Part shown: in pieces, positions 1-64,000 of the stretch | Numbering within the stretch: position 1 is the first letter of the stretch | Layout of the letters: each line of letters starts with the position of its first letter | NCBI RefSeq assembly: GCF_937910895.1 | Contig: NZ_CALEMI010000067.1 | Location: forward strand, 1-64,000 | Direction: 5' to 3' | Origin: an uncultured Dokdonia sp. | GTDB taxonomy: Bacteria > Bacteroidota > Bacteroidia > Flavobacteriales > Flavobacteriaceae | DNA: 64,000 nt | Translations under genes and position numbers: made by a program | The notes under the pieces: generated by a model | Database searches by the model: none | Seen by the model: only the letters and a program-made list of their open reading frames with translations | Told to the model about the DNA's origin: nothing

Positions 1-343
1 ACCACAAGAAGTTTCTGCCATCGCTTCTCCTCGCCCAAAGCTAACACTTTGTCGTTTCCAAGGCTTCAAAAATTTTTAACGGAAATCCAGCGCTCCATCT
101 CGCCCAGAATTCACATTCTGTCGTATACTGGAAAAAAAGAAGAAAAACTTATATCGAACTCACGTTAATCTAAAAAATATTCAATTCAAAGACGGGATAT
201 CTAAGATATGTATATACGCTTTCGCGAAAGCGCACACAGATATACACCCTTATATATCTTACAAAGTCTCTTGTTATTGATATCTAAATGTATAAGAATG
301 GAAAAACTATTCCTTGTGAAAGACCACAATAGCAAAGAAAAAC
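1..343. repeat. Gene-free repeat-rich segment at window start
   Basis: No convincing gene lies here. Two hairpins share the left flank CTCGCC and right flank TCG but have different stems: CAAAG/CTTTG (36-40, 47-51) and CAGAAT/ATTCTG (105-110, 115-120). They are followed at 124-168 by a near copy of 62895-62939, which ends in the 19-nt terminus TTATATCGAACTCACGTTA (149-167). A perfect GCTTTCGCGAAAGC palindrome is at 218-231. The short open frame running through that palindrome from 208 has no homologous look and overlaps the end of the response-regulator gene, so I do not call it. Confidence 0.6.
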
Positions 344-1015
344 CTACTCTTGGATCATCCCTAGCTTATTGGCTATGTATATTAATTGTGGAAGTGTAGT
401 CGCATTAAAATGATCTTTGAGCCTACTGATACGATCTTCTACAGAGCGAACACTATCTGGTAAGATCTTTTTTTCTTTTAGATAGACTGCGATGTCTTTT
501 TGCTTTTTACCGTCTGCTAATAATCGCAATACGATCAATTCATAGTCACCAATTTCCAACACATTGCGTTGCTCTAAGGCTCCTTTAGCTACAGGGCAGT
601 AATAAGAGTTTCCTTCAAAAACAGTGGTAACGGCAGCACCTAATTCTTTAAGTCCTTGCAATCCTTTACAGACATATCCGTCGATTTGAAACATTTCTGA
701 AAGGGACTTAATCACAAAGTGTTTATCATTTGATGAAAATACAATCACTTTAATACTTGGCTGAAGCAATCGTATGCTACGTATCAATTCTTGACCTGTC
801 ACTATTTTATTTTTTCCAAAAGCAGGCGTAAAGGATAGATCGGTAATTAGAAGCTCGTACGGTTGTTGTTCGTGAATTCCCTTTCGGATGCGCAATAGCG
901 CGTCATCACAAAATTGCACTTGATCTACGGTAGGAATTCCTAAATCTTTAAGACTTGTAACCATGCTGTTTTTGTCACTATCATGATCTTCTGCTATTAG
1001 TATTTTGGTGTACAT
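344..1015 (-). CDS. Response regulator, receiver plus LuxR-like HTH output
   Basis: A 223-aa two-component response regulator. An N-terminal receiver domain (about 1-130) has acidic residues E9/D10, the phosphoacceptor D59 in the segment LLITDLSF, and a conserved lysine in YVCKG. The C-terminal part (about 150-215) is a helix-turn-helix of the NarL/LuxR kind, beginning near DYELIVLRLLADG. It lies 13 bp downstream of the TPR histidine kinase at 1029-2885 and reads in the same direction, so the two almost certainly form one operon and signalling pair. The target genes and signal cannot be read from the sequence. LuxR-type DNA binding is inferred from fold and position, since the HTH is diverged. 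Confidence 0.85.
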   Translation of the reverse strand: MYTKILIAEDHDSDKNSMVTSLKDLGIPTVDQVQFCDDALLRIRKGIHEQQPYELLITDLSFTPAFGKNKIVTGQELIRSIRLLQPSIKVIVFSSNDKHFVIKSLSEMFQIDGYVCKGLQGLKELGAAVTTVFEGNSYYCPVAKGALEQRNVLEIGDYELIVLRLLADGKKQKDIAVYLKEKKILPDSVRSVEDRISRLKDHFNATTLPQLIYIANKLGMIQE

Positions 1016-1028
1016 AACTACTATTTAA

Positions 1029-2885
1029 TTATATGGGGATGATGATACTCACTTGAAGTCCTTCATCAGGTTGCGCATCTAAAGTAAGTACTCCTTTCAA
1101 TACCTGTATGCGGTTTTCCACACTCTTCAATGTCAGTTTCTTATCATCAACTCCAATTCCGTTGTCAGAATACTGTATGATAAGCTCTTGAACTTCTTTT
1201 TTAAAAGTGACCGCAGCAATACTTGCCTGACTGTGCTTTTTCATATTGGTTAATAGTTCTTGTACAATTCTAAAAACCTCTGATTTCAAGTCTGTATCTA
1301 CGGATGTCCAAAATGTAGGGTCAAGCTGTTTTGTGATGATTTTTACTTCTTTATTTCCAAAGGAATTCAACAGGGATAATAATTCGTCAGGAAACCCTTC
1401 TCCTGTATCAATATCTGTATATTCTCTTGAGATATCCCGTGCTTTTGAATAGATATTCTGTAGCCCATCCAAAAGTTTTAATCCATTTTTTTCTAATAAA
1501 GACGGCTCATTTTCTAATTGTGTGATTAAATAGAAAATATCATTTCCTACCTCATCATGTACTTTTTTAGAGAGTCTGGTTTCAGTTTGATAGCGTTCTT
1601 TGAGTTGGCTAAGTTTTAGTTTTTGTGTGGCTTTTTGCCTTTGGAGATAATAGACAACAATGCTTATGATAAATAGTAACGCGATTCCAAATAGTAATAA
1701 GAGATTTCTATTTTGAGATTCTGAGATTCTTAAATCTTTTTGAGCGTTATCAGTGGCTAGTTTTAAATTTTCTTTTTCTGTTTTATCAAAATCATATTTA
1801 GTAGTTTTATAGATGTCTCTATTTTTATTTTGTAGGGACTTTAATTGATTTGTTGAGTTAACATATAGTTCGGATTCTATATTTACACGTTGATTCAATC
1901 TATTTTTAAGATTCAATAAAATCTCTAAGGCCTCTAAATTTGATGATGGGTTATTAATTTTTTTTGAGTTTTCTAGAGCTACATTTACATACTCAATAGC
2001 TTTTGTAATATCAGAGGAGCTATAATATTTTGCTAAATGTATATTACTTGCAATGAGTCCTAGAGTGTTATTCATTTGTTTTCTTTCAACAAGAGCTTCT
2101 TTCATTAACAAAATAGATTCAGAATCTAAAGAGTCTTTTAACCATTTAGCAAAACCTAAATTATCTTTGATTCTCGCTATTTGTAAATTATTATCTCTAA
2201 TAATTGTATCCTTTAATAAAGCTGAATATTGTTTAATTGCCTCTTTATAGTTTTGCTTTTTAACCTGAATATTTGCTTTTGTATTTAAAAACGTGATAAT
2301 TTCTGATTCATTTATCTTCTTTTTAATTATCGTATCGTTCAACAGAGCTAATGTTTTTTTATTCCATTCTTCAGCACCATTAAAGTCTCCTCGTTCTTTT
2401 TTACTAACAGCTATTGAATGGTAAGCGCCTGCAATGTTTTTATAATCAGTTGTTCCTTCTAAGTATTTTAATGCGTCCACCGCCATCTCTTCAGATCCTA
2501 TATAATCCCCTAAGGTTCTCTGTATATTAGACATTTCCATTAATCGCCTACCAGACTGCACACTATCCTTTAAACTAGAATAAATTTTAAATGAATCGTT
2601 ATAAAACTTAAACGCTAATTCATAGTTGTCTAATTTCTTATTGTAATAACCTAATTTATAATTAGACTTAGCCACACCAATACTATCGTTAGCTCTTTCA
2701 TAGAATACGAGAATTTTTTCAAGGGTGCTAATTGCCTTCCCATAATCTTGAATTTCAAGTAGTTCTTTGATTTCTTTACTTAATGCGGATATGGAATCAT
2801 CATATCTATAGTGTTCGTTTTTCTGAGCGAAAAGTGAACTAATAGATAAAAGAAAAAAGAGGAACGATAGTAAAATTACTTTCAT
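1029..2885 (-). CDS. TPR-containing sensor histidine kinase (HisKA_3 type)
   Basis: A 618-aa membrane kinase. It starts with a cleavable-looking signal peptide (1-20, ending FAQ) and a long periplasmic region rich in tetratricopeptide-like helices (about 35-350). One transmembrane segment follows (about 395-415, LLLLFGIALLFIISIVVYY). The cytoplasmic part has a dimerisation helix with the probable phospho-accepting histidine in KKVHDEVGND and a HATPase_c domain, with an N-box around IVQELLTNMKKH and a G-box YSDNGIGVDD. This is the NarX/DesK-like class that pairs with LuxR-type regulators, and such a regulator follows 13 bp downstream. Sensing through periplasmic TPRs is common in Bacteroidota; the ligand is unknown. 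Confidence 0.9.
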   Translation of the reverse strand: MKVILLSFLFFLLSISSLFAQKNEHYRYDDSISALSKEIKELLEIQDYGKAISTLEKILVFYERANDSIGVAKSNYKLGYYNKKLDNYELAFKFYNDSFKIYSSLKDSVQSGRRLMEMSNIQRTLGDYIGSEEMAVDALKYLEGTTDYKNIAGAYHSIAVSKKERGDFNGAEEWNKKTLALLNDTIIKKKINESEIITFLNTKANIQVKKQNYKEAIKQYSALLKDTIIRDNNLQIARIKDNLGFAKWLKDSLDSESILLMKEALVERKQMNNTLGLIASNIHLAKYYSSSDITKAIEYVNVALENSKKINNPSSNLEALEILLNLKNRLNQRVNIESELYVNSTNQLKSLQNKNRDIYKTTKYDFDKTEKENLKLATDNAQKDLRISESQNRNLLLLFGIALLFIISIVVYYLQRQKATQKLKLSQLKERYQTETRLSKKVHDEVGNDIFYLITQLENEPSLLEKNGLKLLDGLQNIYSKARDISREYTDIDTGEGFPDELLSLLNSFGNKEVKIITKQLDPTFWTSVDTDLKSEVFRIVQELLTNMKKHSQASIAAVTFKKEVQELIIQYSDNGIGVDDKKLTLKSVENRIQVLKGVLTLDAQPDEGLQVSIIIPI

Positions 2886-2929
2886 TCCTCTAAATTAGAA
2901 ATTATAAAACTAAACTACTAGCTATCAAA

Positions 2930-3091
2930 CTAATTAGTTTCATCATCTTCCTCTTCGGGATCATTTTCTACTTCACCATCTTCCCCCACAGTTCCCTCCA
3001 CAGGGATTTCTTCATCTATAGGATCAATGGAACAAGAAGTAAAGCTCATGCCCATCACTAGGACTATCAAAATATATAATACAGTTTTCAT
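2930..3091 (-). CDS. Small acidic lipoprotein (53 aa)
   Basis: A short gene read directly from the sequence: ATG at 3091-3089, stop TAG at 2932-2930. The product starts with a lipoprotein signal (MKTVLYILIVLVMGMSFTSC), so Cys20 would be the lipidated residue. The mature part is only 33 residues and very acidic, ending in a run of Glu and Asp. I do not recognise a family. It lies 44 bp upstream of the TPR kinase in the same direction and may be cotranscribed with it. A strong terminator-like hairpin (3120-3167) lies about 30 bp before the start codon, so expression may depend on readthrough or on a promoter just after the hairpin. Confidence 0.6.
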   Translation of the reverse strand: MKTVLYILIVLVMGMSFTSCSIDPIDEEIPVEGTVGEDGEVENDPEEEDDETN

Positions 3092-3119
3092 CTTTTAAAA
3101 ATTTTTCGGATTAAAAAAA

Positions 3120-3167
3120 AGAGTGGCTGTCCGAGAGTTTCTCGGATATCTTTTTTAAAGCCACTCT
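3120..3167 (-). terminator. Nested hairpin with U-tracts on both strands
   Basis: The outer arms AGAGTGGCT (3120-3128) and AGCCACTCT (3159-3167) pair perfectly. Inside is a second perfect hairpin, TCCGAGA/TCTCGGA (3130-3146). On the minus strand the outer hairpin is followed by eight T residues (3120-3113). On the plus strand the inner hairpin is followed by TATC and six T. Either strand could terminate here. The minus-strand version lies directly upstream of the 53-aa lipoprotein gene, as an attenuator or the 3' end of a small RNA would. Confidence 0.65.
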
Positions 3168-3345
3168 TAGGTTTGGAGTACTCCGTTGTTTTTGAGAAGA
3201 TGAAATCCGTATGCGGTAGCTTTTAACTACTTCTCACGTGGGTTAATTACAACCGCATTGTGGATTTCCACAGGAACAGTATGTGTGCTTTGGTTATGTT
3301 AGCACGACATAACCTTTACCGTTCTGAGAACAAATTAAAAGAGAA
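3168..3345 (-). ncRNA. Candidate structured RNA or long palindromic leader
   Basis: This gene-free stretch contains an unusual density of inverted repeats: GAGAAG/CTTCTC (3194-3199, 3230-3235) enclosing GTAG/CTAC; ATGCGGT/ACCGCAT (3211-3217, 3252-3258); TGTGGA/TCCACA (3259-3272); GGTTATGT/ACATAACC (3292-3299, 3307-3314); and GTTC/GAAC (3321-3331). Together with the terminator-like hairpin at 3120-3167 this looks like a 200-nt RNA on the minus strand ending just before the small lipoprotein gene. I do not recognise it as tmRNA, RNase P RNA, SRP RNA or a known riboswitch. The strand is inferred from the terminator, and existence of a transcript is unproven. Confidence 0.4.
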
Positions 3346-3461
3346 AAAATGAGCTAATTATTGACACAAGCATGCCATCTTATTGATATCTGTTTGTTAC
3401 GTTTTGACATCTTTTGACACTTATATAAATAAATGACTATCAATAAATTAAAATAAATAAC

Positions 3462-4133
3462 ATGGCTATTTTAAAGGGGAATAAAATATCAGAAGTTGAA
3501 GAATTAATACAATTAGTATTTGAAAAAGCAGCAAAAGATTCTAAAGAGACACAAGCGTATGGATTATCACAATACTTAAGTGAAAAATTAAAAGAACCAA
3601 TCGCCGAAAGAACACTTACTCGGTATTATGATGGATATGTATTAGATAAAAAAAGTGAACGAAAAAAGCCTACTAAAGCAAATCTTGATATTCTAAGTTG
3701 CTATGTAGGCTATACTGATTATAAGGATTTTTTGAGCAAGAAAAATGTTATCACAAAGGTTGATTCCTTTAAAACAAAAATAGTAGCTTCTGTTGTTCTT
3801 AATATTTTATTGATAGGAGTATTATCTTTTTTTACTATAACATATTATAAGAAGAATTGTATGATTTGGGTAGGCGATCACTATGAAAAAATAAGATGTT
3901 CTGGAATAGAAAATGAAGAAAGATTGGATCCTATTCGTTTAAAAAAATTAAGAAAAATCATGGTATGTAGAGATACTGTTTTCTTTAAAAATGGGAAAGC
4001 AAGAATTTGGTATGATAAGACAAATAACGTAAGAACGTATTTTTCGCATTATGGGATTAATCCTGAAAATGGAGAGTCACTTCACGAGATCACACAACCT
4101 ATCATAGATAATCATGTTCCAAAGTGTAAGTAA
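3462..4133 (+). CDS. Hypothetical single-pass membrane protein
   Basis: A 223-aa protein not recognised as a named family. The N-terminal 100 residues are soluble, charged and probably helical (with ERTLTRYYDGYV). One transmembrane helix is at about 106-128 (IVASVVLNILLIGVLSFFTI). A lysine- and cysteine-containing C-terminal domain of about 95 residues follows. There is no signal peptide, so the N-terminus is likely cytoplasmic and the tail outside. Its upstream region has two TTGACA-like words (around 3404 and 3414). It converges on dnaE, with a palindromic GCTTTCGCGAAAGC repeat between the two stops. Local base composition is A-rich compared with dnaE. Confidence 0.6.
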   Translation: MAILKGNKISEVEELIQLVFEKAAKDSKETQAYGLSQYLSEKLKEPIAERTLTRYYDGYVLDKKSERKKPTKANLDILSCYVGYTDYKDFLSKKNVITKVDSFKTKIVASVVLNILLIGVLSFFTITYYKKNCMIWVGDHYEKIRCSGIENEERLDPIRLKKLRKIMVCRDTVFFKNGKARIWYDKTNNVRTYFSHYGINPENGESLHEITQPIIDNHVPKCK

Positions 4134-4159
4134 AAAATATACGCTTTCGCGAAAGCAGA

Positions 4160-7100
4160 TTAATTCAACTTATAATGCACGGCATTTTCCTCTAATGCAT
4201 TTAATAATTCTTGAGAGATTTTTACTTTTTGTTTTTTACTAGGCATTCGCACATACAATTTCTCTTTAGGTTCAAAGACTTGAAAATGTAATTTATCATC
4301 TCCTTTATGCTCATCAAGAATTGTTTTTATTTCTTGAACACGTGCTTCGGCAATCTCGTTAATGTCTATATTGATCGTTAACTTTTTTGCATAGACATCC
4401 ATCACATCTTGCAATTGCTGAATACTATTAAATTGCGTCCGCGGATCACTTCTTCTGCCAGTTTCTCTATTGACAAATCCTTCTCGTATAAATACTTTTG
4501 CATGAATAAAACTATTTGGAATCAAGAAATGACGTAGTTTTAAATACTCTTCGCCAAACATTCTAAACTCAAAAGAATCTGTAAAATCCTCTACGTGAAA
4601 AGCTGCCCATCCTTTTCCATTTTTGGAGACACGGTGTTGCACATCTGTAATGACCCCACCAAAAGTGAGTTCGCGATTTACATACGCTTCCATCGTATTA
4701 AAATGAGTTACGGTCGCATTACAAAAGGTTTGCATTTCTGTTTTAAAATCATCGAGTGGATGTCCTGAAATATAAACACCAACGACTTCTTTTTCTCTAC
4801 GTAGTTTTTCCATGGTTCCCCATTCTTCACAAGGTGGAACTATAGGTTCTGGAATTTGCACTTCGCTGGATTCACCAAATAAACTTACTTGCGCACTATT
4901 TTCATTTTCTTGAAAACGCGCTCCATATTTTACAGCCTTTTCTAAAAAGGTGATTCCGTCGCCTTCATCGTGAAAAAACTGCGCGCGATGGGAATCTCCT
5001 AGTTCATCAAAACCACCTGCAAGAGCTAAACTTTCAAAGGCTTTTTTATTTGCCGCACGTAAATCAACACGACGTGCAAAATCAAACACCGATTTGTATT
5101 TACTTTCTTGTCTATTTTCTACGATCGTAGCTACAGCACCTGTTCCTACGCCTTTCACAGCGCCCATTCCAAAACGAATCGCCCCATTGTCATTTACTGT
5201 AAACTTTCTAAAAGATTCGTTGACATCAGGTCCTAATACTTCTAGCCCCATCCTTTTACATTCTTCCATGAAGAACGTGACTTGCTTGATATCATTCATG
5301 TTATTAGAAAGTACCGCTGCTAAATATTCAGCGGGGTAATGGGCTTTCAAATAGGCGGTTTGATATGCAATCCATGCATAACAGGTAGAGTGTGATTTAT
5401 TAAAAGCATAAGCGGCAAAAGCTTCCCAATCCTTCCAAATCTTTTCTAGCTTTTCAGGATCGTGTCCTTTGGCGGAAGCCTGTTCAATAAATTTAGGCTT
5501 CATTTTATCCAACACGGCAATCTGCTTTTTACCCATCGCCTTACGAAGGACATCGGCTTCACCTTTGGTAAAATCGGCTAACTTTTGAGAGAGTAACATC
5601 ACTTGCTCTTGATACACAGTAATTCCATACGTTTCCTTCAAATATTCTTCCATCGCAGGAAGATCATATTCAATCTCTTCTTCACCGTGCTTACGACGAA
5701 CAAACGACGGAATATATTCCATCGGTCCTGGACGATATAACGCATTCATTGCAATTAAATCTTCAAAAACCGTAGGTTTTAAAGACTGCATGTGTTTTTG
5801 CATTCCGGGAGATTCATACTGGAAGATTCCTACCGTATCTCCTCTTTGGAATAATTCGTATGTTTTCTCATCATCTAGCGGAAAGTTTTCTGGATCCAGA
5901 TCTACGTCATGGCGATACTTGACGAGCTTTACCGTATCCTTAATCAGCGTTAAGGTTTTAAGTCCTAAGAAATCCATCTTAAGTAGTCCTGCTTCTTCCA
6001 CCACCGAGTTATCAAACTGTGTCACATACAGATCTGAATCTTTTGCGGTGGCTACAGGGACAAACTTGGTAATATCATCAGGCGTGATAATCACGCCACA
6101 GGCATGAATCCCTGTATTACGCAGAGAGCCTTCCAATTCCTTAGCTTTGCGCAACATTCGTCCTTCCAGATCATCGCCTTCTGAAAGGCTAATCAGTTCT
6201 TGGACTTTGACAAGATCATCGGCTCTAAACTTTCCTTTTAATTCCTGATCGCTTTTTCCAATAATCTTATTCAGCTTAGACATCGTAGGAATCAGCTTTG
6301 CAATCCGATCGGCATCCCCTAGTGGCAAATCCAGTGCTCTTGAGGTATCTCGTATCGATGACTTTGCCGCCATCGTACCATACGTAATAATTTGTGCTAC
6401 TTGGTTGGCGCCATATTTATCAATCACATATTGCATCACACGACCACGTCCTTCATCATCAAAATCAATATCGATATCGGGCATACTCACACGATCCGGA
6501 TTTAAGAATCTCTCAAAAAGCAGATCGTACTTGAGCGGATCAATATTGGTAATCCATAAGCAATAGGCGACCACACTTCCCGCTGCCGATCCTCGTCCTG
6601 GACCTACAGACACGTCCATATTCCGCGCTTCGCGTATAAAGTCTTCTACAATCAAGAAATACCCTGGATATCCTGTTTTTTCGATAACATCAAGCTCAAA
6701 ATCCAGACGCTCTGTTACTTCATCAGAAAGCTCTTCTCCATATCGTTTTTTAGCACCTTGATAGGTGAGGTGTCTCAAAAATTTATTTTCTCCTCGTTTT
6801 CCTCCGTCTATTTTATCTTCTTCAAAAATGAACTCTTGAGGAATATCAAAGGCAGGTAGGAGTACATCACGTGCAAGTTCATACGATTCTACTTTATCAA
6901 TGACTTCCTGCACGTTTATAATGGCTTCTGGAAGATCCTTAAAAAGCGCTTTCATCTCATCGCCGCTTTTAAAGTAGTATTCGTTATTTGGTAAACCATA
7001 CCGATATCCGCGACCGCGACCTATAGGTGTTGCCACTTTTTCTCCATCTTTTACACATAATAGAATGTCGTGTGCTTCGGCATCTGCCTTGTCTACATAA

Positions 7101-8545
7101 AAGGTATTATTGGTTGCGATACATTTAATGGTATGCTTTCGCGAAAGCGTAACCAACACTGGCATCACTCTATCTTCATCATCCTGCCCATGTCGCATAA
7201 GCTCGATATATAAATCGTCACCAAATTGTTCTTTCCACCAAAGCAGCGCTTCTTCTGCTTGCTTTTCTCCCACATTTAAAATCTTACTAGGGACTTCTCC
7301 ATAGAGATTTCCTGTGAGTACAATAATATCATCTTTATATTGCTCAATGACTTTTCTATCAATACGTGGGATGTAATAAAAACCATCTGTATAGGCAATG
7401 GACGCCATTTTTGCCAGATTGTGATAACCATTTTTGTTTTTGGCGAGCATCACAATTTGATAGCCATTGTCTTTCTGACTTTTATTGGTGTGATCTACGC
7501 ATACATTAAATTCACAACCAACAATAGGTTTGATCGTTTTTGCTTCTGGCTCATTCCCTTCTGCGATGGCTGCTTCATTTTTAGCATTTACCGCTCTATT
7601 ATAATTCTTGACAGCTTTCACAAAGTGAAAAGCCCCCATCATATTTCCTGTATCGGTCATCGCAACCGCAGGCATATCATATTTGGACGCCGCATCTACA
7701 AGGTTTTGAATGTTGGTTGTAGACTGTAAAATAGAAAACTGTGTATGATTGTGAAGATGTGCAAAGGCGACTTCTGCCATTTGCGCTTCATTATCTTCTA
7801 TAACTGTTTTTGAAATCTCAGGCACTTCCTCTTTTTCAAGTGACTCCCGAATTTTTTTAGACGCTTTTTTTAGATTGATATGTTTGAGTCCTATAAATTG
7901 TATAGGCTGCGGATTATTTTCTGAGAATTTTTCGAAATAGTCTGGTTGTACGTCGAGTTCTTCTTTGGTAAAGACTCTTTGCCTAATCAATTCAAAGAAG
8001 CAGCGTGTTGTCGCTTCTACATCGGCAGTTGCATTATGTGCTTCTCCAAAACCTACTCCAAATAAATGTTTGTGAAGCTCTGTAAGGGTAGGCAATTTAA
8101 ACTTCCCTCCTCTACCGCCAGGAATCTGACATAATTTTGCGGTAACTTCTGTACAGGTATCTAGTACAGGCAACTCTTGAAGATCGTTAGGAAGGGATTG
8201 CCTATGAAACTCGGCTCCCATAATATTGAGATCAAAGCCTACATTTTGACCTACAACAAATTTTGTTTTTGATAGCGCAATATTAAATTTTTCTAGCACT
8301 TCTTGTAATGAGAGACCATCACGTATGGCCAGTTCTGTAGAAATCCCATGGATACGTTCTGCGTCATACGGAATATCAAATCCTTGTGGTTTGATCAAAT
8401 AATCCTGATGCTCTATCACATTTCCCATCGCATCGTGTAACTGCCAAGCGATTTGTATCGCGCGAGGCCAGTTGTCTGAGTCTGTTATTGGGGCATTCCA
8501 GTTTTTAGGTAATCCTGTGGTTTCGGTATCAAAAATAAGGTACAT
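4160..8545 (-). CDS. dnaE: DNA polymerase III alpha subunit with N-terminal proofreading exonuclease
   Basis: A 1461-aa replicative polymerase subunit. Residues 1-190 are a DEDDh 3'-5' exonuclease: D6/E8 in FDTETTG, D105 in NVGFDL, and H170 and D175 in HNATADVE. The PHP domain begins near 262 with HLHNHTQFS, and the polymerase palm carries MPDIDIDFDD at 688-697. Helix-hairpin-helix and OB-fold regions follow. Exonuclease at the N-terminus, rather than inside PHP as in PolC, fits the Bacteroidota arrangement and explains the length compared with about 1160 aa in E. coli. A perfect GCTTTCGCGAAAGC repeat is embedded in the frame at 7135-7148, encoding TLSRK near residue 466. The gene appears monocistronic. 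Confidence 0.97.
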   Translation of the reverse strand: MYLIFDTETTGLPKNWNAPITDSDNWPRAIQIAWQLHDAMGNVIEHQDYLIKPQGFDIPYDAERIHGISTELAIRDGLSLQEVLEKFNIALSKTKFVVGQNVGFDLNIMGAEFHRQSLPNDLQELPVLDTCTEVTAKLCQIPGGRGGKFKLPTLTELHKHLFGVGFGEAHNATADVEATTRCFFELIRQRVFTKEELDVQPDYFEKFSENNPQPIQFIGLKHINLKKASKKIRESLEKEEVPEISKTVIEDNEAQMAEVAFAHLHNHTQFSILQSTTNIQNLVDAASKYDMPAVAMTDTGNMMGAFHFVKAVKNYNRAVNAKNEAAIAEGNEPEAKTIKPIVGCEFNVCVDHTNKSQKDNGYQIVMLAKNKNGYHNLAKMASIAYTDGFYYIPRIDRKVIEQYKDDIIVLTGNLYGEVPSKILNVGEKQAEEALLWWKEQFGDDLYIELMRHGQDDEDRVMPVLVTLSRKHTIKCIATNNTFYVDKADAEAHDILLCVKDGEKVATPIGRGRGYRYGLPNNEYYFKSGDEMKALFKDLPEAIINVQEVIDKVESYELARDVLLPAFDIPQEFIFEEDKIDGGKRGENKFLRHLTYQGAKKRYGEELSDEVTERLDFELDVIEKTGYPGYFLIVEDFIREARNMDVSVGPGRGSAAGSVVAYCLWITNIDPLKYDLLFERFLNPDRVSMPDIDIDFDDEGRGRVMQYVIDKYGANQVAQIITYGTMAAKSSIRDTSRALDLPLGDADRIAKLIPTMSKLNKIIGKSDQELKGKFRADDLVKVQELISLSEGDDLEGRMLRKAKELEGSLRNTGIHACGVIITPDDITKFVPVATAKDSDLYVTQFDNSVVEEAGLLKMDFLGLKTLTLIKDTVKLVKYRHDVDLDPENFPLDDEKTYELFQRGDTVGIFQYESPGMQKHMQSLKPTVFEDLIAMNALYRPGPMEYIPSFVRRKHGEEEIEYDLPAMEEYLKETYGITVYQEQVMLLSQKLADFTKGEADVLRKAMGKKQIAVLDKMKPKFIEQASAKGHDPEKLEKIWKDWEAFAAYAFNKSHSTCYAWIAYQTAYLKAHYPAEYLAAVLSNNMNDIKQVTFFMEECKRMGLEVLGPDVNESFRKFTVNDNGAIRFGMGAVKGVGTGAVATIVENRQESKYKSVFDFARRVDLRAANKKAFESLALAGGFDELGDSHRAQFFHDEGDGITFLEKAVKYGARFQENENSAQVSLFGESSEVQIPEPIVPPCEEWGTMEKLRREKEVVGVYISGHPLDDFKTEMQTFCNATVTHFNTMEAYVNRELTFGGVITDVQHRVSKNGKGWAAFHVEDFTDSFEFRMFGEEYLKLRHFLIPNSFIHAKVFIREGFVNRETGRRSDPRTQFNSIQQLQDVMDVYAKKLTINIDINEIAEARVQEIKTILDEHKGDDKLHFQVFEPKEKLYVRMPSKKQKVKISQELLNALEENAVHYKLN

Positions 8546-8635
8546 ACGTATGCGTATTTATCACAAAGAAATGTACTAAAAATCTTCAGATAGCACATTA
8601 CTTTTCAGATAGGAGTTATAAAATGTTATACACGA

Positions 8636-8664
8636 AAAAAGGGCTCCAAAATGAAGCCCTTTTT
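8636..8664. terminator. Bidirectional rho-independent terminator
   Basis: Arms AAAAAGGGCT (8636-8645) and AGCCCTTTTT (8655-8664) pair perfectly with a 9-nt loop and have T-runs on both strands. It ends the lipoprotein gene at 8688-9503, which reads toward it. Confidence 0.8.
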
Positions 8665-8687
8665 GTTATTTTTTTTAGTATTGTAAA

Positions 8688-9503
8688 CTAGTAACTTACA
8701 GAAAACTCTCCGTCTGTAATGGAGAATCCATCGACTTCAAAAACAAATTCTCCTGAAACTTCACTAGCAGTTGTATCATTTGAAACAATGGTTAGTGTAC
8801 CAGATTGTGCCTCTAAGACAGTACTTGTTCCGAGTAAAATATATGAAGCTTCAAAATCTGTGCCTGGCGCAATATCATACGTTCCTGGTGGTGTGTTTGG
8901 AGGAAACAAAACCGAAATAGATGCTTGTTGTGTTTGTCCAGTTACTGTTAAAAGATTAGCGCCTACTGTTGAGATAATAGTTGGATTAAATATAACAGAG
9001 TTTACTCTTGCTGTAAATGAGTCATTCGTACCTACATCTGGCATATCTCCTAATGCCGTAAGAATAGGAACTCCAAACATAAAACCTTGACTTAGGGTTA
9101 TGGTATCTTGAATCCCGTTACGTAATGCTGTAAAATTAAACGTTCCTGATACGGTATTGTCACCATTAATCTGGTAATTAATTTGACCGTTTGCATTTGT
9201 TGAAGCTGTAGAAAATACATTTCCAAAGGCATCCGTATAAGAAGCAATATTGGTATTTGGATTATCTCCTCCTAATTGAACTTGTGTTTGATTAAGGGAG
9301 TTAATCAATAAATTAAGTGTTTGTGCGTCTGAGTTTCCTTGTACAAGAAGACCTCCATCATCAGTAAAAATTGCTCGACTATCTGCAGATCTAAAAAGAA
9401 TACTATCTACGACTCCTTGTAAAGCAGGAGAATTATCTTGAATGTCACTTGAGCAAGAACATATCAAAGTTGTAATAAATATAAGGGCTAATAAAGATTT
9501 CAT
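8688..9503 (-). CDS. Secreted lipoprotein, DUF6252-like
   Basis: A 271-aa predicted lipoprotein with signal peptide and lipobox LICSC (Cys17). The mature part is Thr/Ser/Asn rich and beta-structured. Two internal segments, around GDNTVSGTFNFTALRNG and SGTLTIVSN...VSGEFVFEVDG, end in a short motif (ITDGEFSVSY). This resembles the C-termini of the three tandem lipoproteins at 38687-40358 (GTLTITKLD...VSGTF...TEGRFD), so I place it in the same broad DUF6252-type group. Function is unknown. It probably sits on the outer membrane. It stands alone between dnaE and the divergent rpsP operon. Confidence 0.7.
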   Translation of the reverse strand: MKSLLALIFITTLICSCSSDIQDNSPALQGVVDSILFRSADSRAIFTDDGGLLVQGNSDAQTLNLLINSLNQTQVQLGGDNPNTNIASYTDAFGNVFSTASTNANGQINYQINGDNTVSGTFNFTALRNGIQDTITLSQGFMFGVPILTALGDMPDVGTNDSFTARVNSVIFNPTIISTVGANLLTVTGQTQQASISVLFPPNTPPGTYDIAPGTDFEASYILLGTSTVLEAQSGTLTIVSNDTTASEVSGEFVFEVDGFSITDGEFSVSY

Positions 9504-9577
9504 AATGACATAAATAGGTTTAATGGCAAATGTACTATAAAAAAGTAAATAACGTAATGTAGGCTAAAAAATTGTGT

Positions 9578-9585
9578 TATCTTTG
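9578..9585 (+). promoter_or_regulatory. Bacteroidota minus-7 box TATCTTTG for rpsP
   Basis: TATCTTTG fits the TAnnTTTG minus-7 consensus of Bacteroidota primary sigma factors and lies 49 bp before the rpsP start. No clear TTTG minus-33 element is seen at the expected spacing. Confidence 0.55.
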
Positions 9586-9634
9586 CACGCTTAATTAAAC
9601 CTGAGGTCGAGTACCTCAACAATTAATTCAAATT

Positions 9635-10156
9635 ATGTCAGTTAAAATTAGATTACAAAGACACGGTAAAAAAGGAAAGCCTTTTTACTGGATCGTAGCG
9701 GCAGATGCTCGCTCAAAAAGAGATGGTAAATTCTTAGAAAAATTAGGCGTTTACAATCCAAACACAAATCCTGCAACTATCGAATTAGATGTTGACGGAT
9801 CTGTAAAATGGTTACAGAATGGTGCACAACCTACTGAAACAGCAAAACGTCTTCTTTCTTATAAAGGAGCTATGCTTAAAAACCATTTGGCTGGAGGTGT
9901 ACGTAAAGGAGCGCTTACAGAAGAACAAGCAGAAGAAAAATTCAATGCTTGGGTAGAAGAAAAAACATCAAAAATTACATCTAAACAAGGTGATCTTTCT
10001 AAAGCGGAAGAGAAGGCGAAAGCAGACGCATTTAAAGCTGAGCAAGCTGTAAACGAAGCTCGTATTGCAGCAGCACAACCTGAACCAGAAGTAGTTGCCG
10101 ATGCAGAAGATGCGCCAGCAGAAGCTACTGAGGCAGCAGCAGACTCAGAAGAGTAA
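9635..10156 (+). CDS. rpsP: 30S ribosomal protein S16 with long acidic extension
   Basis: A 173-aa S16. The first 80 residues are the ordinary protein (start SVKIRLQRHGKKGKPFYWIV, then KFLEKLGVYNP), which binds 16S rRNA in the body of the small subunit. The remaining 90 residues are a Lys/Glu then Ala/Glu-rich tail ending in Asp and Glu, roughly doubling the E. coli length of 82 aa. Such tails are usual in Bacteroidota. It is first in an operon with rimM (18 bp gap) and a tRNA methyltransferase. The promoter box at 9578 explains its expression. Confidence 0.97.
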   Translation: MSVKIRLQRHGKKGKPFYWIVAADARSKRDGKFLEKLGVYNPNTNPATIELDVDGSVKWLQNGAQPTETAKRLLSYKGAMLKNHLAGGVRKGALTEEQAEEKFNAWVEEKTSKITSKQGDLSKAEEKAKADAFKAEQAVNEARIAAAQPEPEVVADAEDAPAEATEAAADSEE

Positions 10157-10174
10157 TCATTATATTTTAGCACG

Positions 10175-10699
10175 ATGAAGAAAGAAGAATGCTTCTATCT
10201 AGGTAAAATCGTACGAAAATATAGTTTCAAAGGGGAACTCCTAGCAAAGCTAGACACAGACGAACCTGAAATGTATACAAATTTGGAATCAGTATTCGTG
10301 GATTTTAACCCGAATCTGGTTCCTTTTTTTATGGAATCTTCTCAACTCCATAAGTCCACCCTCTTACGTTTTAAACTGGAAGATGTAAATACCGAACAGG
10401 ATGCAGATGATCTTATAGGTGCCGATTTATACCTCCCACTTGATATGCTTCCAAAATTAGATGGAGACAAGTTTTACTTCCACGAAGTGATAGGATATAC
10501 GGCCATCGATGAAAATTTTGGAGAAATTGGTACCATTAAAAGTATCAACGATACTACGTCACAAGCTATTTTTGAAATAGATCGTGACGGGAAAGAAATA
10601 CTCATTCCTATGATTGATGATTTTATCAAAAAATTAGATCGGGAGAACAAAACTATCTTACTTCAAGTTCCTGACGGACTTATAGATTTGTATCTGTAA
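10175..10699 (+). CDS. rimM: Ribosome maturation factor RimM
   Basis: A 174-aa 16S rRNA processing factor. The N-terminal RimM beta-barrel (about 5-85) opens with CFYLGKIVRKYSFKGEL, and the C-terminal PRC-barrel (about 98-172) contains HEVIGYTAID and ILIPMIDDFIKKLDR. It acts in maturation of the 30S head and binds S19 in characterised bacteria. The start 18 bp after rpsP and the same strand give the classic rpsP-rimM pairing. Length matches the family. Confidence 0.95.
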   Translation: MKKEECFYLGKIVRKYSFKGELLAKLDTDEPEMYTNLESVFVDFNPNLVPFFMESSQLHKSTLLRFKLEDVNTEQDADDLIGADLYLPLDMLPKLDGDKFYFHEVIGYTAIDENFGEIGTIKSINDTTSQAIFEIDRDGKEILIPMIDDFIKKLDRENKTILLQVPDGLIDLYL

Positions 10700-10710
10700 G
10701 TGTACAGAAT

Positions 10711-11499
10711 ATGTCACAAGCTCCATTTCAATTCAAACAATTTACCATTGCTCAAGACCGTTGTGCTGCCAAAATAGGCACAGACGGGGTCTTATTAGGC
10801 GCATGGTCTTCTATTGCTCATGACCCTTCTTCTATCTTAGATGTTGGAACAGGGACAGGCATTATAGCGTTGATGCTTGCCCAACGAAGTGATGCCGAAA
10901 CCATAGATGCGCTAGAACTAGATGATGATGCCTACGAACAGGCTACGGAAAATTTTGAAAATAGCAATTGGGGCGATCGGCTGTTTTGTTATCACGCACA
11001 TTTGTACGAGTTTGCTACCGAAATAGAAGATACGTATGATCTTATTATCTCTAATCCGCCGTTTTATGAAGCTTCCTCTCTCCCTCCTGAATCTCTTAAA
11101 AGCGAAGAGAACAGCATGTCTGATGCCAGGAAACTAGCACGATTTGAAGATGCGATGCCTTTTGAATTACTCATAGGGGCTGTTGCCAAATTACTTTCAG
11201 ACACAGGCAGATTTAACGTGATCATTCCGCATCATAGAGAAGAAGATTTTATTGCTTTGGCTTCCAGCGCTCATCTATTTCCAACCCGCATTACGCATGT
11301 AAAAGGAACTCCTGAGAGCCCTATCAAAAGAAGCCTATTAGAATTTGCCCGTTTATCTCAACTCGAACAGACTATAGAAGGAGATGTGATACGCTTTCGC
11401 GAAAGCGTACTCCCCCAAGAACTTAGTATCGAATACGGGAGGCATGAATACACCAATGGGTATATTGCGTTAGTCAAAGATTTTTACTTAAAAATGTAA
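10711..11499 (+). CDS. trmN: tRNA1(Val) A37 N6-methyltransferase (TrmN6/YfiC family)
   Basis: A 262-aa SAM-dependent methyltransferase. The SAM site reads ILDVGTGTGIIALMLAQR (about 43-60), and the adenine N6 catalytic motif NPPF is in LIISNPPFYEA (about 115-120). The N-terminal FKQFTIAQDRCAAKIGTDGVLLGAW is typical of the YfiC family, which methylates A37 of tRNA-Val. It begins 11 bp after rimM and closes the translation operon. A perfect palindromic repeat (11393-11406) is read in frame as RFRES near the C-terminus. Confidence 0.9.
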   Translation: MSQAPFQFKQFTIAQDRCAAKIGTDGVLLGAWSSIAHDPSSILDVGTGTGIIALMLAQRSDAETIDALELDDDAYEQATENFENSNWGDRLFCYHAHLYEFATEIEDTYDLIISNPPFYEASSLPPESLKSEENSMSDARKLARFEDAMPFELLIGAVAKLLSDTGRFNVIIPHHREEDFIALASSAHLFPTRITHVKGTPESPIKRSLLEFARLSQLEQTIEGDVIRFRESVLPQELSIEYGRHEYTNGYIALVKDFYLKM

Positions 11500-11530
11500 G
11501 AGTGATATTGGGCATAGAAAACGTTTTCGT

Positions 11531-11538
11531 TACCTTTG
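11531..11538 (+). promoter_or_regulatory. Minus-7 box TACCTTTG with upstream TTG
   Basis: TACCTTTG matches TAnnTTTG and lies 19 bp before the acyl-CoA dehydrogenase start. A TTGG at 11507-11510 is 20 bp upstream, the spacing expected for a minus-33 element. Confidence 0.6.
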
Positions 11539-11557
11539 CGAGACTAAAAATAAAGCT

Positions 11558-12736
11558 ATGCGACCAGATCTTTTTGAAGCGCCAGATTACTATAATCTCG
11601 ACGATCTTTTAACCGAAGAACATAAACTAATCCGTGATGCTGCTCGTGCTTGGGTAAAGCGCGATGTGTCTCCTATTATTGAAGAGGCAGCTCAGAATGC
11701 TACATTTCCAAAATCTATCATTCCTGGACTTGCTGAGATAGGGGCTTTTGGCCCTTATATTCCAGAAGAATATGGTGGCGCAGGACTTGATCAAATCTCT
11801 TATGGATTAATCATGCAGGAGATAGAAAGAGGAGATTCTGGGGTGCGATCTACAGCTTCTGTACAATCATCACTAGTGATGTATCCTATCTGGAAATATG
11901 GGAATGAAGCGCAACGTAAAAAGTATTTACCAAAATTAGCCTCTGGAGAATGGATGGGGTCTTTTGGTCTTACCGAACCTGATCATGGATCTAATCCTGC
12001 AGGAATGGTGACTCATTATAAAGATATGGGAGATCATTATCTTTTAAATGGAGCGAAGCTTTGGATTTCTAACTCACCGTTCTGCAACGTTGCCGTAGTG
12101 TGGGCAAAAAATGAAGAAGGACGTATACACGGTCTTATTGTAGAACGTGATATGGAAGGTTTTTCTACACCAGAAACACATAACAAATGGTCTTTACGTG
12201 CGAGTGCAACAGGAGAGCTTATCTTTCAAGATGTAAAAGTGCCTAAAGAAAATTTATTGCCAAATAAATCAGGTCTTGGTGCTCCATTAGGGTGTCTAGA
12301 TTCTGCCCGTTTTGGAATTGCTTGGGGTGCGATAGGTGCCGCGATGGATTGTTATGATACGGCATTGCGTTATGCAAAAGAGCGAATCCAATTTGGAAAA
12401 CCAATCGCTGCTTTCCAATTACAACAAAAGAAACTGGCTGAAATGATCACAGAGATCACCAAAGCACAATTACTTGCTTTCCGTTTAGGGCAACTTAAAA
12501 ATGAAGATCGTGCGACCTCTGCACAGATTTCTATGGCGAAGCGTAATAATGTGGATATGGCTCTAAAAATTGCTCGTGAAGCGCGTCAAATCCTTGGAGG
12601 GATGGGAATCACAGGCGAGTATAGTATTATGAGACACATGATGAACTTAGAAAGTGTGATAACGTATGAAGGAACACATGATATTCATCTTCTCATTACT
12701 GGGTTGGATATTACAGGTGAGAATGCTTTTAAGTAA
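11558..12736 (+). CDS. gcdH: Acyl-CoA dehydrogenase, glutaryl-CoA dehydrogenase type
   Basis: A 392-aa FAD-dependent acyl-CoA dehydrogenase. Family landmarks in order: RSTASVQSSLVMYPI (about 105-120), SFGLTEPDHGSNPAGM for FAD/substrate contacts, WISNSPFCNVAVVWAK, RIQFGKPIAAFQLQQ, and the C-terminal ITYEGTHDIH carrying the catalytic glutamate. The RS..SVQSSLVM arginine and the YEGTHDIH ending match the glutaryl-CoA dehydrogenase subgroup, which oxidises and decarboxylates glutaryl-CoA in lysine/tryptophan breakdown. General acyl-CoA dehydrogenase activity is certain by homology; substrate is inferred. It is a single gene with its own promoter and terminator. Confidence 0.9.
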   Translation: MRPDLFEAPDYYNLDDLLTEEHKLIRDAARAWVKRDVSPIIEEAAQNATFPKSIIPGLAEIGAFGPYIPEEYGGAGLDQISYGLIMQEIERGDSGVRSTASVQSSLVMYPIWKYGNEAQRKKYLPKLASGEWMGSFGLTEPDHGSNPAGMVTHYKDMGDHYLLNGAKLWISNSPFCNVAVVWAKNEEGRIHGLIVERDMEGFSTPETHNKWSLRASATGELIFQDVKVPKENLLPNKSGLGAPLGCLDSARFGIAWGAIGAAMDCYDTALRYAKERIQFGKPIAAFQLQQKKLAEMITEITKAQLLAFRLGQLKNEDRATSAQISMAKRNNVDMALKIAREARQILGGMGITGEYSIMRHMMNLESVITYEGTHDIHLLITGLDITGENAFK

Positions 12737-12755
12737 CAAAGAATTATATATTTTC

Positions 12756-12787
12756 AAAAAGCCGAATCTATAAAGATTCGGCTTTTT
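12756..12787 (+). terminator. Rho-independent terminator
   Basis: Perfect arms AAAAAGCCGAATCT and AGATTCGGCTTTTT with a 4-nt loop, 20 bp after the acyl-CoA dehydrogenase stop. Confidence 0.88.
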
Positions 12788-12868
12788 TGTGCTTTAATCG
12801 TTCGTATAATAACAAAAGAAAAAACCTTCTCCGTATAGTACTACAATAGTTTTTTGCATCTTTACGAT

Positions 12869-13774
12869 ATGAACTCTCGTCAACGCTTAGATAGGGCTTA
12901 TAAAAATGCTAAAGTGATCCACTATAGCAATGCCGATAAAATGATCTTTTTCTCGGACTGTCATCGTGGAGATAAAAGCTTTGCTGATGATTTTGCGCGT
13001 AATGAAAATATTTATTTCCATGCGCTTACCCATTACTATAGAGAGGGTTTTACCTATTTTGAATTAGGTGATGGAGACGAGTTATGGGAACACAACTCTT
13101 TTGATACGATTTTCAAGGCGCATAAAAACGTGTATCATCTTCTTCAAAAATTTCATGTAGAAAATAGATTGTATTTAATATGGGGAAACCACGATATGGT
13201 TTACAAAGATCAAAGCTATGTAGAGAAGCATTTGACTACCTATTTTGATCCTAAAGATGGTAGAGAAGAAATTCTTTTTAGAGATTTACAATACCATGAA
13301 GCTCTTGTTTTACAACACATTGATACCCAGCAAAAGCTGTTTTTATGTCACGGACATCAAGCAGACTGGATCAACTATCACGCATGGCGATTCAATCGAT
13401 TTCTTGTACGTGTCTTATGGAAGCCTTTACAGATTTTTGGGATTACGGATCCTACCAGCCCTGCTAAAAATTACAAAGAACTTATAAAAGTAGAGCGACG
13501 TTTAAAAAAGTGGATTACAGAGAATAATAATCTTATGACCATTACGGGTCATACGCACAGACCTCGTTTTCCAGAACCTGGAGACATTGCTTTTTTTAAT
13601 GATGGTAGTTGTGTACATCCTAGAAGTATTACAGGGATAGAAATAGAAAATGGTGCTATCTCGTTAATAAAATGGCATATCTCAACGCATAGTGATGGTA
13701 CACTTAGAGTCAATCGTGTTTTACTGGAGGGACCAAAAGAGATGATTGCATACAAAACTGAGCCTCTTTTATAA
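12869..13774 (+). CDS. Calcineurin-like metallophosphoesterase
   Basis: A 301-aa phosphoesterase. The five metal-binding motifs are visible in order: SDCHRGD, ELGDGDELWEHN, WGNHD, CHGHQAD and TGHTHRP, which bind the two-metal centre of this fold. I chose ATG at 12869 (MNSRQRLDRAY); a longer frame from a TTG at 12854 overlaps promoter-like sequence. The pattern resembles LpxH-like enzymes, but the first motif is D-x-H with Cys between and the protein is longer than LpxH, so the substrate is left open. It is a single gene converging on the GIN-domain gene. Confidence 0.85.
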   Translation: MNSRQRLDRAYKNAKVIHYSNADKMIFFSDCHRGDKSFADDFARNENIYFHALTHYYREGFTYFELGDGDELWEHNSFDTIFKAHKNVYHLLQKFHVENRLYLIWGNHDMVYKDQSYVEKHLTTYFDPKDGREEILFRDLQYHEALVLQHIDTQQKLFLCHGHQADWINYHAWRFNRFLVRVLWKPLQIFGITDPTSPAKNYKELIKVERRLKKWITENNNLMTITGHTHRPRFPEPGDIAFFNDGSCVHPRSITGIEIENGAISLIKWHISTHSDGTLRVNRVLLEGPKEMIAYKTEPLL

Positions 13775-13810
13775 AAAACTCAGTTCTCCGTCCTCTATAT
13801 TTCTTGTTAA

Positions 13811-14692
13811 CTACGATTTGAAAAGTTCTAAAGTCTCACCTTCATTTTTTTCGGTAATGGTAACCAATAGTTTTTTGACTCCTATTTTATTTACTTTGTA
13901 CACTTTGGTTCCTATAGTCCATCGTTCTTTTTTGACAGTGCCTGGCATCATTGGGAAACCGTAGCCAAAGTAGCTTCCGTCTTGTTTAGGGCCTTTAACG
14001 ACAAAGTGATTACGATTCCAAGAATTATTTTTGATTTTAATGTCTATGTATTTTGCTTTCGCGAAAGCGGTCTTTGCCTCCTCACTTATAGTATTGGTTT
14101 CTCCTATTACCTTTTCGGGTTGCTGTACAAATTCCAAACGTGCATTTTTATCAAGGGTACTTTCTACAAGTTCTGTGGCATTTACTATCGCTTTTCCATG
14201 ACCCCAAATATTCACGTTGGCTTGTTTCACCTCAAGTTTTGAAGCATTCACCGTTCCATTTTCTGCACCTATCCCTACTTTGTTGGCTTTCCCAAAAGCT
14301 ACGATCTCCCCGTTAAGCGCCATAAGCGAGATCGCTTCCCGATCTACATTTTTAAGCAACACCGTTTCATTAACGCCGACTTGTAGTCTTGTAAGACTCG
14401 GAGCCCCAATGGTGATTTTAATTCGCTGTGAGGGTTGTATCCACTCTAGTTGTGCTAGTTTGAGGATGCCATCGACCACCTCAGTATCTATAAGTTCTTG
14501 GAGATTACTATCTGTGGTAATGATCATTTCTGCTGTTGCATTTTGATCGATGACTACCTGTGCATAAAGTCCCATCTCAATAGCTGTTAAGCCTTGCATA
14601 TCTATGGTTCTTGTGGTGATATTCTTGTTTCCTTTTACTTGTGCTACACCTGTCATTCCAACAAGAAGTAGTATAAACGTTAATTTTTTCAT
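13811..14692 (-). CDS. GIN-domain (DUF2807-like) secreted protein
   Basis: A 293-aa exported protein with signal peptide (1-17, ending GVAQ). The bulk is a beta-helical GIN domain of the head-GIN/auto-transporter-adhesin-like type: repeating short strands such as ITIGAPSLTRLQVGVNETVLL, MALNGEIVAFGKANKVGIG and VNIWGHGKAIVNA. Function in this widespread Bacteroidota family is not established. A perfect palindromic repeat (14055-14068) is read as AFAKA near residue 210. The gene lies downstream of, and in line with, the AraC regulator at 14827-16017, and the gap between them carries three regularly spaced TGAGAC words, so direct regulation is plausible. Confidence 0.8.
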   Translation of the reverse strand: MKKLTFILLLVGMTGVAQVKGNKNITTRTIDMQGLTAIEMGLYAQVVIDQNATAEMIITTDSNLQELIDTEVVDGILKLAQLEWIQPSQRIKITIGAPSLTRLQVGVNETVLLKNVDREAISLMALNGEIVAFGKANKVGIGAENGTVNASKLEVKQANVNIWGHGKAIVNATELVESTLDKNARLEFVQQPEKVIGETNTISEEAKTAFAKAKYIDIKIKNNSWNRNHFVVKGPKQDGSYFGYGFPMMPGTVKKERWTIGTKVYKVNKIGVKKLLVTITEKNEGETLELFKS

Positions 14693-14749
14693 GTGTTTTA
14701 ATTGTTTTTGTTTGACAGGTCAAAATTGCCTAAAACAATCGGTTCCCAC

Positions 14750-14797
14750 GTCTCATAACATTTTGATAGGTCTCATATACGATTTGAGCCGTCTCAA
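14750..14797 (-). promoter_or_regulatory. Three TGAGAC direct repeats, candidate operator
   Basis: On the minus strand TGAGAC occurs three times (plus-strand gtctca starting at 14750, 14770 and 14791), spaced 20 and 21 bp, two helical turns apart. All lie 58-105 bp upstream of the GIN-domain gene. One copy is part of an inverted repeat TTGAG/CTCAA (14784-14797). Tandem sites on one DNA face are what AraC-type regulators use, and such a regulator is encoded immediately upstream. Confidence 0.5.
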
Positions 14798-14826
14798 TAC
14801 GTCAAAAAACGAGAAGAAATAGAATT

Positions 14827-16017
14827 TTATAAAGAGTTGACAAACTCTGTAGGAGAGGTATGTGCTATCTTTTTAAACACTCTATTAAAGGTAGCTTTGC
14901 TATTAAAACCGCAGTCATAGGCGATTCCTAGTAGAGATAGTTGCTCTTGTTTTCCTTCTTGCAACATTTGCTTTACAGCTTCAACACGATAGGAATTCAC
15001 AAAATCATTAAAGTTTTTACCAAAGCCTTCATTGATGACTTCAGATACTTGGGAACGGGACATTTTTAGCTTTCGCGAAAGCGTATTTAAATTCAAATCA
15101 GGATCCAGATAGGGTTTTTCTAACTCAAAATAATCACTCACCATTTGCCTGCTCGCTTGTAATTCTTCCGAAAGCGGAAGCTCTCTTTTTATCCCCTCCG
15201 AATGAAACGGAGAAGCTATTGTGATATTAAAATCTAAACCCTTGAGTTTATCAGTATCGGTCATATAGCCTTTGATACCTATATAAATAATAGCGAGTGC
15301 GTTTAAAAATTGCAACCACCATTTTTGCATCCAACTTAATTCTGTGATGGAAATATCTACCATAGTTTGACCAATATCATAGATAAATAAAGCGGTGTAA
15401 ATCAATAAAAAATTACGAATCCAATTAAGTTCTAACGTATACGTATTTGAAAAATACTGTTGGATATTTTTGCGATAGGCTACATATAACTGCAATGTCA
15501 AAACGAGATATACAATCATCTGAATGTATGAAACCATAGAGTGAAAAGGCGCTACATATTTCCATTCAAAATTCTGAACGAGGTATCCATTTTGAGTTTC
15601 TGAAAATCCAAGTTGGCTGGCGTCATACGCTAAAATAATCACCTTTAATAAGAAATAAACAATGCCAGGAATAAAGTGCCAAATGTGTTGCTTCTTAAAA
15701 CGAAAATCTGATACGGTAATACTTTTTACATAAAAGTAGATCAGTGGCACTAAAATCAACTCTAAGTTAATAAGGTAATAGTTAATCTTTGTATTTCTAT
15801 AGGTATCATACCAATCCATAAACCCTATGGTATAGGTAGTACGATGGTAACATGTAATGAGAAGGATACAGGCTAAAATAAGATAGGAGATGCTTTTTTT
15901 CTTACGGTATTTTCCAAAAAGAAGAAAGGCAAAAATAAGTCCTTGTAATACCAACACAAGCAATGGTGTACTGTATACATTAAAACTAGGAAATTCTATA
16001 AGGAGGTTGATCAACAC
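14827..16017 (-). CDS. Membrane-anchored AraC-family transcriptional regulator
   Basis: A 396-aa protein. About seven hydrophobic helices (residues 15-265, e.g. TPLLVLVLQGLIFAFLLF and FIPGIVYFLLKVIILAY) form a membrane sensor. The C-terminal 110 residues are an AraC DNA-binding domain with two helix-turn-helices (LNTLSRKLKMSRSQVSEVIN and LSLLGIAYDCGFNSKATFNR, then FKKIAHTSPTEF). This multi-TM plus AraC layout is frequent in Flavobacteriia. A perfect palindromic repeat (15069-15082) lies in the frame as TLSRK, inside the first HTH. The likely target is the GIN gene just downstream. The membrane signal is unknown. Confidence 0.88.
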   Translation of the reverse strand: MLINLLIEFPSFNVYSTPLLVLVLQGLIFAFLLFGKYRKKKSISYLILACILLITCYHRTTYTIGFMDWYDTYRNTKINYYLINLELILVPLIYFYVKSITVSDFRFKKQHIWHFIPGIVYFLLKVIILAYDASQLGFSETQNGYLVQNFEWKYVAPFHSMVSYIQMIVYLVLTLQLYVAYRKNIQQYFSNTYTLELNWIRNFLLIYTALFIYDIGQTMVDISITELSWMQKWWLQFLNALAIIYIGIKGYMTDTDKLKGLDFNITIASPFHSEGIKRELPLSEELQASRQMVSDYFELEKPYLDPDLNLNTLSRKLKMSRSQVSEVINEGFGKNFNDFVNSYRVEAVKQMLQEGKQEQLSLLGIAYDCGFNSKATFNRVFKKIAHTSPTEFVNSL

Positions 16018-16087
16018 TATTCAAAGTTATAAAAATCAGTTAGACAATAGCTAGTAAAGGAACAATTAGCACTAGCTTTTGAAAAAA

Positions 16088-17524
16088 CTACCCTTGATTA
16101 ACCGCTATAACTTCGGGATCTATAACTAGACCCTTATTGGCTTTAACCCCCTTTATATACTGGCTTTTATTCTTGGCTTGTACTTTCTCATCTTTACTAA
16201 TTTTTTTCAATAAAGCTTCTAGCTCAGAATTCATGTTTATGCTACGTTCATTTTTCCGTCTTAAAATTCCTGCACAAGCTTTAGGACTTAAAAAAAATTT
16301 GTCTATTGCATGGTTTGGCTCAACAATATCTTTTAAATCTCCAAAAACTGGATTGTTTGGAACATTAGAAGTGTTTAAAAATTCAGATTGATTAATTTGG
16401 CTTGTTCCTTCAAGTAGATACAACAATGCATTTAATTTGTTCTTTTGGGGCTGAATAGCTTTTTGCCATTCATTAAGTAAATTCTCAGTTTTCATATCAA
16501 GAAAAGTATTTATTTGGCTACCAATCCATTTAACTACGGGAACTGCCCAAGAATTACCAACTGCTTGAAATCTATTTGTATGGCTATTTCCGTTAACTTT
16601 TGTGTAGTTGTCGGGAAAACCCATAAGACGTTCACATTCTAAAGGTGTAAATCGTCTAATTTTATCGTTCTCTGACACATATAGAGAACCATTGTAGGCT
16701 GCTGCGTTTCCGTTCCATTTAGTGCCGTAAGCTGCATATAAACAGTCTGTGTATTCTCTGAACATTTCAAATTTTACTCCTTGTTTGTAAAAAACTAATT
16801 CTGTTTCTTTTTCTGGAATCTTTGTTGAGAATAAATTTGGGATATTTGAAGAACCGTTTTTAGCTTTTAATTTTAGTTCTTTTACAATATCTTTATTGTT
16901 GAATTCAAAAAGCACTTGGTCAGGTTTAAAGTCTTTACCACCTGCAAGCACATATAGTCTTTTTCTTTGGTGTGGAAGTCCAAAATATTTGGCATCAATT
17001 ACTCTCCAAGCAACATTTCTTTCTTTACCTTCTAAATAACCTGATTTAGTCCATTTACTAACCTTAATTTCTTCCTCAAAACCTGCTAAACCTGCAATAA
17101 AATTTCCAAAAGCATTTGTTTTGTCATTCAATACACCTTCCACATTCTCCCAAAGAACAATGCTTTTATCTTTCCCATCTTCTAATCTTATTTTATCAAT
17201 TGCATTTGCAATTTCAATAAAAGTCATGGTTAATTGTCCTCTTTCGTCAGCAAGTCCATTTTTCCACCCTGCTAATGAAAATGCTTGACATGGTGTGCCT
17301 CCACAAAAAAGGTCAGGCGCTTCATATTCTCGATTTAAAATTGAATTCGGAATATTAATCATATCTCCAACATTAGGAATATCAGGAAAATGATATTCAA
17401 GTACTTTTGAAGGAAATTCGGCAATTTCTGAACTCCATATTTGTCTAAAACCAAATGGACTAAAAGCTAATTGAGAAGCTTCAATACCTGAACAAACACT
17501 GCCAAATGTTAAATTATTAGTCAT
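16088..17524 (-). CDS. DNA (cytosine-5) methyltransferase of a type II R-M system
   Basis: A 478-aa C5 methyltransferase. Motif I is FGSVCSGIEA (7-16), motif IV is GGTPCQAFS with catalytic Cys79, motif VI is ENVEG (126-130), motif VIII is GLPHQRKRLYVLAG, and motif X is QAVGNSWAVPVV. After motif X is a long C-terminal extension with FFLSPKACAGILRRK, a segment reminiscent of phage-encoded C5 methyltransferases. The recognition sequence cannot be read from the protein. It is the last gene of a C-R-M set; its own upstream gap (17525-17581) carries a controller-box copy, so it may be separately controlled. The region looks more A+T-rich than neighbours, which fits horizontal acquisition. Confidence 0.95.
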   Translation of the reverse strand: MTNNLTFGSVCSGIEASQLAFSPFGFRQIWSSEIAEFPSKVLEYHFPDIPNVGDMINIPNSILNREYEAPDLFCGGTPCQAFSLAGWKNGLADERGQLTMTFIEIANAIDKIRLEDGKDKSIVLWENVEGVLNDKTNAFGNFIAGLAGFEEEIKVSKWTKSGYLEGKERNVAWRVIDAKYFGLPHQRKRLYVLAGGKDFKPDQVLFEFNNKDIVKELKLKAKNGSSNIPNLFSTKIPEKETELVFYKQGVKFEMFREYTDCLYAAYGTKWNGNAAAYNGSLYVSENDKIRRFTPLECERLMGFPDNYTKVNGNSHTNRFQAVGNSWAVPVVKWIGSQINTFLDMKTENLLNEWQKAIQPQKNKLNALLYLLEGTSQINQSEFLNTSNVPNNPVFGDLKDIVEPNHAIDKFFLSPKACAGILRRKNERSINMNSELEALLKKISKDEKVQAKNKSQYIKGVKANKGLVIDPEVIAVNQG

Positions 17525-17565
17525 ATTGTTTCTTACTGTTGATGCAAAGCTACAAAAAAATGATA

Positions 17566-17580
17566 ACTTTAGTATGCAAT
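17566..17580 (+). promoter_or_regulatory. Controller-protein box upstream of the methyltransferase
   Basis: ACTTTAGTATGCAAT (17566-17580) matches ACTTTAGTTAGCAAT, the reverse complement of 18718-18732 next to the controller gene, at 13 of 15 positions. It lies 42 bp before the methyltransferase start, as expected if the controller times methylase expression. Confidence 0.55.
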
Positions 17581-17581
17581 T

Positions 17582-18496
17582 TTATTTATTGTTTTCTATT
17601 AACTCGTTTAAACTTTCTCTCCATTTCTGAATGTCATACCATCCGCAACCTATACATCCTTTTTCGGCTTCTTTTCCTATTTTTGGAATATCTGCATCCC
17701 ACTTTTCATTACCTTCATAAAAGAAGTTCATACCATAAAGTTTCCCTCTTTCTCCTGTTTGAAAACACTTTCGGCAAACCTCTCGTTTCTGTTGATTTCT
17801 CTGATTATCTACAAGTTGAAATTTCTCTTTAATTTCATTATTAGGCATTTCTTCGGGATTTTCTGCTCTGGTTTCTAAATCCCATCTTATTTCAGGGAAT
17901 TTATGATCAGGTAATAGACCATGCTTATTAGCTTTACTTAATTCATAGACATTTATATATCCAAGAACTGATATGGCTTTTTTTTTGAATTTAGCTGACA
18001 TATATTCATACCCTGTTCCTAATCCTTTTGGTATTGGTAAAATTAATCTTGCTGCTTTTCTACCCAAACGCTTTGAAGCTATTGTATACCCCATTTCTTT
18101 AATAGCTTGAATCCTTCTTTGCGGATTGTCATTTTGAGGAAATGTAGTAGTCCATTTCATTTTAATTAATTCGTTAAAAAAGTGAATTGTAACGTCACTA
18201 TTCATCATGTTATCCTTCCAATACTTCTTTTCATTTCTTTGAAACTTCTTGATATTTTCTTTAGTGAAATATATCTTCACTTTTTTTAAATACTTTACTA
18301 ATTCTTCAATTTCATGAATAAAAAGACCTGTTCTACGATAAAAATAAGGAATAGACCCTTCCCATTTAAAGCCGTCCTCTTGAGTAATAATTAAATCAAC
18401 GTATTTTTCAGAAGATTTTAAATCTTCACGTACTTGAATAACATTAATGCCGAACGCATTAAGTTTTGAGTTTAGTTCTTCAGTGGATATTTGCAT
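17582..18496 (-). CDS. Predicted type II restriction endonuclease
   Basis: A 304-aa protein placed between a controller gene (17-bp overlap) and a C5 methyltransferase (57-bp gap). It carries a histidine/acid segment LLPDHKFPEIRWDLETR (about 193-209) and, further on, two CxxC pairs (CRKCFQTG and CIGCGWYD). This suggests a zinc-stabilised nuclease of the HNH/beta-beta-alpha-metal kind or a DxxxE active site around DHKFPE. I cannot assign it to a named endonuclease. The nuclease call rests mainly on the C-R-M gene order and these motifs. Cleavage specificity should match the methyltransferase at 16088. Confidence 0.75.
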   Translation of the reverse strand: MQISTEELNSKLNAFGINVIQVREDLKSSEKYVDLIITQEDGFKWEGSIPYFYRRTGLFIHEIEELVKYLKKVKIYFTKENIKKFQRNEKKYWKDNMMNSDVTIHFFNELIKMKWTTTFPQNDNPQRRIQAIKEMGYTIASKRLGRKAARLILPIPKGLGTGYEYMSAKFKKKAISVLGYINVYELSKANKHGLLPDHKFPEIRWDLETRAENPEEMPNNEIKEKFQLVDNQRNQQKREVCRKCFQTGERGKLYGMNFFYEGNEKWDADIPKIGKEAEKGCIGCGWYDIQKWRESLNELIENNK

Positions 18497-18719
18497 TATC
18501 GCTATGTTTTAATAAGTCTTCAATTTTGACTTCTAAAGCATTAGCAATTTTTTCAATGTTTACGAGGGTAATGTTTTTTTCAGCTCTTTCAATCATTCCA
18601 ATATAAGTTCTATGAAGTTCTGCTCTATGAGCTAATTCTTCTTGTGAAATATTGAGTAAGCGCCTGTATTTCCTTACGTTTTCTCCAAATAAATTTAGTA
18701 TTTCGTGTTTAGATTCCAT
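18480..18719 (-). CDS. Restriction-modification controller protein (XRE family)
   Basis: A 79-aa DNA-binding protein. It is one helix-turn-helix domain (about 12-68): ENVRKYRRLLNISQEELAHR, then LHRTYIGMIERAEKNITLVN and IEKIANALEVKIEDLL. Size, sequence and position before the endonuclease are those of C proteins, which delay restriction until the genome is methylated by activating and then repressing their own promoter. Its stop overlaps the endonuclease start by 17 bp, so the two are translationally coupled. A box overlapping its own start codon suggests a leaderless, autoregulated transcript, as known for several C genes. Confidence 0.9.
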   Translation of the reverse strand: MESKHEILNLFGENVRKYRRLLNISQEELAHRAELHRTYIGMIERAEKNITLVNIEKIANALEVKIEDLLKHSDNANIH

Positions 18720-18786
18720 TGCTAACTAAAGTCTGCATAAAGCTACCTTTAGTATTCAAATCATACTACAGACTATAATTAGCAAT
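18718..18786. promoter_or_regulatory. Controller operator with coherent dyad symmetry
   Basis: ATTGCTAA/TTAGCAAT (18718-18725, 18779-18786) and AGTCTG/CAGACT (18730-18735, 18769-18774) are two inverted repeats with the same centre at 18752. Each arm contains an ACTWTARTTAGCAAT box, and a third, weaker box CCTTTAGTATTCAAA is at 18746-18760. The left arm overlaps the controller start codon. This is the layout of a C-protein operator. Confidence 0.7.
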
Positions 18787-18878
18787 CTTTATTTTAGTAT
18801 TTCTATAACTATTGGGTAGTAACAGGCTAGTGAGGACTTTATAAAATAACTCAATATAGCAGAAAATATAAAGTAAGA

Positions 18879-19208
18879 TCAACTCTCAGGTGCTAATCGT
18901 ACTTTAAGCCCCTCTAGATCTGGATTCATGTGGATCTGACACCCCAATCGGCTATTGTCTTCTACATGGAATGCTTCGGCAAGCATGGCATCTTCATCGT
19001 CAGATATTTCAGGCAATTCGTGATCGCTCTCTACATAGCATTGGCAAGAGGCACACATTGCCATTCCTCCACAAACTCCAATGGTTCCTTCTGGAGCCAA
19101 CTCATACGAGCGAACAATCTCCATTAGGTTCATATTCATATCTGTAGGGGCTTCTACAGTATGGGTAGTACCTTCTCTATCTGTGATATGTATGGTTATG
19201 TCTGACAT
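18879..19208 (-). CDS. 2Fe-2S ferredoxin, adrenodoxin type
   Basis: A 109-aa electron carrier. Cluster ligands are visible as C46, C52, C55 and C90 (CGGMAMCASC and RLGCQ), the C-x5-C-x2-C...C spacing of vertebrate/ISC-type 2Fe-2S ferredoxins. The start ATG is 2 bp from the preceding small membrane gene, and a ferredoxin reductase lies just upstream in the same direction, so it is probably the partner of that reductase. It may supply electrons to iron-sulfur assembly, since nifU-like and mrp genes sit in the same run. Confidence 0.92.
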   Translation of the reverse strand: MSDITIHITDREGTTHTVEAPTDMNMNLMEIVRSYELAPEGTIGVCGGMAMCASCQCYVESDHELPEISDDEDAMLAEAFHVEDNSRLGCQIHMNPDLEGLKVRLAPES

Positions 19209-19209
19209 A

Positions 19210-19428
19210 TTAAAAGTCTATTAAATTAAGTATCCCAAAAATAACTAACAATACGATATAGAGTACTACGATGAGAACAATGGTGTATAAAAAACCAGAG
19301 AAAAATCCCTTGCCTTTAATCTTCTTTTTATAGATTCCTGTTTTTGAGAGGATCCGATGGAGGACATATCCTACAGTAAGGACAACTACAAAAAATCCAA
19401 TAATACTAGCTATACTGGGATTTTGCAT
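19210..19428 (-). CDS. Small two-helix membrane protein
   Basis: A 72-aa protein with two hydrophobic helices (about 7-24 and 45-68) separated by a lysine-rich loop (KTGIYKKKIKGKG). The family is not recognised. It lies between the ferredoxin reductase (4-bp gap) and the ferredoxin (1-bp gap), so it is tightly cotranscribed with them. A role in anchoring or supporting that electron-transfer pair is a guess from position alone. Confidence 0.7.
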   Translation of the reverse strand: MQNPSIASIIGFFVVVLTVGYVLHRILSKTGIYKKKIKGKGFFSGFLYTIVLIVVLYIVLLVIFGILNLIDF

Positions 19429-19432
19429 ATAT

Positions 19433-20485
19433 CTACTCTATGGCTTTTACAACTGCTTTAGGTGCTTCTTTTTTACTCCCGTCAAATCCAGTAACACCAC
19501 CTACAGTTGTGTATTTCATCACATATCTTTTGTTTGGAAAGATTCGCTGATAGGCACTTTGACACATGAGTGTCGCTTCATGAAAACCACAAAGAATCAG
19601 TTTTAATTTACCTGGATACGTATTTACATCTCCTATCGCATAAATCCCTGGAATATTGGTTTGATAGTCAAGACTGTTATCTACTTTGATGGCATTTTTT
19701 TCGATCTCAAGTCCCCAATCTGCGATGGGACCTAATTTGGGAGCGAGTCCAAAAAGAGGGATAAAATGATCTACTGCAATCTCCATCTCTTCTTCTCCAC
19801 GTTTTACGATCACACTTTCTAGATGTTCGTTCCCAGAAAGTGCTGTAATCTCAGCAGGTGTAATAAGCGTAATCTTACCTTGATCTTTTAATTCTTGTAC
19901 TTTATCAACACTATCAAGGGCTCCTCTAAACTCATTACGGCGATGTACCAATGTCACTTCACTCGCAACATCTGATAAGAAAATACTCCAATCTAGTGCA
20001 CTATCGCCACCTCCCGCAATAATCACTTTTTTATTTCTATAAAATTCAGGATCTCTAATGATATACTCAACACCTTTATCTTCAAAACTTGTGATGTTTT
20101 CTAAGATTGGTTTACGGGGTTCAAAACTTCCTAACCCTCCTGCAATAGCAACTACAGATGCTTGATGTTTTGTGCCTTTATTGGTAGTGACAATAAAGGT
20201 ATTGTCTTCTTGCTTTTCTATGGTTTCTGCACGTTCTCCCAATGTAAATCCTGGCTGAAAAGGTTCAATTTGCTTCATCAGATTATCGACCAAATCTCCT
20301 GCGAGTACTTCTGGAAATGCAGGAATATCGTAGATAGGTTTTTTAGGATAGATTTCTGAACACTGTCCTCCGGGTTGAGGAAGAGCGTCAATAAGGTGGC
20401 ATTTTAACTTTAAAAGCCCTGCTTCAAAAACAGCAAAGAGTCCTGTAGGGCCGGCTCCTATAATGAGTATATCTGTTTTAATCAT
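19433..20485 (-). CDS. Ferredoxin--NADP reductase, thioredoxin-reductase-like
   Basis: A 350-aa flavoprotein. The N-terminal FAD site is ILIIGAGPTGLFAVFEAGLL; the NADPH site is KVIIAGGGDSALDWSIFL (about 150-168); the C-terminal flavin contact is GIYAIGDVNTYPGKLKLI. The segment LPQPGGQCSEIYPKKPIYD is typical of the YumC/FNR group of thioredoxin-reductase-fold enzymes. The redox CxxC of true thioredoxin reductases is absent, so it should pass electrons between NADPH and ferredoxin. A 2Fe-2S ferredoxin is encoded two genes downstream. Confidence 0.92.
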   Translation of the reverse strand: MIKTDILIIGAGPTGLFAVFEAGLLKLKCHLIDALPQPGGQCSEIYPKKPIYDIPAFPEVLAGDLVDNLMKQIEPFQPGFTLGERAETIEKQEDNTFIVTTNKGTKHQASVVAIAGGLGSFEPRKPILENITSFEDKGVEYIIRDPEFYRNKKVIIAGGGDSALDWSIFLSDVASEVTLVHRRNEFRGALDSVDKVQELKDQGKITLITPAEITALSGNEHLESVIVKRGEEEMEIAVDHFIPLFGLAPKLGPIADWGLEIEKNAIKVDNSLDYQTNIPGIYAIGDVNTYPGKLKLILCGFHEATLMCQSAYQRIFPNKRYVMKYTTVGGVTGFDGSKKEAPKAVVKAIE

Positions 20486-20555
20486 TGATTCTTGTTAAGT
20501 ACGCTTTCGCGAAAGCGGATGTACACATACATTTATTACAAAGATGATATCTAAT

Positions 20556-20798
20556 TTAAGCGACGACGTTAATCACGCTTTCTATTTGAGGGGCATGCTT
20601 TTTAATAGTCATCTCTACGCCACTTTTTAAGGTCATTTGATTGACAGAACATCCTACACAAGCACCCTCTAATTGCACACGAACTATCTTTCCATCTTCT
20701 ATACCGAGTAAGGTAATATCACCTCCATCACTTTGAAGAAATGGTCTGATTTCTTCTAGCGCGTCTTCTACTTTTTGAGTTAATTCTTGATCTGTCAT
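20556..20798 (-). CDS. NifU C-terminal-domain iron-sulfur scaffold
   Basis: An 80-aa protein consisting of a single NifU-like C-terminal (Nfu) domain. The cluster-binding pair C47/C50 is in GACVGCSVNQMTL, preceded by LQSDGGDITL. Such proteins hold or transfer 4Fe-4S clusters to target enzymes. It begins 3 bp after mrp and is followed by a palindromic repeat (20503-20516) before the reductase gene, so it belongs with mrp and may read on into the ferredoxin system. Confidence 0.93.
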   Translation of the reverse strand: MTDQELTQKVEDALEEIRPFLQSDGGDITLLGIEDGKIVRVQLEGACVGCSVNQMTLKSGVEMTIKKHAPQIESVINVVA

Positions 20799-20801
20799 AC
20801 C

Positions 20802-21938
20802 CTAATTTTTAACGGCGCTACATCCTGCCATTGTGGTTATTTTTATTGCTTCTGTAGGAGGCAAACTTTTATTACGACGTACGGTTTCTTCTACAACATT
20901 TTTGGTAAGTTCTTCATACGCCTTAGAGAGTAGTGATCCTGTTTGCAATGCTGCTGGATGTCCTACATCGCCTGCTTCTCGGATACTTTGCACCAGCGGA
21001 ATCTCTCCCAAAAGTCGTACATCTAGATCTTCGGCAAGGTTTTTTGCGCCTTCTTTTCCAAAAATATAATACTTATTATCTGGCAATTCTTCTGGAGTGA
21101 AGTAGGACATATTTTCTACAATACCGAGTACTGGGACATTAATGCTTTCTTGTTGGAACATAGCGACTCCTTTCTTTGCATCTGCAAGTGCTACTGTTTG
21201 TGGTGTACTTACAATCACAGCTCCGGTAATGGGTAAGGATTGCATGATACTTAAGTGAATATCTCCCGTGCCTGGAGGTAAGTCTAGCAATAAGAAATCT
21301 AATTCTCCCCAAGCAGCATCAAAAATCATCTGATTTAATGCTTTGGCTGCCATAGGGCCTCTCCATACTACAGCTTGATCTGGTTTTGTAAAAAAGCCTA
21401 TAGATAATATTTTTACACCGTAACTCTCAACAGGTTTCATTTTGGATTTCCCACCTACGTTTACAGAGAGTGGACGTTCATGGGTGACATCAAACATAAT
21501 AGGAATTGATGGTCCGTATATATCGGCATCTAGTACGCCTACTTTAAAGCCCATTTTTGCGAGACTTACTGCAATATTTGCTGTGGTGGTAGATTTACCT
21601 ACACCTCCTTTACCAGAGGCAATGGCGACGATGTTTTTAATCCCAGGAATAGCTTTTCCTTTGATCTCATTTTTTTGTGTGGGAGCAGGAGCGTCTACTT
21701 TTAAGTTTACTTTTACTTGGGCTTTTTGCTCCACTTTCTCGTGGATAACCTTCATAATTTCAACTTCTGTTTTTTTACGTGCTTGCAGAGTTGGATTATT
21801 AATTGTAATATCTACAATGACCTCATCTCCAAACGTCAAAACGTTTGTTACTGCACCACTATCAACCATATTTTCTCCAGCTCCAGGAACTGTTATTGTC
21901 CTTAATGCTTCTAGGATATCTTTCTTATTCAGCTTCAT
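20802..21938 (-). CDS. mrp: Mrp/ApbC-family iron-sulfur carrier ATPase
   Basis: A 378-aa protein. The N-terminal 90 residues are a MIP18/DUF59-type domain (MKLNKKDILEALRTITVPG). The rest is a deviant-Walker ATPase with GKGGVGKSTTTANIAV (about 111-126), DADIYGPSIP and LLLDLPPGTGD. Family members load 4Fe-4S clusters onto apoproteins. At the place where many ApbC proteins carry a CxxC after NMSYF, this one reads TPEELPDNKY without cysteines, a variant I associate with Bacteroidota; the only cysteine near the end is in AGCSAVKN. The gene lies directly before nfu. Confidence 0.93.
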   Translation of the reverse strand: MKLNKKDILEALRTITVPGAGENMVDSGAVTNVLTFGDEVIVDITINNPTLQARKKTEVEIMKVIHEKVEQKAQVKVNLKVDAPAPTQKNEIKGKAIPGIKNIVAIASGKGGVGKSTTTANIAVSLAKMGFKVGVLDADIYGPSIPIMFDVTHERPLSVNVGGKSKMKPVESYGVKILSIGFFTKPDQAVVWRGPMAAKALNQMIFDAAWGELDFLLLDLPPGTGDIHLSIMQSLPITGAVIVSTPQTVALADAKKGVAMFQQESINVPVLGIVENMSYFTPEELPDNKYYIFGKEGAKNLAEDLDVRLLGEIPLVQSIREAGDVGHPAALQTGSLLSKAYEELTKNVVEETVRRNKSLPPTEAIKITTMAGCSAVKN

Positions 21939-22154
21939 TTCTTTTTTTAAAAAGGATCGTCTAAAAATTGTTAACCTTACTTAGACTAATTCTAAATGCA
22001 AAGATACCGCATAAAGTAAGAAGTACAAAGTACTTTATGTCATCCCAAAAGTTAAGGATTTGTGAATATGCTTCTGCTTAAGTGTAAGTCAATTTTCGCG
22101 AAAGCGAATCTAAGAAAGAACAGCCAGTACTGTTAGATTGTAACCCAAATAGCT
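21939..22154. repeat. Intergenic gap with a degenerate palindromic repeat
   Basis: A 216-bp gap between mrp and the alkyltransferase-like gene. It holds an imperfect copy of the interspersed palindrome (TTTTCGCGAAAGC, 22094-22106). I see no gene. Confidence 0.5.
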
Positions 22155-22502
22155 TTAGTCCATCCCTAGCTCTAGTACAGGATCCCAGAAGTGTTTTTTA
22201 AAATCGACGACTTGATCGTCTTCTACCTGAATGCCTTCTTCTGCAAGCATTTGTTGCATGGCATTACTGCTTCCAAAATGCATTTTACCTGTAAGCAATC
22301 CTACTCTATTCACTACTCTATGCGCGGGTACATCTGGATGTTTTCCTGCACCATTCATCGCCCACCCTACCATACGGCTACTACGAGCAGCGCCTAGATA
22401 CTTGGCAATGGCACCATAGCTCGTGACACGCCCGTAAGGAATGCGTTTTGTGACTGCATACACCTTATCAAAAAAGTTTTCTGTTTTTGCCGAGTATTTC
22501 AT
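22155..22502 (-). CDS. Alkyltransferase-like protein (ATL, MGMT fold without the cysteine)
   Basis: A 115-aa protein with the DNA-binding fold of O6-methylguanine-DNA methyltransferase (IPYGRVTSYGAIAKYLG, then R43 as the arginine finger and GWAMNGAGKHPDVP). The active-site PCHR is PAHR here, with Ala60 in place of the acceptor cysteine. ATL proteins of this kind bind O6-alkylguanine without repairing it and flag it for nucleotide excision repair in characterised species. Its start overlaps the end of the LysE-type exporter by 4 bp, so they are cotranscribed. Length matches the short ATL class. Confidence 0.92.
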   Translation of the reverse strand: MKYSAKTENFFDKVYAVTKRIPYGRVTSYGAIAKYLGAARSSRMVGWAMNGAGKHPDVPAHRVVNRVGLLTGKMHFGSSNAMQQMLAEEGIQVEDDQVVDFKKHFWDPVLELGMD

Positions 22503-23128
22503 TCAAAGTAAATCGTTCGTATTAATGTGATAATCACCAAAACAAGCATCAATGCCGCCATAAAATAATTGGAGTACTTTGCAAAAGAAGCGCTTCTATT
22601 TTCTATCCTCGCAAAGAAGATCACATATAGATATAAGGCGGTAAATGTTCCTAATACGGCTGCGGCAATAAATATGCTAATTGCCATAACATCATATTCT
22701 ACCTTGCCACTTACATTTAATGCGACGCCTAAGGCACAGAAATAAGGGATAGGCAATACATTAAGGGCAGAAACCATCATACCTTTGCCTAGACTTCGTA
22801 TGCCTCTATGTTTGGAAATCTTCACTTTCTTTACATGACTTCGTTTTGCTTTTATAAAAAAGAAAATGGCCATGATTAAGAAAATGACCAATCCTGTACG
22901 CAGTAACATATTACGTACAAAGGGATTTCCAAAAATATAACGTGCTAATAAAATAGCGATAAGAGCCTGAAAAGCAACGACCAAACACGCACCTATCGTC
23001 ACTAGAAGCCCACTATTTTTTCCTTGTTGGACACAGGTTTTTGCAACAGACATATTAATGAGTCCAGGTGGGATGACACCTGCCAATGCTGCAAAATAAG
23101 TGATTAAGAAGAGTTTGGTTATTTCCAA
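22499..23128 (-). CDS. LysE-family exporter
   Basis: A 209-aa integral membrane protein with about six hydrophobic helices. The N-terminus has GVIPPGLINMSVAKTCVQQG, matching the GxxPGP-like opening of LysE/RhtB exporters of amino acids or related small molecules. A basic loop (KRSHVKKVKISKHRG) separates the two halves. Substrate is unknown. It lies 10 bp downstream of trmB and overlaps the ATL gene by 4 bp, so trmB-lysE-atl is probably one operon. Confidence 0.82.
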   Translation of the reverse strand: MEITKLFLITYFAALAGVIPPGLINMSVAKTCVQQGKNSGLLVTIGACLVVAFQALIAILLARYIFGNPFVRNMLLRTGLVIFLIMAIFFFIKAKRSHVKKVKISKHRGIRSLGKGMMVSALNVLPIPYFCALGVALNVSGKVEYDVMAISIFIAAAVLGTFTALYLYVIFFARIENRSASFAKYSNYFMAALMLVLVIITLIRTIYFE

Positions 23129-23138
23129 AGGTCTTGAG

Positions 23139-23813
23139 CTATTTAACTCTAAATTTAATATAAGTTATCGGTTTTCCTTGCTCAAGATATTGTTTTTCAT
23201 AAAATGTTTGTATTCCCACTACTTCTTTTGGCGAATATTCATTCTTATAGACATGATGATTTGCGTGTAAAATCTCATGCCCTTCCCCATGCAGAAGTCC
23301 TAAGGTATATCCATGCATAAATTCAGAATCTGTCTTTAAATGAATGACGCCTTCTGGTTCTAAAATCTGCTTATATTTTTGCAAGAATTCTGTATTTGTC
23401 ATTCTATGCTTAGTGCGTTTATACTTGATTTGAGGATCAGGAAAGGTGATCCAGATTTCGGCTATTTCTGCTTTCGCGAAAGCGTAATCAACAAGCTCTA
23501 TCTGTGTACGCATAAAGCCTACATTGATCAAATTTTCTTCTAGTGCGGTCTTGGCACCTCTCCAAAAACGGGCTCCTTTAATATCGATCCCTAGAAAATT
23601 TTTATCTGGATATGTTCTTGCCAATCCTACAGAATATTCTCCTTTACCACATCCTAATTCTAAAATAATAGGTTTATTATTTTTGAAAAAATCAGTTTTC
23701 CACTTACCTTTCAAAGGAAAACTTCCATCAACCAATTCTTCACGAGTTGGTTGAATGACGTTACTGAAGGTTTCGTTTTCACGAAAACGCTTTAATTTAT
23801 TTTTACTTCCCAA
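23139..23813 (-). CDS. trmB: tRNA (guanine-N7-)-methyltransferase
   Basis: A 224-aa SAM-dependent enzyme that makes m7G46 in tRNA. Motifs: ILELGCGKGEYSVGLA for SAM, NFLGIDIKGARFWRGA, IWITFPDPQIKYKRTKHR (the family's FPDPWPKKRH-like site), and LKTDSEFMHGY. I start it at TTG 23813, which gives GSKNKLKRF, the usual family beginning. A longer frame to 23900 would run into the divergent glycosyltransferase. A perfect palindromic repeat (23470-23483) is read as AFAKA just before the conserved FPDP motif. Confidence 0.93.
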   Translation of the reverse strand: MGSKNKLKRFRENETFSNVIQPTREELVDGSFPLKGKWKTDFFKNNKPIILELGCGKGEYSVGLARTYPDKNFLGIDIKGARFWRGAKTALEENLINVGFMRTQIELVDYAFAKAEIAEIWITFPDPQIKYKRTKHRMTNTEFLQKYKQILEPEGVIHLKTDSEFMHGYTLGLLHGEGHEILHANHHVYKNEYSPKEVVGIQTFYEKQYLEQGKPITYIKFRVK

Positions 23814-23882
23814 ACTACTATTTAATGTTTTGGTAAAATTAAGGAAACTTTCAATAGTTATAAGTATCTGAAATTTGCATTT

Positions 23883-25031
23883 ATGAGTAAAGCTATACAT
23901 ATACTTGTGGCACCTCTCAATTGGGGGTTAGGACATACAACACGTTGTATTCCTATTATAGATGCATTGCTAGAAGACGGCTTCAAGGTAAGTATTGCTA
24001 GTGATGGGATTGCGTTGGCTTTTTTAAAGAAAGAATTTCCTCAACTACAAGCAATTACACTTCCTTCCTATGACATAGAATACGCAAAAAAAGCACAGCA
24101 TTTTAAACTAAAAATGCTATCCAGTATTCCTAAAATAGCAACAGCTATACGTAAAGAACACAAGGCGTTACAACAGATTTTAGAGCATTATGATATTGAT
24201 GGCGTGATCTCCGATAACAGATTAGGACTTTATACTTCAAAGGTTCCTACTGTTTTTATGACACATCAATTACAAGTTTTAAGTGGTACTACAACAGCCG
24301 CTACTACATTTTTACACAAATATTTTATCAAACGCTTTGACGAATGTTGGGTGCCAGATTACAAAGGAGGTTCAAACTTAAGTGGTATTCTTGGGCATCC
24401 TAAAAAAGCAGTTTCTAAAGTACGTTATATAGGATTACTGAGTAGAATGAAAAAAGATGCACAGCCACAAAAATATGATGCGCTTGTTATTTTATCAGGA
24501 CCAGAACCGCAACGGTCTATGCTAGAAACGATATTGCTAACTGAACTAAAAAAGTATAATGGTAAAGTACTATTTGTGAGAGGTGTCATAGAAAAGGCAG
24601 AAACACGTCATCAACAAAAAAATATAGAAATTGTAAATTTCTTGACCTCAGATAAACTTGCAAAGGCTATTAATAGTGCTGGTTTTGTCATAGCAAGATC
24701 AGGTTATACGACTATTATGGATCTGGCAGCTTTGCAGAAAAAAGTCTTTTTTATCCCAACTCCAGGACAAACAGAACAGGAGTATTTAGCCAAAAGATTA
24801 AAAGAAAAAGGAATTGCGCCGTACGCAATACAAGAAGATTTTAGAATAAAAGATCTTACAAAATTATGTATTTACAAAGGGTTTGAAGATCAACAAGAAG
24901 TCATTGATTTAAGGCAATTTTTCGGCCTTTTCAAGAGTGAAAGAAAACTCAGATCCCACTCCGTATTCGCTTTCAACGTAGATTTTCTCATCATGCGCTT
25001 CAATAATATGCTTGACAATAGAAAGGCCTAA
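23883..25031 (+). CDS. Predicted glycosyltransferase (GT28/MurG-like fold)
   Basis: A 382-aa protein with a two-domain GT-B look. N-terminal: ILVAPLNWGLGHTTRCIPIIDAL, where GLGHTTR resembles the MurG GGTxGH loop. C-terminal: VIARSGYTTIMDLAALQKKVFFIPTPGQTEQEYLAKRL, the sugar-nucleotide-binding region. The acceptor is unknown. The last roughly 40 codons (after about 24909) lie antisense over the 3' end of the sensor kinase, giving a 123-bp convergent overlap. The conserved part ends before that, so the tail may be a stop-codon loss or frameshift product. Confidence 0.75.
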   Translation: MSKAIHILVAPLNWGLGHTTRCIPIIDALLEDGFKVSIASDGIALAFLKKEFPQLQAITLPSYDIEYAKKAQHFKLKMLSSIPKIATAIRKEHKALQQILEHYDIDGVISDNRLGLYTSKVPTVFMTHQLQVLSGTTTAATTFLHKYFIKRFDECWVPDYKGGSNLSGILGHPKKAVSKVRYIGLLSRMKKDAQPQKYDALVILSGPEPQRSMLETILLTELKKYNGKVLFVRGVIEKAETRHQQKNIEIVNFLTSDKLAKAINSAGFVIARSGYTTIMDLAALQKKVFFIPTPGQTEQEYLAKRLKEKGIAPYAIQEDFRIKDLTKLCIYKGFEDQQEVIDLRQFFGLFKSERKLRSHSVFAFNVDFLIMRFNNMLDNRKA

Positions 25032-25961
25032 CCCAGAACCTCCTACTTTTCGATTACCTGACTTGTCTACGCGATAAAAGCGTTCAAAAAGTCTAGGGAT
25101 GTGCTCTCTCTCAATACCTTCTCCATTATCTGTAACTCGGATAAGGACTTTATTTTGGATTAAATCTTGTATACTGATCTCAGTGGTTCCATCTTTTTTA
25201 CCGTATTTGATAGAATTTTCTATGAGATTGGTCAATAATTGTTGGATTCGTTCTTCGTCTGCATTTACAAGGATAGGTTCTTCATAGTCCCGATCAAAGG
25301 TTAAGGTCACATTCTTTTTTGCTGTTTTCATTTCTAGAAGTTCGAAAGTATTTTTGACCAATGCTACGATATCAAAGTACGTGTAATTAAGATTTAAATC
25401 CCCAACTTCTAGTTTTGTGATCATATCCAGATCGTTCACCAAATAGATGAGACGCTCTACGCCTTTATCTGCCCTTTCTAAGTATTTTATACGAACAGAT
25501 TTGTCTTTAACAGCCCCATCTAGTAATGTGAGAATGTACGCTTGTACTGTAAATAATGGTGTTTTGAGTTCGTGAGCTACATTCCCTAAAAAGTCTTTAC
25601 GGTACTCATCTTTGATTCTAAGCGATTCTATCTCAAGTTTCCTACTTGTAGCATAACGCTCTACCTCATCAGTAAGAGATTTTAAGTCGGTCGTTATTCT
25701 TCTAGGTTTAAGCTCGGCATCTTCTAGTAATGTGACCTCATCGTATATTTTTTTTACTCTCCTGTAAATAAAAATTTTAGTACGATAATAAATAATAATA
25801 AAAAGAAATATAAAACAAAATATAGCGACCATCCCGATGAAAGGCCAATCTATGTTTTTTTGCCAATATCCAATGCCTATAAGTATCGCCGAAAAAAAAA
25901 GTGTTACGTAAAACGCTGTAACTATTGAAAAACCGTATGACCTCCTAAAGTCGTCTGTCAT
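24909..25961 (-). CDS. PhoR-like sensor histidine kinase
   Basis: A 350-aa kinase with two transmembrane helices (about 10-32 and 38-60) and almost no periplasmic loop. A linker follows, then a HisKA domain with H130 in VAHELKTPLF and a HATPase domain (LTNLIENSIKYGKKDG, DNGEGIEREH, FYRVDKSGNRKVGGSGLGLSIV). It shares a single nucleotide with the response-regulator gene upstream and is cotranscribed with it. The short sensor and PhoB-type partner suggest phosphate-starvation signalling, as in PhoR, which would fit the Pho-like boxes at 54-59 kb. This assignment is inference. Confidence 0.9.
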   Translation of the reverse strand: MTDDFRRSYGFSIVTAFYVTLFFSAILIGIGYWQKNIDWPFIGMVAIFCFIFLFIIIYYRTKIFIYRRVKKIYDEVTLLEDAELKPRRITTDLKSLTDEVERYATSRKLEIESLRIKDEYRKDFLGNVAHELKTPLFTVQAYILTLLDGAVKDKSVRIKYLERADKGVERLIYLVNDLDMITKLEVGDLNLNYTYFDIVALVKNTFELLEMKTAKKNVTLTFDRDYEEPILVNADEERIQQLLTNLIENSIKYGKKDGTTEISIQDLIQNKVLIRVTDNGEGIEREHIPRLFERFYRVDKSGNRKVGGSGLGLSIVKHIIEAHDEKIYVESEYGVGSEFSFTLEKAEKLP

Positions 25962-26644
25962 TAAACTACAAATTTATATCCTACTCCTTTAATTGTTTTA
26001 AAAGACTCGTCGCCTATTTTTTCTCTTAGTTTGCGTATGTGTACATCTATTGTTCTGCCACCTACAACCACTTCATTTCCCCAAACTCTATCCAAGATAT
26101 CTTCTCTTTTAAATACTTTTCCTGGTTTTGAAGCTAGTAGTGAGAGTAATTCAAATTCTTTTCTAGGCAAGACAATCTCTTCTTTATCTTTAATAATTTT
26201 ATACTCCTCTCGATCTATCACTAGGTTTCCTACTTTGATAATCTCAGAAGATTCCTCTTTCTCTTTCAGTCTTCGCAATAGTGCTTTGACTTTACTAATG
26301 AGCACTTTCGGCTTTATAGGCTTTGTAATATAATCATCTGCTCCTGCGTCAAATCCTGCTACCTGAGAATAATCTTCGCCACGCGCTGTAAAAAAAGTGA
26401 TGATAGTATCAGAAAGATCTGGATTTTTACGTAGTAGTTCACACGCTTCAATTCCATCCATTTCTGGCATCATCACATCTAAGATCACAAGATGAGGTTT
26501 ATGTTTCTTTCCTAGTTTAACTGCCTCTGCACCATTGGTTCCCGTAATTACCTGATATCCTTCATTAGATAGATTATACCCTACAATTTCTAGAATATCC
26601 GGCTCATCATCTACTAATAATATTTTGATGTTTTTATTCTTCAT
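25961..26644 (-). CDS. OmpR/PhoB-family response regulator
   Basis: A 227-aa regulator. The receiver domain has D12/D13, phosphoacceptor D56 in VILDVMMPEMDG, T86 and K108 (ITKPIK). The C-terminal winged helix (about 135-227) includes LPRKEFELLSLLASKPGKVFKREDILDRVWG and GRTIDVHIRKLREKIG. The protein is PhoB/PhoP-like. It is followed without a gap by its kinase. The likely regulon includes the TonB receptor, MORN-like and PiT genes with 11-bp-period direct repeats; no such repeat is obvious before this gene itself. Confidence 0.92.
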   Translation of the reverse strand: MKNKNIKILLVDDEPDILEIVGYNLSNEGYQVITGTNGAEAVKLGKKHKPHLVILDVMMPEMDGIEACELLRKNPDLSDTIITFFTARGEDYSQVAGFDAGADDYITKPIKPKVLISKVKALLRRLKEKEESSEIIKVGNLVIDREEYKIIKDKEEIVLPRKEFELLSLLASKPGKVFKREDILDRVWGNEVVVGGRTIDVHIRKLREKIGDESFKTIKGVGYKFVV

Positions 26645-26808
26645 GAGTGTACCAAGGTTTCATTCTATAAATATAGTCTATTATAAATTCTTTAATAAAC
26701 GACTAAAATAATTTATTCCGTTGGTTACCTAAGCAGTATCTATATTAAGAATGGGTTAAATATTTACGCTTTCGCGAAAGCATAAACAACTCTGTCTATT
26801 ACATTTTG

Positions 26809-26816
26809 TATTTTTG
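26809..26816 (+). promoter_or_regulatory. Minus-7 box TATTTTTG
   Basis: TATTTTTG fits TAnnTTTG and lies 26 bp before the large secreted protein gene. A perfect palindromic repeat (26768-26781) sits just upstream, about where the minus-33 region would be. Confidence 0.5.
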
Positions 26817-26842
26817 CACCTTATTTACTAAACTAATTAATT

Positions 26843-29401
26843 ATGAAAAAAATTACGCTTTTAATTGCATTATTCATGAGTTACCTTTCCTTTGGACAGG
26901 TGGTGATCAATGAAGTCGATGCAGATCAAACTGGAACAGACACTATGGAGTTTGTCGAACTCTTCTCAGAGACGCCAAATCAGTCTCTTGATGGCCTTGT
27001 TCTTGTTCTTTTTAATGGATCTGATGATGCTAGTTATAATGCAATAGATTTAACAGGTTTTTCTACAGATGGTAATGGATTTTTTATCGTAGGAGGTGAT
27101 GAAGTTGCCGGTGCTGATATCATGATAGGTGCCAACAATACCATCCAAAATGGAGCTGACGGTATTGGAATTTACACAGGAAATATCGCTGATTTTCCAA
27201 ATGATACCCCAGCTACAACAACAAATCTTATTGATGCTATTGTCTATGGAACCAATGATGCTGATGATGTAGATCTGCTAGCTGCATTAGGACAAACAAT
27301 TCAATACAATGAAGATAATGTAGATGCAGACATAGAATCATTACAACGCCGTGATGATGGTACGTTCTGTACCGCTACACCTACACCTCGTGCAACCAAT
27401 GGATGTTCTGCCTGTGCACTTGTTTTTAGTTTTAACGATGCTACTTGTGATGATGTTACCACTGGAGTAGACGGTGTTACCTACCTTGTCGACTTTACTG
27501 GGGGTGCTGGAGAAGCAATTACCCTAGCATTGGACGGCACAACGGGAACTATTGGTGGAGATAATCCTAGCACACAAGCTACAGGAACAATCTCTATATC
27601 TGTAGATGAAGGTGTAGATTTTGCACTGACAGCAACAGGTGCTACCTGTGATGTCTCTATAGATCTATTTGCTGTAAACTGTGCCCCTACTGCAGATGTT
27701 GCAGATATCGCTACGTTAAGAGCAAGCGCCGAAGGAGTAGAATACCTTCTTACAGGAGAAGCGATTCTGACGTTCCAACAAGATTTTAGAAATCAAAAAT
27801 TTATAGAAGATGCTACTGGAGCTATTCTTATAGATGACTCTTCAGGAACTATCACAACCATGTATACGGTAGGAGATGGTATTACAGGCATCTTAGGAAC
27901 ATTAACTTCTTTTCAAGGAATGTTACAATTTGTTCCCTCAGAAGATCCTGGTGCTGCAACTTCAACTGGCAATGCTGTAACTCCTCAAATGGTAACCATC
28001 ACAGCACTTAATGCAAATCCAAATGATTTTGAATCTGAATATGTACAAATAGCAGACGTTGCTGTAGACAATTCTGCAAACTCAACTTGGGTCACTGGTG
28101 CTGAATATCCACTTTCAAATGCAGATGGAGATTATGTATTTAGAACTTCTTTTTTTGCTGTAGATTATATTGGAGAAACAGTTCCTACACAAGCTACTAT
28201 TGCTGGTATCATCACAGAACGTAATAATGGAGATTACTTCATCACTGCTCGTGACTTGAATGATATAGAAAACACTTCTTCTTGCTCACTGGTATTAGGT
28301 ACTATCACAGCTACATGTGATACTGAAACTTCTAGTCAAGATGGAACGACAATTACTGTAGCCTATACTGGTGGTGGTAATGAAACATATACTCTTGAAG
28401 TGTTAGGCGGAGGTGTGATCTCTGGAGATGATCCTACCACTGTTGCCGAAGGTACTATCACAATAATTGCAGTATCAGAAGCTACTACTGTAACACTAGA
28501 AATTACCAGTGTTAATTGCAATCTTTCTACAGATATTACAACGCCTGCTTGTGAACCAGTTCCTGAAGTTGCTACAATAGCTGCTTTAAGAGCAGAAACA
28601 GAAGGTGAAGAATATGTATTGAGTACTGAAGCAATACTTACTTTCCAACAATCACAACGTAACCAAAAATGGATTGAAGACGCAACAGGAGCTATTGTGA
28701 TTGATGATCCTGCAGGAGTCATTACAACTACATACGCTATCGGAGACGGTATCACAGGTATACGAGGAACCCTAGGTTCTTTTAATGGTCTTATGCAGTT
28801 TGTTCCTTCTCAAGATGCTGGAGCACCAAGCTCTATGGCGAATCCAATAGCACCACAGGTAGTTACCATAACTGAGCTTAACACCAATAGTGAAAACTAT
28901 GAGTCTGAATATGTAGCAGTGGCTGCAGTTACTGTAACCAATACAAGTGGAGATACGAACTGGCTCATGGATACTAACTATGAAATCACAAATGCAGATG
29001 GTACTTTTACATTACGCACCAATTTTGATGAAGCTGATTATGTAGTAAATCCAGATGCAGTACCTACTACAACAGTAAATATTGCTGGGCTTATTGGTCA
29101 GTTTAATGATACGTATCAAATCACTCCTAGAAGTGCTGCCGATATTGATATTACACTTTCTGTTCAAGAAAACACTATTGATGGATTATCTATATATCCT
29201 AATCCTGCAGAAGATATCGTCACCATTACAACCACTTCAAACACTCAAAAAGAAGTAACTGTATTTGATATCACAGGAAAATTAGTATTACGTACAAACA
29301 CAGTGAATACTATCAATGTACAAACACTAGAAACAGGAATGTACCTAATGACAATTAAAGAGAATAACGCTACAGCAACTGTCAAGTTGATCGTTAGATA
29401 A
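26843..29401 (+). CDS. Secreted multidomain protein with lamin-tail and duplicated DUF5689-like domains, T9SS cargo
   Basis: An 852-aa exported protein with signal peptide (1-18, ending SFGQ). It then has a lamin-tail-like domain (VINEVDADQTGTDTMEFVEL, about 20-190). Two copies follow of a roughly 290-residue unit, each made of a cysteine-flanked beta region and a DUF5689-like OB-type domain beginning VATIAALRAE / VADIATLRAS and containing EAILTFQQ...NQKWIEDATGAI. The last 80 residues are a type A type-IX-secretion sorting domain (LSIYPNPAEDIVTI... to VKLIVR). Similar proteins are cell-surface or released; some are nuclease-associated. No catalytic site was recognised. Confidence 0.85.
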   Translation: MKKITLLIALFMSYLSFGQVVINEVDADQTGTDTMEFVELFSETPNQSLDGLVLVLFNGSDDASYNAIDLTGFSTDGNGFFIVGGDEVAGADIMIGANNTIQNGADGIGIYTGNIADFPNDTPATTTNLIDAIVYGTNDADDVDLLAALGQTIQYNEDNVDADIESLQRRDDGTFCTATPTPRATNGCSACALVFSFNDATCDDVTTGVDGVTYLVDFTGGAGEAITLALDGTTGTIGGDNPSTQATGTISISVDEGVDFALTATGATCDVSIDLFAVNCAPTADVADIATLRASAEGVEYLLTGEAILTFQQDFRNQKFIEDATGAILIDDSSGTITTMYTVGDGITGILGTLTSFQGMLQFVPSEDPGAATSTGNAVTPQMVTITALNANPNDFESEYVQIADVAVDNSANSTWVTGAEYPLSNADGDYVFRTSFFAVDYIGETVPTQATIAGIITERNNGDYFITARDLNDIENTSSCSLVLGTITATCDTETSSQDGTTITVAYTGGGNETYTLEVLGGGVISGDDPTTVAEGTITIIAVSEATTVTLEITSVNCNLSTDITTPACEPVPEVATIAALRAETEGEEYVLSTEAILTFQQSQRNQKWIEDATGAIVIDDPAGVITTTYAIGDGITGIRGTLGSFNGLMQFVPSQDAGAPSSMANPIAPQVVTITELNTNSENYESEYVAVAAVTVTNTSGDTNWLMDTNYEITNADGTFTLRTNFDEADYVVNPDAVPTTTVNIAGLIGQFNDTYQITPRSAADIDITLSVQENTIDGLSIYPNPAEDIVTITTTSNTQKEVTVFDITGKLVLRTNTVNTINVQTLETGMYLMTIKENNATATVKLIVR

Positions 29402-29425
29402 TACGCATATCATTTATATTTTATA

Positions 29426-29454
29426 AAAAGCGTCCTTTTTGAAAGGACGCTTTT
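29426..29454 (+). terminator. Rho-independent terminator
   Basis: Near-perfect arms AAAAGCGTCCTTT and AAAGGACGCTTTT, 25 bp after the secreted-protein stop, with a T-rich tail. Confidence 0.88.
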
Positions 29455-29489
29455 GCTTTTTATATCACTTTAAATTCAACAGAGATGAA

Positions 29490-29508
29490 TACCTTTGTCC
29501 TAAATTTG
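29490..29508 (+). promoter_or_regulatory. Two overlapping minus-7 candidates before the LuxE-like gene
   Basis: TACCTTTG (29490-29497) and TAAATTTG (29501-29508) both fit TAnnTTTG. The second ends only 4 bp before the ATG at 29513; if used, the transcript would be essentially leaderless. Confidence 0.5.
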
Positions 29509-29512
29509 ACGT

Positions 29513-30490
29513 ATGGAATACCAAGATATTTTTGCTATAAAAAACTCTCAGGAATTTGAGCAAAAAGCTCTTGACGTATTTCGTTATCAATTTGAACATA
29601 ATACAGTATATCGCTCTTTTTGTGACCTTCTTTATAAGAATCCAAGTGATATTAAAACGGTAGCCGAAATTCCTTTTTTACCTATTTCCTTTTTTAAATC
29701 TCACGAAGTCGTTTCTTCACAAAAAGAAACAGAAGCAATATTTACGAGTAGTGGAACCACTGGTAGTATCACGAGTAAACATTATGTAAAAGACCTTTCT
29801 CTCTACGAAACCAGCTTCCAAAAAGGATTTACACAATCGTATGGAGCCATAGAAGAGTATGTCGTTTTGGCTTTGCTACCGTCTTATCTTGAACGAGAAG
29901 GCTCTTCCTTGGTATATATGGTAGACCATCTTATTAAGGCAAGCAAACATGAGGATAGCGGATTTTATTTAGATGATTATTTCGCTTTAAGCGAAAAATT
30001 AAAAGATCTTGATACCTCGGGCAAAAAAGTACTTCTCATAGGCGTGAGCTTTGCCTTATTAGATCTTATAGAAAATGATCATTTCTCTCTTCAGCACACC
30101 ATTATTATGGAAACAGGAGGGATGAAAGGAAAACGAAAAGAAATGATCCGAGAAGAACTTCATGCAATGCTATCTAAAGGATTTGGTGTTTCTGAAATCC
30201 ATAGTGAGTACGGGATGACAGAGTTATTATCTCAGGCATACTCCAATGGAAAAGGAGTGTTTACAACCCCTCCTTGGATGAAGATATTAATAAGAGATCC
30301 TGAAGATCCTTTAACGATATTCTCCAACTCAAAAACTGGAGGGCTTAACGTCATAGACTTAGCAAATATTCATTCTTGTTCCTTTATTGCCACACAAGAT
30401 CTTGGCAGAATACACCCAGATGGAAGCTTCTCTGTTGTGGGTAGATTTGATAATTCGGACATAAGAGGATGTAATCTTATGGTATTGTAA
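29513..30490 (+). CDS. LuxE/PaaK-like acyl-activating enzyme
   Basis: A 325-aa member of the LuxE acyl-protein synthetase / AMP-binding group. The nucleotide loop is TSSGTTG in AIFTSSGTTGSITSKHYV (about 81-95); later SEYGMTELLSQAY and RDLGRIHPDGSFSVVGRFDNSDIRG-like segments match adenylate-forming enzymes. It likely activates a carboxylic acid with ATP. The acid and acceptor are unknown, and no lux-type reductase is next to it. In Bacteroidota such genes are commonly annotated as acyl transferases of unknown pathway. It is a single gene with its own promoter. Confidence 0.85.
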   Translation: MEYQDIFAIKNSQEFEQKALDVFRYQFEHNTVYRSFCDLLYKNPSDIKTVAEIPFLPISFFKSHEVVSSQKETEAIFTSSGTTGSITSKHYVKDLSLYETSFQKGFTQSYGAIEEYVVLALLPSYLEREGSSLVYMVDHLIKASKHEDSGFYLDDYFALSEKLKDLDTSGKKVLLIGVSFALLDLIENDHFSLQHTIIMETGGMKGKRKEMIREELHAMLSKGFGVSEIHSEYGMTELLSQAYSNGKGVFTTPPWMKILIRDPEDPLTIFSNSKTGGLNVIDLANIHSCSFIATQDLGRIHPDGSFSVVGRFDNSDIRGCNLMVL

Positions 30491-30570
30491 AAGCAGTCAA
30501 TTCCTATAATTATGTTAAAAATGTAATGTTCTCTATTTTTAACGACCTAACCTTTGTAAAAATTTATAAA

Positions 30571-31020
30571 ATGAAACAGTTTTTAATTCTAGTCATCGCC
30601 TTTGTAAGTTTTCAAGCGATCGGACAACAAATAGATTATAATCTTAAGAAAGGATATGTTGCCGAGGGATATGATGTTACTGAGTATTTTAATAACAAAG
30701 CAATAGAAGGCACTACCAAATTTACAACAGAGCATGACAAAGTAAAATACAAATTTGTGAGTCAGGAGAATCTTGACAAGTTCAAGGCAAACCCTGAAAA
30801 ATTTGTCCCTCAATATGGTGGTTATTGTGCATACGCAATCGCTGATAAAGGAAAAAAAGTAAGTGTAAATCCTGAAACCTTTGAAATAAGAGATGGTAAG
30901 TTATATCTCTTCTATAATTCTTGGGGAACCAACACACTAGAAAAATGGCAAGAAGAAGGTCCTGAAAAATTAAAAGGACAAGCAGATACGGCTTGGAATA
31001 AAGTAAAATATAATAGATAA
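30571..31020 (+). CDS. Exported YHS-domain protein, copy 1
   Basis: A 149-aa protein. I start it at ATG 30571, which gives a clean signal peptide (MKQFLILVIAFVSFQAIGQQ). The mature part is a YHS-like domain: GYDVTEYFNNKAIEG, KVKYKFVSQENLDKFKANPEKFVPQYGGYCAYA and then a tail with IRDGKLYLFYNSWG. YHS domains are often found near metal transport proteins and may bind metal; the single Cys in GGYCAYA is kept. A paralogue with the same layout follows at 31243, so the pair arose by tandem duplication. A terminator separates them. Confidence 0.85.
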   Translation: MKQFLILVIAFVSFQAIGQQIDYNLKKGYVAEGYDVTEYFNNKAIEGTTKFTTEHDKVKYKFVSQENLDKFKANPEKFVPQYGGYCAYAIADKGKKVSVNPETFEIRDGKLYLFYNSWGTNTLEKWQEEGPEKLKGQADTAWNKVKYNR

Positions 31021-31053
31021 AGAATATTCATAATTGATTGGTTAGTTAGTTAG

Positions 31054-31088
31054 AAAACCCTAGTGAGCATCTTGCCACTAGGGTTTTT
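31054..31088 (+). terminator. Rho-independent terminator
   Basis: Perfect 12-bp arms AAAACCCTAGTG and CACTAGGGTTTT with a 10-nt loop and T-tail, 34 bp after the first YHS gene. Confidence 0.88.
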
Positions 31089-31242
31089 GTTTTATGTAAA
31101 TTTGACAATCAAAACTTGAAAATACCAAGTAAAAGTATTTGTATGAAAAATAAATAAGAAAAATTGACAATTCTTTGTAAGATTATTTATAGCTGTCGAC
31201 TGAGTGTTTATAAATTAAAAATCACAAATTAAAGACACACTC

Positions 31243-31695
31243 ATGAAAAAATCAATAATCATACTTATAGGATTACTTATTGGATTCTCTTCACAAGCAC
31301 AACAAATTGACTATTACCTAGACAGTGGCTATGTTGCCGAAGGATATGATGTTACAGCTTATTTTAACAATGAAGCTGTAGAAGGAAGTAAAAGCTACAC
31401 AACAACATACGACGGCGCTAAATTCAAGTTTGCTTCACAAGTAAATCTGGACAAGTTTAAGGCAAACCCATCCAAATATGTTCCTCAATATGGTGGTTAT
31501 TGTGCGTATGCGCTTGCTACAAATGGAAAAAAAGTAGACGCAGATCCAGAAACATTCGAAATACGAGACGGAAAATTATACATGTTCTATAACTCTTGGG
31601 GTAAAAACACTTTAAAAAATTGGAAAAAAGAAGGTCCTACCGCCTTACGACTTAAAGCTGACACCAACTGGGAAAAAGTAAAATACAAAAATTAA
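31243..31695 (+). CDS. Exported YHS-domain protein, copy 2
   Basis: A 150-aa paralogue of the preceding gene: signal peptide MKKSIIILIGLLIGFSSQAQ, then GYDVTAYFNNEAVEGS, FASQVNLDKFKANPSKYVPQYGGYCAYA and IRDGKLYMFYNSWG. Roughly two thirds of residues agree with copy 1, with most change in the signal peptide and the Lys-rich tail, so the duplication is not recent. Presumed periplasmic; substrate unknown. It has its own 220-bp upstream region and a strong terminator downstream. Confidence 0.85.
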   Translation: MKKSIIILIGLLIGFSSQAQQIDYYLDSGYVAEGYDVTAYFNNEAVEGSKSYTTTYDGAKFKFASQVNLDKFKANPSKYVPQYGGYCAYALATNGKKVDADPETFEIRDGKLYMFYNSWGKNTLKNWKKEGPTALRLKADTNWEKVKYKN

Positions 31696-31714
31696 TTTCA
31701 CCCCCTGTATACCA

Positions 31715-31749
31715 GAACACCCCATTAGAATTTTTCTAATGGGGTGTTC
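31715..31749. terminator. Perfect 16-bp inverted repeat between converging genes
   Basis: GAACACCCCATTAGAA (31715-31730) and its exact complement (31734-31749) flank a 3-nt loop. T-rich flanks are short, but the position between two convergent genes fits a bidirectional terminator. Confidence 0.75.
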
Positions 31750-31793
31750 ACTTTATAGCTTATAAGAATCTTTTATGATCTCTTTTGTATGTA

Positions 31794-33089
31794 CTAAATC
31801 ACTTTAATGATAAAGTAATTTTTCTTTCCTCTTTGAAGTAATATGAAAGTATCACTGATCAAATGTTCTTTAGTAATTTTAAAATCTTCTGTTACTTTTT
31901 CTTTATTCACAGAAATAGAATTTTCTTTAAGTGCACGTCTTGCTTCTCCATTAGATTTTAAAAATCCTGTTTTTTCCGCAAGTGCTCCTATGATATCAAG
32001 ACCTCCTTCTATTTCTGAGGCAGCGACCTCCGCTTGAGGCACGCCTTCAAAAACATCTAAAAAAGTAGCTTCATCAAGTGCTTTTAAGTCTTCTCCAGTA
32101 GATTTTCCAAAAAGAATATTGGATGCTTTTATCGCATTTTCTAACGCTTCTTCTCCATGTACCGTGACCGTCACTTCTTCTGCCAATTTTCTCTGAAGCG
32201 CACGTTGATGTGGCGCTTCTTTATGAAGCTCAACAAGTGCTTCTATCTCTTGCTGATTTAAAAACGTAAAAATCTTAATATACTTCTCTGCATCTTCATC
32301 GCTTGTATTTAACCAGTATTGGTAAAACTTATACGGAGATGTACGTTTAGCATCTAGCCATACATTCCCACCTTCACTTTTTCCAAATTTACTCCCATCA
32401 GATTTTGTGATTAAAGGACACGTAAGTGCATATCCTTTTCCTCTACCTATACGGCGTATTAATTCTGTTCCAGTGGTAATATTTCCCCACTGATCGCTTC
32501 CTCCCATTTGGAGCGAGCAATCATAGTTCTGATACAAATGCAAGAAATCATATCCTTGAACTAATTGATAGGTAAACTCAGTAAAAGACATTCCATCTGC
32601 CGACTCGCCAGACAAACGATTCTTTACAGAATCTTTTGCCATCATATAATTTACTGTAATATGTTTTCCAACATCTCTTATAAAATCCAGAAAAGAAAAC
32701 TCCTTCATCCAGTCATAATTATTGACCATCACCGCTTCATTTGCTGCTCCAGAAGTAAACTCTAAGAATTGAGACAATTGATTGCGCACACATTCTTGAT
32801 TATGACGAAGTGTTTTTTCGTCTAGCAAATTACGCTCTGAAGATTTCCCAGAAGGATCCCCTATCATCCCTGTAGCACCTCCTACAAGAGCAACAGGCTT
32901 ATGACCTGCTCTTTGAAAATGCGCTAATAGCATAATAGGTACTAGATTTCCGATATGTAAAGAATCTGCTGTAGGGTCAAACCCCACATAGGCGCTACGC
33001 ATCGCCTCCATAAGGTGTTCTTCTGTATTAGGCATTGCATCGTGCACCATCCCTCTCCATTGCAATTCTTGAACAAAATTTTTAATCAT
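31794..33089 (-). CDS. tyrS: Tyrosyl-tRNA synthetase
   Basis: A 431-aa class I aminoacyl-tRNA synthetase. The HIGH-like motif is in [18 protein letters not shown] (about 33-50), [14 protein letters not shown] follows, and [12 protein letters not shown] precedes the KMSKS-equivalent [13 protein letters not shown]. The C-terminal 70 residues form an S4 RNA-binding domain ([20 protein letters not shown]). It charges tRNA-Tyr with tyrosine. Single gene. Confidence 0.97.
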
Positions 33090-33188
33090 TAGATTTTCTT
33101 TTGAGGGTGCAAAGATAAAGGGTATTAAGTCTCATGACAAACTCTGAACTCAATAAAAAAGATAGATTAAAATCAGGCGTTATTTAAT

Positions 33189-33270
33189 CAAGATCCCGCT
33201 ATGCAGCGGGATTAGTTCAATGTGTAATCTTGAGTGCGTCTTGCAGACTTCTCAAAATTGAGTTTCACTA
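33189..33270 (+). repeat. Two-hairpin intergenic repeat (copy A)
   Basis: An 82-bp element nearly identical to 63039-63120. Hairpin 1 is ATCCCGCT-atgc-AGCGGGAT (33193-33212). Hairpin 2 is TTGAG-tgc-GTCT-tgc-AGAC-tt-CTCAA (33230-33255). It ends in GTTTCACTAA. The 239-bp gap between tyrS and the SDR gene holds nothing else that I can identify. Confidence 0.75.
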
Positions 33271-33328
33271 ATAAAAATTAAAGTGACGTTATTGGGGTAC
33301 TTGCCTAGAGTAGATTATATTTATACTT

Positions 33329-34330
33329 ATGATTTTAGTCACAGGAGGAACAGGTCTCGTCGGAATGCATTTATTACTTGAACTTACACGGGATCATACG
33401 CCCGTGCGATCGACATTCAGAACTACTGAAAAAATAAAAGAGGTGGAGGCTTTTTTTGCTTTCGCGAAAGCGGAAAACCAGTTTAAAAAAATAGATTGGA
33501 TACAAGCCGATATCATAGACGTTCCTTTACTAGAGCTTGCTTTTAAGGACATCATACACGTATATCACTGTGCCGCACTGATCTCATTTGATCCTTATGA
33601 CTTTCAAAAATTATTAAAAACAAATGTCGAAGGCACCGCAAACGTAGTCAATCTATGTCTGTCATATCAAGTGCAAAAACTATGTTATGTAAGCTCTGTT
33701 GCTGCGTTAAGCAAACTACCCAACAACCCTATTACCGAAGAAAACATCTGGGATCCCAATGAATCAAATTCGGTCTATGCCATTTCAAAATATGGTGCCG
33801 AAATGGAAGTCTGGCGGGGTACACAAGAAGGATTGGACGCTATCATTTTTAATCCAGTAATTATTCTAGGAGAAGGAGATTATACGAAAGGAAGTGGTGA
33901 ATTATGCAATCACGTATTGAAAGAAAAAGCATTCTACCCAAAAGGAAGTAATGGATTTATAGACGTGAAAGATGTTGTTACCCTTATGATACAAGGACTT
34001 TCTAGTAACTTAACAAATGAGCGTTATATTCTGGTGGGAGAAAACACATCTTATAAAGACATCTTGCAACGTATGGCAACGCAATTTTCTAAAAAGCCTC
34101 CCAAAAAATCACTCCCAAGCGGATTTCTTACGCTACTTGCTGTAGCAGATGGATTTTTGGGATTGTTTACTCGTAAGAGAAACATGACTCGTGCTAGTGC
34201 TAAAGCGATGCAGGAAGTTAAAAGATTTAGTTCTGAAAAGGCAAAACAACAATTATATTATGTTCCTACACCTATAGATGAAACCTTAAAAAGAATAAAG
34301 CTACATCTGGAAGCTACAAAGAATCTATAA
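33329..34330 (+). CDS. NAD-dependent epimerase/dehydratase (extended SDR)
   Basis: A 333-aa Rossmann enzyme. The cofactor loop is ILVTGGTGLVGMHLL (2-16), the catalytic S/Y-K set is YVSSVAALSK and YAISKYG, and HCAALIS is the usual NNAG-equivalent. The substrate is unknown; the family includes sugar-nucleotide epimerases and dihydroflavonol-reductase-like enzymes, and the sequence leans to the latter. A perfect palindromic repeat (33458-33471) is in frame as FAFAKAEN near residue 46. The 3' end overlaps the convergent DUF4296 gene by 17 bp. Confidence 0.88.
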   Translation: MILVTGGTGLVGMHLLLELTRDHTPVRSTFRTTEKIKEVEAFFAFAKAENQFKKIDWIQADIIDVPLLELAFKDIIHVYHCAALISFDPYDFQKLLKTNVEGTANVVNLCLSYQVQKLCYVSSVAALSKLPNNPITEENIWDPNESNSVYAISKYGAEMEVWRGTQEGLDAIIFNPVIILGEGDYTKGSGELCNHVLKEKAFYPKGSNGFIDVKDVVTLMIQGLSSNLTNERYILVGENTSYKDILQRMATQFSKKPPKKSLPSGFLTLLAVADGFLGLFTRKRNMTRASAKAMQEVKRFSSEKAKQQLYYVPTPIDETLKRIKLHLEATKNL

Positions 34331-34826
34331 AAATTTCTTTAGAAACTCTAATAGGCGAACGTGTTTTTTCTATTTTATCACTTACTTTGCCTTTGAGACT
34401 ATCTAGTTTTTTAATACTATCCCTCTCTCGTTGTAACTGCTTTGCTTTTTCTGTACGTAAAGAGTCTTTTACCTTTTTTTCTATTTTAGCTAATGAATCG
34501 TAGCCTTTAAATTCAGCTTCAGCTCGTTTCTGAATAGTGACATACATGTCTTTATAATCTTCTATATCTGAAGCATAATAGGTGATGCTTTTTGCTAGCT
34601 GCAAACTATCTATAGCATACTTTTCAAAAATATATGTTTCTGGCGCTACACCGTACTTACTCAGTTTTTGGATATCATATCCTCTCGCTCCATTTACAAC
34701 AGCCATTTCATAAATGATCTCTTCCATTTTGGCTCTGTCAATAAGATCTGTAGGTTTTTCTACAGACGGTATGTCTTGACAGCTTATGACAAGAAAGATA
34801 AAAAATATGTATGCAAATTGCTTCAC
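34314..34826 (-). CDS. DUF4296 lipoprotein
   Basis: A 170-aa predicted lipoprotein (lipobox VISC, Cys16) with a DUF4296-like body: KMEEIIYEMAVVNGARGYD, then FEKYAIDSLQLAKSITYYASD. The C-terminal 60 residues are a charged Lys/Glu coiled-coil-like tail. Function of the family is unknown. It shares one base with the dihydroorotase gene upstream, so it is in that operon, and overlaps the SDR gene on the other strand by 17 bp. Confidence 0.8.
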   Translation of the reverse strand: MKQFAYIFFIFLVISCQDIPSVEKPTDLIDRAKMEEIIYEMAVVNGARGYDIQKLSKYGVAPETYIFEKYAIDSLQLAKSITYYASDIEDYKDMYVTIQKRAEAEFKGYDSLAKIEKKVKDSLRTEKAKQLQRERDSIKKLDSLKGKVSDKIEKTRSPIRVSKEIFIDSL

Positions 34827-36166
34827 TATCTATCAAAGGTTAATCGCTCTCCAAACGTATCATCATATACTTTAAAATTCTTATACGCCAATCTACCGTT
34901 TACAAATGTATGTGTGATCCGTGACTTAAAAGTAGTTCCTTCAAAAGGAGACCATCCACATTTGTACAATATATTTTCTTTTTGCACAGTCCATGGAGCA
35001 TTTAAATCTACCAGAACTAGATCTGCTTTATAGCCTTCTCTAATGAATCCTCGGTTTTCTACTTGAAATAAAATCGCTGGATTATGGCACATTTTCTGAA
35101 CGATTTTCTCCAAAGAAATACGTCCTTGATGGTAAAACTCTAACATTGCAGGTAATGCATGTTGGACCAATGGACCACCACTAGGGGCTTTTGTATATAC
35201 CTGATTTTTTTCTTCTAACGTATGAGGAGCATGATCTGTTGCGATCACATCTAATCGATCATCTAATAGTGCTTCTAGTAACCCTTCTCTATCGGCTGGT
35301 GTCTTTACTGCTGGATTCCACTTTATGAGCGTACCTTTATCTTCATAGTCTTCACTAGAAAACCATAAGTGATGTATGCATACTTCGGAGGTTATTCTCT
35401 TTTCTTCTAAAGGTATTTTATTAGTAAAAAGTTCTGTTTCTTTTGCTGTCGATATATGAAATACATGTAATCGAGCTCCTGTCTTTTTTGCGAGCTCAAT
35501 AGCTCTAGAAGAAGAAATATAACACGCATCTTCACTACGAATAACAGGATGTAAGTGTATTGGAATATCATCTCCATACCGCTCTGTATAGATCGCTAGA
35601 TTTTTTTTGATGGTATCTTCATCTTCACAGTGAACAGAAATTAATAAATCTGTAGAGGAGAATATTTTTTCTAATACTTGCTCATCATCTACAAGCATAT
35701 CTCCTGTAGAGCTTCCTAAAAATAATTTAAGCCCAGCGACATTTTTCTTATCGACTTTAAGAATTTCCTCTAGATTATCATTTGTCCCTCCAAACATAAA
35801 AGAATAGTTTGCGTGCGAGTTCTCCTTAGCAATCGCAAATTTTTCTTCTAACTTCTCAATGGTTGTGGTCTGCGGGTTTGTATTAGGCATTTCCATAAAA
35901 GAAGTAATTCCACCAGCCACTGCTGCTCTGGATTCGCTCTTGATATCTGCCTTATGTGTAAGACCAGGTTCTCTAAAATGTACCTGATCATCTATAACCC
36001 CAGGTAACAGATATTTTCCTTCAGCATCAAAAACGTGAACATCTGAAGATTTTGCACTTATACTTTCTCCAATCTCTTGAATAATTCCTTGATGAATAAG
36101 AACATCTCCATGTACAATAGCACCCTCATTTACTATATGTACATCTTTTATTAATATTTTTTCCAT
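34826..36166 (-). CDS. pyrC: Dihydroorotase (amidohydrolase superfamily)
   Basis: A 446-aa class I-type dihydroorotase for pyrimidine synthesis, closing N-carbamoyl-aspartate to dihydroorotate. Motifs: LLPGVIDDQVHFREPGLTHK (about 52-71), GLKLFLGSSTGDM with the carbamylated-lysine region, HCEDE, LHVFHIST, and IATDHAPHTLEEK with the catalytic Asp. The usual DxHxHFREPG is DDQVHFREPG here, so the first metal-binding His is Gln. I have the impression this is common in Bacteroidota homologues, but it would alter the metal site. It sits between a GT2 gene (1-bp gap) and the DUF4296 gene. Confidence 0.9.
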   Translation of the reverse strand: MEKILIKDVHIVNEGAIVHGDVLIHQGIIQEIGESISAKSSDVHVFDAEGKYLLPGVIDDQVHFREPGLTHKADIKSESRAAVAGGITSFMEMPNTNPQTTTIEKLEEKFAIAKENSHANYSFMFGGTNDNLEEILKVDKKNVAGLKLFLGSSTGDMLVDDEQVLEKIFSSTDLLISVHCEDEDTIKKNLAIYTERYGDDIPIHLHPVIRSEDACYISSSRAIELAKKTGARLHVFHISTAKETELFTNKIPLEEKRITSEVCIHHLWFSSEDYEDKGTLIKWNPAVKTPADREGLLEALLDDRLDVIATDHAPHTLEEKNQVYTKAPSGGPLVQHALPAMLEFYHQGRISLEKIVQKMCHNPAILFQVENRGFIREGYKADLVLVDLNAPWTVQKENILYKCGWSPFEGTTFKSRITHTFVNGRLAYKNFKVYDDTFGERLTFDR

Positions 36167-36167
36167 A

Positions 36168-36896
36168 TTAGTTTTTCCCCTTAAAAAGATGGTTTAATCG
36201 TAATCGTATGACGCCAAAAACAGCTTCTGAAATAATCCCCTTGCTCATTTTACTTTGCCCCTTAGTACGGTCTGTAAAAATAACGGGTATTTCTACAATA
36301 GCAAATTTTTTAATGTATGCTTTATACTTCATTTCTATTTGAAAAGCATATCCTACAAAACGAATTTTATCTAGGTTGATTGCCTCCAACACTTTTCTTT
36401 TGTAACATATAAAGCCTGCTGTAGTATCGTGTATATTCATACCCGTAATTAAACGCACATATTTTGAAGCTCCCCAAGAAAGTAAAACTCTTCCCATAGG
36501 CCAATTAACAACATTCACTCCTGTAACATAGCGCGATCCTATAGCTACATCTGCCTGATCTTTTGCACAAGCATTATAAAGACGTATGAGATCGTTAGGA
36601 TTATGTGAAAAATCGGCATCCATTTCAAAAATATAATCATACCCTTTGTCTAGTGCCCATGTAAAGCCTGCAATATAGGCGGTTCCTAGTCCAAGCTTCT
36701 TTTCTCTTTCTATGATAAATAAACGGTCTTTATAATCTATTTGTAGTTCTTTTACCAAGGTAGCAGTACCATCTGGTGATCCATCGTCTACGACAAGAAT
36801 ATCGAAAGCTCTTTGTAATGCAAAAATATTGCGCACAAGGCGTTCTATGTTTTCAATTTCATTATAGGTAGGTATCACTACTAAAGCATTTGCCAT
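36168..36896 (-). CDS. Polyprenol-phosphate mannosyltransferase-like GT2 enzyme
   Basis: A 242-aa family 2 glycosyltransferase resembling dolichol-phosphate mannose synthase. Motifs: VVIPTYNEIENIERLV (N-terminal), LVVDDGSPDGTATLV, FEMDADFSHNP (DxD), GSRYVTGVNVVNWPMGR, and RTKGQSKMSKGI near the end. It lacks the membrane tail of longer DPM1 homologues. It probably transfers a sugar from a nucleotide donor to a lipid carrier at the inner membrane; the sugar is inferred. The gene is upstream of pyrC with a 1-bp gap. Confidence 0.88.
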   Translation of the reverse strand: MANALVVIPTYNEIENIERLVRNIFALQRAFDILVVDDGSPDGTATLVKELQIDYKDRLFIIEREKKLGLGTAYIAGFTWALDKGYDYIFEMDADFSHNPNDLIRLYNACAKDQADVAIGSRYVTGVNVVNWPMGRVLLSWGASKYVRLITGMNIHDTTAGFICYKRKVLEAINLDKIRFVGYAFQIEMKYKAYIKKFAIVEIPVIFTDRTKGQSKMSKGIISEAVFGVIRLRLNHLFKGKN

Positions 36897-37009
36897 AAAC
36901 TATTATTGCTTTCAGCAAATGTACTTATTTTATAGATGTAGAAAATATCAAGTTGATGGCTTTTACGCTTAATTTATGGTATTTTTAACGCTTCATAAAT
37001 CACAGCAAT

Positions 37010-37660
37010 TTGGAAACCACCTTAAAAACAATCATTCATAAAGACTGGATTACGTTACTCCTAGTGTTGTCATTTTTGATTGTTGCGCTAAGTAAATTTT
37101 TTTACACACAACGATTTCAGGGGCTATTCCTTTTTTTTGGATCAGATAAATATACAACGAGATCCAAAGAAAAAAGAGAGTTACACCCTTTCAACATCCT
37201 TTTATCTATACATCAAATCTCTATACTCTCTTTATTTCTCTTCTTATGGTACACCATATCGTTGGGAAAAGATTACACCCAACTACCTTATTTATACATT
37301 AAAATAGGTATAGGCTATCTTATTTTTGAGATACTAAAAGTCTTTATAGATAAAATCATAAGCTATTTATTGAATATTCAGGGACTCATGCAAGTATACT
37401 TATACAGGAAAGTAAACTTTAAAAACTTTTTAAGTATTCTTGTTTTAATCCTTTGCTTTTTTATTGTGTATAGCAATTTTGTCACAGTTCAACTTTTACA
37501 AATAAGTCTATGGGTCATTGTTGGTTTATACTTCATTTCCTTAGCTATTACCATAAGTAAATATCAAGATCAAATTCTTTCGCTACCGTCTTATTTTATT
37601 TTGTATTTTTGCACTCTCGAAATAGCACCCTATTATATCTTGTATCATATAGCTACATAA
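37010..37660 (+). CDS. DUF4271 membrane protein
   Basis: A 216-aa integral membrane protein with about five or six helices (e.g. ITLLLVLSFLIVALSKFF, HQISILSLFLFLWYTIS, FLSILVLILCFFIVYS). It matches what I know as DUF4271, which in Bacteroidota regularly precedes the uroporphyrinogen-III-synthase gene, as it does here. The start is a TTG at 37010; no in-frame ATG lies near. Role unknown. Its 3' end contains the TATTTTTG promoter box of the next gene. Confidence 0.75.
   Translation: METTLKTIIHKDWITLLLVLSFLIVALSKFFYTQRFQGLFLFFGSDKYTTRSKEKRELHPFNILLSIHQISILSLFLFLWYTISLGKDYTQLPYLYIKIGIGYLIFEILKVFIDKIISYLLNIQGLMQVYLYRKVNFKNFLSILVLILCFFIVYSNFVTVQLLQISLWVIVGLYFISLAITISKYQDQILSLPSYFILYFCTLEIAPYYILYHIAT
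37604..37611 (+). promoter_or_regulatory. Minus-7 box TATTTTTG inside the DUF4271 gene
   Basis: TATTTTTG fits TAnnTTTG and lies 79 bp before the hemD start, suggesting hemD has its own transcript in addition to readthrough. Confidence 0.45.
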
Positions 37661-37689
37661 ATAAGCAGGGTTTTAGAAAAAGAGTATCT

Positions 37690-38436
37690 ATGAAAGTGAA
37701 AACTATTTTAGTCTCGCAACCTAAACCAAAGGTTGAAAACTCGCCGTACTTTGAGTTAGAACAAAGACAACGCGTAAAGATAGATTTCATCCCATTTATC
37801 CATGTGGAAGGAGTTTCAAGTAAAGAGGTTCGGTTACAAAAAGTAGACTTAAAAGACTACACAGCTATCATCTTAACAAGTCGTAATGCTGTAGATCACT
37901 TCTTTAGAATTGCAGAAGAAATGCGCTTTAAAGTGCCAGACACGATGAAGTATTTTTGTCAAAGTGAAGCTGTGGCTTTCTATCTACAAAAATATGTAGT
38001 GTACCGTAAACGTAAAATTTACGTCGGTAAGCGTACATTTGTAGAGATGGCTCCGCTGATCAAGAAGCATAAAAATGAAAAGTTTTTATTGCCTTCGTCT
38101 GACAAATTAAAGCCTGAAATACCGACAACATTGGATGAATTAGGGATCTCTTGGAAACAATCTACCTTCTACAAGACGGTAATAAGTGACCTTTCAGACT
38201 TAGAAAACGTATTTTATGATATTCTTGTATTCTTTAGCCCTAGCGGTATAGAATCCCTGCTTCATAACTTCCCCAACTTTAAGCAAAACGATACGCGCAT
38301 TGCTGTATTTGGCAACACAACTGTCAAAGCTGCTGAAGAAGCAGGTCTTAAAATTAACATTCAGGCGCCTACACCTCAGACCCCGTCTATGACCATGGCA
38401 CTAGAAAAATATATCAAAGAAATCAACAAAAAGTAG
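37690..38436 (+). CDS. hemD: Uroporphyrinogen-III synthase
   Basis: A 248-aa HemD-fold protein. The N-terminal half includes DYTAIILTSRNAVDHFFRIAEEM and the C-terminal half YDILVFFSPSGIESLLHNF and RIAVFGNTTVKAAEEAGL, the two-lobed pattern of enzymes that close and isomerise hydroxymethylbilane in haem synthesis. I start it at ATG 37690 (MKVKTILVSQPKP), the family's usual beginning; a longer frame from 37609 overlaps the DUF4271 gene. Sequence conservation in this family is low, so the call also leans on the DUF4271-hemD neighbourhood. Confidence 0.85.
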   Translation: MKVKTILVSQPKPKVENSPYFELEQRQRVKIDFIPFIHVEGVSSKEVRLQKVDLKDYTAIILTSRNAVDHFFRIAEEMRFKVPDTMKYFCQSEAVAFYLQKYVVYRKRKIYVGKRTFVEMAPLIKKHKNEKFLLPSSDKLKPEIPTTLDELGISWKQSTFYKTVISDLSDLENVFYDILVFFSPSGIESLLHNFPNFKQNDTRIAVFGNTTVKAAEEAGLKINIQAPTPQTPSMTMALEKYIKEINKK

Positions 38437-38454
38437 ATTTTCTTTATACATCAC

Positions 38455-38489
38455 AAACCCACAAGATGATCTGTTTTGTGGGTTTTTTT
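38455..38489 (+). terminator. Rho-independent terminator
   Basis: Arms AAACCCACAA and TTGTGGGTTT with a T-run, 18 bp after hemD. A perfect palindromic repeat (38494-38507) follows immediately. Confidence 0.85.
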
Positions 38490-38541
38490 ATACGCTTTCG
38501 CGAAAGCAGTATAATAATTTAACTTTTGTTAATTTCATTCC

Positions 38542-38582
38542 GTTTTTTCTGTTTTTTCTGTTTTTTCTGTTTTTTCTGTTTT
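38542..38582 (+). repeat. 9-bp tandem repeat (GTTTTTTCT), about 4.5 copies
   Basis: Four exact copies of GTTTTTTCT and a partial fifth. It lies 104 bp upstream of the first DUF6252-like lipoprotein gene in a gap with no gene. Copy number could vary by slippage. Confidence 0.85.
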
Positions 38583-38686
38583 AGATAAAAAAATTTCATA
38601 ATAAGCTGACTATTAAACAAATTAATAATTATCTTTCAAAAAATCTAAAATTAATTTTAAGAATAAATTGCTATATATTACCTTTT

Positions 38687-39238
38687 ATGAAAAGAATATT
38701 ACCTCTTGTACACTTCCTATTTATCATCACGTTTATTTTCTCTTGCAAAAACGAGGATAACAGTCCAGAAATGATGATTCCTGATGAAGAAGAAATGGAG
38801 ATGCTAGTACTACCAGAAGCTACCCAAACAGGAGCAGGAACTTTTGGCGCCCTCGTGGATGGCGAGGTGTTTAGTGAAGACACTGACCCATTCCTGACTA
38901 TTTACACCAATGTAAATGGAGAATTCTTCTTTCTAACAGGGGCGCTCAATCTCAATAGCGTGGTACGTCAGATACGCATAGGCTCTGTAGAAGCACCTAT
39001 TGAAGAAAATATGACCTATGAGATCGGAGTAGGCTCTAATGGAAACTATTTTGGAGAAGTGACCTTTAATGACAGTGAAGATCCGATTACAACCGCTAAT
39101 ATGTCCGGCGCTCTTACCATCACAAAACTTGACCCTACCACAAACATTGTGTCTGGGACATTTTTCTTTAATGTAATGAATGGAAATACCCTAGTAGAAA
39201 TTACGGAAGGACGCTTTGATCAGATATATGAAGAATAA
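38687..39238 (+). CDS. DUF6252-like lipoprotein, tandem copy 1
   Basis: A 183-aa predicted lipoprotein (signal MKRILPLVHFLFIITFIFSC, Cys20). After an acidic Met/Glu-rich linker the domain begins LPEATQTGAGTFGALVDGEVF, with GEFFFLTGALN and a C-terminus of GALTITKLDPTTNIVSGTF...EITEGRFDQIY. The fold is beta-rich. DUF6252 function is unknown. It is the most diverged of three tandem copies and the only one whose upstream region has the 9-bp tandem repeat. The stop is 11 bp before the next copy. Confidence 0.8.
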   Translation: MKRILPLVHFLFIITFIFSCKNEDNSPEMMIPDEEEMEMLVLPEATQTGAGTFGALVDGEVFSEDTDPFLTIYTNVNGEFFFLTGALNLNSVVRQIRIGSVEAPIEENMTYEIGVGSNGNYFGEVTFNDSEDPITTANMSGALTITKLDPTTNIVSGTFFFNVMNGNTLVEITEGRFDQIYEE

Positions 39239-39248
39239 ACTTATACTT

Positions 39249-39791
39249 ATGAAAAAATACCTATTTCTTTTACTCACTTGTTGCACCCTATCCTTTACAT
39301 CCTGCAAAAACGATGATGACAACACACCACCCATAGACCAACTCCCAGAAGCCACCCAAGAAGGTCTCGGCACTTTTGGGTGCTTAATAAATGGTCAAGC
39401 CTTTGTCGAGACAGGAACGTTCTTCAACACCTTTTACCAACAGGTAGGTGGAGAGTTTTTCTTTGGAATTACCGCAGAATTTGATGATGAAAACCCTAGG
39501 GCTATTGCAATGGGTACAAATATGAAAGAAATTCAAGAAGGTGATGTGTTAATATTCAATATTGATGAACCTGGTAATGCATATTCAAGAGTTGTTTACA
39601 TTCCTTCAGAAGGCAATTTTCAATCAGCTTTTTCTGATGGTGAGCAAAATACAGGAACTCTTACTATTACGAAACTAGATTTTGAAAACGGTATTGTTTC
39701 TGGCACATTTAAAATGAATATAATCGATCCTTTTACAGGCGAAGAAGTCACAATCACTGAGGGTCGCTTTGACACACTATTTACTCAATAA
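39249..39791 (+). CDS. DUF6252-like lipoprotein, tandem copy 2
   Basis: A 180-aa lipoprotein. I start it at ATG 39249 (MKKYLFLLLTCCTLSFTSC, Cys19), since an upstream in-frame start at 39216 would lie inside copy 1 and spoil the signal peptide. Domain landmarks: QLPEATQEGLGTFGCLINGQ, GEFFFGITAEF, GTLTITKLDFENGIVSGTF and TEGRFDTLF. DNA at 39339-39473 is almost identical to copy 3 (39906-40040) including silent sites, while the 3' part is clearly diverged, which indicates gene conversion. Function unknown; outer-membrane location is likely. Confidence 0.82.
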   Translation: MKKYLFLLLTCCTLSFTSCKNDDDNTPPIDQLPEATQEGLGTFGCLINGQAFVETGTFFNTFYQQVGGEFFFGITAEFDDENPRAIAMGTNMKEIQEGDVLIFNIDEPGNAYSRVVYIPSEGNFQSAFSDGEQNTGTLTITKLDFENGIVSGTFKMNIIDPFTGEEVTITEGRFDTLFTQ

Positions 39792-39815
39792 GAAAGACTA
39801 TCACAGTAAAAAAAT

Positions 39816-40358
39816 ATGAAAACCTATACGTTACTGCTTTTCACACTACTAACGATTACAGTCTCATCCTGCAAAAACGATGATGACAATACACCTCCTA
39901 TAGAACAACTCCCAGAAGCCACCCAAGAAGGTCTCGGCACTTTTGGGTGCCTAATAAATGGTCAAGCCTTTGTCGAGACAGGAACGTTCTTCAACACCTT
40001 TTACCAACAGGTAGATGGGGAGTTTTTCTTTGGAATTACTGGTGAATTTGAAGATAAAAATCCTAGTGCTATTGCAATGGGTACAAATCAAAGAACCATA
40101 GAAGAAGGAGAGACGTTAAACTTAAAGCTAAATGAGTCTGGTAATGCTTATGCCCGTGTATTCTTTTCTCCCTCTGAGAACAATTTCCAATCAGCCTTTA
40201 CTGATGAACAAGAGAACACGGGAACCCTAACGATTACAAAGCTAGATTTTGAAAACGGTATTGTTTCTGGCACTTTTGAAATGAATATGATCGATCCTTT
40301 TACGGGTGAAGTAGTTACAATCACTGAGGGACGCTTTGATACGCTATTTACCCAATAA
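39816..40358 (+). CDS. DUF6252-like lipoprotein, tandem copy 3
   Basis: A 180-aa lipoprotein (signal MKTYTLLLFTLLTITVSSC, Cys19) in line with copies 1 and 2. The first half of the mature domain matches copy 2 almost residue for residue; the middle (about 85-130) differs (RTIEEGETLNLKLNESGNAY versus a different loop). The variable middle and constant ends resemble surface proteins under diversification, but no selection test can be done here. It precedes the secreted hydrolase by 42 bp and may be cotranscribed with it. Confidence 0.82.
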   Translation: MKTYTLLLFTLLTITVSSCKNDDDNTPPIEQLPEATQEGLGTFGCLINGQAFVETGTFFNTFYQQVDGEFFFGITGEFEDKNPSAIAMGTNQRTIEEGETLNLKLNESGNAYARVFFSPSENNFQSAFTDEQENTGTLTITKLDFENGIVSGTFEMNMIDPFTGEVVTITEGRFDTLFTQ

Positions 40359-40400
40359 AGATTCCTCATTACTATATATAAATATTTTAAAATAATTTTT

Positions 40401-42635
40401 ATGAAAAGATCAGTACTCTTGTTGCTATTTCTAGCGACCTTAACCACCTATGCTCAAACCGAAGTAGATACGCAATGGGCAACAGAAATTAATAATGTCT
40501 TTCAAAACATTGAAAAAAACCGCATCCCTCATGGTATCCTTCTAGATTATGCGATGGAATTTACAGATATACCTTCGTATAAAGGTAATCTTACCGATAG
40601 CACCTATATAGATGTAGGGGTACTAAGCAATATCTATAAGACTTTATATATGGGACAGGTAACAACAGATACGACAGACTTCCCACAATTAAAAAACTAT
40701 GCAAGAGCCTGGCTAGATGAGCGCAGAGCACAAAACCTCGGAAATATAAAAACACTGACCATTGGTGGTTTGTATTATCAATATTCTCAAATGAAAGAAA
40801 CAGCCCTTAATGACAATGAGATCAACGTCAACCCACTATCGCGTCGCTATTCTGACAAGTACATCAATGGGGTCTGGCAAAATCCATATAAAACTTCCCA
40901 AACCATTGCGTTTGCCCCTCCTGTAAGTACGATGGATCAGCAAAACTTTCAGGTAGTGATTCCTAGTAACCTTTTCTTATCTAATGCGCAAGGCAACATA
41001 TTATCTATTCAAATAGATTTTGAAGACGGCTTAGGATATCGCACCATTGATTTTGACAATCCAATATCGGTAAATTATAGAAGAAATGGGATTTATACTT
41101 GGACGTTTCGAATATTGAAAACAGGCAGAGAAACACTACACACACAATCTAAGATTAGAATTGAAGCACAGGCAGAAGGGGGCTCATCTTCTCGTACCAT
41201 TGACAATACGGTTGAAATTGCTGGTCCTGGCTATAATGGAGGCGCCATCCTAAGTATAGATTATGCACCAGGAAATGGCACAACCCTTATGAAGCCCTTA
41301 ATCGTTGCCGAAGGCTTTGATCCTGGCAATGTGCTAGCTCCTGAGTCATTAAGTGGTATAAATGATTTGGATGGCTTTAACCTTAGTCTATTGAATGCGG
41401 GAAGCAATCTTCGAAACCTAATTGATCTAGAAAGTCAGTCACGCCAATACGATATCGTCTATGTAGATTGGAAAAATGGCACAGCTGCCATACAAGACAA
41501 TAGCATCACTTTGAGAAATGTGATCAATTATATAAATTCTGAAAAAGTAGGGAATGAGCCTAATGTACTACTTGGGCAAAGTATGGGTGGTGTGATAGGG
41601 CGTTATACCCTAGCGACTATGGAAAATGATACTATAGATCACGACGTACGCCTTTTTATAAGTCATGACGCGCCTATGCAAGGTTCTAATACTCCTATAG
41701 GCATACAGCACTTTACGAGACACGCACTCAATGCTTTTACGAGCATACCTATTCTTCAAGGACTCGATATTACCTTATCTCTCGCGGCAGATATTATAGA
41801 TTTTTGGGAAAGTACAACAGCTATGGATATCAATGCTGGCTTTATCGACCCCTATATATCCCCCACCCATGTTTTAACAATACAAGATACACCAGCCGCC
41901 GTGCAACTCAACTATCATTGGGTTACCCCAGGGGAGCAAGCAATAACCCTTATACATGACCAATGGCAGAATAGCTTAGATATAGTAGGTTACCCACAAA
42001 ATTCACGCAATATTGCCATAAGTAATGGTAATGAGTGTGCCACAGATCACGGATTTGTAGCGGGAGATGAATTTATAGATATCTTAGATCTTGATAATCC
42101 AGATTTTTGGGGAGATTTACTATCTCTTGTAGCGGTACCCGCTGGAGGTGTTCTACTATTTGATCCTGGTCTCATAGGTCTTGGCTTAATACCAGGATCA
42201 AGCGAATGGAAATTTGATTTCGATATTTACAGCACTCCAGATGTCTTTGATTTTAACAAAGAAGTGTATCGCGGTAGAGTTCAATACACTAAAAAAGTCT
42301 TATGGTTATTTCCTGTAACGCATACTCTTACAGGACGAGATAAAGATGCGCCATCAGGGTTCTTCCCTTACGGTTCTTTTACAGGAGGTCAACTACCAGG
42401 AGGTATTAGCGGTATTTTAGACGATGTGCCCTTACCGCTTTCTGTAGATATTGTAAATAACAACTATGGCTTTATACCAACCGCCAGCTCCCTAGATGTA
42501 AAAAGGAATAATGGCGACTTACCCTTGATAGATGATCATGAACGAAAGTATGGCGGAGGAAACATCGACTATTCAGGTCTCAACTCTGAATTTGATAATT
42601 TTATCGTAGATTATAATACTTTTGGAGCGAAATAA
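40401..42635 (+). CDS. Secreted alpha/beta-hydrolase-like protein, N-terminal part (frameshifted)
   Basis: A 744-aa frame with signal peptide (1-18, ending TYAQ). The centre has an alpha/beta-hydrolase look: LIVAEGFDPGN, YDIVYVDWKNG, and the nucleophile elbow GQSMGGVIGRY (Ser about 394), followed by HDAPMQGSNTP. The frame ends abruptly after NTFGAK at TAA 42633. Reading continues without stops in the minus-1 frame from 42617 (WSEINNEHLSFQRRNGDWLA) into the next frame, which carries a type IX sorting tail. The true gene is therefore probably 40401-43582, broken within 42617-42632. Lipase or esterase activity is a guess. Confidence 0.8.
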   Translation: MKRSVLLLLFLATLTTYAQTEVDTQWATEINNVFQNIEKNRIPHGILLDYAMEFTDIPSYKGNLTDSTYIDVGVLSNIYKTLYMGQVTTDTTDFPQLKNYARAWLDERRAQNLGNIKTLTIGGLYYQYSQMKETALNDNEINVNPLSRRYSDKYINGVWQNPYKTSQTIAFAPPVSTMDQQNFQVVIPSNLFLSNAQGNILSIQIDFEDGLGYRTIDFDNPISVNYRRNGIYTWTFRILKTGRETLHTQSKIRIEAQAEGGSSSRTIDNTVEIAGPGYNGGAILSIDYAPGNGTTLMKPLIVAEGFDPGNVLAPESLSGINDLDGFNLSLLNAGSNLRNLIDLESQSRQYDIVYVDWKNGTAAIQDNSITLRNVINYINSEKVGNEPNVLLGQSMGGVIGRYTLATMENDTIDHDVRLFISHDAPMQGSNTPIGIQHFTRHALNAFTSIPILQGLDITLSLAADIIDFWESTTAMDINAGFIDPYISPTHVLTIQDTPAAVQLNYHWVTPGEQAITLIHDQWQNSLDIVGYPQNSRNIAISNGNECATDHGFVAGDEFIDILDLDNPDFWGDLLSLVAVPAGGVLLFDPGLIGLGLIPGSSEWKFDFDIYSTPDVFDFNKEVYRGRVQYTKKVLWLFPVTHTLTGRDKDAPSGFFPYGSFTGGQLPGGISGILDDVPLPLSVDIVNNNYGFIPTASSLDVKRNNGDLPLIDDHERKYGGGNIDYSGLNSEFDNFIVDYNTFGAK

Positions 42636-42712
42636 ATAATGAGCATTTATCATTTCAACGACGTAATGGTGACTGGCTTGCCGAAGAACTTAATGCCTCG
42701 CCCAACGGTTCA

Positions 42713-43582
42713 GTGTTTGATTGTCGTATTTTATGTAATGATCAAAGTATACAAGGAGAGGATGCTTTATGCTCATCAGGATTATACTTTATAGACATAA
42801 GCCCCATTGGTGTAACGACAATTTGGTCCTTGAGTAACACAAGTGCAGCGACTATTACCAGTAGCACTAGCACAGATGTAACTATACAAGCAGTGCCTAA
42901 CCAACTAGCTACTATCATATTAACAGCGACTATAAATATCCCAGACTGTGGAGGATTTACCACATTAACAAAAGATATTAGGATAGGGAGACCTGAAACA
43001 CCAGAAACACTGGATGGTCCAGAAATTGTTGAGATAGGAGCTACAACCTCTTATGATGCGGGTCCTTCGGAAGGATCTTCTGCTTATGAGTGGGATTTGC
43101 CAGGTTTTCACCAAAATGTGACAACATTTGACCAAAACAGTAACAACTGGCAATTAAGAAGCCCTTGGAATACTGATATTGCATTGGTATTTACTGGTCA
43201 AGGGGAAATAGAAGGTGATGTAAGGGTTCGTGGTGTAAATGATTGTGGCACAAGCCCTTATTTAAGTATTTCAGTAACTGTAGAGCGAGGAGGCGACGGC
43301 GGTATAGAACGTATAGCCGAAGACGTACAGATACTCGCTTATCCTAATCCAGCTTCCAATATTGTAAATATTACCCTTAATGATACATTTAGAACAGACA
43401 AAGCCACTGAAATTCAGAAAATCACGGTATTTGACAATACAATGTTACAGCAACAAGTCTCAGACTTTGGAGATGGGAAGACATATGGAGAACTTGATGT
43501 ATCAGTATTGAGAACTGGAATATACTTTATAGAAGTTGTTACAGATAAAGGTACAGAAATAAAAAAACTCATTATCAACTAG
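42713..43582 (+). CDS. C-terminal part of the frameshifted secreted hydrolase, with T9SS sorting domain
   Basis: A 289-aa open frame starting nominally at a GTG, but open back to 42617, where it picks up the reading of the hydrolase gene. It contains immunoglobulin/PKD-like beta segments (ISPIGVTTIWSLSNTSAATIT; SSAYEWDLPGFHQN) and ends in a type A sorting domain (ILAYPNPASNIVNITL to IKKLIIN). It has no signal peptide or ribosome-binding context of its own, so as a separate gene it makes little sense. As the tail of the upstream hydrolase it supplies the secretion signal. Confidence 0.75.
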   Translation: MFDCRILCNDQSIQGEDALCSSGLYFIDISPIGVTTIWSLSNTSAATITSSTSTDVTIQAVPNQLATIILTATINIPDCGGFTTLTKDIRIGRPETPETLDGPEIVEIGATTSYDAGPSEGSSAYEWDLPGFHQNVTTFDQNSNNWQLRSPWNTDIALVFTGQGEIEGDVRVRGVNDCGTSPYLSISVTVERGGDGGIERIAEDVQILAYPNPASNIVNITLNDTFRTDKATEIQKITVFDNTMLQQQVSDFGDGKTYGELDVSVLRTGIYFIEVVTDKGTEIKKLIIN

Positions 43583-43605
43583 TATTTTAATTTCTTGATA
43601 TTTCT

Positions 43606-43640
43606 AAAAGCTCAATATTCTTAGTGGTGTTGGGCTTTTT
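43606..43640 (+). terminator. Terminator-like hairpin
   Basis: AAAAGCTCAA and TTGGGCTTTT pair with one G-T, with a 14-nt loop and five T at the end, 23 bp after the hydrolase tail. A degenerate palindromic repeat (43644-43657) follows. Confidence 0.65.
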
Positions 43641-43682
43641 ACATTTTCGCGAAAGCGCACCTAAAATGACCTAAGATATTTC

Positions 43683-43690
43683 TATTTTTG
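43683..43690 (+). promoter_or_regulatory. Minus-7 box TATTTTTG for aspS
   Basis: TATTTTTG matches TAnnTTTG and lies 24 bp before the ATG at 43715, which supports that start over the upstream frame opening at 43688. Confidence 0.55.
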
Positions 43691-43714
43691 CACTTCTCAA
43701 ATGTAGTAAGTATC

Positions 43715-45463
43715 ATGTACAGAAGTCATAACAACGGAAGCCTAAGAGCTAGCGATATCAACACAGAAGTTACCCTATCTGGATGGGTTCAAAAATCTAG
43801 GAATAAAGGATTTATGATCTGGGTAGATTTACGGGATCGCTACGGAATTACACAACTTATTTTTGATGAAGAACGCACTCCAAAAAATATGATGGAGCAA
43901 GCACGTACGCTAGGAAGAGAATTTGTCATTCAAGTAACGGGAACTGTTATTGAACGTTCTTCTAAAAATCCAAACCTTCCGACAGGTGACGTTGAAATTT
44001 TGGTATCAAAACTTACCATTCTCAATAAAGCACTGACCCCTCCTTTTACTATTGAAGATGAAACTGACGGAGGCGAAGATGTACGTATGAAATACAGATA
44101 CTTAGACATACGAAGAAATCCTGTGAAGAACAGCTTGATCTTTCGTCACAAAGTAGCTATGGAAGTTCGCAAGTATCTTTCAAATCAGGATTTTATAGAA
44201 GTAGAAACCCCATATCTTATCAAATCTACGCCAGAAGGCGCTCGTGATTTTGTAGTCCCTTCTCGTATGAATCAAGGGCAGTTTTATGCTTTGCCACAAT
44301 CACCGCAGACGTTCAAACAACTTTTGATGGTAGGAGGTATGGATAAATACTTTCAGATTGTAAAGTGTTTTAGAGATGAAGATTTAAGAGCCGATCGTCA
44401 ACCTGAGTTTACACAGATAGACTGTGAAATGGCTTTTGTAGAACAGGAAGATATCTTAAATGTTTTTGAAGGATTAACCCGTCATTTGCTTAAAGAAGTA
44501 AATGGTGTTGAGATAGAGAAGTTCCCTAGAATGTTATATGACGATGCGATGCGTCGTTATGGAAATGACAAGCCTGACATTAGATTTGGAATGGAGTTTG
44601 GCGAACTTAACGATGTAGCACAACATAAAGAGTTTAATGTATTTAACAACGCTGAACTTGTGGTAGGAATCGCCGTTCCAGGCGGAAATAGCTATACTAG
44701 AAAAGAAATAGATCAACTTATAGACTGGGTAAGACGCCCTCAAGTAGGGGCTTTAGGAATGGTCTACGCACGCTGTAATGATGATGGATCTTATAAGTCA
44801 TCTGTCGATAAGTTTTATGATCAAGATGATCTTGCAAAATGGGCGGAAGTCACTGGAGCAAAAAAAGGAGATCTTATTTGTGTGCTTTCAGGAGATACTA
44901 ATAAGGTAAGAGCACAACTAAGCGCCTTACGTATGGAACTCGCAACCCGTTTAGGACTTAGAGATCCTAAAGTATTTGCACCATTATGGGTCATTGACTT
45001 CCCATTACTAGAACTAGACGAAGAAACAGGGCATTATCATGCCATGCACCACCCATTTACGTCCCCAAAACCAGGACAACTCGAGCTATTAGCTACAGAT
45101 CCAGGTGCTGTAAAAGCAAATGCCTATGATCTTGTTCTTAACGGAAACGAAATAGGTGGTGGCTCTATACGAATACACGACAAGAAAACGCAGGCATTAA
45201 TGTTTGATTATTTAGGCTTTACGCCTGAAGAAGCAAAAGCACAATTTGGCTTTTTAATGGATGCTTTCCAGTATGGCGCTCCACCACATGGAGGTCTTGC
45301 TTTTGGATTGGATAGACTTGTGGCGATACTTGGTGGGCAGGAGACCATTCGTGATTTTATTGCTTTTCCAAAAAATAATAGTGGTCGTGATGTGATGATT
45401 GATGCGCCAGCAGCCATTGATGAGGAACAGCTACAAGAATTGAATTTGAAATTAAGGAAGTAA
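43715..45463 (+). CDS. aspS: Aspartyl-tRNA synthetase
   Basis: A 582-aa class IIb synthetase. The N-terminal anticodon-binding OB fold is [26 protein letters not shown]. Class II motifs follow: [20 protein letters not shown] (motif 1-2 region), [18 protein letters not shown] (motif 2) and [15 protein letters not shown] (motif 3). The GAD insertion domain of bacterial AspRS is present (about 290-410). I start at ATG 43715 ([11 protein letters not shown]), which fits the promoter box. It is followed by small envelope genes with a 4-bp gap. Confidence 0.97.
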
Positions 45464-45467
45464 TCTA

Positions 45468-46010
45468 TTGAAACGTATCCTGAAGATTATAGCAGTTACT
45501 TTAGTCAGTATTTTAGTACTGGCCATCATTGCTTTTTTTGGAGTATATACCTATTATAACGAAAAATTTATTCCCTCAGAAGACGTATTTACAGAGCGTG
45601 TAGCGTACATAGATCCTGACAACAGCTTACTATCTGAAGGGTTTGAAACATGCCAGGATTATATCTTTGATTATTACAATCCTACAAGAGCGACCTATAG
45701 CACTGGAAAGTATGGCTTAAAAGAAGAGGTTTTTAATGCCTATGATCATACAAAGTACACAGACTCTGGGTATCTTTCTGTTAGATTTGTTATTAACTGT
45801 AAAGGGCAGGCAGGTAGATACGTTTGGCATGAAACAAACTTGGATTTAGAGCCTACGACCTTGTCAAAAGACTTGGTAGAAGATTTAGTAACGATTACTA
45901 CACAACTTAAACTTTGGAATCCTAATGTGATTAGAGGAGAGAAAGTAGATAGCTATATGTATATATTATATAGAATTGAAAATGGAAAAATTACTCAGAT
46001 TATTCCTTAG
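45468..46010 (+). CDS. Hypothetical membrane-anchored protein with TonB-like C-terminal region
   Basis: A 180-aa protein starting at TTG 45468. One N-terminal transmembrane helix (about 7-28, IIAVTLVSILVLAIIAFFG) is followed by a periplasmic domain. Its last 70 residues (SGYLSVRFVINCKGQAGRY...LKLWNPNVIRGEKVDSYMYILYRIENGKIT) have the rhythm of the TonB C-terminal fold (energy-transducer-like), though it lacks a proline-rich spacer. It overlaps the following TPR lipoprotein gene by 29 bp, so the two are translationally coupled. I cannot name a function. Confidence 0.65.
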   Translation: MKRILKIIAVTLVSILVLAIIAFFGVYTYYNEKFIPSEDVFTERVAYIDPDNSLLSEGFETCQDYIFDYYNPTRATYSTGKYGLKEEVFNAYDHTKYTDSGYLSVRFVINCKGQAGRYVWHETNLDLEPTTLSKDLVEDLVTITTQLKLWNPNVIRGEKVDSYMYILYRIENGKITQIIP

Positions 46011-46791
46011 CTTTTTGTTGTTTGTTTTCTTCTCTTGTCAGTCCAAGGAAGAAAAAATCGAACAAGCGACAGACTATGGTTTCTCATTCTATCAGGGCAA
46101 ACCCCAGCATATGAATGCCTTTGCTTATGCTATAGAACTAGACAGCACAAATGCTGCAAACTGGCGAGAACTCTCAGTAACCTATCTTAAGAGAGGAATT
46201 CCATCGGACTGGAAAAAATATTATGACAAAGCCGTACTTTATGATGCAGAAGAGTGGCAACCGTGGAGGGGATATTTATACTTATGGTTTTACAGAGATT
46301 ACGAGAAAGCTATTGCAGATTTTAATGCCAGTGATACACTGACTCCTGATTTTATTGATGCTCCACAAGGACAAAGCGTAGATTATTGGAGAGGTGTAGC
46401 TTATTTAGGTCTTGAAGATTATAAAAATGCCATCTATTATTTCAATAAAAATATTGAAGCAGAGACGCTTCAAGCTGGTGAGGAATGGGTAGATCAAAAG
46501 GCTTTTCTTTTCAGAGGAATTTCATATTATGAACTGGAAGACTATGAACAAGCACTCATTAATTTCGACAAAGTCATTCACTATTCAAAAGATAAAACTG
46601 CAGATGCCCATTATTACAAAGCCTTAACGCTACAAAAAATAGGAAACATTTCTGCTGCGAGAGTACATGCAGATAACGCATTAAAAGCATTTAATGAAGG
46701 TTATTACAACGAAAGACCTTATGTAGAAGAAATGAGACAGTTATATATCCAAGACCTTATGATACTTACAGATTCACTTAAAGAGAAATGA
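45982..46791 (+). CDS. TPR lipoprotein
   Basis: A 269-aa predicted lipoprotein. ATG at 45982 gives MEKLLRLFLSFLLFVFFSC with lipidation at Cys19; the frame could open two codons earlier at a TTG. The body consists of tetratricopeptide-type helices, e.g. PQHMNAFAYAIELDSTNAANWRELSVTYLKRG, DYENAIYYFNKNIEA-like and DYEQALINFDKVIHYSKD. It likely scaffolds protein contacts in the periplasm. It overlaps its neighbours on both sides (29 bp upstream, 4 bp downstream), so the three small envelope genes act as a unit. Confidence 0.82.
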   Translation: MEKLLRLFLSFLLFVFFSCQSKEEKIEQATDYGFSFYQGKPQHMNAFAYAIELDSTNAANWRELSVTYLKRGIPSDWKKYYDKAVLYDAEEWQPWRGYLYLWFYRDYEKAIADFNASDTLTPDFIDAPQGQSVDYWRGVAYLGLEDYKNAIYYFNKNIEAETLQAGEEWVDQKAFLFRGISYYELEDYEQALINFDKVIHYSKDKTADAHYYKALTLQKIGNISAARVHADNALKAFNEGYYNERPYVEEMRQLYIQDLMILTDSLKEK

Positions 46792-47051
46792 AAAAAATAC
46801 GACGCCTTTTTATCATCATTCTATTTTTTGCTTTAATTGCGCTATTTGCGTTTGGCTTCTATTATAAATCTCAAGAAGATGGATTCATTCTAGGCAATAA
46901 AATGATAGGTCTTTCTATTGTAGGTGGCTTTTTTATACTCATGCCCCTATTTATCTATCATCGATGGAAAAATAAAAACGTACACGATTATATGCTTACC
47001 AAGGAAAATATTATGAAAATGAAGGAATTTAACGACTCAAAAGAGCGTTGA
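46788..47051 (+). CDS. Small two-helix membrane protein
   Basis: An 87-aa protein with two hydrophobic helices (about 6-23 and 38-56) and a charged C-terminal tail. No family was recognised. It overlaps the TPR lipoprotein by 4 bp (ATGA) and is the last gene of the aspS-linked run. A membrane partner of the two upstream envelope proteins is a guess from position. Confidence 0.65.
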   Translation: MKKIRRLFIIILFFALIALFAFGFYYKSQEDGFILGNKMIGLSIVGGFFILMPLFIYHRWKNKNVHDYMLTKENIMKMKEFNDSKER

Positions 47052-47147
47052 CCGCCATTCCTTTACAAAAATAAAATGATTTGTAAACAATAACTTAAAA
47101 ATTAAAAACGTAAGTTTGTACTTTATTAATATTTTTTATTTATTACA

Positions 47148-47339
47148 ATGGAAGGAACAGTTAAATTTTTCAATGAGTCAAAAGGTTATGGTTTTATAAC
47201 TAATGATGACACTGGTAAAGACATCTTTGTACACGTTACAGGTCTTAACGGTGAAACTATCAACGAAGGAGACAAAGTTGAGTACGTAGAAGAAGAAGGA
47301 AGAAAAGGAATGACAGCTGCACAAGTGCGTGTACTGTAA
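47148..47339 (+). CDS. Cold-shock-domain protein (CspA family)
   Basis: A 63-aa single cold-shock domain. RNP1 is KGYGFITN and RNP2 is DIFVHV, within MEGTVKFFNESKGYGFI. Such proteins bind single-stranded RNA and DNA and melt RNA structure. It is slightly shorter than the usual 67-70 aa. It is preceded by a 96-bp A+T-rich leader and followed by a strong terminator, so it is transcribed alone. Whether it is cold-induced cannot be read here. Confidence 0.95.
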   Translation: MEGTVKFFNESKGYGFITNDDTGKDIFVHVTGLNGETINEGDKVEYVEEEGRKGMTAAQVRVL

Positions 47340-47369
47340 TGATATAGATAGTATCTTTTTACGAGTATG

Positions 47370-47395
47370 AAAGCCTGCGATTGCAGGCTTTTTTT
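47370..47395 (+). terminator. Rho-independent terminator of the cold-shock gene
   Basis: AAAGCCTGC-gatt-GCAGGCTTT followed by four more T. Confidence 0.9.
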
Positions 47396-47401
47396 ATGCA
47401 A

Positions 47402-47851
47402 TTAATTCAAATTACGCTTTTCCACAAAAAAACGTTTCATTAAATCTTGAGATTCTTTAGCGAGTACTCCTCCTTCTATTTTGGTTTTAGGATGCAGCGT
47501 TGTTCCCATCACACCACAACCTCTTTGAGTATCGATAGCACCATAAACAATTCTATCTATTTGGCTCCAATACAAAGCACCTGCACACATCTGACAAGGC
47601 TCTAGTGTCACATACAATGTACATTTATGTAAATATTTACCTCCTAGATAATTTGCAGCCGATGTGATTGCTTGCATTTCGGCATGTGCTGTAACATCTG
47701 TAAGACGTTCTGTAAGATTATGTGCTCTTGCTATAATGGCATTATTTGCAACAACAATAGCGCCTACAGGTATTTCTCCAAGGTCATAGGCACTTTGAGC
47801 TTCAACCAATGCTCTCTTCATAAAATAAATGTCATCAAAAGGTTCTAACAT
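47402..47851 (-). CDS. tadA: tRNA-specific adenosine deaminase
   Basis: A 149-aa zinc deaminase. Zinc and catalytic residues are H56 and E58 in HAEMQAI and C86/C89 in PCQMCAGALYWSQI. It makes inosine at the wobble position of tRNA-Arg(ACG). I start at ATG 47851 (MLEPFDDIYFMKRAL), the usual family start; the frame opens 8 codons earlier at a TTG that lies inside a minus-7 promoter box. It is divergent from dxs. A guanine-deaminase-like role is less likely given the size and motif. Confidence 0.92.
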   Translation of the reverse strand: MLEPFDDIYFMKRALVEAQSAYDLGEIPVGAIVVANNAIIARAHNLTERLTDVTAHAEMQAITSAANYLGGKYLHKCTLYVTLEPCQMCAGALYWSQIDRIVYGAIDTQRGCGVMGTTLHPKTKIEGGVLAKESQDLMKRFFVEKRNLN

Positions 47852-47872
47852 AGGATTGCTATTTTCAATATT

Positions 47873-47901
47873 CAAAAATACAATATCAAGACGTACCTTT
47901 G
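47873..47901. promoter_or_regulatory. Divergent minus-7 boxes for tadA and dxs
   Basis: On the minus strand TATTTTTG (47880-47873) serves tadA. On the plus strand TACCTTTG (47894-47901) serves dxs and ends 4 bp before its ATG, which would leave almost no 5' leader. Confidence 0.55.
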
Positions 47902-47905
47902 TTAT

Positions 47906-49663
47906 ATGCTAGATCACATTGATAGTCCATACGAATTGAGACAGCTCACTGCTGACCAATTACCGCAACTGAGTAAGGAGTTACGCCAGTTTATTATCAC
48001 TATCCTAGCCACAAAAGAAGGACATCTAGGCGCAAGCCTAGGAGTTATTGAGTTAACCATAGCACTACATTATGTGTTTAATACTCCAGAAGATAAACTT
48101 ATTTGGGACGTAGGACATCAAGCCTACGGTCATAAAATCTTAACGGGTAGAAAAGATATCTTTCATACTAATAGACAAAAAGGAGGCATCAGTGGTTTTC
48201 CTAAAATTTCTGAGAGCCATTATGATACTTTTGGGGTAGGACATAGTAGCACTTCTATTTCGGCAGCATTGGGTATGGCTATTGCCGCCAATCTACAAGG
48301 TAAAAAAGAACAACAACATATTGCCATTATAGGAGATGCCTCTATTGCTAGCGGTATGGCATTTGAAGGTCTTAACCACGCTGGTGTTACAGATGCCAAC
48401 TTGCTAGTCATTCTTAATGATAATGCAATAGGCATAGACCCTAGCATAGGTGCTTTAAAAAAATACCTCACCAATGTCAAAAAGGGAACTGCTAGAGAAG
48501 AAAACATCTTTGAAGCGCTTAATTTTGAATGCCACGGTCCTGTAGATGGACATGATCTTCCTGAGCTCATTAGCGTATTGAAGAAATTACAGAAAACGAA
48601 AGGCCCGAAATTCCTTCACGTAATTACAACCAAAGGAAAAGGACTAGCCCTTGCCGAAAAACATCAAATAACCTATCATGCCCCAGGGAAATTTGATGCC
48701 GTAACTGGTGAACGCCATGCTAAAGATACGACACAACTACCTCCTAAATATCAAGATGTATTTGGTCATACACTAGTAGAACTTGCTACTATCAATAAAA
48801 AAATAATAGGCATAACTCCAGCCATGCCAACAGGGAGCTCTCTTAAATATATGATAGAAGCATTCCCCGATCGTGCTTTTGATGTGGGTATTGCAGAGCA
48901 ACACGCGGTCACACTATCTGCAGGAATGGCAACACAAGGAATGGTTGTTTTTTGTAACATTTACTCTACCTTTTTACAGAGAGCTTATGATCAAATAATA
49001 CACGATGTTGCCTTACAGAATTTACCTGTTATATTTTGTCTAGATCGAGCAGGACTTGTAGGTCAAGACGGCCCTACACATCACGGATCTTTTGATCTAG
49101 CCTACCTTAACTGTATACCCAACCTAATCATTTATGCGCCAAAAGACGAGATAGCGCTGCGCAATATCATGTATACAGCACAACTAGGATTACCACACCC
49201 TATTGCCATTCGATATCCAAGAGGTAGAGGCGTCACAGTAGACTGGAAACAACCGTTTCAAGAAATTACTATTGGTAAAGGACGTTGCGTCCAAAAAGGG
49301 AATCGTATTGCTATTGTCTCTATAGGAACTATCATACACAACGCCATAGAAGCAACAAAAGACCACTCAGACGCCATCAGCGTATACGATATGGGGTTTC
49401 TAAAACCTTTAGACACGGCCCTTCTTGATATTATTTTTGAAACGCATGATGTCATCATCACATTAGAAGACGGCACTATCAAAGGTGGATTAGGGAGTGT
49501 TGTTGCTGATTACGCTTTCGCGAAAGCGTATAAAGGCACATTAAAAATACTAGGAATCCCTGACCGTTTTATAGCGCATGGCACTATAGAAGAACTTCAA
49601 GAAGAAATCGGAATCTCACCTAAAGAAATCTCAAACGTAATTGATGTATATAAAAAAGGCTAG
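47906..49663 (+). CDS. dxs: 1-deoxy-D-xylulose-5-phosphate synthase
   Basis: A 585-aa thiamine-diphosphate enzyme, the first step of the MEP isoprenoid pathway. Landmarks: GHLGASLGVIELTIALHYVF (about 32-51), WDVGHQAYGHKILTGR, IGDASIASGMAFEGLNHAG with the ThDP/Mg GDG-like motif (GDA here), DVGIAEQHAVTLSAGMA with the catalytic glutamate, and YPRGRG. It is shorter than the E. coli enzyme (620 aa), as usual in this phylum. A perfect 20-bp palindromic repeat (49511-49530) lies in frame as DYAFAKAYK. The stop lies inside the terminator stem. Confidence 0.96.
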   Translation: MLDHIDSPYELRQLTADQLPQLSKELRQFIITILATKEGHLGASLGVIELTIALHYVFNTPEDKLIWDVGHQAYGHKILTGRKDIFHTNRQKGGISGFPKISESHYDTFGVGHSSTSISAALGMAIAANLQGKKEQQHIAIIGDASIASGMAFEGLNHAGVTDANLLVILNDNAIGIDPSIGALKKYLTNVKKGTAREENIFEALNFECHGPVDGHDLPELISVLKKLQKTKGPKFLHVITTKGKGLALAEKHQITYHAPGKFDAVTGERHAKDTTQLPPKYQDVFGHTLVELATINKKIIGITPAMPTGSSLKYMIEAFPDRAFDVGIAEQHAVTLSAGMATQGMVVFCNIYSTFLQRAYDQIIHDVALQNLPVIFCLDRAGLVGQDGPTHHGSFDLAYLNCIPNLIIYAPKDEIALRNIMYTAQLGLPHPIAIRYPRGRGVTVDWKQPFQEITIGKGRCVQKGNRIAIVSIGTIIHNAIEATKDHSDAISVYDMGFLKPLDTALLDIIFETHDVIITLEDGTIKGGLGSVVADYAFAKAYKGTLKILGIPDRFIAHGTIEELQEEIGISPKEISNVIDVYKKG

Positions 49664-49684
49664 TTAATTAAAACTAGCCTTTTT
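49654..49684 (+). terminator. Rho-independent terminator overlapping the dxs stop
   Basis: AAAAGGCTAGTT and AACTAGCCTTTT pair perfectly; the TAG stop of dxs (49661-49663) is in the left arm. It is probably bidirectional, since the M36 peptidase gene converges from the other side. Confidence 0.85.
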
Positions 49685-49705
49685 AATCTATGTTAATTTA
49701 TCTCT

Positions 49706-52357
49706 TTACTCAATAATAAGTTTAGATGTATAACTACTACTAGTACTCGTAATATTCATAATATATACTCCTCTAGATAATCCTGTTGCATTAACAGATA
49801 CGTTACCTTCAAGTGTGGCAGGCTTATTATATACCTCTCTACCGTTGATGTCATAGATACGTATTTGACCCTCTCCGAATGTTCCAGCAATATTTACTGT
49901 AATTTCTCCATTGGAAGGATTAGGATAGATACTGAACACAGTATCTAAATCATTCTCGTTGACACTCAATAATTCTTCACAATTTGCAATAACATCACTA
50001 GGGATATCAAAAGCTTCTACTTGATCAAATCTATTATCTGAATCTCCTTGCTCTGCACTAAATCCTGCTCCACGAGCAGCAAAAACATTCCAAATAGTAC
50101 AAGTTGCAAAATCTTTTTCATCTTCAGGGATAAGTGTATTGATCTCTACCGCGGCAAGAATAGCATCTCTACCATCTATAAATCCTGGACTACACGGTTG
50201 TAATTTCAAACCATCTACAACTAATTGTAATGCGATGTTATTTCCGCCAGTACCATTATACATATCTGCATCAAAACCATATTGATCTATAAATGCCCAA
50301 CTCATATCCCATAATATAGTAGCCCAAACTGTTCCAATACCATGTGGACGTGAGATATTGGCTGCATCTGCTACATCTGCGTATGTTAAATCATTTACAC
50401 CAAAATCAGTACTATAACGTCTTGGTCTAATTCCTTGTCCTGTAGTAGGCTGATTCACTGCGTATGTTCCAACACCTCTTCCTTGTTCTGCTGTATCTCC
50501 AGCTCTCATCGTTAGCATCATTCCAAAATAATCAGACCATCCTTCTCCCATTTGCTCTTGGTTAGACAAACAATCAGAGTTAAAACGACCTCCAGTTAAA
50601 CGATTAGAAATTCCGTGACCATATTCATGGGCAATGATTCCATTATCTAAATCGCCATCTATACGACGCGCTCCAGTAATAAGGACATCGTTGATAGCCT
50701 CTTCATTTTGTAACGCTGCGATAATAGCTTCTCCAACTGATTGCGTTACCATTCCTGCGGGTATTGTTGCTGTTGTTGTCACTCCTGCTCCAATCCCTAA
50801 GTTAATAGGGGCATCTCCAACATTATTTACGATAATAACCCCGATCGCTCCAGCTCCTTCAGCCGCCTCTACTTTTTCAACAAATGAACACTGCCCTCTA
50901 CGTAAAACTGCAATTTTTCCGTCAAGATCTCCTGGGTTTGTAATCGCATCACAAATATCAAGAGGATCATCACTTTCTGCTGAGGCATCGTCATCCATAG
51001 CTAATGCTAGATCTCCTAAAAGACCCTCAATTGGCCAGATAGAACTAAACGTACTAGACGTGATAGGATAATCTCCTGCCTGTGAACTTGAAGGTATATT
51101 TACATTTGGTATCTCTCCACTTGTTGTCCATAAGAACATTCGCATCGCTGGATTATTCCCGTCTGGAGGAGTTCCAAATGTTGCATTGTTAGTACTGCTT
51201 CCATCTTGTGCAAGAGCAAATACGAAGTCGTCAGCACTACCTCCGTTTCCATAGTTATTCTCTTGGAAATTTCCACTTTCTTCATCAAATCCATAGTTAT
51301 AAAACACATCGTGTAAGATATTGTTCCAGTAAAAAAGGTTAACAGTTGCTGCTTCTGTAAACGTACTAGCATCTTGGCTATCATCTAGTGGAAAGTCAAA
51401 AATTAATTCACTTCCTCCATCTGGAGACTCTCCTATATCACTTTGCCCATCTATGTCTTCAAATGCCCAAACGTTATTACCTCTTGTAATCGTAAACTCT
51501 GCTCCTTCAGCACCGTTATTATCATGCCATCCAAAAGGAGAAGCACCTGTATCTTGTGGGTCAGTTACAATAGATCGATCGCCATGATTAGGGCTCTCTA
51601 TTGGCATAGGAAAAACATTGTATTGCTCTCCTGCTAAAAGTTCATTACTAATCACTGACTGTTGATTCATAGAGAAACCTGAAGCACTTTGATCTGCTGA
51701 TTTTACAGCTTCATGGTTATGACTTTCAAAAGTACAGCTTACTACCCAGTCATTTTGTTGTAAAAGCGCTCCAGTAAGAGCATCTACACGAACACTATAC
51801 CAATGCTTTGCATCTACGGTATGGATGCTTAAATCCCACGCTAGTGTAAGTGCATTGTCTTCTGTAGGAAGATATACTAATTTTACAGGCACTTCTTCTA
51901 GAGAAACACCTCCTTGGTTTAATACAAACTCATTAGAAGAAATGGTTTGTGTTAATGAAAAGTTTGAACTTCCTAAACCTAAAGAAGTTGCTGCTTGAGA
52001 TGCTGCTTGCGTAGGGGTTAACACAGGAGAAATACCATTTACTCTGTTTGCAATGTCTTTTTGCAAATTACTTGCCACATGAATAATTGCTCCATTTTTA
52101 AAAGCAACATTTACATTTCCATTAAAGACTTCAATATTATTTATAGATTGTGTCGCATATACATGCGTTACTGCGCTTCTTTTTGAAAAAGCTTCGTCTT
52201 TAATGATTAGACCAGAAATATCCTGACTTGTAATTCCTAGTGTAGATCTGTTGGCATCTAAGTGATCCCTAATGATTGTACTGTAGTCTTGTGCGTTTGT
52301 GAGTGTTGCAACAGCAAACACGCATACAAACAGCATTGATTTGTAGAGTTTTAGCAT
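49706..52357 (-). CDS. M36 fungalysin-type metallopeptidase with PA domain, T9SS cargo
   Basis: An 883-aa secreted peptidase. ATG at 52357 gives a proper signal peptide (MLKLYKSMLFVCVFAVATLT, cleaved after NAQ); the frame could open 17 codons earlier. A propeptide (about 25-220) precedes the M36 domain. The zinc site is HEYGHGISNRL with a downstream EGWSDYF glutamate. A protease-associated (PA) domain is inserted between the start of the catalytic domain and the HExxH helix (GKIAVLRRGQCSFVEKVEAAEGAGAIG). The last 80 residues are a type A sorting domain (SIYPNPSNGEITV to YTSKLIIE). It likely digests extracellular protein. Confidence 0.93.
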   Translation of the reverse strand: MLKLYKSMLFVCVFAVATLTNAQDYSTIIRDHLDANRSTLGITSQDISGLIIKDEAFSKRSAVTHVYATQSINNIEVFNGNVNVAFKNGAIIHVASNLQKDIANRVNGISPVLTPTQAASQAATSLGLGSSNFSLTQTISSNEFVLNQGGVSLEEVPVKLVYLPTEDNALTLAWDLSIHTVDAKHWYSVRVDALTGALLQQNDWVVSCTFESHNHEAVKSADQSASGFSMNQQSVISNELLAGEQYNVFPMPIESPNHGDRSIVTDPQDTGASPFGWHDNNGAEGAEFTITRGNNVWAFEDIDGQSDIGESPDGGSELIFDFPLDDSQDASTFTEAATVNLFYWNNILHDVFYNYGFDEESGNFQENNYGNGGSADDFVFALAQDGSSTNNATFGTPPDGNNPAMRMFLWTTSGEIPNVNIPSSSQAGDYPITSSTFSSIWPIEGLLGDLALAMDDDASAESDDPLDICDAITNPGDLDGKIAVLRRGQCSFVEKVEAAEGAGAIGVIIVNNVGDAPINLGIGAGVTTTATIPAGMVTQSVGEAIIAALQNEEAINDVLITGARRIDGDLDNGIIAHEYGHGISNRLTGGRFNSDCLSNQEQMGEGWSDYFGMMLTMRAGDTAEQGRGVGTYAVNQPTTGQGIRPRRYSTDFGVNDLTYADVADAANISRPHGIGTVWATILWDMSWAFIDQYGFDADMYNGTGGNNIALQLVVDGLKLQPCSPGFIDGRDAILAAVEINTLIPEDEKDFATCTIWNVFAARGAGFSAEQGDSDNRFDQVEAFDIPSDVIANCEELLSVNENDLDTVFSIYPNPSNGEITVNIAGTFGEGQIRIYDINGREVYNKPATLEGNVSVNATGLSRGVYIMNITSTSSSYTSKLIIE

Positions 52358-52771
52358 TTTTTTTAAATTATGTTGTAAATTAAAACAAGTAGTAATCAAT
52401 ATGATCATATTGTTACACTACGTATATAACAATATCACATCTATAATTCCTACTTTATCCTCAAAAATTTATTTATTTTGGAATAATTCAAAAGTATTGC
52501 AAATTTGTGGATTTTAAAATTTTAACTTAAAAATTAACACATCCTATTAATAAATCTTATGTATATCATTAATTTTTTAAATTATCTTTAAAAGAAAATA
52601 AGTAATAATTATATATTTTTAATTAAAAAGTCTTCCTAATTTTAGTGTATCATCAAGATTACTTTATAATATACGTGGTCATACGCTTATCACTATACTA
52701 TTTAGTGTTTTTCAATGAGGAAAGTAAGAAATTTGAAAACAGACAAACGCAAGCACATTTTAAAAAAGTAA
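52358..52771. other. A+T-rich gap between M36 peptidase and dgt
   Basis: A 414-bp region, very A+T-rich around 52440-52640. It must contain the promoter of the M36 gene (minus strand), but I see no exact TAnnTTTG box at a suitable distance. No gene, hairpin or repeat stands out. Confidence 0.5.
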
Positions 52772-54103
52772 TCAATTGACATCAAGCCCTTTCAGTTTCT
52801 GAAATATACGCAGAGATTTACTATCTGTCATCACAGATATATAATTACATACTTTCATTAACTCTTGATATAATGTTAATTCCTCCTGACTATCATCTTC
52901 AAATAATTTAAGGACAAGATTATCATAATGCGTTGGGGAATTCGTAATCACTTTACAACGCTTATCAAGTAAGGTAGAAAGAATTTCGTACCCAGCTATC
53001 TCTTTTTCGACAACTTCCTTACTTTGGTAAATATTTGAAACACTAATCCTCAAAATATCCTCAATTTGAGCTTCGTATTTGGATTTGTCTAATAACGCTT
53101 TCGCGAAAGCGCCCTTTAAAATAGCTTCTTCATTTTCCATAAATATCGCAACCGCCTCCTGTATTAACGTCCCTATGGCGAGCGCTCGGAGATATCCCAC
53201 CCGAGCCGCTTTTGTGGTAAGTTCATGATACTTTTGGGTATTGATATTAGGCACCAGCTTGACCATATATTCTAGCGCATAGTCTTCTGAGATAAGTCCG
53301 AGATTAATCCCATCTTCAAAATCTATAATCGTGTAACAAATATCATCTGCCGCTTCTACCAAGAAAGTCAATGGGTGACGTGCATAACGCACATCTTTCC
53401 CAGTATTCGTCTGAAGCAGCCCTAACTCCTCTGCCACTTCTTGAAAAGCTTGTTTTTCACTTTGAAAAAAGCCAAATTTCTTATCGGCGATATGCTTTGT
53501 TGGCTTTACAGGCAACGATTCTTTTGGGTATTTCATAAAAGCCCCTAATGTAGCATAAGAAAGACGTAAGCCTCCAGTAGCACCAGGCTTAGATGCTGTG
53601 AGTATTTTAAATCCATTGGCATTTCCTTCAAAAGCACAAAGATCTTGATACTCTTTATCAGTAAGTTGTGAAGCAAATCGTTTGCCATTCCCATTTTTAA
53701 AGTAGTCCCCTATGGCTTTTTCTCCAGAGTGTCCAAAAGGAGGATTACCTATATCATGAGCAAGTGCTGCTGCAGCGACAATAGCTCCAAAATCATTAAA
53801 CTGATAGCCGTGTACTTCAGAAAGGTGTGGGTATTTTTCGAGAATTTGCTTCCCTACTTGTCTTCCTAATGACCTTCCCACCACAGCTACCTCTAAGCTA
53901 TGTGTAAGCCGTGTATGTACAAAATCTGTCTTAGATAAAGGGATGACTTGTGTTTTATCCTGAAGACTTCTAAAGGCCGACGAAAAAATAATACGATCGT
54001 AATCTACCTCAAATCCCAGTCGAGTTTCATCCTGCTCTTTACGTAATCGCTTATTAGTATCTCCTTGTTTTTTGAGAGATAATAGGCGTTCCCATTGCAT
54101 CAT
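52772..54103 (-). CDS. dgt: dGTPase-like deoxynucleoside triphosphate triphosphohydrolase
   Basis: A 443-aa HD-domain enzyme. Landmarks: RIIFSSAFRSLQDKTQVIPL, RLTHSLEVAVVGRSLG (H of HD), AALAHDIGNPPFGHSGE (the HD pair), and the later EAADDICYTIIDFEDGI. Family members release tripolyphosphate from dNTPs and help set nucleotide pools. A perfect palindromic repeat (53097-53110) is read as AFAKALLDKSK near residue 334. It is a single gene; no terminator is obvious downstream. Confidence 0.92.
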   Translation of the reverse strand: MMQWERLLSLKKQGDTNKRLRKEQDETRLGFEVDYDRIIFSSAFRSLQDKTQVIPLSKTDFVHTRLTHSLEVAVVGRSLGRQVGKQILEKYPHLSEVHGYQFNDFGAIVAAAALAHDIGNPPFGHSGEKAIGDYFKNGNGKRFASQLTDKEYQDLCAFEGNANGFKILTASKPGATGGLRLSYATLGAFMKYPKESLPVKPTKHIADKKFGFFQSEKQAFQEVAEELGLLQTNTGKDVRYARHPLTFLVEAADDICYTIIDFEDGINLGLISEDYALEYMVKLVPNINTQKYHELTTKAARVGYLRALAIGTLIQEAVAIFMENEEAILKGAFAKALLDKSKYEAQIEDILRISVSNIYQSKEVVEKEIAGYEILSTLLDKRCKVITNSPTHYDNLVLKLFEDDSQEELTLYQELMKVCNYISVMTDSKSLRIFQKLKGLDVN

Positions 54104-54191
54104 AGTATTCTAATTTTATAGTTGCAAGATACGTGTTGTTACGCTTTCGCGAAAGCGTACTTATGTGCATTCCTTTTTTATGAAACACAAA

Positions 54192-54236
54192 GTAAACATA
54201 AAGCCGTCTCAGTTAACATTAACCTTACATAAACAT
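54192..54236 (+). promoter_or_regulatory. Pho-box-like direct repeats before the TonB receptor
   Basis: TTAACATTAAC (54213-54223) is followed directly by CTTACATAAAC (54224-54234), a direct repeat with 11-bp period and 8 of 11 matches. A related AAACATAAA is at 54194-54202. The 11-bp period is what PhoB-type dimers recognise. The site is about 90 bp before the start codon. Confidence 0.45.
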
Positions 54237-54324
54237 CACAACTTCCTAAAATAACAATAACACTCAGTTAACCACTTTGCCTCTTTACTGCCATTTCTTT
54301 GCACCAGAAAATAAACCCTAATTA

Positions 54325-57150
54325 ATGAAACAATTTTTTCTTTTTACAATACTACTTTTTTCACTTGCAATGCAGGCACAAGGAAATGGCTCCATTGCAG
54401 GAACGTTAACAGATAAAGAAAGTGCTGATGGACAGCCTTTACCTTTTGCTAGTGTCATCATAAAAGGAACCACGCAAGGATCTACTTCAGATTTTGATGG
54501 TAATTTTATTATAGACAACGTAGTGCCAGGCACGTATACACTTACCATTTCTTTTGTAGGATATGAAACGTTAGAAGTTCCCAATGTAGTGGTTGAATCT
54601 AATAAAATAACAAAAGTAAATACAGGGCTTGGCGCAAGTGCAGCGGCTCTAGATGAGGTGATTATAACCACTACCGTTCGTAGAGAAAGTGAAGTTGCTT
54701 TACTTCTTGACCAACAAAAAGCTGTTGTTCAAAAACAAAGTATTGGTGCAGAAGAGCTGGCTAGAAAAGGAATTGATGATGCCGCTGGAGCTGTCACAAA
54801 AATTTCTGGAATCTCAAAACAAGAAGGCGGAGGTAATGTGTATGTGCGTGGTCTTGGAGATCGGTATCAAAACACAACCTATAATGGATTGCCATTACCT
54901 TCTAATGATATTGACAAAAAGAATATAGATTTAGGTCTATTTTCTTCAGATCTTATTCAGAACATTGGCGTAAGTAAAACATACGCATCCAACTTTTATG
55001 GAGACTTTGCAGCTGGTAACGTAGATATCGTTTCAAAGGAATACACAGGTAAGTTCTTTATAGAAAGTAGCTTAGGTACAGGTATTAATACCAATGCTCA
55101 AGGCGAAAATTTTGTAAGAAGTGAAGGCACTAGCTTTTTTGGATATTATAACAGGTATAATAACAACCCATTTGCAACCATTATTCAAAATGGATTTGAT
55201 CCTGTAGATGGTGGCACTCCTATTAATATTTCTGGAAAAATCACAGGTGGTAATTCTTGGGATATAGGAGAAGAGTCTCGTTTTAGTGTATTTGCAACTG
55301 CTGCTTTTAGTAATGGTTTTGAATATCGCCAAGGACAAGCTGCCAATTTTACTATTGTAGAAGATGTAGTCTTCCCAAATGCAGAAGAGTACGTATATAA
55401 TACGAACACTACGGCGCTATTAAATTTTACGTATAAAATAAACAGCGATCACAAATTAAAATTTAATTCTGTGTTCATTAATGATGCTACAGACGAAGTA
55501 GGCTATTTTGGAACAGAAGGACAAGGTCGTAACAGAGATGCTATCTTAGATACCGACGAAGGTTTTTATGTATCAAACATACAGTTTGATCAAGATATGA
55601 TTTTTGTAAATCAGGTATTAGGAACACATACTTTAGATGAAAATCTAAAACTTGACTGGGCGATAGGAGCAAATACGGTATTAGCACGTCAACCAGATCG
55701 TAGAAGAATTAGTGTAGAAGGGTTTGATAGAACGTTTGACGATGACCCAACTACAAATCCTATCTTCTTTAATAACATTCCTTTCGATAACCAACGGTAT
55801 TTCCAAGATATAGAAGACAAAGAAGTTAATGCCAGATTTAATTTAGAGTACACTTTAAATGAAAATGTAGTATTCAATATCGGGTATAACGGAAGAGTGA
55901 AAGAACGTAATTTTGAAAACATCCGTTATGGATACGATTTTATTGAACCTAACACTCCTGTCCTTGATGTAAATAACCTTGATGCTGTATTTACTCCTGA
56001 AAATCTTGGTGTTGTCTATGACACCTTTGTTTTCAATTCTTTAAATGATAATGAATTTGGAATCGGCAATAGAAACGTACCTGGTGATCCTGAAAACACC
56101 TATACCGGAAATCTTGATATTCACGCTGGAAATGTAGATGCAACACTCAAGCTAGGAGACAAATGGACATTTTCTCCAGGAATCCGTATTGAATCATACA
56201 ACCAAGATATTACCTATGATGTAATAAACTTACTCTCTACAGATCCTGGTTTTGCAAGTGCTAGTGAAACATTTATACTTCCAAGTTTAAACATTAAGTA
56301 TGCTTTAAAAGAAAATCAAAATTTACGTTTTTCTGCTAGTCGTACCGTATCAAATCCAGAATTTAAAGAAGTAGCTCCATTTGTATATGAAGATGTTACT
56401 AATCAAACAGGAGGTAACCCTGATATATTAGGAAACAATCCATTCTCAAATATTTACAATGTTGATTTAAAATACGAATGGTTTTTTGCAAAAGGAGAGA
56501 TTTTTTCTGTTGCCGCTTTCGCGAAACAAATTAATGATCCTGTCAATCTTGTAGTGGCAAACGATGCTACAGGAACACAACGTTTTGTGCGCTCTGGAGA
56601 CCAAGCAGAAGTACTAGGATTAGAAGTAGAATTACGTAAATCTCTTCTTAAAAACGAGGAGGAAGATGCCATTCTTTCTTTTGGATTAAACGCCACCTAT
56701 ATCTACACACAGCAAGATTTGAGAAATTCAGAAGGGTTTATCAATACCACTTTTGATAGAGATACTGATGAGTTACAAGGAGCCTCTCCTTTCTTAATTA
56801 ATGCAGATGTAAGCTATAGTCCAGTATTTACCAAATATGAAAACTACAAACCAACAGCTAACCTTGTATTTTCTTATTTCTCAGATCGTATAGACGCATT
56901 AGGCTCTGGACAACTAGGGAATATTATAGAAACTGGAATCCCAACACTAGACCTTGTATGGAAAAATAGCTTTGGTAAACATATTGAACTTAATGCCAGC
57001 GCAAAAAACATATTAAACCCTACGATCGAGTTCTTCAGAGAAGGAACAAGTTTAGGAGATATTCCTGTAAGTGCTGCAAATGGGAGTAGTAGTATCGCAC
57101 AATACAAGCGAGGAGTAAATCTAAGCTTACAATTCAAATATAAATTTTAA
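54325..57150 (+). CDS. TonB-dependent outer-membrane receptor with carboxypeptidase-regulatory-like domain
   Basis: A 941-aa receptor. The signal peptide (1-18, ending MQAQ) is followed by a CarboxypepD_reg-like beta domain (GSIAGTLTDKESADGQPLPFASV to SFVGYETLEV, about 20-100). The plug follows (VRRESEVALLLDQQKAVVQKQSIGAEELARKG... NVYVRGLGDRYQNTTYNGLPL, about 115-250) and then a 22-strand-type barrel ending in ...LSLQFKYKF. It imports a ligand too large for porins using TonB energy. No SusD partner is present; instead a beta-helix lipoprotein follows 45 bp downstream. Pho-like repeats upstream and the nearby PiT gene suggest a phosphate-containing ligand. A truncated palindromic repeat (56514-56526) is in the barrel. 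Confidence 0.93.
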   Translation: MKQFFLFTILLFSLAMQAQGNGSIAGTLTDKESADGQPLPFASVIIKGTTQGSTSDFDGNFIIDNVVPGTYTLTISFVGYETLEVPNVVVESNKITKVNTGLGASAAALDEVIITTTVRRESEVALLLDQQKAVVQKQSIGAEELARKGIDDAAGAVTKISGISKQEGGGNVYVRGLGDRYQNTTYNGLPLPSNDIDKKNIDLGLFSSDLIQNIGVSKTYASNFYGDFAAGNVDIVSKEYTGKFFIESSLGTGINTNAQGENFVRSEGTSFFGYYNRYNNNPFATIIQNGFDPVDGGTPINISGKITGGNSWDIGEESRFSVFATAAFSNGFEYRQGQAANFTIVEDVVFPNAEEYVYNTNTTALLNFTYKINSDHKLKFNSVFINDATDEVGYFGTEGQGRNRDAILDTDEGFYVSNIQFDQDMIFVNQVLGTHTLDENLKLDWAIGANTVLARQPDRRRISVEGFDRTFDDDPTTNPIFFNNIPFDNQRYFQDIEDKEVNARFNLEYTLNENVVFNIGYNGRVKERNFENIRYGYDFIEPNTPVLDVNNLDAVFTPENLGVVYDTFVFNSLNDNEFGIGNRNVPGDPENTYTGNLDIHAGNVDATLKLGDKWTFSPGIRIESYNQDITYDVINLLSTDPGFASASETFILPSLNIKYALKENQNLRFSASRTVSNPEFKEVAPFVYEDVTNQTGGNPDILGNNPFSNIYNVDLKYEWFFAKGEIFSVAAFAKQINDPVNLVVANDATGTQRFVRSGDQAEVLGLEVELRKSLLKNEEEDAILSFGLNATYIYTQQDLRNSEGFINTTFDRDTDELQGASPFLINADVSYSPVFTKYENYKPTANLVFSYFSDRIDALGSGQLGNIIETGIPTLDLVWKNSFGKHIELNASAKNILNPTIEFFREGTSLGDIPVSAANGSSSIAQYKRGVNLSLQFKYKF

Positions 57151-57195
57151 AAATAAAATCAATCTAATTATTTAAATCAAAAAATAACAGAAAAA

Positions 57196-58383
57196 ATGAA
57201 AAAATCAATTCTTTTATTCAGTGCCTTATTAGCCTTAGCTACAGGCTTTAACTCTTGCTCTAGTGATGATAATGGAGATGTAGAAGTGATCATCAATCCA
57301 GATACAAATCCTAATCCAGATCCAATGGCAGAAGGAAATGAAATCGGAGGAACCCTAACTGCCGATCTAGTTTTAGAAGCAAATGAAGAGTATATCTTAA
57401 CAGAAGCGCTTATCGTTCCTGAAGGATTTACATTAACCATCAATCCTGGTGTTGTTGTAAGAGCAAATACAGGATCTGACGTATTTGTTGCCATTGCTCA
57501 AGGAGGAACTATTAATGCAGAAGGAACCTCTTCAAATCCTATTGTATTTACATCAAATGATGCAACACCTAATGCTGGTGATTGGGGAGGACTTATTGTT
57601 TTAGGTAGAGCTCCAATTAACTCTGTTGCTGGCGGAAACGCTACATCTACTTCTGAAATAGGTGGTCTTCCTTACGGTGGAAGTATAGTTAACGATAATT
57701 CTGGAATCATTCGTTACCTACGTATTGAATATTCAGGAGGAAGCGCAAGTGCTTCATCAGAAAATAATGGATTCTCTTTTTACGGAGTAGGAAATGGAAC
57801 GACTGTAGCGTTTATTCAAGCTTTTGAAGGTCTTGATGATGGTATTGAATTTTTTGGAGGCACTGTAAATGCAAGTAACATCTCTGTAGTAGGTGCTCAA
57901 GATGACTCTGTAGATTGGACGGAAGGATTTACTGGAACACTTACAGATGTATATATCGAGCACAGACAATCACACGATAAAGGAATAGAAGGTGATGGAT
58001 TTAACACAGACATAGGAAACAACGCAAGCCCTATCTTCTGGTCTGCCCCAACAATTAACAACATTACCATTGTAGGTCTTGGATCTACAAATGAAAACGA
58101 AGCAGTACGCTTAAGAGCTGGAACAAGAGCTTTATTTACAAACGTATTGATAGAAGGTTTTGAAGAAGGTTTTGATCTTGACGGTGATGCGGGTGCTAGC
58201 CCAACGGGACAAGGTGTTTTAGATGGTGATACTGGAGTAACAGATGTTACCTTTACAGACGTAATCTTAAACCTTAAAAATGATACAGGAGCAACTTTTA
58301 CAGATGCTACCTTTTTCACAGGAATAGGAAACGGAACAGGAACTGACTACACTTCTTGGAGAGCAGGATGGACTCGTAACTAG
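57196..58383 (+). CDS. Beta-helix lipoprotein linked to the TonB receptor
   Basis: A 395-aa predicted lipoprotein (MKKSILLFSALLALATGFNSC, Cys21). After an Asp/Asn/Pro-rich linker the protein is a right-handed beta-helix-like series of short strands: TLTINPGVVVRANTGSDVFVAIAQGG, PIVFTSNDATPNAGDWGGLIVLGRAPIN, and IEYSGGSASASSENNGFSFYGVG. It resembles lipoproteins often annotated as multidrug transporter or T9SS-associated, but no reliable function is known. The 45-bp gap to the receptor gene indicates an operon. It probably sits on the outer-membrane surface and helps capture the ligand. Confidence 0.8.
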   Translation: MKKSILLFSALLALATGFNSCSSDDNGDVEVIINPDTNPNPDPMAEGNEIGGTLTADLVLEANEEYILTEALIVPEGFTLTINPGVVVRANTGSDVFVAIAQGGTINAEGTSSNPIVFTSNDATPNAGDWGGLIVLGRAPINSVAGGNATSTSEIGGLPYGGSIVNDNSGIIRYLRIEYSGGSASASSENNGFSFYGVGNGTTVAFIQAFEGLDDGIEFFGGTVNASNISVVGAQDDSVDWTEGFTGTLTDVYIEHRQSHDKGIEGDGFNTDIGNNASPIFWSAPTINNITIVGLGSTNENEAVRLRAGTRALFTNVLIEGFEEGFDLDGDAGASPTGQGVLDGDTGVTDVTFTDVILNLKNDTGATFTDATFFTGIGNGTGTDYTSWRAGWTRN

Positions 58384-58415
58384 TCAATACGAGTAAAAAG
58401 AATTTAGCCAATTAA

Positions 58416-58446
58416 AAAATCCCGATCTACGTTAGATCGGGATTTT
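58416..58446 (+). terminator. Rho-independent terminator
   Basis: Perfect 14-bp arms AAAATCCCGATCTA and TAGATCGGGATTTT with a 3-nt loop. It ends the receptor-lipoprotein operon. A degenerate palindromic repeat (58459-58476) follows. Confidence 0.9.
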
Positions 58447-58496
58447 TGTTTTATATACACTTACGTGAAAGCGTACTGTGCCTTATAAAAAGAAAA

Positions 58497-58862
58497 TTAT
58501 TTATTACTTACCACACGTGTACCTTCATTTTTCCAGGTATTCACAGCTGCAATACGAGAATCTTTGTAGTCAACCTCTATAAGAGTATCATCATTCCAGA
58601 AAAACCACTTACCTGTTTTTGCTCCGTTGCTGTATTGTGCGGTAGCTGTTTTTTCTCCTTGTGCATTATAACTTACCCATTCCCCAGTAAGCTTACCTTG
58701 CTCTGTGTAAAAACCTGTTTGACTCACCGTACCATTATCATGATATAAGGTAGCTTCAATAAGGTCTCCCTTTTTGATATATATGTTCTTCTTAGTTTCT
58801 TTTTGAGCGTGTACCGTTGTAATCATTAAAACGGCTACTAATAACATCATTATCTTTTTCAT
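58497..58862 (-). CDS. Exported MORN-repeat-like protein
   Basis: A 121-aa secreted protein with signal peptide (1-19, ending VHAQ). The rest contains three or four MORN-type short repeats of the bacterial variant: ATLYHDNGTVSQTGFYTEQGKLTGEW, YNAQGEKTATAQYSNGAKTGKWFFW. Such proteins are sometimes labelled YwqK-family antitoxin, but nothing here supports a toxin-antitoxin role. It is divergent from the PiT gene, and the direct repeats at 58909-58963 lie 47-101 bp upstream, so phosphate control is likely. Function unknown. Confidence 0.75.
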   Translation of the reverse strand: MKKIMMLLVAVLMITTVHAQKETKKNIYIKKGDLIEATLYHDNGTVSQTGFYTEQGKLTGEWVSYNAQGEKTATAQYSNGAKTGKWFFWNDDTLIEVDYKDSRIAAVNTWKNEGTRVVSNK

Positions 58863-59209
58863 AATTTGAGGCTTTATTCATTAAACTTAACGCTAAGTTA
58901 ATTAAAAATTTACATTTAAAACAAGTTTACCTAACATTTTATTTACATTAAGTTTACATTAAACTTTTAATTATTTGATATTCAGTTTATTATATTTTAG
59001 TTATTTCATAACATTGATAAGCATTTATTTGCTTGTAAAGAGGTATACACCTCATTTCTTTACCAAATATTATATCACCTTAACAGTTTAATAACGCATA
59101 AGAAACAAGCAAAAGTTCTTATCTTTCTCACCGATATAACCTTTACATAACACAAGAGCAATAAGAAATTGAGACTTTTGCGTTTAATCGCTCTTATAGC
59201 ATATAATAC
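58863..59209. promoter_or_regulatory. Divergent regulatory region with Pho-box-like repeats
   Basis: This 347-bp gap holds no gene. On the MORN side are TTTACATTTAA (58909), TTTACCTAACA (58926), and TTTACATTAAG and TTTACATTAAA in direct succession (58942-58963, 11-bp period), plus an inverted repeat AACTTA/TAAGTT (58884-58899). On the PiT side are TAAC pairs 11 bp apart at 59081/59092 and ATAAC pairs at 59136/59147. This matches the geometry of PhoB binding sites. Binding is inferred. Confidence 0.5.
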
Positions 59210-61450
59210 ATGGAGAACATTTATATTTTTATGATTGCTGCTTTAGCCATTCTCGCTATTGCAGATTTAGTAGTAGGCGTGAGTAATGATGCTGTAAATT
59301 TTTTAAATTCTGCTATAGGCTCAAAGGCAATTACTTTTAAAACTATTATGATTGTTGCTAGTATTGGTATTGCGTTTGGCGCACTCTCTTCTAGTGGGAT
59401 GATGGAAGTGGCTCGTAAAGGAATCTTTGATCCAAGTCAGTTTTATTTTAATGAGATCATGATTATTTTTATGGCGGTTATGATTACAGACATTATTTTA
59501 CTAGATATCTTCAATAGTTTGGGAATGCCCACCTCTACAACAGTCTCCATTGTGTTTGAATTATTAGGAGCCGCGGTAGTGATATCTATCGTAAAAATTT
59601 CAAACAACAATGACTCTCTTTCTCAATTAGGGAATTACATAAATACAGATAAGGCTACAGAAATCATTCTTGGTATTTTACTCTCCGTATTTATTGCTTT
59701 TACGGTCGGTGCTATTATTCAGTTCCTGACTAGACTTTTGCTTACTTTTAATTTCGACAAAAAACCATCTTGGGCATCTGCTATTTTTGGAGGTGTAGCT
59801 ATTACATCAATTTCATACTTTATCATTATCAAAGGTCTTAAAGGCGCAGACATTCTTCCCCTTAGTTTTAGTAAATGGGCTAATGAAAATTTACTTCAAT
59901 TTCTTGGAGCAAATATGATTATATGGACTTTTATCTCTTGGTTGTTTCAAAGTGTCTTAAAACAAAATATTTACAAACTAGTTATTATATTAGGAACATT
60001 TGCACTTGCAATGGCTTTTGCAGGAAATGATTTGGTAAATTTTATTGGAGTCCCTATAGCAGCGTATAACTCTTTTGAAGCCTGGTCTGGATCTGGTATA
60101 GTACCCTCTGCATTCAGTATGGAAAAATTGGCTGCCAAAGTACCTACACAACCATTATTACTGCTTGTAGCTGGACTTATTATGGTACTTACATTATGGT
60201 TTAGCAAAAAAGCACGACGCGTTGTAAAAACATCTGTTGATTTATCACGTCAAGATGAAGTTAAAGAACGCTTTAAATCTAATTGGTTATCTCAAAACTT
60301 AGTGCGCTCTGTTATTATCATAAACTCAGGTGTTAATAAAATGCTACCCGACAGCATGAAAAAGAGAATTGAGCATAGCTTTAAAAAAGCAGAAACAACT
60401 GCAACCATCCCCAAGTCAGAACTTCCTGCTTTTGATATGGTACGCGCTTCTGTAAATCTAGTGATCGCTAGCGTGCTTATCTCAATAGCTACTGGATTAA
60501 AGCTTCCACTATCAACAACCTATGTTACTTTTATGGTGGCGATGGGAACTTCATTAGCAGATCGTGCGTGGGGAGCAGAGAGTGCTGTATATCGAGTTGC
60601 TGGAGTACTTAATGTGATTGGAGGGTGGTTTTTAACGGCATTTAGCGCCTTTACCGCTGCTGGTGTACTAGCATATCTCATGTATTTAGGAGGTCACTAT
60701 GCTATTATCGCATTATTCTTTCTTTCAATCATTATGCTTGTACGCAATTATGTTACCAGTAAAAAGAAAAATAAAGAAGCAGAAATTAAAGAAGACTTAC
60801 GCAAAGCAGAAAGCCAAACCATTACAGGTATTATAGAAGAAAGTGCAGACAATATTGCAAAAACAGTTTCTAGAACCAATAAAATCTACACCAACGTTCT
60901 TAAAGGATTATCCAAAGGAAAAGTGAGTAGCCTCAAAAAGAGTCGCGCTGGGGTAGAAAAGTTGAATGATGAGATTGATGAATTACGTGACAACATTTTT
61001 TACTTCATTAAAAACCTTGAAGAAACCAGTGTACGTGGTAGTAACTTTTACATTCAGATTTTAGGCTATCTAGAAGACATCACACAATCGCTGGAATACA
61101 TTGCAAAAGCGAGTTACAAACACGTAAACAATAACCATAAACCTTTACGATTTAATCAGATAAGAGACCTTCAAGAAATTAATCAAAAATTAGAAGAATT
61201 CTTGAATGCTACCGAAGTAGCCTTTAAAGATCGTAACTATGCACAGATTGGAGAACTTCTAGGACGAAAAGAAGATCTTTATAACAGTGTGACTGAAAAA
61301 ATTCAGAAGCAGGTGGCTCGCACACGATCTGAAGAATCGAGTCCTAAAAACACCACCCTATACTTTGGACTGCTCTTAGAAACCAAAGATCTTATTGAAG
61401 AGATTATGAATCTTCTAGATTTATATCACAATGAGCACCAACAGTCATAA
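59210..61450 (+). CDS. PiT-family phosphate transporter with PhoU-like C-terminal domain
   Basis: A 746-aa inner-membrane transporter. The two PiT signature regions are visible (VGVSNDAVNFLNSAIGSKA near residue 22 and FAGNDLVNFIGVPIAAY near 270), with about ten to twelve helices spread over 1-515. The last 200 residues (about 545-746) are soluble and helical (TGIIEESADNIAKTVSRTNKIYTNVLKGLSKGK... DELRDNIFYFIKNLEETS), resembling PhoU/DUF47 regulators of PiT genes, here fused to the transporter. It imports phosphate with a cation. Upstream repeats suggest control by the PhoB-like regulator. Confidence 0.92.
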   Translation: MENIYIFMIAALAILAIADLVVGVSNDAVNFLNSAIGSKAITFKTIMIVASIGIAFGALSSSGMMEVARKGIFDPSQFYFNEIMIIFMAVMITDIILLDIFNSLGMPTSTTVSIVFELLGAAVVISIVKISNNNDSLSQLGNYINTDKATEIILGILLSVFIAFTVGAIIQFLTRLLLTFNFDKKPSWASAIFGGVAITSISYFIIIKGLKGADILPLSFSKWANENLLQFLGANMIIWTFISWLFQSVLKQNIYKLVIILGTFALAMAFAGNDLVNFIGVPIAAYNSFEAWSGSGIVPSAFSMEKLAAKVPTQPLLLLVAGLIMVLTLWFSKKARRVVKTSVDLSRQDEVKERFKSNWLSQNLVRSVIIINSGVNKMLPDSMKKRIEHSFKKAETTATIPKSELPAFDMVRASVNLVIASVLISIATGLKLPLSTTYVTFMVAMGTSLADRAWGAESAVYRVAGVLNVIGGWFLTAFSAFTAAGVLAYLMYLGGHYAIIALFFLSIIMLVRNYVTSKKKNKEAEIKEDLRKAESQTITGIIEESADNIAKTVSRTNKIYTNVLKGLSKGKVSSLKKSRAGVEKLNDEIDELRDNIFYFIKNLEETSVRGSNFYIQILGYLEDITQSLEYIAKASYKHVNNNHKPLRFNQIRDLQEINQKLEEFLNATEVAFKDRNYAQIGELLGRKEDLYNSVTEKIQKQVARTRSEESSPKNTTLYFGLLLETKDLIEEIMNLLDLYHNEHQQS

Positions 61451-61475
61451 AATACGTACTCGTATGTAATAACTT

Positions 61476-61511
61476 AGACCTGATAGAGTATTTCTTTATC
61501 AGGTCTTTTTT
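61476..61511 (+). terminator. Rho-independent terminator
   Basis: AGACCTGATA and TATCAGGTCT with an 11-nt loop and six T, 26 bp after the PiT gene. Confidence 0.9.
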
Positions 61512-61523
61512 ATACTTAAAATT

Positions 61524-62675
61524 ATGGATACGCTTTCGCGAAAATCAATACCGCCAGCCTCTACAAAAACACTTAAAGAAGTAGCTCTTGTCTTTTTTAA
61601 GCTAGGTTGTTTTGCCTTTGGCGGACCTGCAGCTCACATTGCTATGATGGAAGATGAAATCATTACCAAACGCAAATGGATGTCTAGAGAACACTTTTTA
61701 GATCTCATAGGCGCTACCAATCTTATTCCTGGTCCCAACTCTACAGAAATGACGATGCATTGTGGTCATGAACGCGCAGGAAGCAAAGGCCTCTTTGTTG
61801 CTGGAATTGCTTTTATCATACCCGCTGTCGTCATTACGGCACTACTCGCCTATCTCTATGTTTCCTACGGGCAACTTCCTGAAGTCGCTCCTTTTCTATT
61901 TGGGATCAAACCTGCTGTACTCGCTATTATAGCATCAGCCGTATTAAAGTTAGGAAAGAAAGCCATCAAAACAACAGAGCTTATCATCATAGGGATACTC
62001 GTCTTAATGACAGCCTTGTTAGGTGTACATGAAGTCGTTGCATTGCTTGGTGCTGGGATTATTGGGACTTTATACTTTTATCTAAAATCAAAAGTAACCA
62101 CCTCAAAAGCAATCATTCCATTACCGATATTGATTTCTACACTATTGATGAAGACACCCGTACTTCAAGTTTTTTGGACATTTCTTAAAGTAGGCGCTAT
62201 TCTTTATGGCAGTGGCTATGTGCTTTTTGCCTACCTAGATGCCGAACTTGTCTCCAAAGGATGGCTCACAAGAACCGAACTTATAGATGCTATTGCTGTA
62301 GGACAGTTTACCCCAGGTCCTGTACTCTCTACCGCTACTTTTATAGGATACCAACTTTCTGGTTTTGGAGGCGCACTCGCTGCCACCACAGGGATTTTCC
62401 TTCCCTCTTTCCTATTTGTGCTTATCTTAAATCCATTTGTACCTAAGATGCGTTCTTCTAAAATTTTGAGCTACTTCCTAGACACCGTAAATGTTGCCGC
62501 TGTAGCGGTAATGCTTTCCGTACTGATCACGATGAGTATAGATACCCTTACGGATTGGCGTGCGATTCTTATTGTAGGCATCAGTGCATTTTTCATATTT
62601 AGCAAATGGAAAATTAGTGTCATGTGGCTGATTGCAGGAGGGGCTATTCTTGGATATCTATTACAACTTCTTTAA
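61524..62675 (+). CDS. chrA: ChrA-family chromate transporter, two-domain form
   Basis: A 383-aa membrane protein with two homologous halves. The first has FFKLGCFAFGGPAAHIAMME (about 25-45) and LIPGPNSTEM; the second has FLKVGAILYGSGYVLFAYLDAE and GQFTPGPVLSTATFIGYQLSG. These repeated FGGP/PGP motifs define the long-chain CHR family, known for chromate efflux, though many members may move other anions. The N-terminal codons after ATG 61524 fall in a degenerate copy of the interspersed palindrome (61531-61544), giving MDTLSRKS. It sits just after the PiT terminator. Confidence 0.9.
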   Translation: MDTLSRKSIPPASTKTLKEVALVFFKLGCFAFGGPAAHIAMMEDEIITKRKWMSREHFLDLIGATNLIPGPNSTEMTMHCGHERAGSKGLFVAGIAFIIPAVVITALLAYLYVSYGQLPEVAPFLFGIKPAVLAIIASAVLKLGKKAIKTTELIIIGILVLMTALLGVHEVVALLGAGIIGTLYFYLKSKVTTSKAIIPLPILISTLLMKTPVLQVFWTFLKVGAILYGSGYVLFAYLDAELVSKGWLTRTELIDAIAVGQFTPGPVLSTATFIGYQLSGFGGALAATTGIFLPSFLFVLILNPFVPKMRSSKILSYFLDTVNVAAVAVMLSVLITMSIDTLTDWRAILIVGISAFFIFSKWKISVMWLIAGGAILGYLLQLL

Positions 62676-62751
62676 AGCAACTAATCATTCTTTATACGCT
62701 TTCGCGAAAGCGTGTAACTTATCGCCTGTATCCCATAAGAAAGGTATTAAA

Positions 62752-62938
62752 TAACGTGAGTTCGACGTAAAAATTAATAAGTCTTTTAGTGTAATTACAT
62801 TAAAATTTAATGTAATCAGCTTACAATCAATATGTTTGTTCATTTTCTTTGCTCGTCCAAAGAAAACAAAACCAAAAGAAAAGACACTTCTTGTTATACT
62901 GGAGAAAAAGAAGAAAAGCTTATATCGAACTCACGTTA
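62752..62938. mobile_element. MITE-like element with 19-bp terminal inverted repeats
   Basis: Left end TAACGTGAGTTCGACGTAA (62752-62770) and the reverse complement of right end 62920-62938 agree at 17 of 19 positions. Inside is a 9-bp hairpin TTTTCTTTG-ctcgtc-CAAAGAAAA (62843-62866). There is no coding capacity. The right-hand 45 bp recur at 124-168. No clear target-site duplication was seen. Confidence 0.55.
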
Positions 62939-63038
62939 AATAGAAATCTTGCTAGACACTGAAACGAATTCAGCAGATAGCTAGATTAACGTACAATTTT
63001 GAGTGTGTCTTACAAACTTCTCAAAGAAATAGTAGTCT

Positions 63039-63120
63039 TGAGATCCCGCTATGCAGCGGGATTAGTTCAACTATAATTTTGAGTGCGTCCTGCGGACTTC
63101 TCAAAATCAAGTTTCACTAA
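63039..63120 (+). repeat. Two-hairpin intergenic repeat (copy B)
   Basis: The same element as 33189-33270: ATCCCGCT-atgc-AGCGGGAT (63043-63062), then TTGAG-tgc-GTCC-tgc-GGAC-tt-CTCAA (63079-63104), then GTTTCACTAA. The inner stem differs from copy A by a compensated T-A to C-G change. Confidence 0.75.
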
Positions 63121-63126
63121 CATAAC

Positions 63127-63160
63127 AAAACCCAATTTCTAATGTTAGAAATTGGGTTTT
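63127..63160. terminator. Perfect 16-bp hairpin, terminator of nrdA
   Basis: AAAACCCAATTTCTAA (63127-63142) and its exact complement (63145-63160) with a 2-nt loop. On the minus strand it follows the nrdA stop by 41 bp and is trailed by Ts. Confidence 0.85.
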
Positions 63161-63201
63161 TGTATTAACACTTGGTATTATTTTGCTTTCGCAAAAAGGT
63201 A

Positions 63202-64000
63202 TTAAGAACCACACATTAAGCAGTCATCATCTGCTTGAGCTGCTTTTGCTTGCGCTATGATCGCTTTCATTTCTTCTGGCGTCATAGGCGCTGTATTAGG
63301 CTGTGGTGTTGCCTGAGTTTGTTCTTGAAGGTTAGATTGCTGGATCTCATAAGAGGGCGCTGGTTCTTCAAGACTCATTTGCACTTGCATATCTGCTGCT
63401 GCTTGTGCGTGTTGTATTACCTGTGGTGACACATTTGTACTTTTAGATGCTAACGGTGCCGCTACAGGTTGTTGCGTAGCTTCTAACTTTTGTGCTGCTC
63501 TTGCCGCCACTTGTTGTTGTGATGGTTCCGGAGCGCTCTTTTTCTCTGCAGACAGTGTAAATTTCTTCGCATCTACCGCAGACTTTGTACGTAAATAATA
63601 CATTCCTGTTTTGAGTCCGCTTTGCCAAGCATAGAAATGCATAGATGTTAATTTTGCAAAGTTGGCACCTTCCATAAACAGGTTAAGGGATTGTGATTGA
63701 TCTATAAAATAACCTCTGTGACGAGACATATCTATAATATCTTTCATACTCATCTCCCAAACTGTTTTGTAGAGTTCTTTTAATTCTTGAGGAATCACAT
63801 CTATTCCTTGAATAGATCCATTGGCACGCATAATAGCAGCTTTAAGGTCTTCATTCCAAAGGTTAAGTGCAACTAGGTCTTCAAGAAGATGTTTGTTTAC
63901 TACGATAAATTCTCCTGAAAGTACACGACGTGTGTAAATATTTGAAGTATATGGTTCAAAGGCCTCATTATTTCCTAAAATTTGTGAGGTAGAAGCGGTA
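63202..64000 (-). CDS. nrdA: Ribonucleotide reductase class Ia alpha subunit, C-terminal part
   Basis: The 3' end of a gene that continues past the window edge; about 265 residues are visible. The start of the visible part ([22 protein letters not shown], then [19 protein letters not shown]) and [42 protein letters not shown] are the conserved RNR large-subunit core carrying the radical-transfer tyrosine pair (YAWQSG and MYYLR region). After the core comes a 120-residue Gln/Ala/Pro-rich linker, then the C-terminal CLMCGS, the mobile CxxC arm that re-reduces the active site. The linker is much longer than in E. coli NrdA. Confidence 0.93.

What the first reader, a model, noticed from the sequence alone, without database searches (positions are those of the whole stretch)
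218..62711. A 14-20 bp perfect palindrome (TACGCTTTCGCGAAAGCGTA core) scattered through the whole window
I counted 15 exact copies of GCTTTCGCGAAAGC (starts 218, 4143, 7135, 11393, 14055, 15069, 20503, 23470, 26768, 33458, 38494, 49514, 53097, 54143, 62698) and six degenerate ones (22094, 43644, 56514, 58459, 61531, 63185). A given 14-mer is expected far less than once in 64 kb. Copies are single, not in pairs, and lie on average every 3-4 kb, in gaps and in genes. Seven of the 15 exact copies fall in the roughly 10 percent of the window that is intergenic. This distribution resembles DNA-uptake words, or sites for a chromosome-organising protein (Noc, SlmA and ParB also use 14-16 bp palindromes), rather than transposition. 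I do not recall a described function.
Basis: partly seen in the sequence, partly recalled or inferred. Interest (0 to 1): 0.85.

Follow-up and report, generated by a model that had tools for sequence, protein, structure and literature searches.

The report
Evenly spaced palindromic genome word, Dokdonia
Marine bacteria related to Dokdonia carry the same 14-letter palindrome hundreds of times, spaced unusually evenly along the chromosome and protected by selection inside genes, so some unidentified protein probably reads it as a genome-wide mark.

Summary
GCTTTCGCGAAAGC occurs 15 times in the window (0 expected) and 878 times in the genome. All 18 genomes of the genus examined, and four sampled genomes of two other genera, hold hundreds; the other 391 family genomes sampled hold 0-19. 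The conserved site is wider than the 14-mer: C/G at the first flanking base, a TA(C) step and C-poor, G/T-rich arms reaching about 20 bp on both sides and varying independently, as for a double-stranded site bound by a symmetric dimer. In genes it is kept at DNA level: 92% codon identity inside words against 53% beside them. Words repel each other: 4 of 114 gaps under 1 kb in one genome (33 expected), 0 of 31 in three further groups (5.8 expected). A mobile element and phage-like contigs carry it too. Tests gave no support for a pilus-type uptake word (platform gene missing in 8 of 13 word-rich genomes), a Noc-like ParB paralogue, RAYT transposase or RecBCD. Hairpin and terminator readings fit poorly; an insertion origin of intergenic copies could not be judged. 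Best reading: anchor site of an unknown dimeric chromosome-organising or self-marking protein. That protein was not found.

The parts
218..231 (.). exact word, intergenic
4143..4156 (.). exact word, between two convergent stop codons
7135..7148 (.). exact word inside dnaE (gene 4160-8545, -), peptide LSRK; exact in 16 of 18 other genomes compared
11393..11406 (.). exact word (full 20-mer) inside gene 10711-11499 (+), peptide FRES; exact in 8 of 11 relatives compared
14055..14068 (.). exact word inside gene 13811-14692 (-), peptide AFAKA; in 0 of 3 relatives compared
15069..15082 (.). exact word inside gene 14827-16017 (-); in 3 of 3 relatives compared
20503..20516 (.). exact word, intergenic
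23470..23483 (.). exact word inside gene 23139-23900 (-), AFAKA; in 4 of 4 relatives compared
26768..26781 (.). exact word, intergenic between divergent genes
33458..33471 (.). exact word inside gene 33329-34330 (+), AFAKA; in 4 of 4 relatives compared
38494..38507 (.). exact word, intergenic, downstream of a stop codon
49514..49527 (.). exact word (full 20-mer) inside dxs-like gene 47906-49663 (+), AFAKA; in 4 of 5 relatives compared
53097..53110 (.). exact word inside gene 52772-54103 (-), AFAKA; in 3 of 5 relatives compared
54143..54156 (.). exact word (full 20-mer), intergenic between divergent genes
62698..62711 (.). exact word, intergenic, 22 bp after a stop codon
22092..22105 (.). degenerate word with intact TTTCGCGAAA core (two mismatches)
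43643..43656 (.). degenerate word with intact core (two mismatches)
56515..56528 (.). degenerate word with intact core (two mismatches)
61532..61545 (.). degenerate word with intact core (two mismatches)

Best explanation
SHOWN: the word is the centre of a roughly 40-bp symmetric site, 5'-(C-poor, G/T-rich arm)-T-A-C-GCTTTCG|CGAAAGC-G-T-A-(G-poor arm)-3'. Copies in genes are kept by selection on the DNA itself, and copies repel each other below about 1.5 kb. INFERRED: an unidentified sequence-specific protein binds it as a dimer, one subunit per half-site. The site acts in cis on the surrounding few kilobases with a saturating effect, so one site per 3-5 kb is enough and a second one nearby gains nothing. 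I commit to an architectural, self-marking role: sites are regular anchor points of resident DNA (loop or nucleoid organisation), acquired in time by resident phages and mobile elements. The anatomy (dimer-type dsDNA site under selection) I hold at about 0.85; the specific anchoring role at the value given below.
For: Sharp motif: 140 exact, 15 one-mismatch copies in 520 kb of G001. Arms extend to about -21, alike in 89 intergenic and 91 genic copies, and the two arms vary independently: 1142 symmetric matches against 1164 expected in 224 sites. Codons inside words identical 177 of 193 against 1344 of 2542 beside them; the dnaE word is exact in 16 of 18 other genomes, from three genera. Spacing: 4 of 114 gaps under 1 kb against 33 expected with genic/intergenic class kept, 57 gaps of 2-4 kb against 28.6; G003, G207 and g11 stretches 0 of 31 against 5.8, P 0.001. 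No clear trend along the chromosome. A palindrome has no orientation, which fits an anchor better than a polar signal.
Against: No binding protein was identified. No nucleoid protein known to me uses about 900 exact 14-bp sites (recalled). Even spacing and intergenic bias are also reported for uptake words (PMC1939737, passages), and DUS under-representation in strain-specific insertions (PMC2397512, title of a supplementary file). Words on a mobile element are conserved between copies in word-poor hosts, which a host-only anchoring role does not predict unless the element brings its own factor or cycles through word-rich hosts; I did not search word-rich hosts for it. Spacing on the element is not significantly even (3 of 31 gaps under 1 kb against 6.4, P 0.07).
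Confidence: 0.4

Rival explanations
1. A DNA uptake (self-recognition) word for natural transformation, spread by uptake bias and read by a receptor that is not pilus-based in most of these species.
For: Density, excess of exact over one-mismatch copies, intergenic excess 70 against 18.7 in G001, even spacing, T-rich flanks, long word-free stretches over giant genes and a cassette-like region, ComEC family in 13 of 13 word-rich genomes. DUS spacing matches conversion-fragment length in Neisseria (PMC2397512, passages).
Against: T4P platform family PF00482 is absent from 8 of 13 word-rich genomes, five of which are single-contig assemblies (G001, G004, G005, G007, G207), and present in 2 of 17 word-poor ones. 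Known uptake words are stated not to be palindromes (PMC1939737, passage). ComEC is as common in word-poor genomes (16 of 17). Caveat: which machine flavobacteria use for uptake is not established in what I read (PMC7965970, section 14 and passages).
Confidence: 0.27
2. A bidirectional Chi-like or repair-control site: a nuclease, recombination or mismatch-repair machine stops or nicks at the word, so every few kilobases need one.
For: Cis-acting, saturating spacing; three distinct words on one phage-like contig with terminase and transposase matches; a mobile element whose stretches mostly lack CATG yet keep the words; G/T-rich arms.
Against: RecC family PF04257 found in 0 of 30 genomes (AddAB-type enzymes not tested). 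A 14-20 bp symmetric word is far longer than known Chi sites (recalled) and looks like a dsDNA dimer site.
Confidence: 0.15
3. A HIP1-like product of an orphan DNA methyltransferase and methylation-dependent repair, without a binding protein.
For: Palindromic, iterated, lineage-restricted like HIP1 (PMC4390886, passages); contains CGCG and TCGCGA.
Against: Conservation runs to about 20 bp beyond the word; TCGCGA outside words is near expectation, 47 against 39; repulsion at kilobase scale is not expected from a local mutation bias. Methylation and methyltransferases untested.
Confidence: 0.1
4. A mobile or REP-like palindrome, or an RNA hairpin such as a transcription terminator.
For: 38 of 77 intergenic copies with a stop side lie within 20 bp of a stop codon against 6.9 expected. 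The consensus folds as RNA (z -2.0 to -2.8 in three strings), as any palindrome would. In aligned pairs around dnaE that lack the exact word, gaps are far commoner than plain substitutions (243 against 12 of 711 pairs), so an insertion origin of intergenic copies is not excluded.
Against: RAYT family PF01797 missing from 9 of 13 word-rich genomes; half of the G001 copies lie in genes, and 10 of 11 genic relatives without the exact word align without a gap in it; arms do not covary and perfect extension by five or more bases is rarer than expected; 3' flank A-rich, not U-rich; no excess between convergent genes, 12 against 12.5.
Confidence: 0.05

Closest known systems
HIP1 (GCGATCGC), highly iterated palindrome of cyanobacteria
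   Same: Perfect palindrome, high copy number, limited to certain lineages, function unsettled (PMC4390886, passages)
   Different: 14-20 bp with conserved arms instead of 8-10 bp, even spacing near one per 3-5 kb, different sequence, no methyltransferase link shown, Bacteroidota
DNA uptake sequences (DUS/USS) of Neisseriaceae and Pasteurellaceae
   Same: Density, excess of exact copies, intergenic bias, T-rich flanks in USS (recalled), even spacing reported
   Different: Palindromic; T4P platform gene missing in 8 of 13 word-rich genomes tested
Noc, ParB, SlmA and MatP binding sites
   Same: Palindromes of similar length bound by dimers (recalled)
   Different: About 880 sites instead of tens, no clear origin/terminus trend, no extra ParB paralogue, TTTC-GAAA spacing is 2 bp instead of 4 in Noc and parS sites (recalled)
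18-nt over-represented palindrome of Caldithrix abyssi
   Same: Dispersed palindrome in another bacterial genome, probably downstream of genes (PMC5317091, passages)
   Different: 38 exact copies, no conservation outside the 18 nt, 13 of 38 overlap annotated genes judged probably misannotated; there related to REP sequences
Chi
   Same: About one site per few kilobases
   Different: Symmetric and much longer; RecC family absent

Membership tests
DNA uptake sequence (DUS/USS) | Large excess of exact copies over near-matches, genome-wide | tested here: met
   140 exact and 15 one-mismatch in 520 kb; 878 in the genome
DNA uptake sequence (DUS/USS) | Host has a type IV pilus-type uptake machine | tested here: not met
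   PF00482 in 5 of 13 word-rich genomes, absent in 8; one family only
DNA uptake sequence (DUS/USS) | ComEC channel | tested here: met
   13 of 13 word-rich, but also 16 of 17 others
DNA uptake sequence (DUS/USS) | Word raises DNA uptake | not testable with these tools
   needs transformation assays
HIP1-type iterated palindrome | Short perfect palindrome massively over-represented in genes and gaps | tested here: met
HIP1-type iterated palindrome | The sequence GCGATCGC | tested here: not met
   sequence differs
HIP1-type iterated palindrome | Accompanying methyltransferases that recognise its core | not tested
   methyltransferases were not searched for
Noc/ParB sites | An extra ParB-family paralogue in word-bearing genomes | tested here: not met
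   one PF02195 match in 11 of 13 word-rich genomes, two in G000 and G002; the second type (616-aa frame) is also in word-poor G118
SlmA/Noc/MatP-type sites | Origin- or terminus-biased distribution | tested here: inconclusive
   26 stretches of 20 kb, correlations -0.20 and 0.24 with two skew flips set by eye
REP/RAYT | RAYT transposase in the genome | tested here: not met
   PF01797 in 4 of 13 word-rich genomes and 8 of 17 others
Intrinsic terminator | Hairpin followed by a U-run | tested here: not met
   3' flank A-rich, no covariation of arms; the consensus can fold and copies cluster after stops
Chi with RecBCD | RecBCD present | tested here: not met
   PF04257 in 0 of 30; AddAB not tested

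The most novel reading that the evidence does not exclude
A new self-DNA marking system of Bacteroidota: a dimeric protein reads an evenly spaced symmetric word about every 3-5 kb on resident DNA, and mobile elements and phages that pass through these hosts carry and maintain the same mark, possibly together with its reader.
Probability: 0.35. Interest if true: 0.88.

Novelty: new variant of a known kind. Interest (0 to 1): 0.75.

Why it matters
Regular spacing of a long, selected, symmetric word is unusual, and whether the even spacing of uptake words means a role in DNA organisation has been argued both ways (PMC1939737, passages). A word clearly under selection in genomes without the pilus platform gene lets one test whether such words can serve DNA organisation or self-recognition rather than pilus-based transformation. 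It also predicts an undiscovered DNA-binding protein in marine bacteria that can be grown.

Tried and rejected
Rejected or disfavoured: hairpin or cruciform (independent arms, perfect extension by five or more bases per side 1 seen against about 8 expected), intrinsic terminator (A-rich 3' side, no convergent excess), RAYT, Noc-type ParB paralogue, RecBCD Chi, a link with CATG avoidance (strong in G001, G016, G014, weaker in other Dokdonia, near normal in g11 and G207). Transposition in genes (10 of 11 genic relatives without the exact word align without a gap).

Uninformative: alignment of sites around dnaE (711 pairs with flank identity 0.65 or more; 456 identical, 12 substituted without gap, 243 with gaps). 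Most of those I looked at (three genomes printed) are stretches that hardly align, so I draw nothing from the gaps, but they do not exclude an insertion origin of intergenic copies. Pfam on 30 element proteins, plus 10 from its islands, gave no clear word-reader; a winged-helix protein (L316:11194-12432) was not followed. JQ823122, a Nonlabens phage whose accession I recalled, has 0 words.

Literature, held open-access library only: the 14-mer is in 0 papers; TTTCGCGAAA in 10 papers that look unrelated by title (listing); Dokdonia, Krokinobacter and Nonlabens with 'palindrom' (listings only), uptake-sequence and palindrome searches. One search listed 20 of 4,668; its top paper (PMC5317091) I checked by passages: another palindrome.

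dnaE tree (30, then 29 genomes; 20 word-poor ones chosen from those; row G037 dropped as a long branch in the second): word-rich genomes as one clade are rejected (p-AU 0.004), but not once word-poor G161 is let in (p 0.284), so one origin with a loss is not excluded (one gene, LG+G4 without mixture).

Full report
OBSERVATION. All 15 exact copies are real and none is expected by chance. There is no one-mismatch copy in the window and there are five two-mismatch ones. Only 3 of 15 are the full 20-mer. The window's genome has 878 copies, with 0 for the reversed control. The window is from a Dokdonia relative: the two best named matches of one window protein are Dokdonia (84% identity), and G002 shares a contig length, 1,616,484, with Dokdonia pacifica DSM 25597 (inference).

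DISTRIBUTION. 18 of 18 genomes of the genus, the window's included, have 369-905 copies. In the 15 that are at least 88% complete (G006, G009 and G011 dropped) the number rises little with genome size (Spearman 0.40, p 0.14; counts, sizes rounded). In 397 genomes of the family 80 have at least one copy; hundreds occur in six of them, G000 and G003 (g1), G027, G258 and G410 (g11: 578, 664, 609) and G207 (g191: 408); the other 391 hold 0-19. Genera g11 and g191 could not be named. In stretches of other named flavobacteria (those of at least 12 kb among L007-L084) no dispersed 10-bp palindrome or 12-mer exceeded 3 and 4 copies; four loci reached those numbers.

ANATOMY. In 520 kb of the single-contig genome G001, exact copies outnumber one-mismatch copies 140 to 15. 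243 of its 899 copies are the full 20-mer. The profile of 165 sites from G001, G003 and g11, counted on both strands, shows C at -1 (89%), A at -2 (61%), T at -3 (77%), -4 (63%) and -7 (59%), and C depletion out to about -21. 89 intergenic and 91 genic copies agree. Left and right arms are independent in 224 distinct sites, and perfect extension by five or more bases per side is rarer than expected (1 against about 8). The consensus can fold as RNA, as any palindrome can. Together this points to a double-stranded dimer site rather than a hairpin.

GENE CONTEXT. With a home-made gene caller, 70 of 140 G001 copies are intergenic against 18.7 expected; window 7 of 15 (1.8), G003 5 of 14 (1.8), g11 7 of 12 (1.1), but G207 3 of 12 (3.0), so no excess there. 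Genic G001 copies prefer the AFAKA frame (43 of 70). Convergent gaps are not enriched (12 against 12.5) (all). Where a stop codon flanks the gap, 38 of 77 copies lie within 20 bp of it against 6.9 expected; where a start flanks it, 0 of 91 lie within 10 bp against 4.4; none of 401 gaps holds two words. I read this as placement where DNA change is tolerated, though a 3'-end role is not excluded.

SELECTION. For the eight genic window words, 42 of 53 listed comparisons with the best relative in the stretches fetched are exact; the dnaE word is exact in 16 of 18 other genomes. All 11 non-exact ones differ at two or more places. Inside words, codons for an unchanged amino acid are identical 177 of 193 times; beside them 1344 of 2542. 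Pairs share ancestry and are not independent.

SPACING. Under a null that keeps each stretch's genic and intergenic counts, G001 has 4 of 114 gaps below 1 kb (33 expected) and 57 between 2 and 4 kb (28.6 expected). An earlier plain null gave 6 of 128 against 34, and 3 of 98 against 26 outside the region first seen; the first 100 sites of G001 have a CV of 0.74, P 0.00085. Other word-rich genomes pooled give 2 of 126 against 25, but seven of them are the same syntenic region and not independent; stretches chosen without regard to synteny (G003, G207, g11) give 0 of 31 against 5.8, P 0.001. Sites act as if one per 3-5 kb suffices. Long word-free stretches in G001 cover two giant open frames and a cassette-like region of about 25 kb (not annotated).

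MOBILE DNA. In the word-poor genera that I looked into, copies often cluster on a mobile element with heavy-metal genes, with a serine recombinase and modification-type genes nearby, e.g. 16 words in 78 kb of G093 and 12 in 38 kb of G068. In 68 distinct element words the arm preferences are similar (T at -4 and -3, C at -1) with differences at -2 and -6. Between element copies whose flanking synonymous identity is 0.5-0.7, word codons are the same 520 of 545 times against 6914 of 12136 beside them; below 0.5, 323 of 389 against 4434 of 10577 (74 of 79 words used, pairs not independent). The element mostly lacks CATG and is often low in GATC, yet keeps this word. Stretches L329 and L319 have none, and spacing on the element is not significantly even (3 of 31 against 6.4, P 0.07). 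Word-rich genomes were not searched for it. A Nonlabens phage has none.

TESTS OF KNOWN SYSTEMS, 13 word-rich and 17 word-poor genomes. T4P platform family: 5 of 13 and 2 of 17. ComEC: 13 and 16. ParB: no special paralogue. RAYT: 4 and 8. RecC: 0 of 30. The dnaE tree does not place g11 with Dokdonia, but one origin with a loss is not excluded.

LITERATURE. Uptake words were called significantly evenly spaced by Karlin, as cited in PMC1939737, which itself argues they are not even enough for compaction (passages). DUS spacing matches conversion fragments (PMC2397512, passages); mean USS spacing is about 1 kb (PMC7811141, passages). HIP1 remains unexplained, with a methylation model (PMC4390886, passages). 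In flavobacteria, Riemerella columbina, R. anatipestifer and Flavobacterium johnsoniae were scanned for short k-mers (PMC7965970, passages and section 14). An 18-nt palindrome with 38 exact copies is known from Caldithrix (PMC5317091, passages).

VERDICT. A real, strongly selected, evenly spaced symmetric word for which my searches found no description. The site anatomy is well supported; the anchoring or self-marking role is the most likely of several open mechanisms.

Noticed in passing
L099-L104, L108-L127, L132, L155-L157 (G001); also L134 (G016), L139 (G014): CATG is almost absent in G001 (18 seen against 1813 expected in 600 kb), G016 (1 against 65) and G014 (0 against 59); other Dokdonia show weaker depletion and g11 and G207 little: a lineage-specific avoidance of a possible restriction site.
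   Followed up: partly
L293:4429-17721 and L294:1128-16283: Two giant neighbouring open frames (4431 and 5052 aa) without a single word, giving word-free gaps of about 17 kb each.
   Followed up: no
L295:4862-20000 and L296:1-10453: About 25 kb of small, mostly same-strand ORFs with wide gaps, like a cassette array, without words.
   Followed up: no
window 4160-8545 (-): dnaE-type polymerase of 1461 aa whose first 190 residues or so match DnaQ-type exonucleases: a fused polymerase and proofreading domain.
   Followed up: no
L312-L318, L322-L328: Mobile element shared by several flavobacterial genera with metal-efflux genes, a serine recombinase, a strawberry-notch-type helicase and methyltransferase-like genes, and strong CATG avoidance.
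   Followed up: partly
L095 (G207): A non-palindromic 12-mer (CACATAACGCTC) occurs five times in 20 kb, copies more than 300 bp apart.
   Followed up: no
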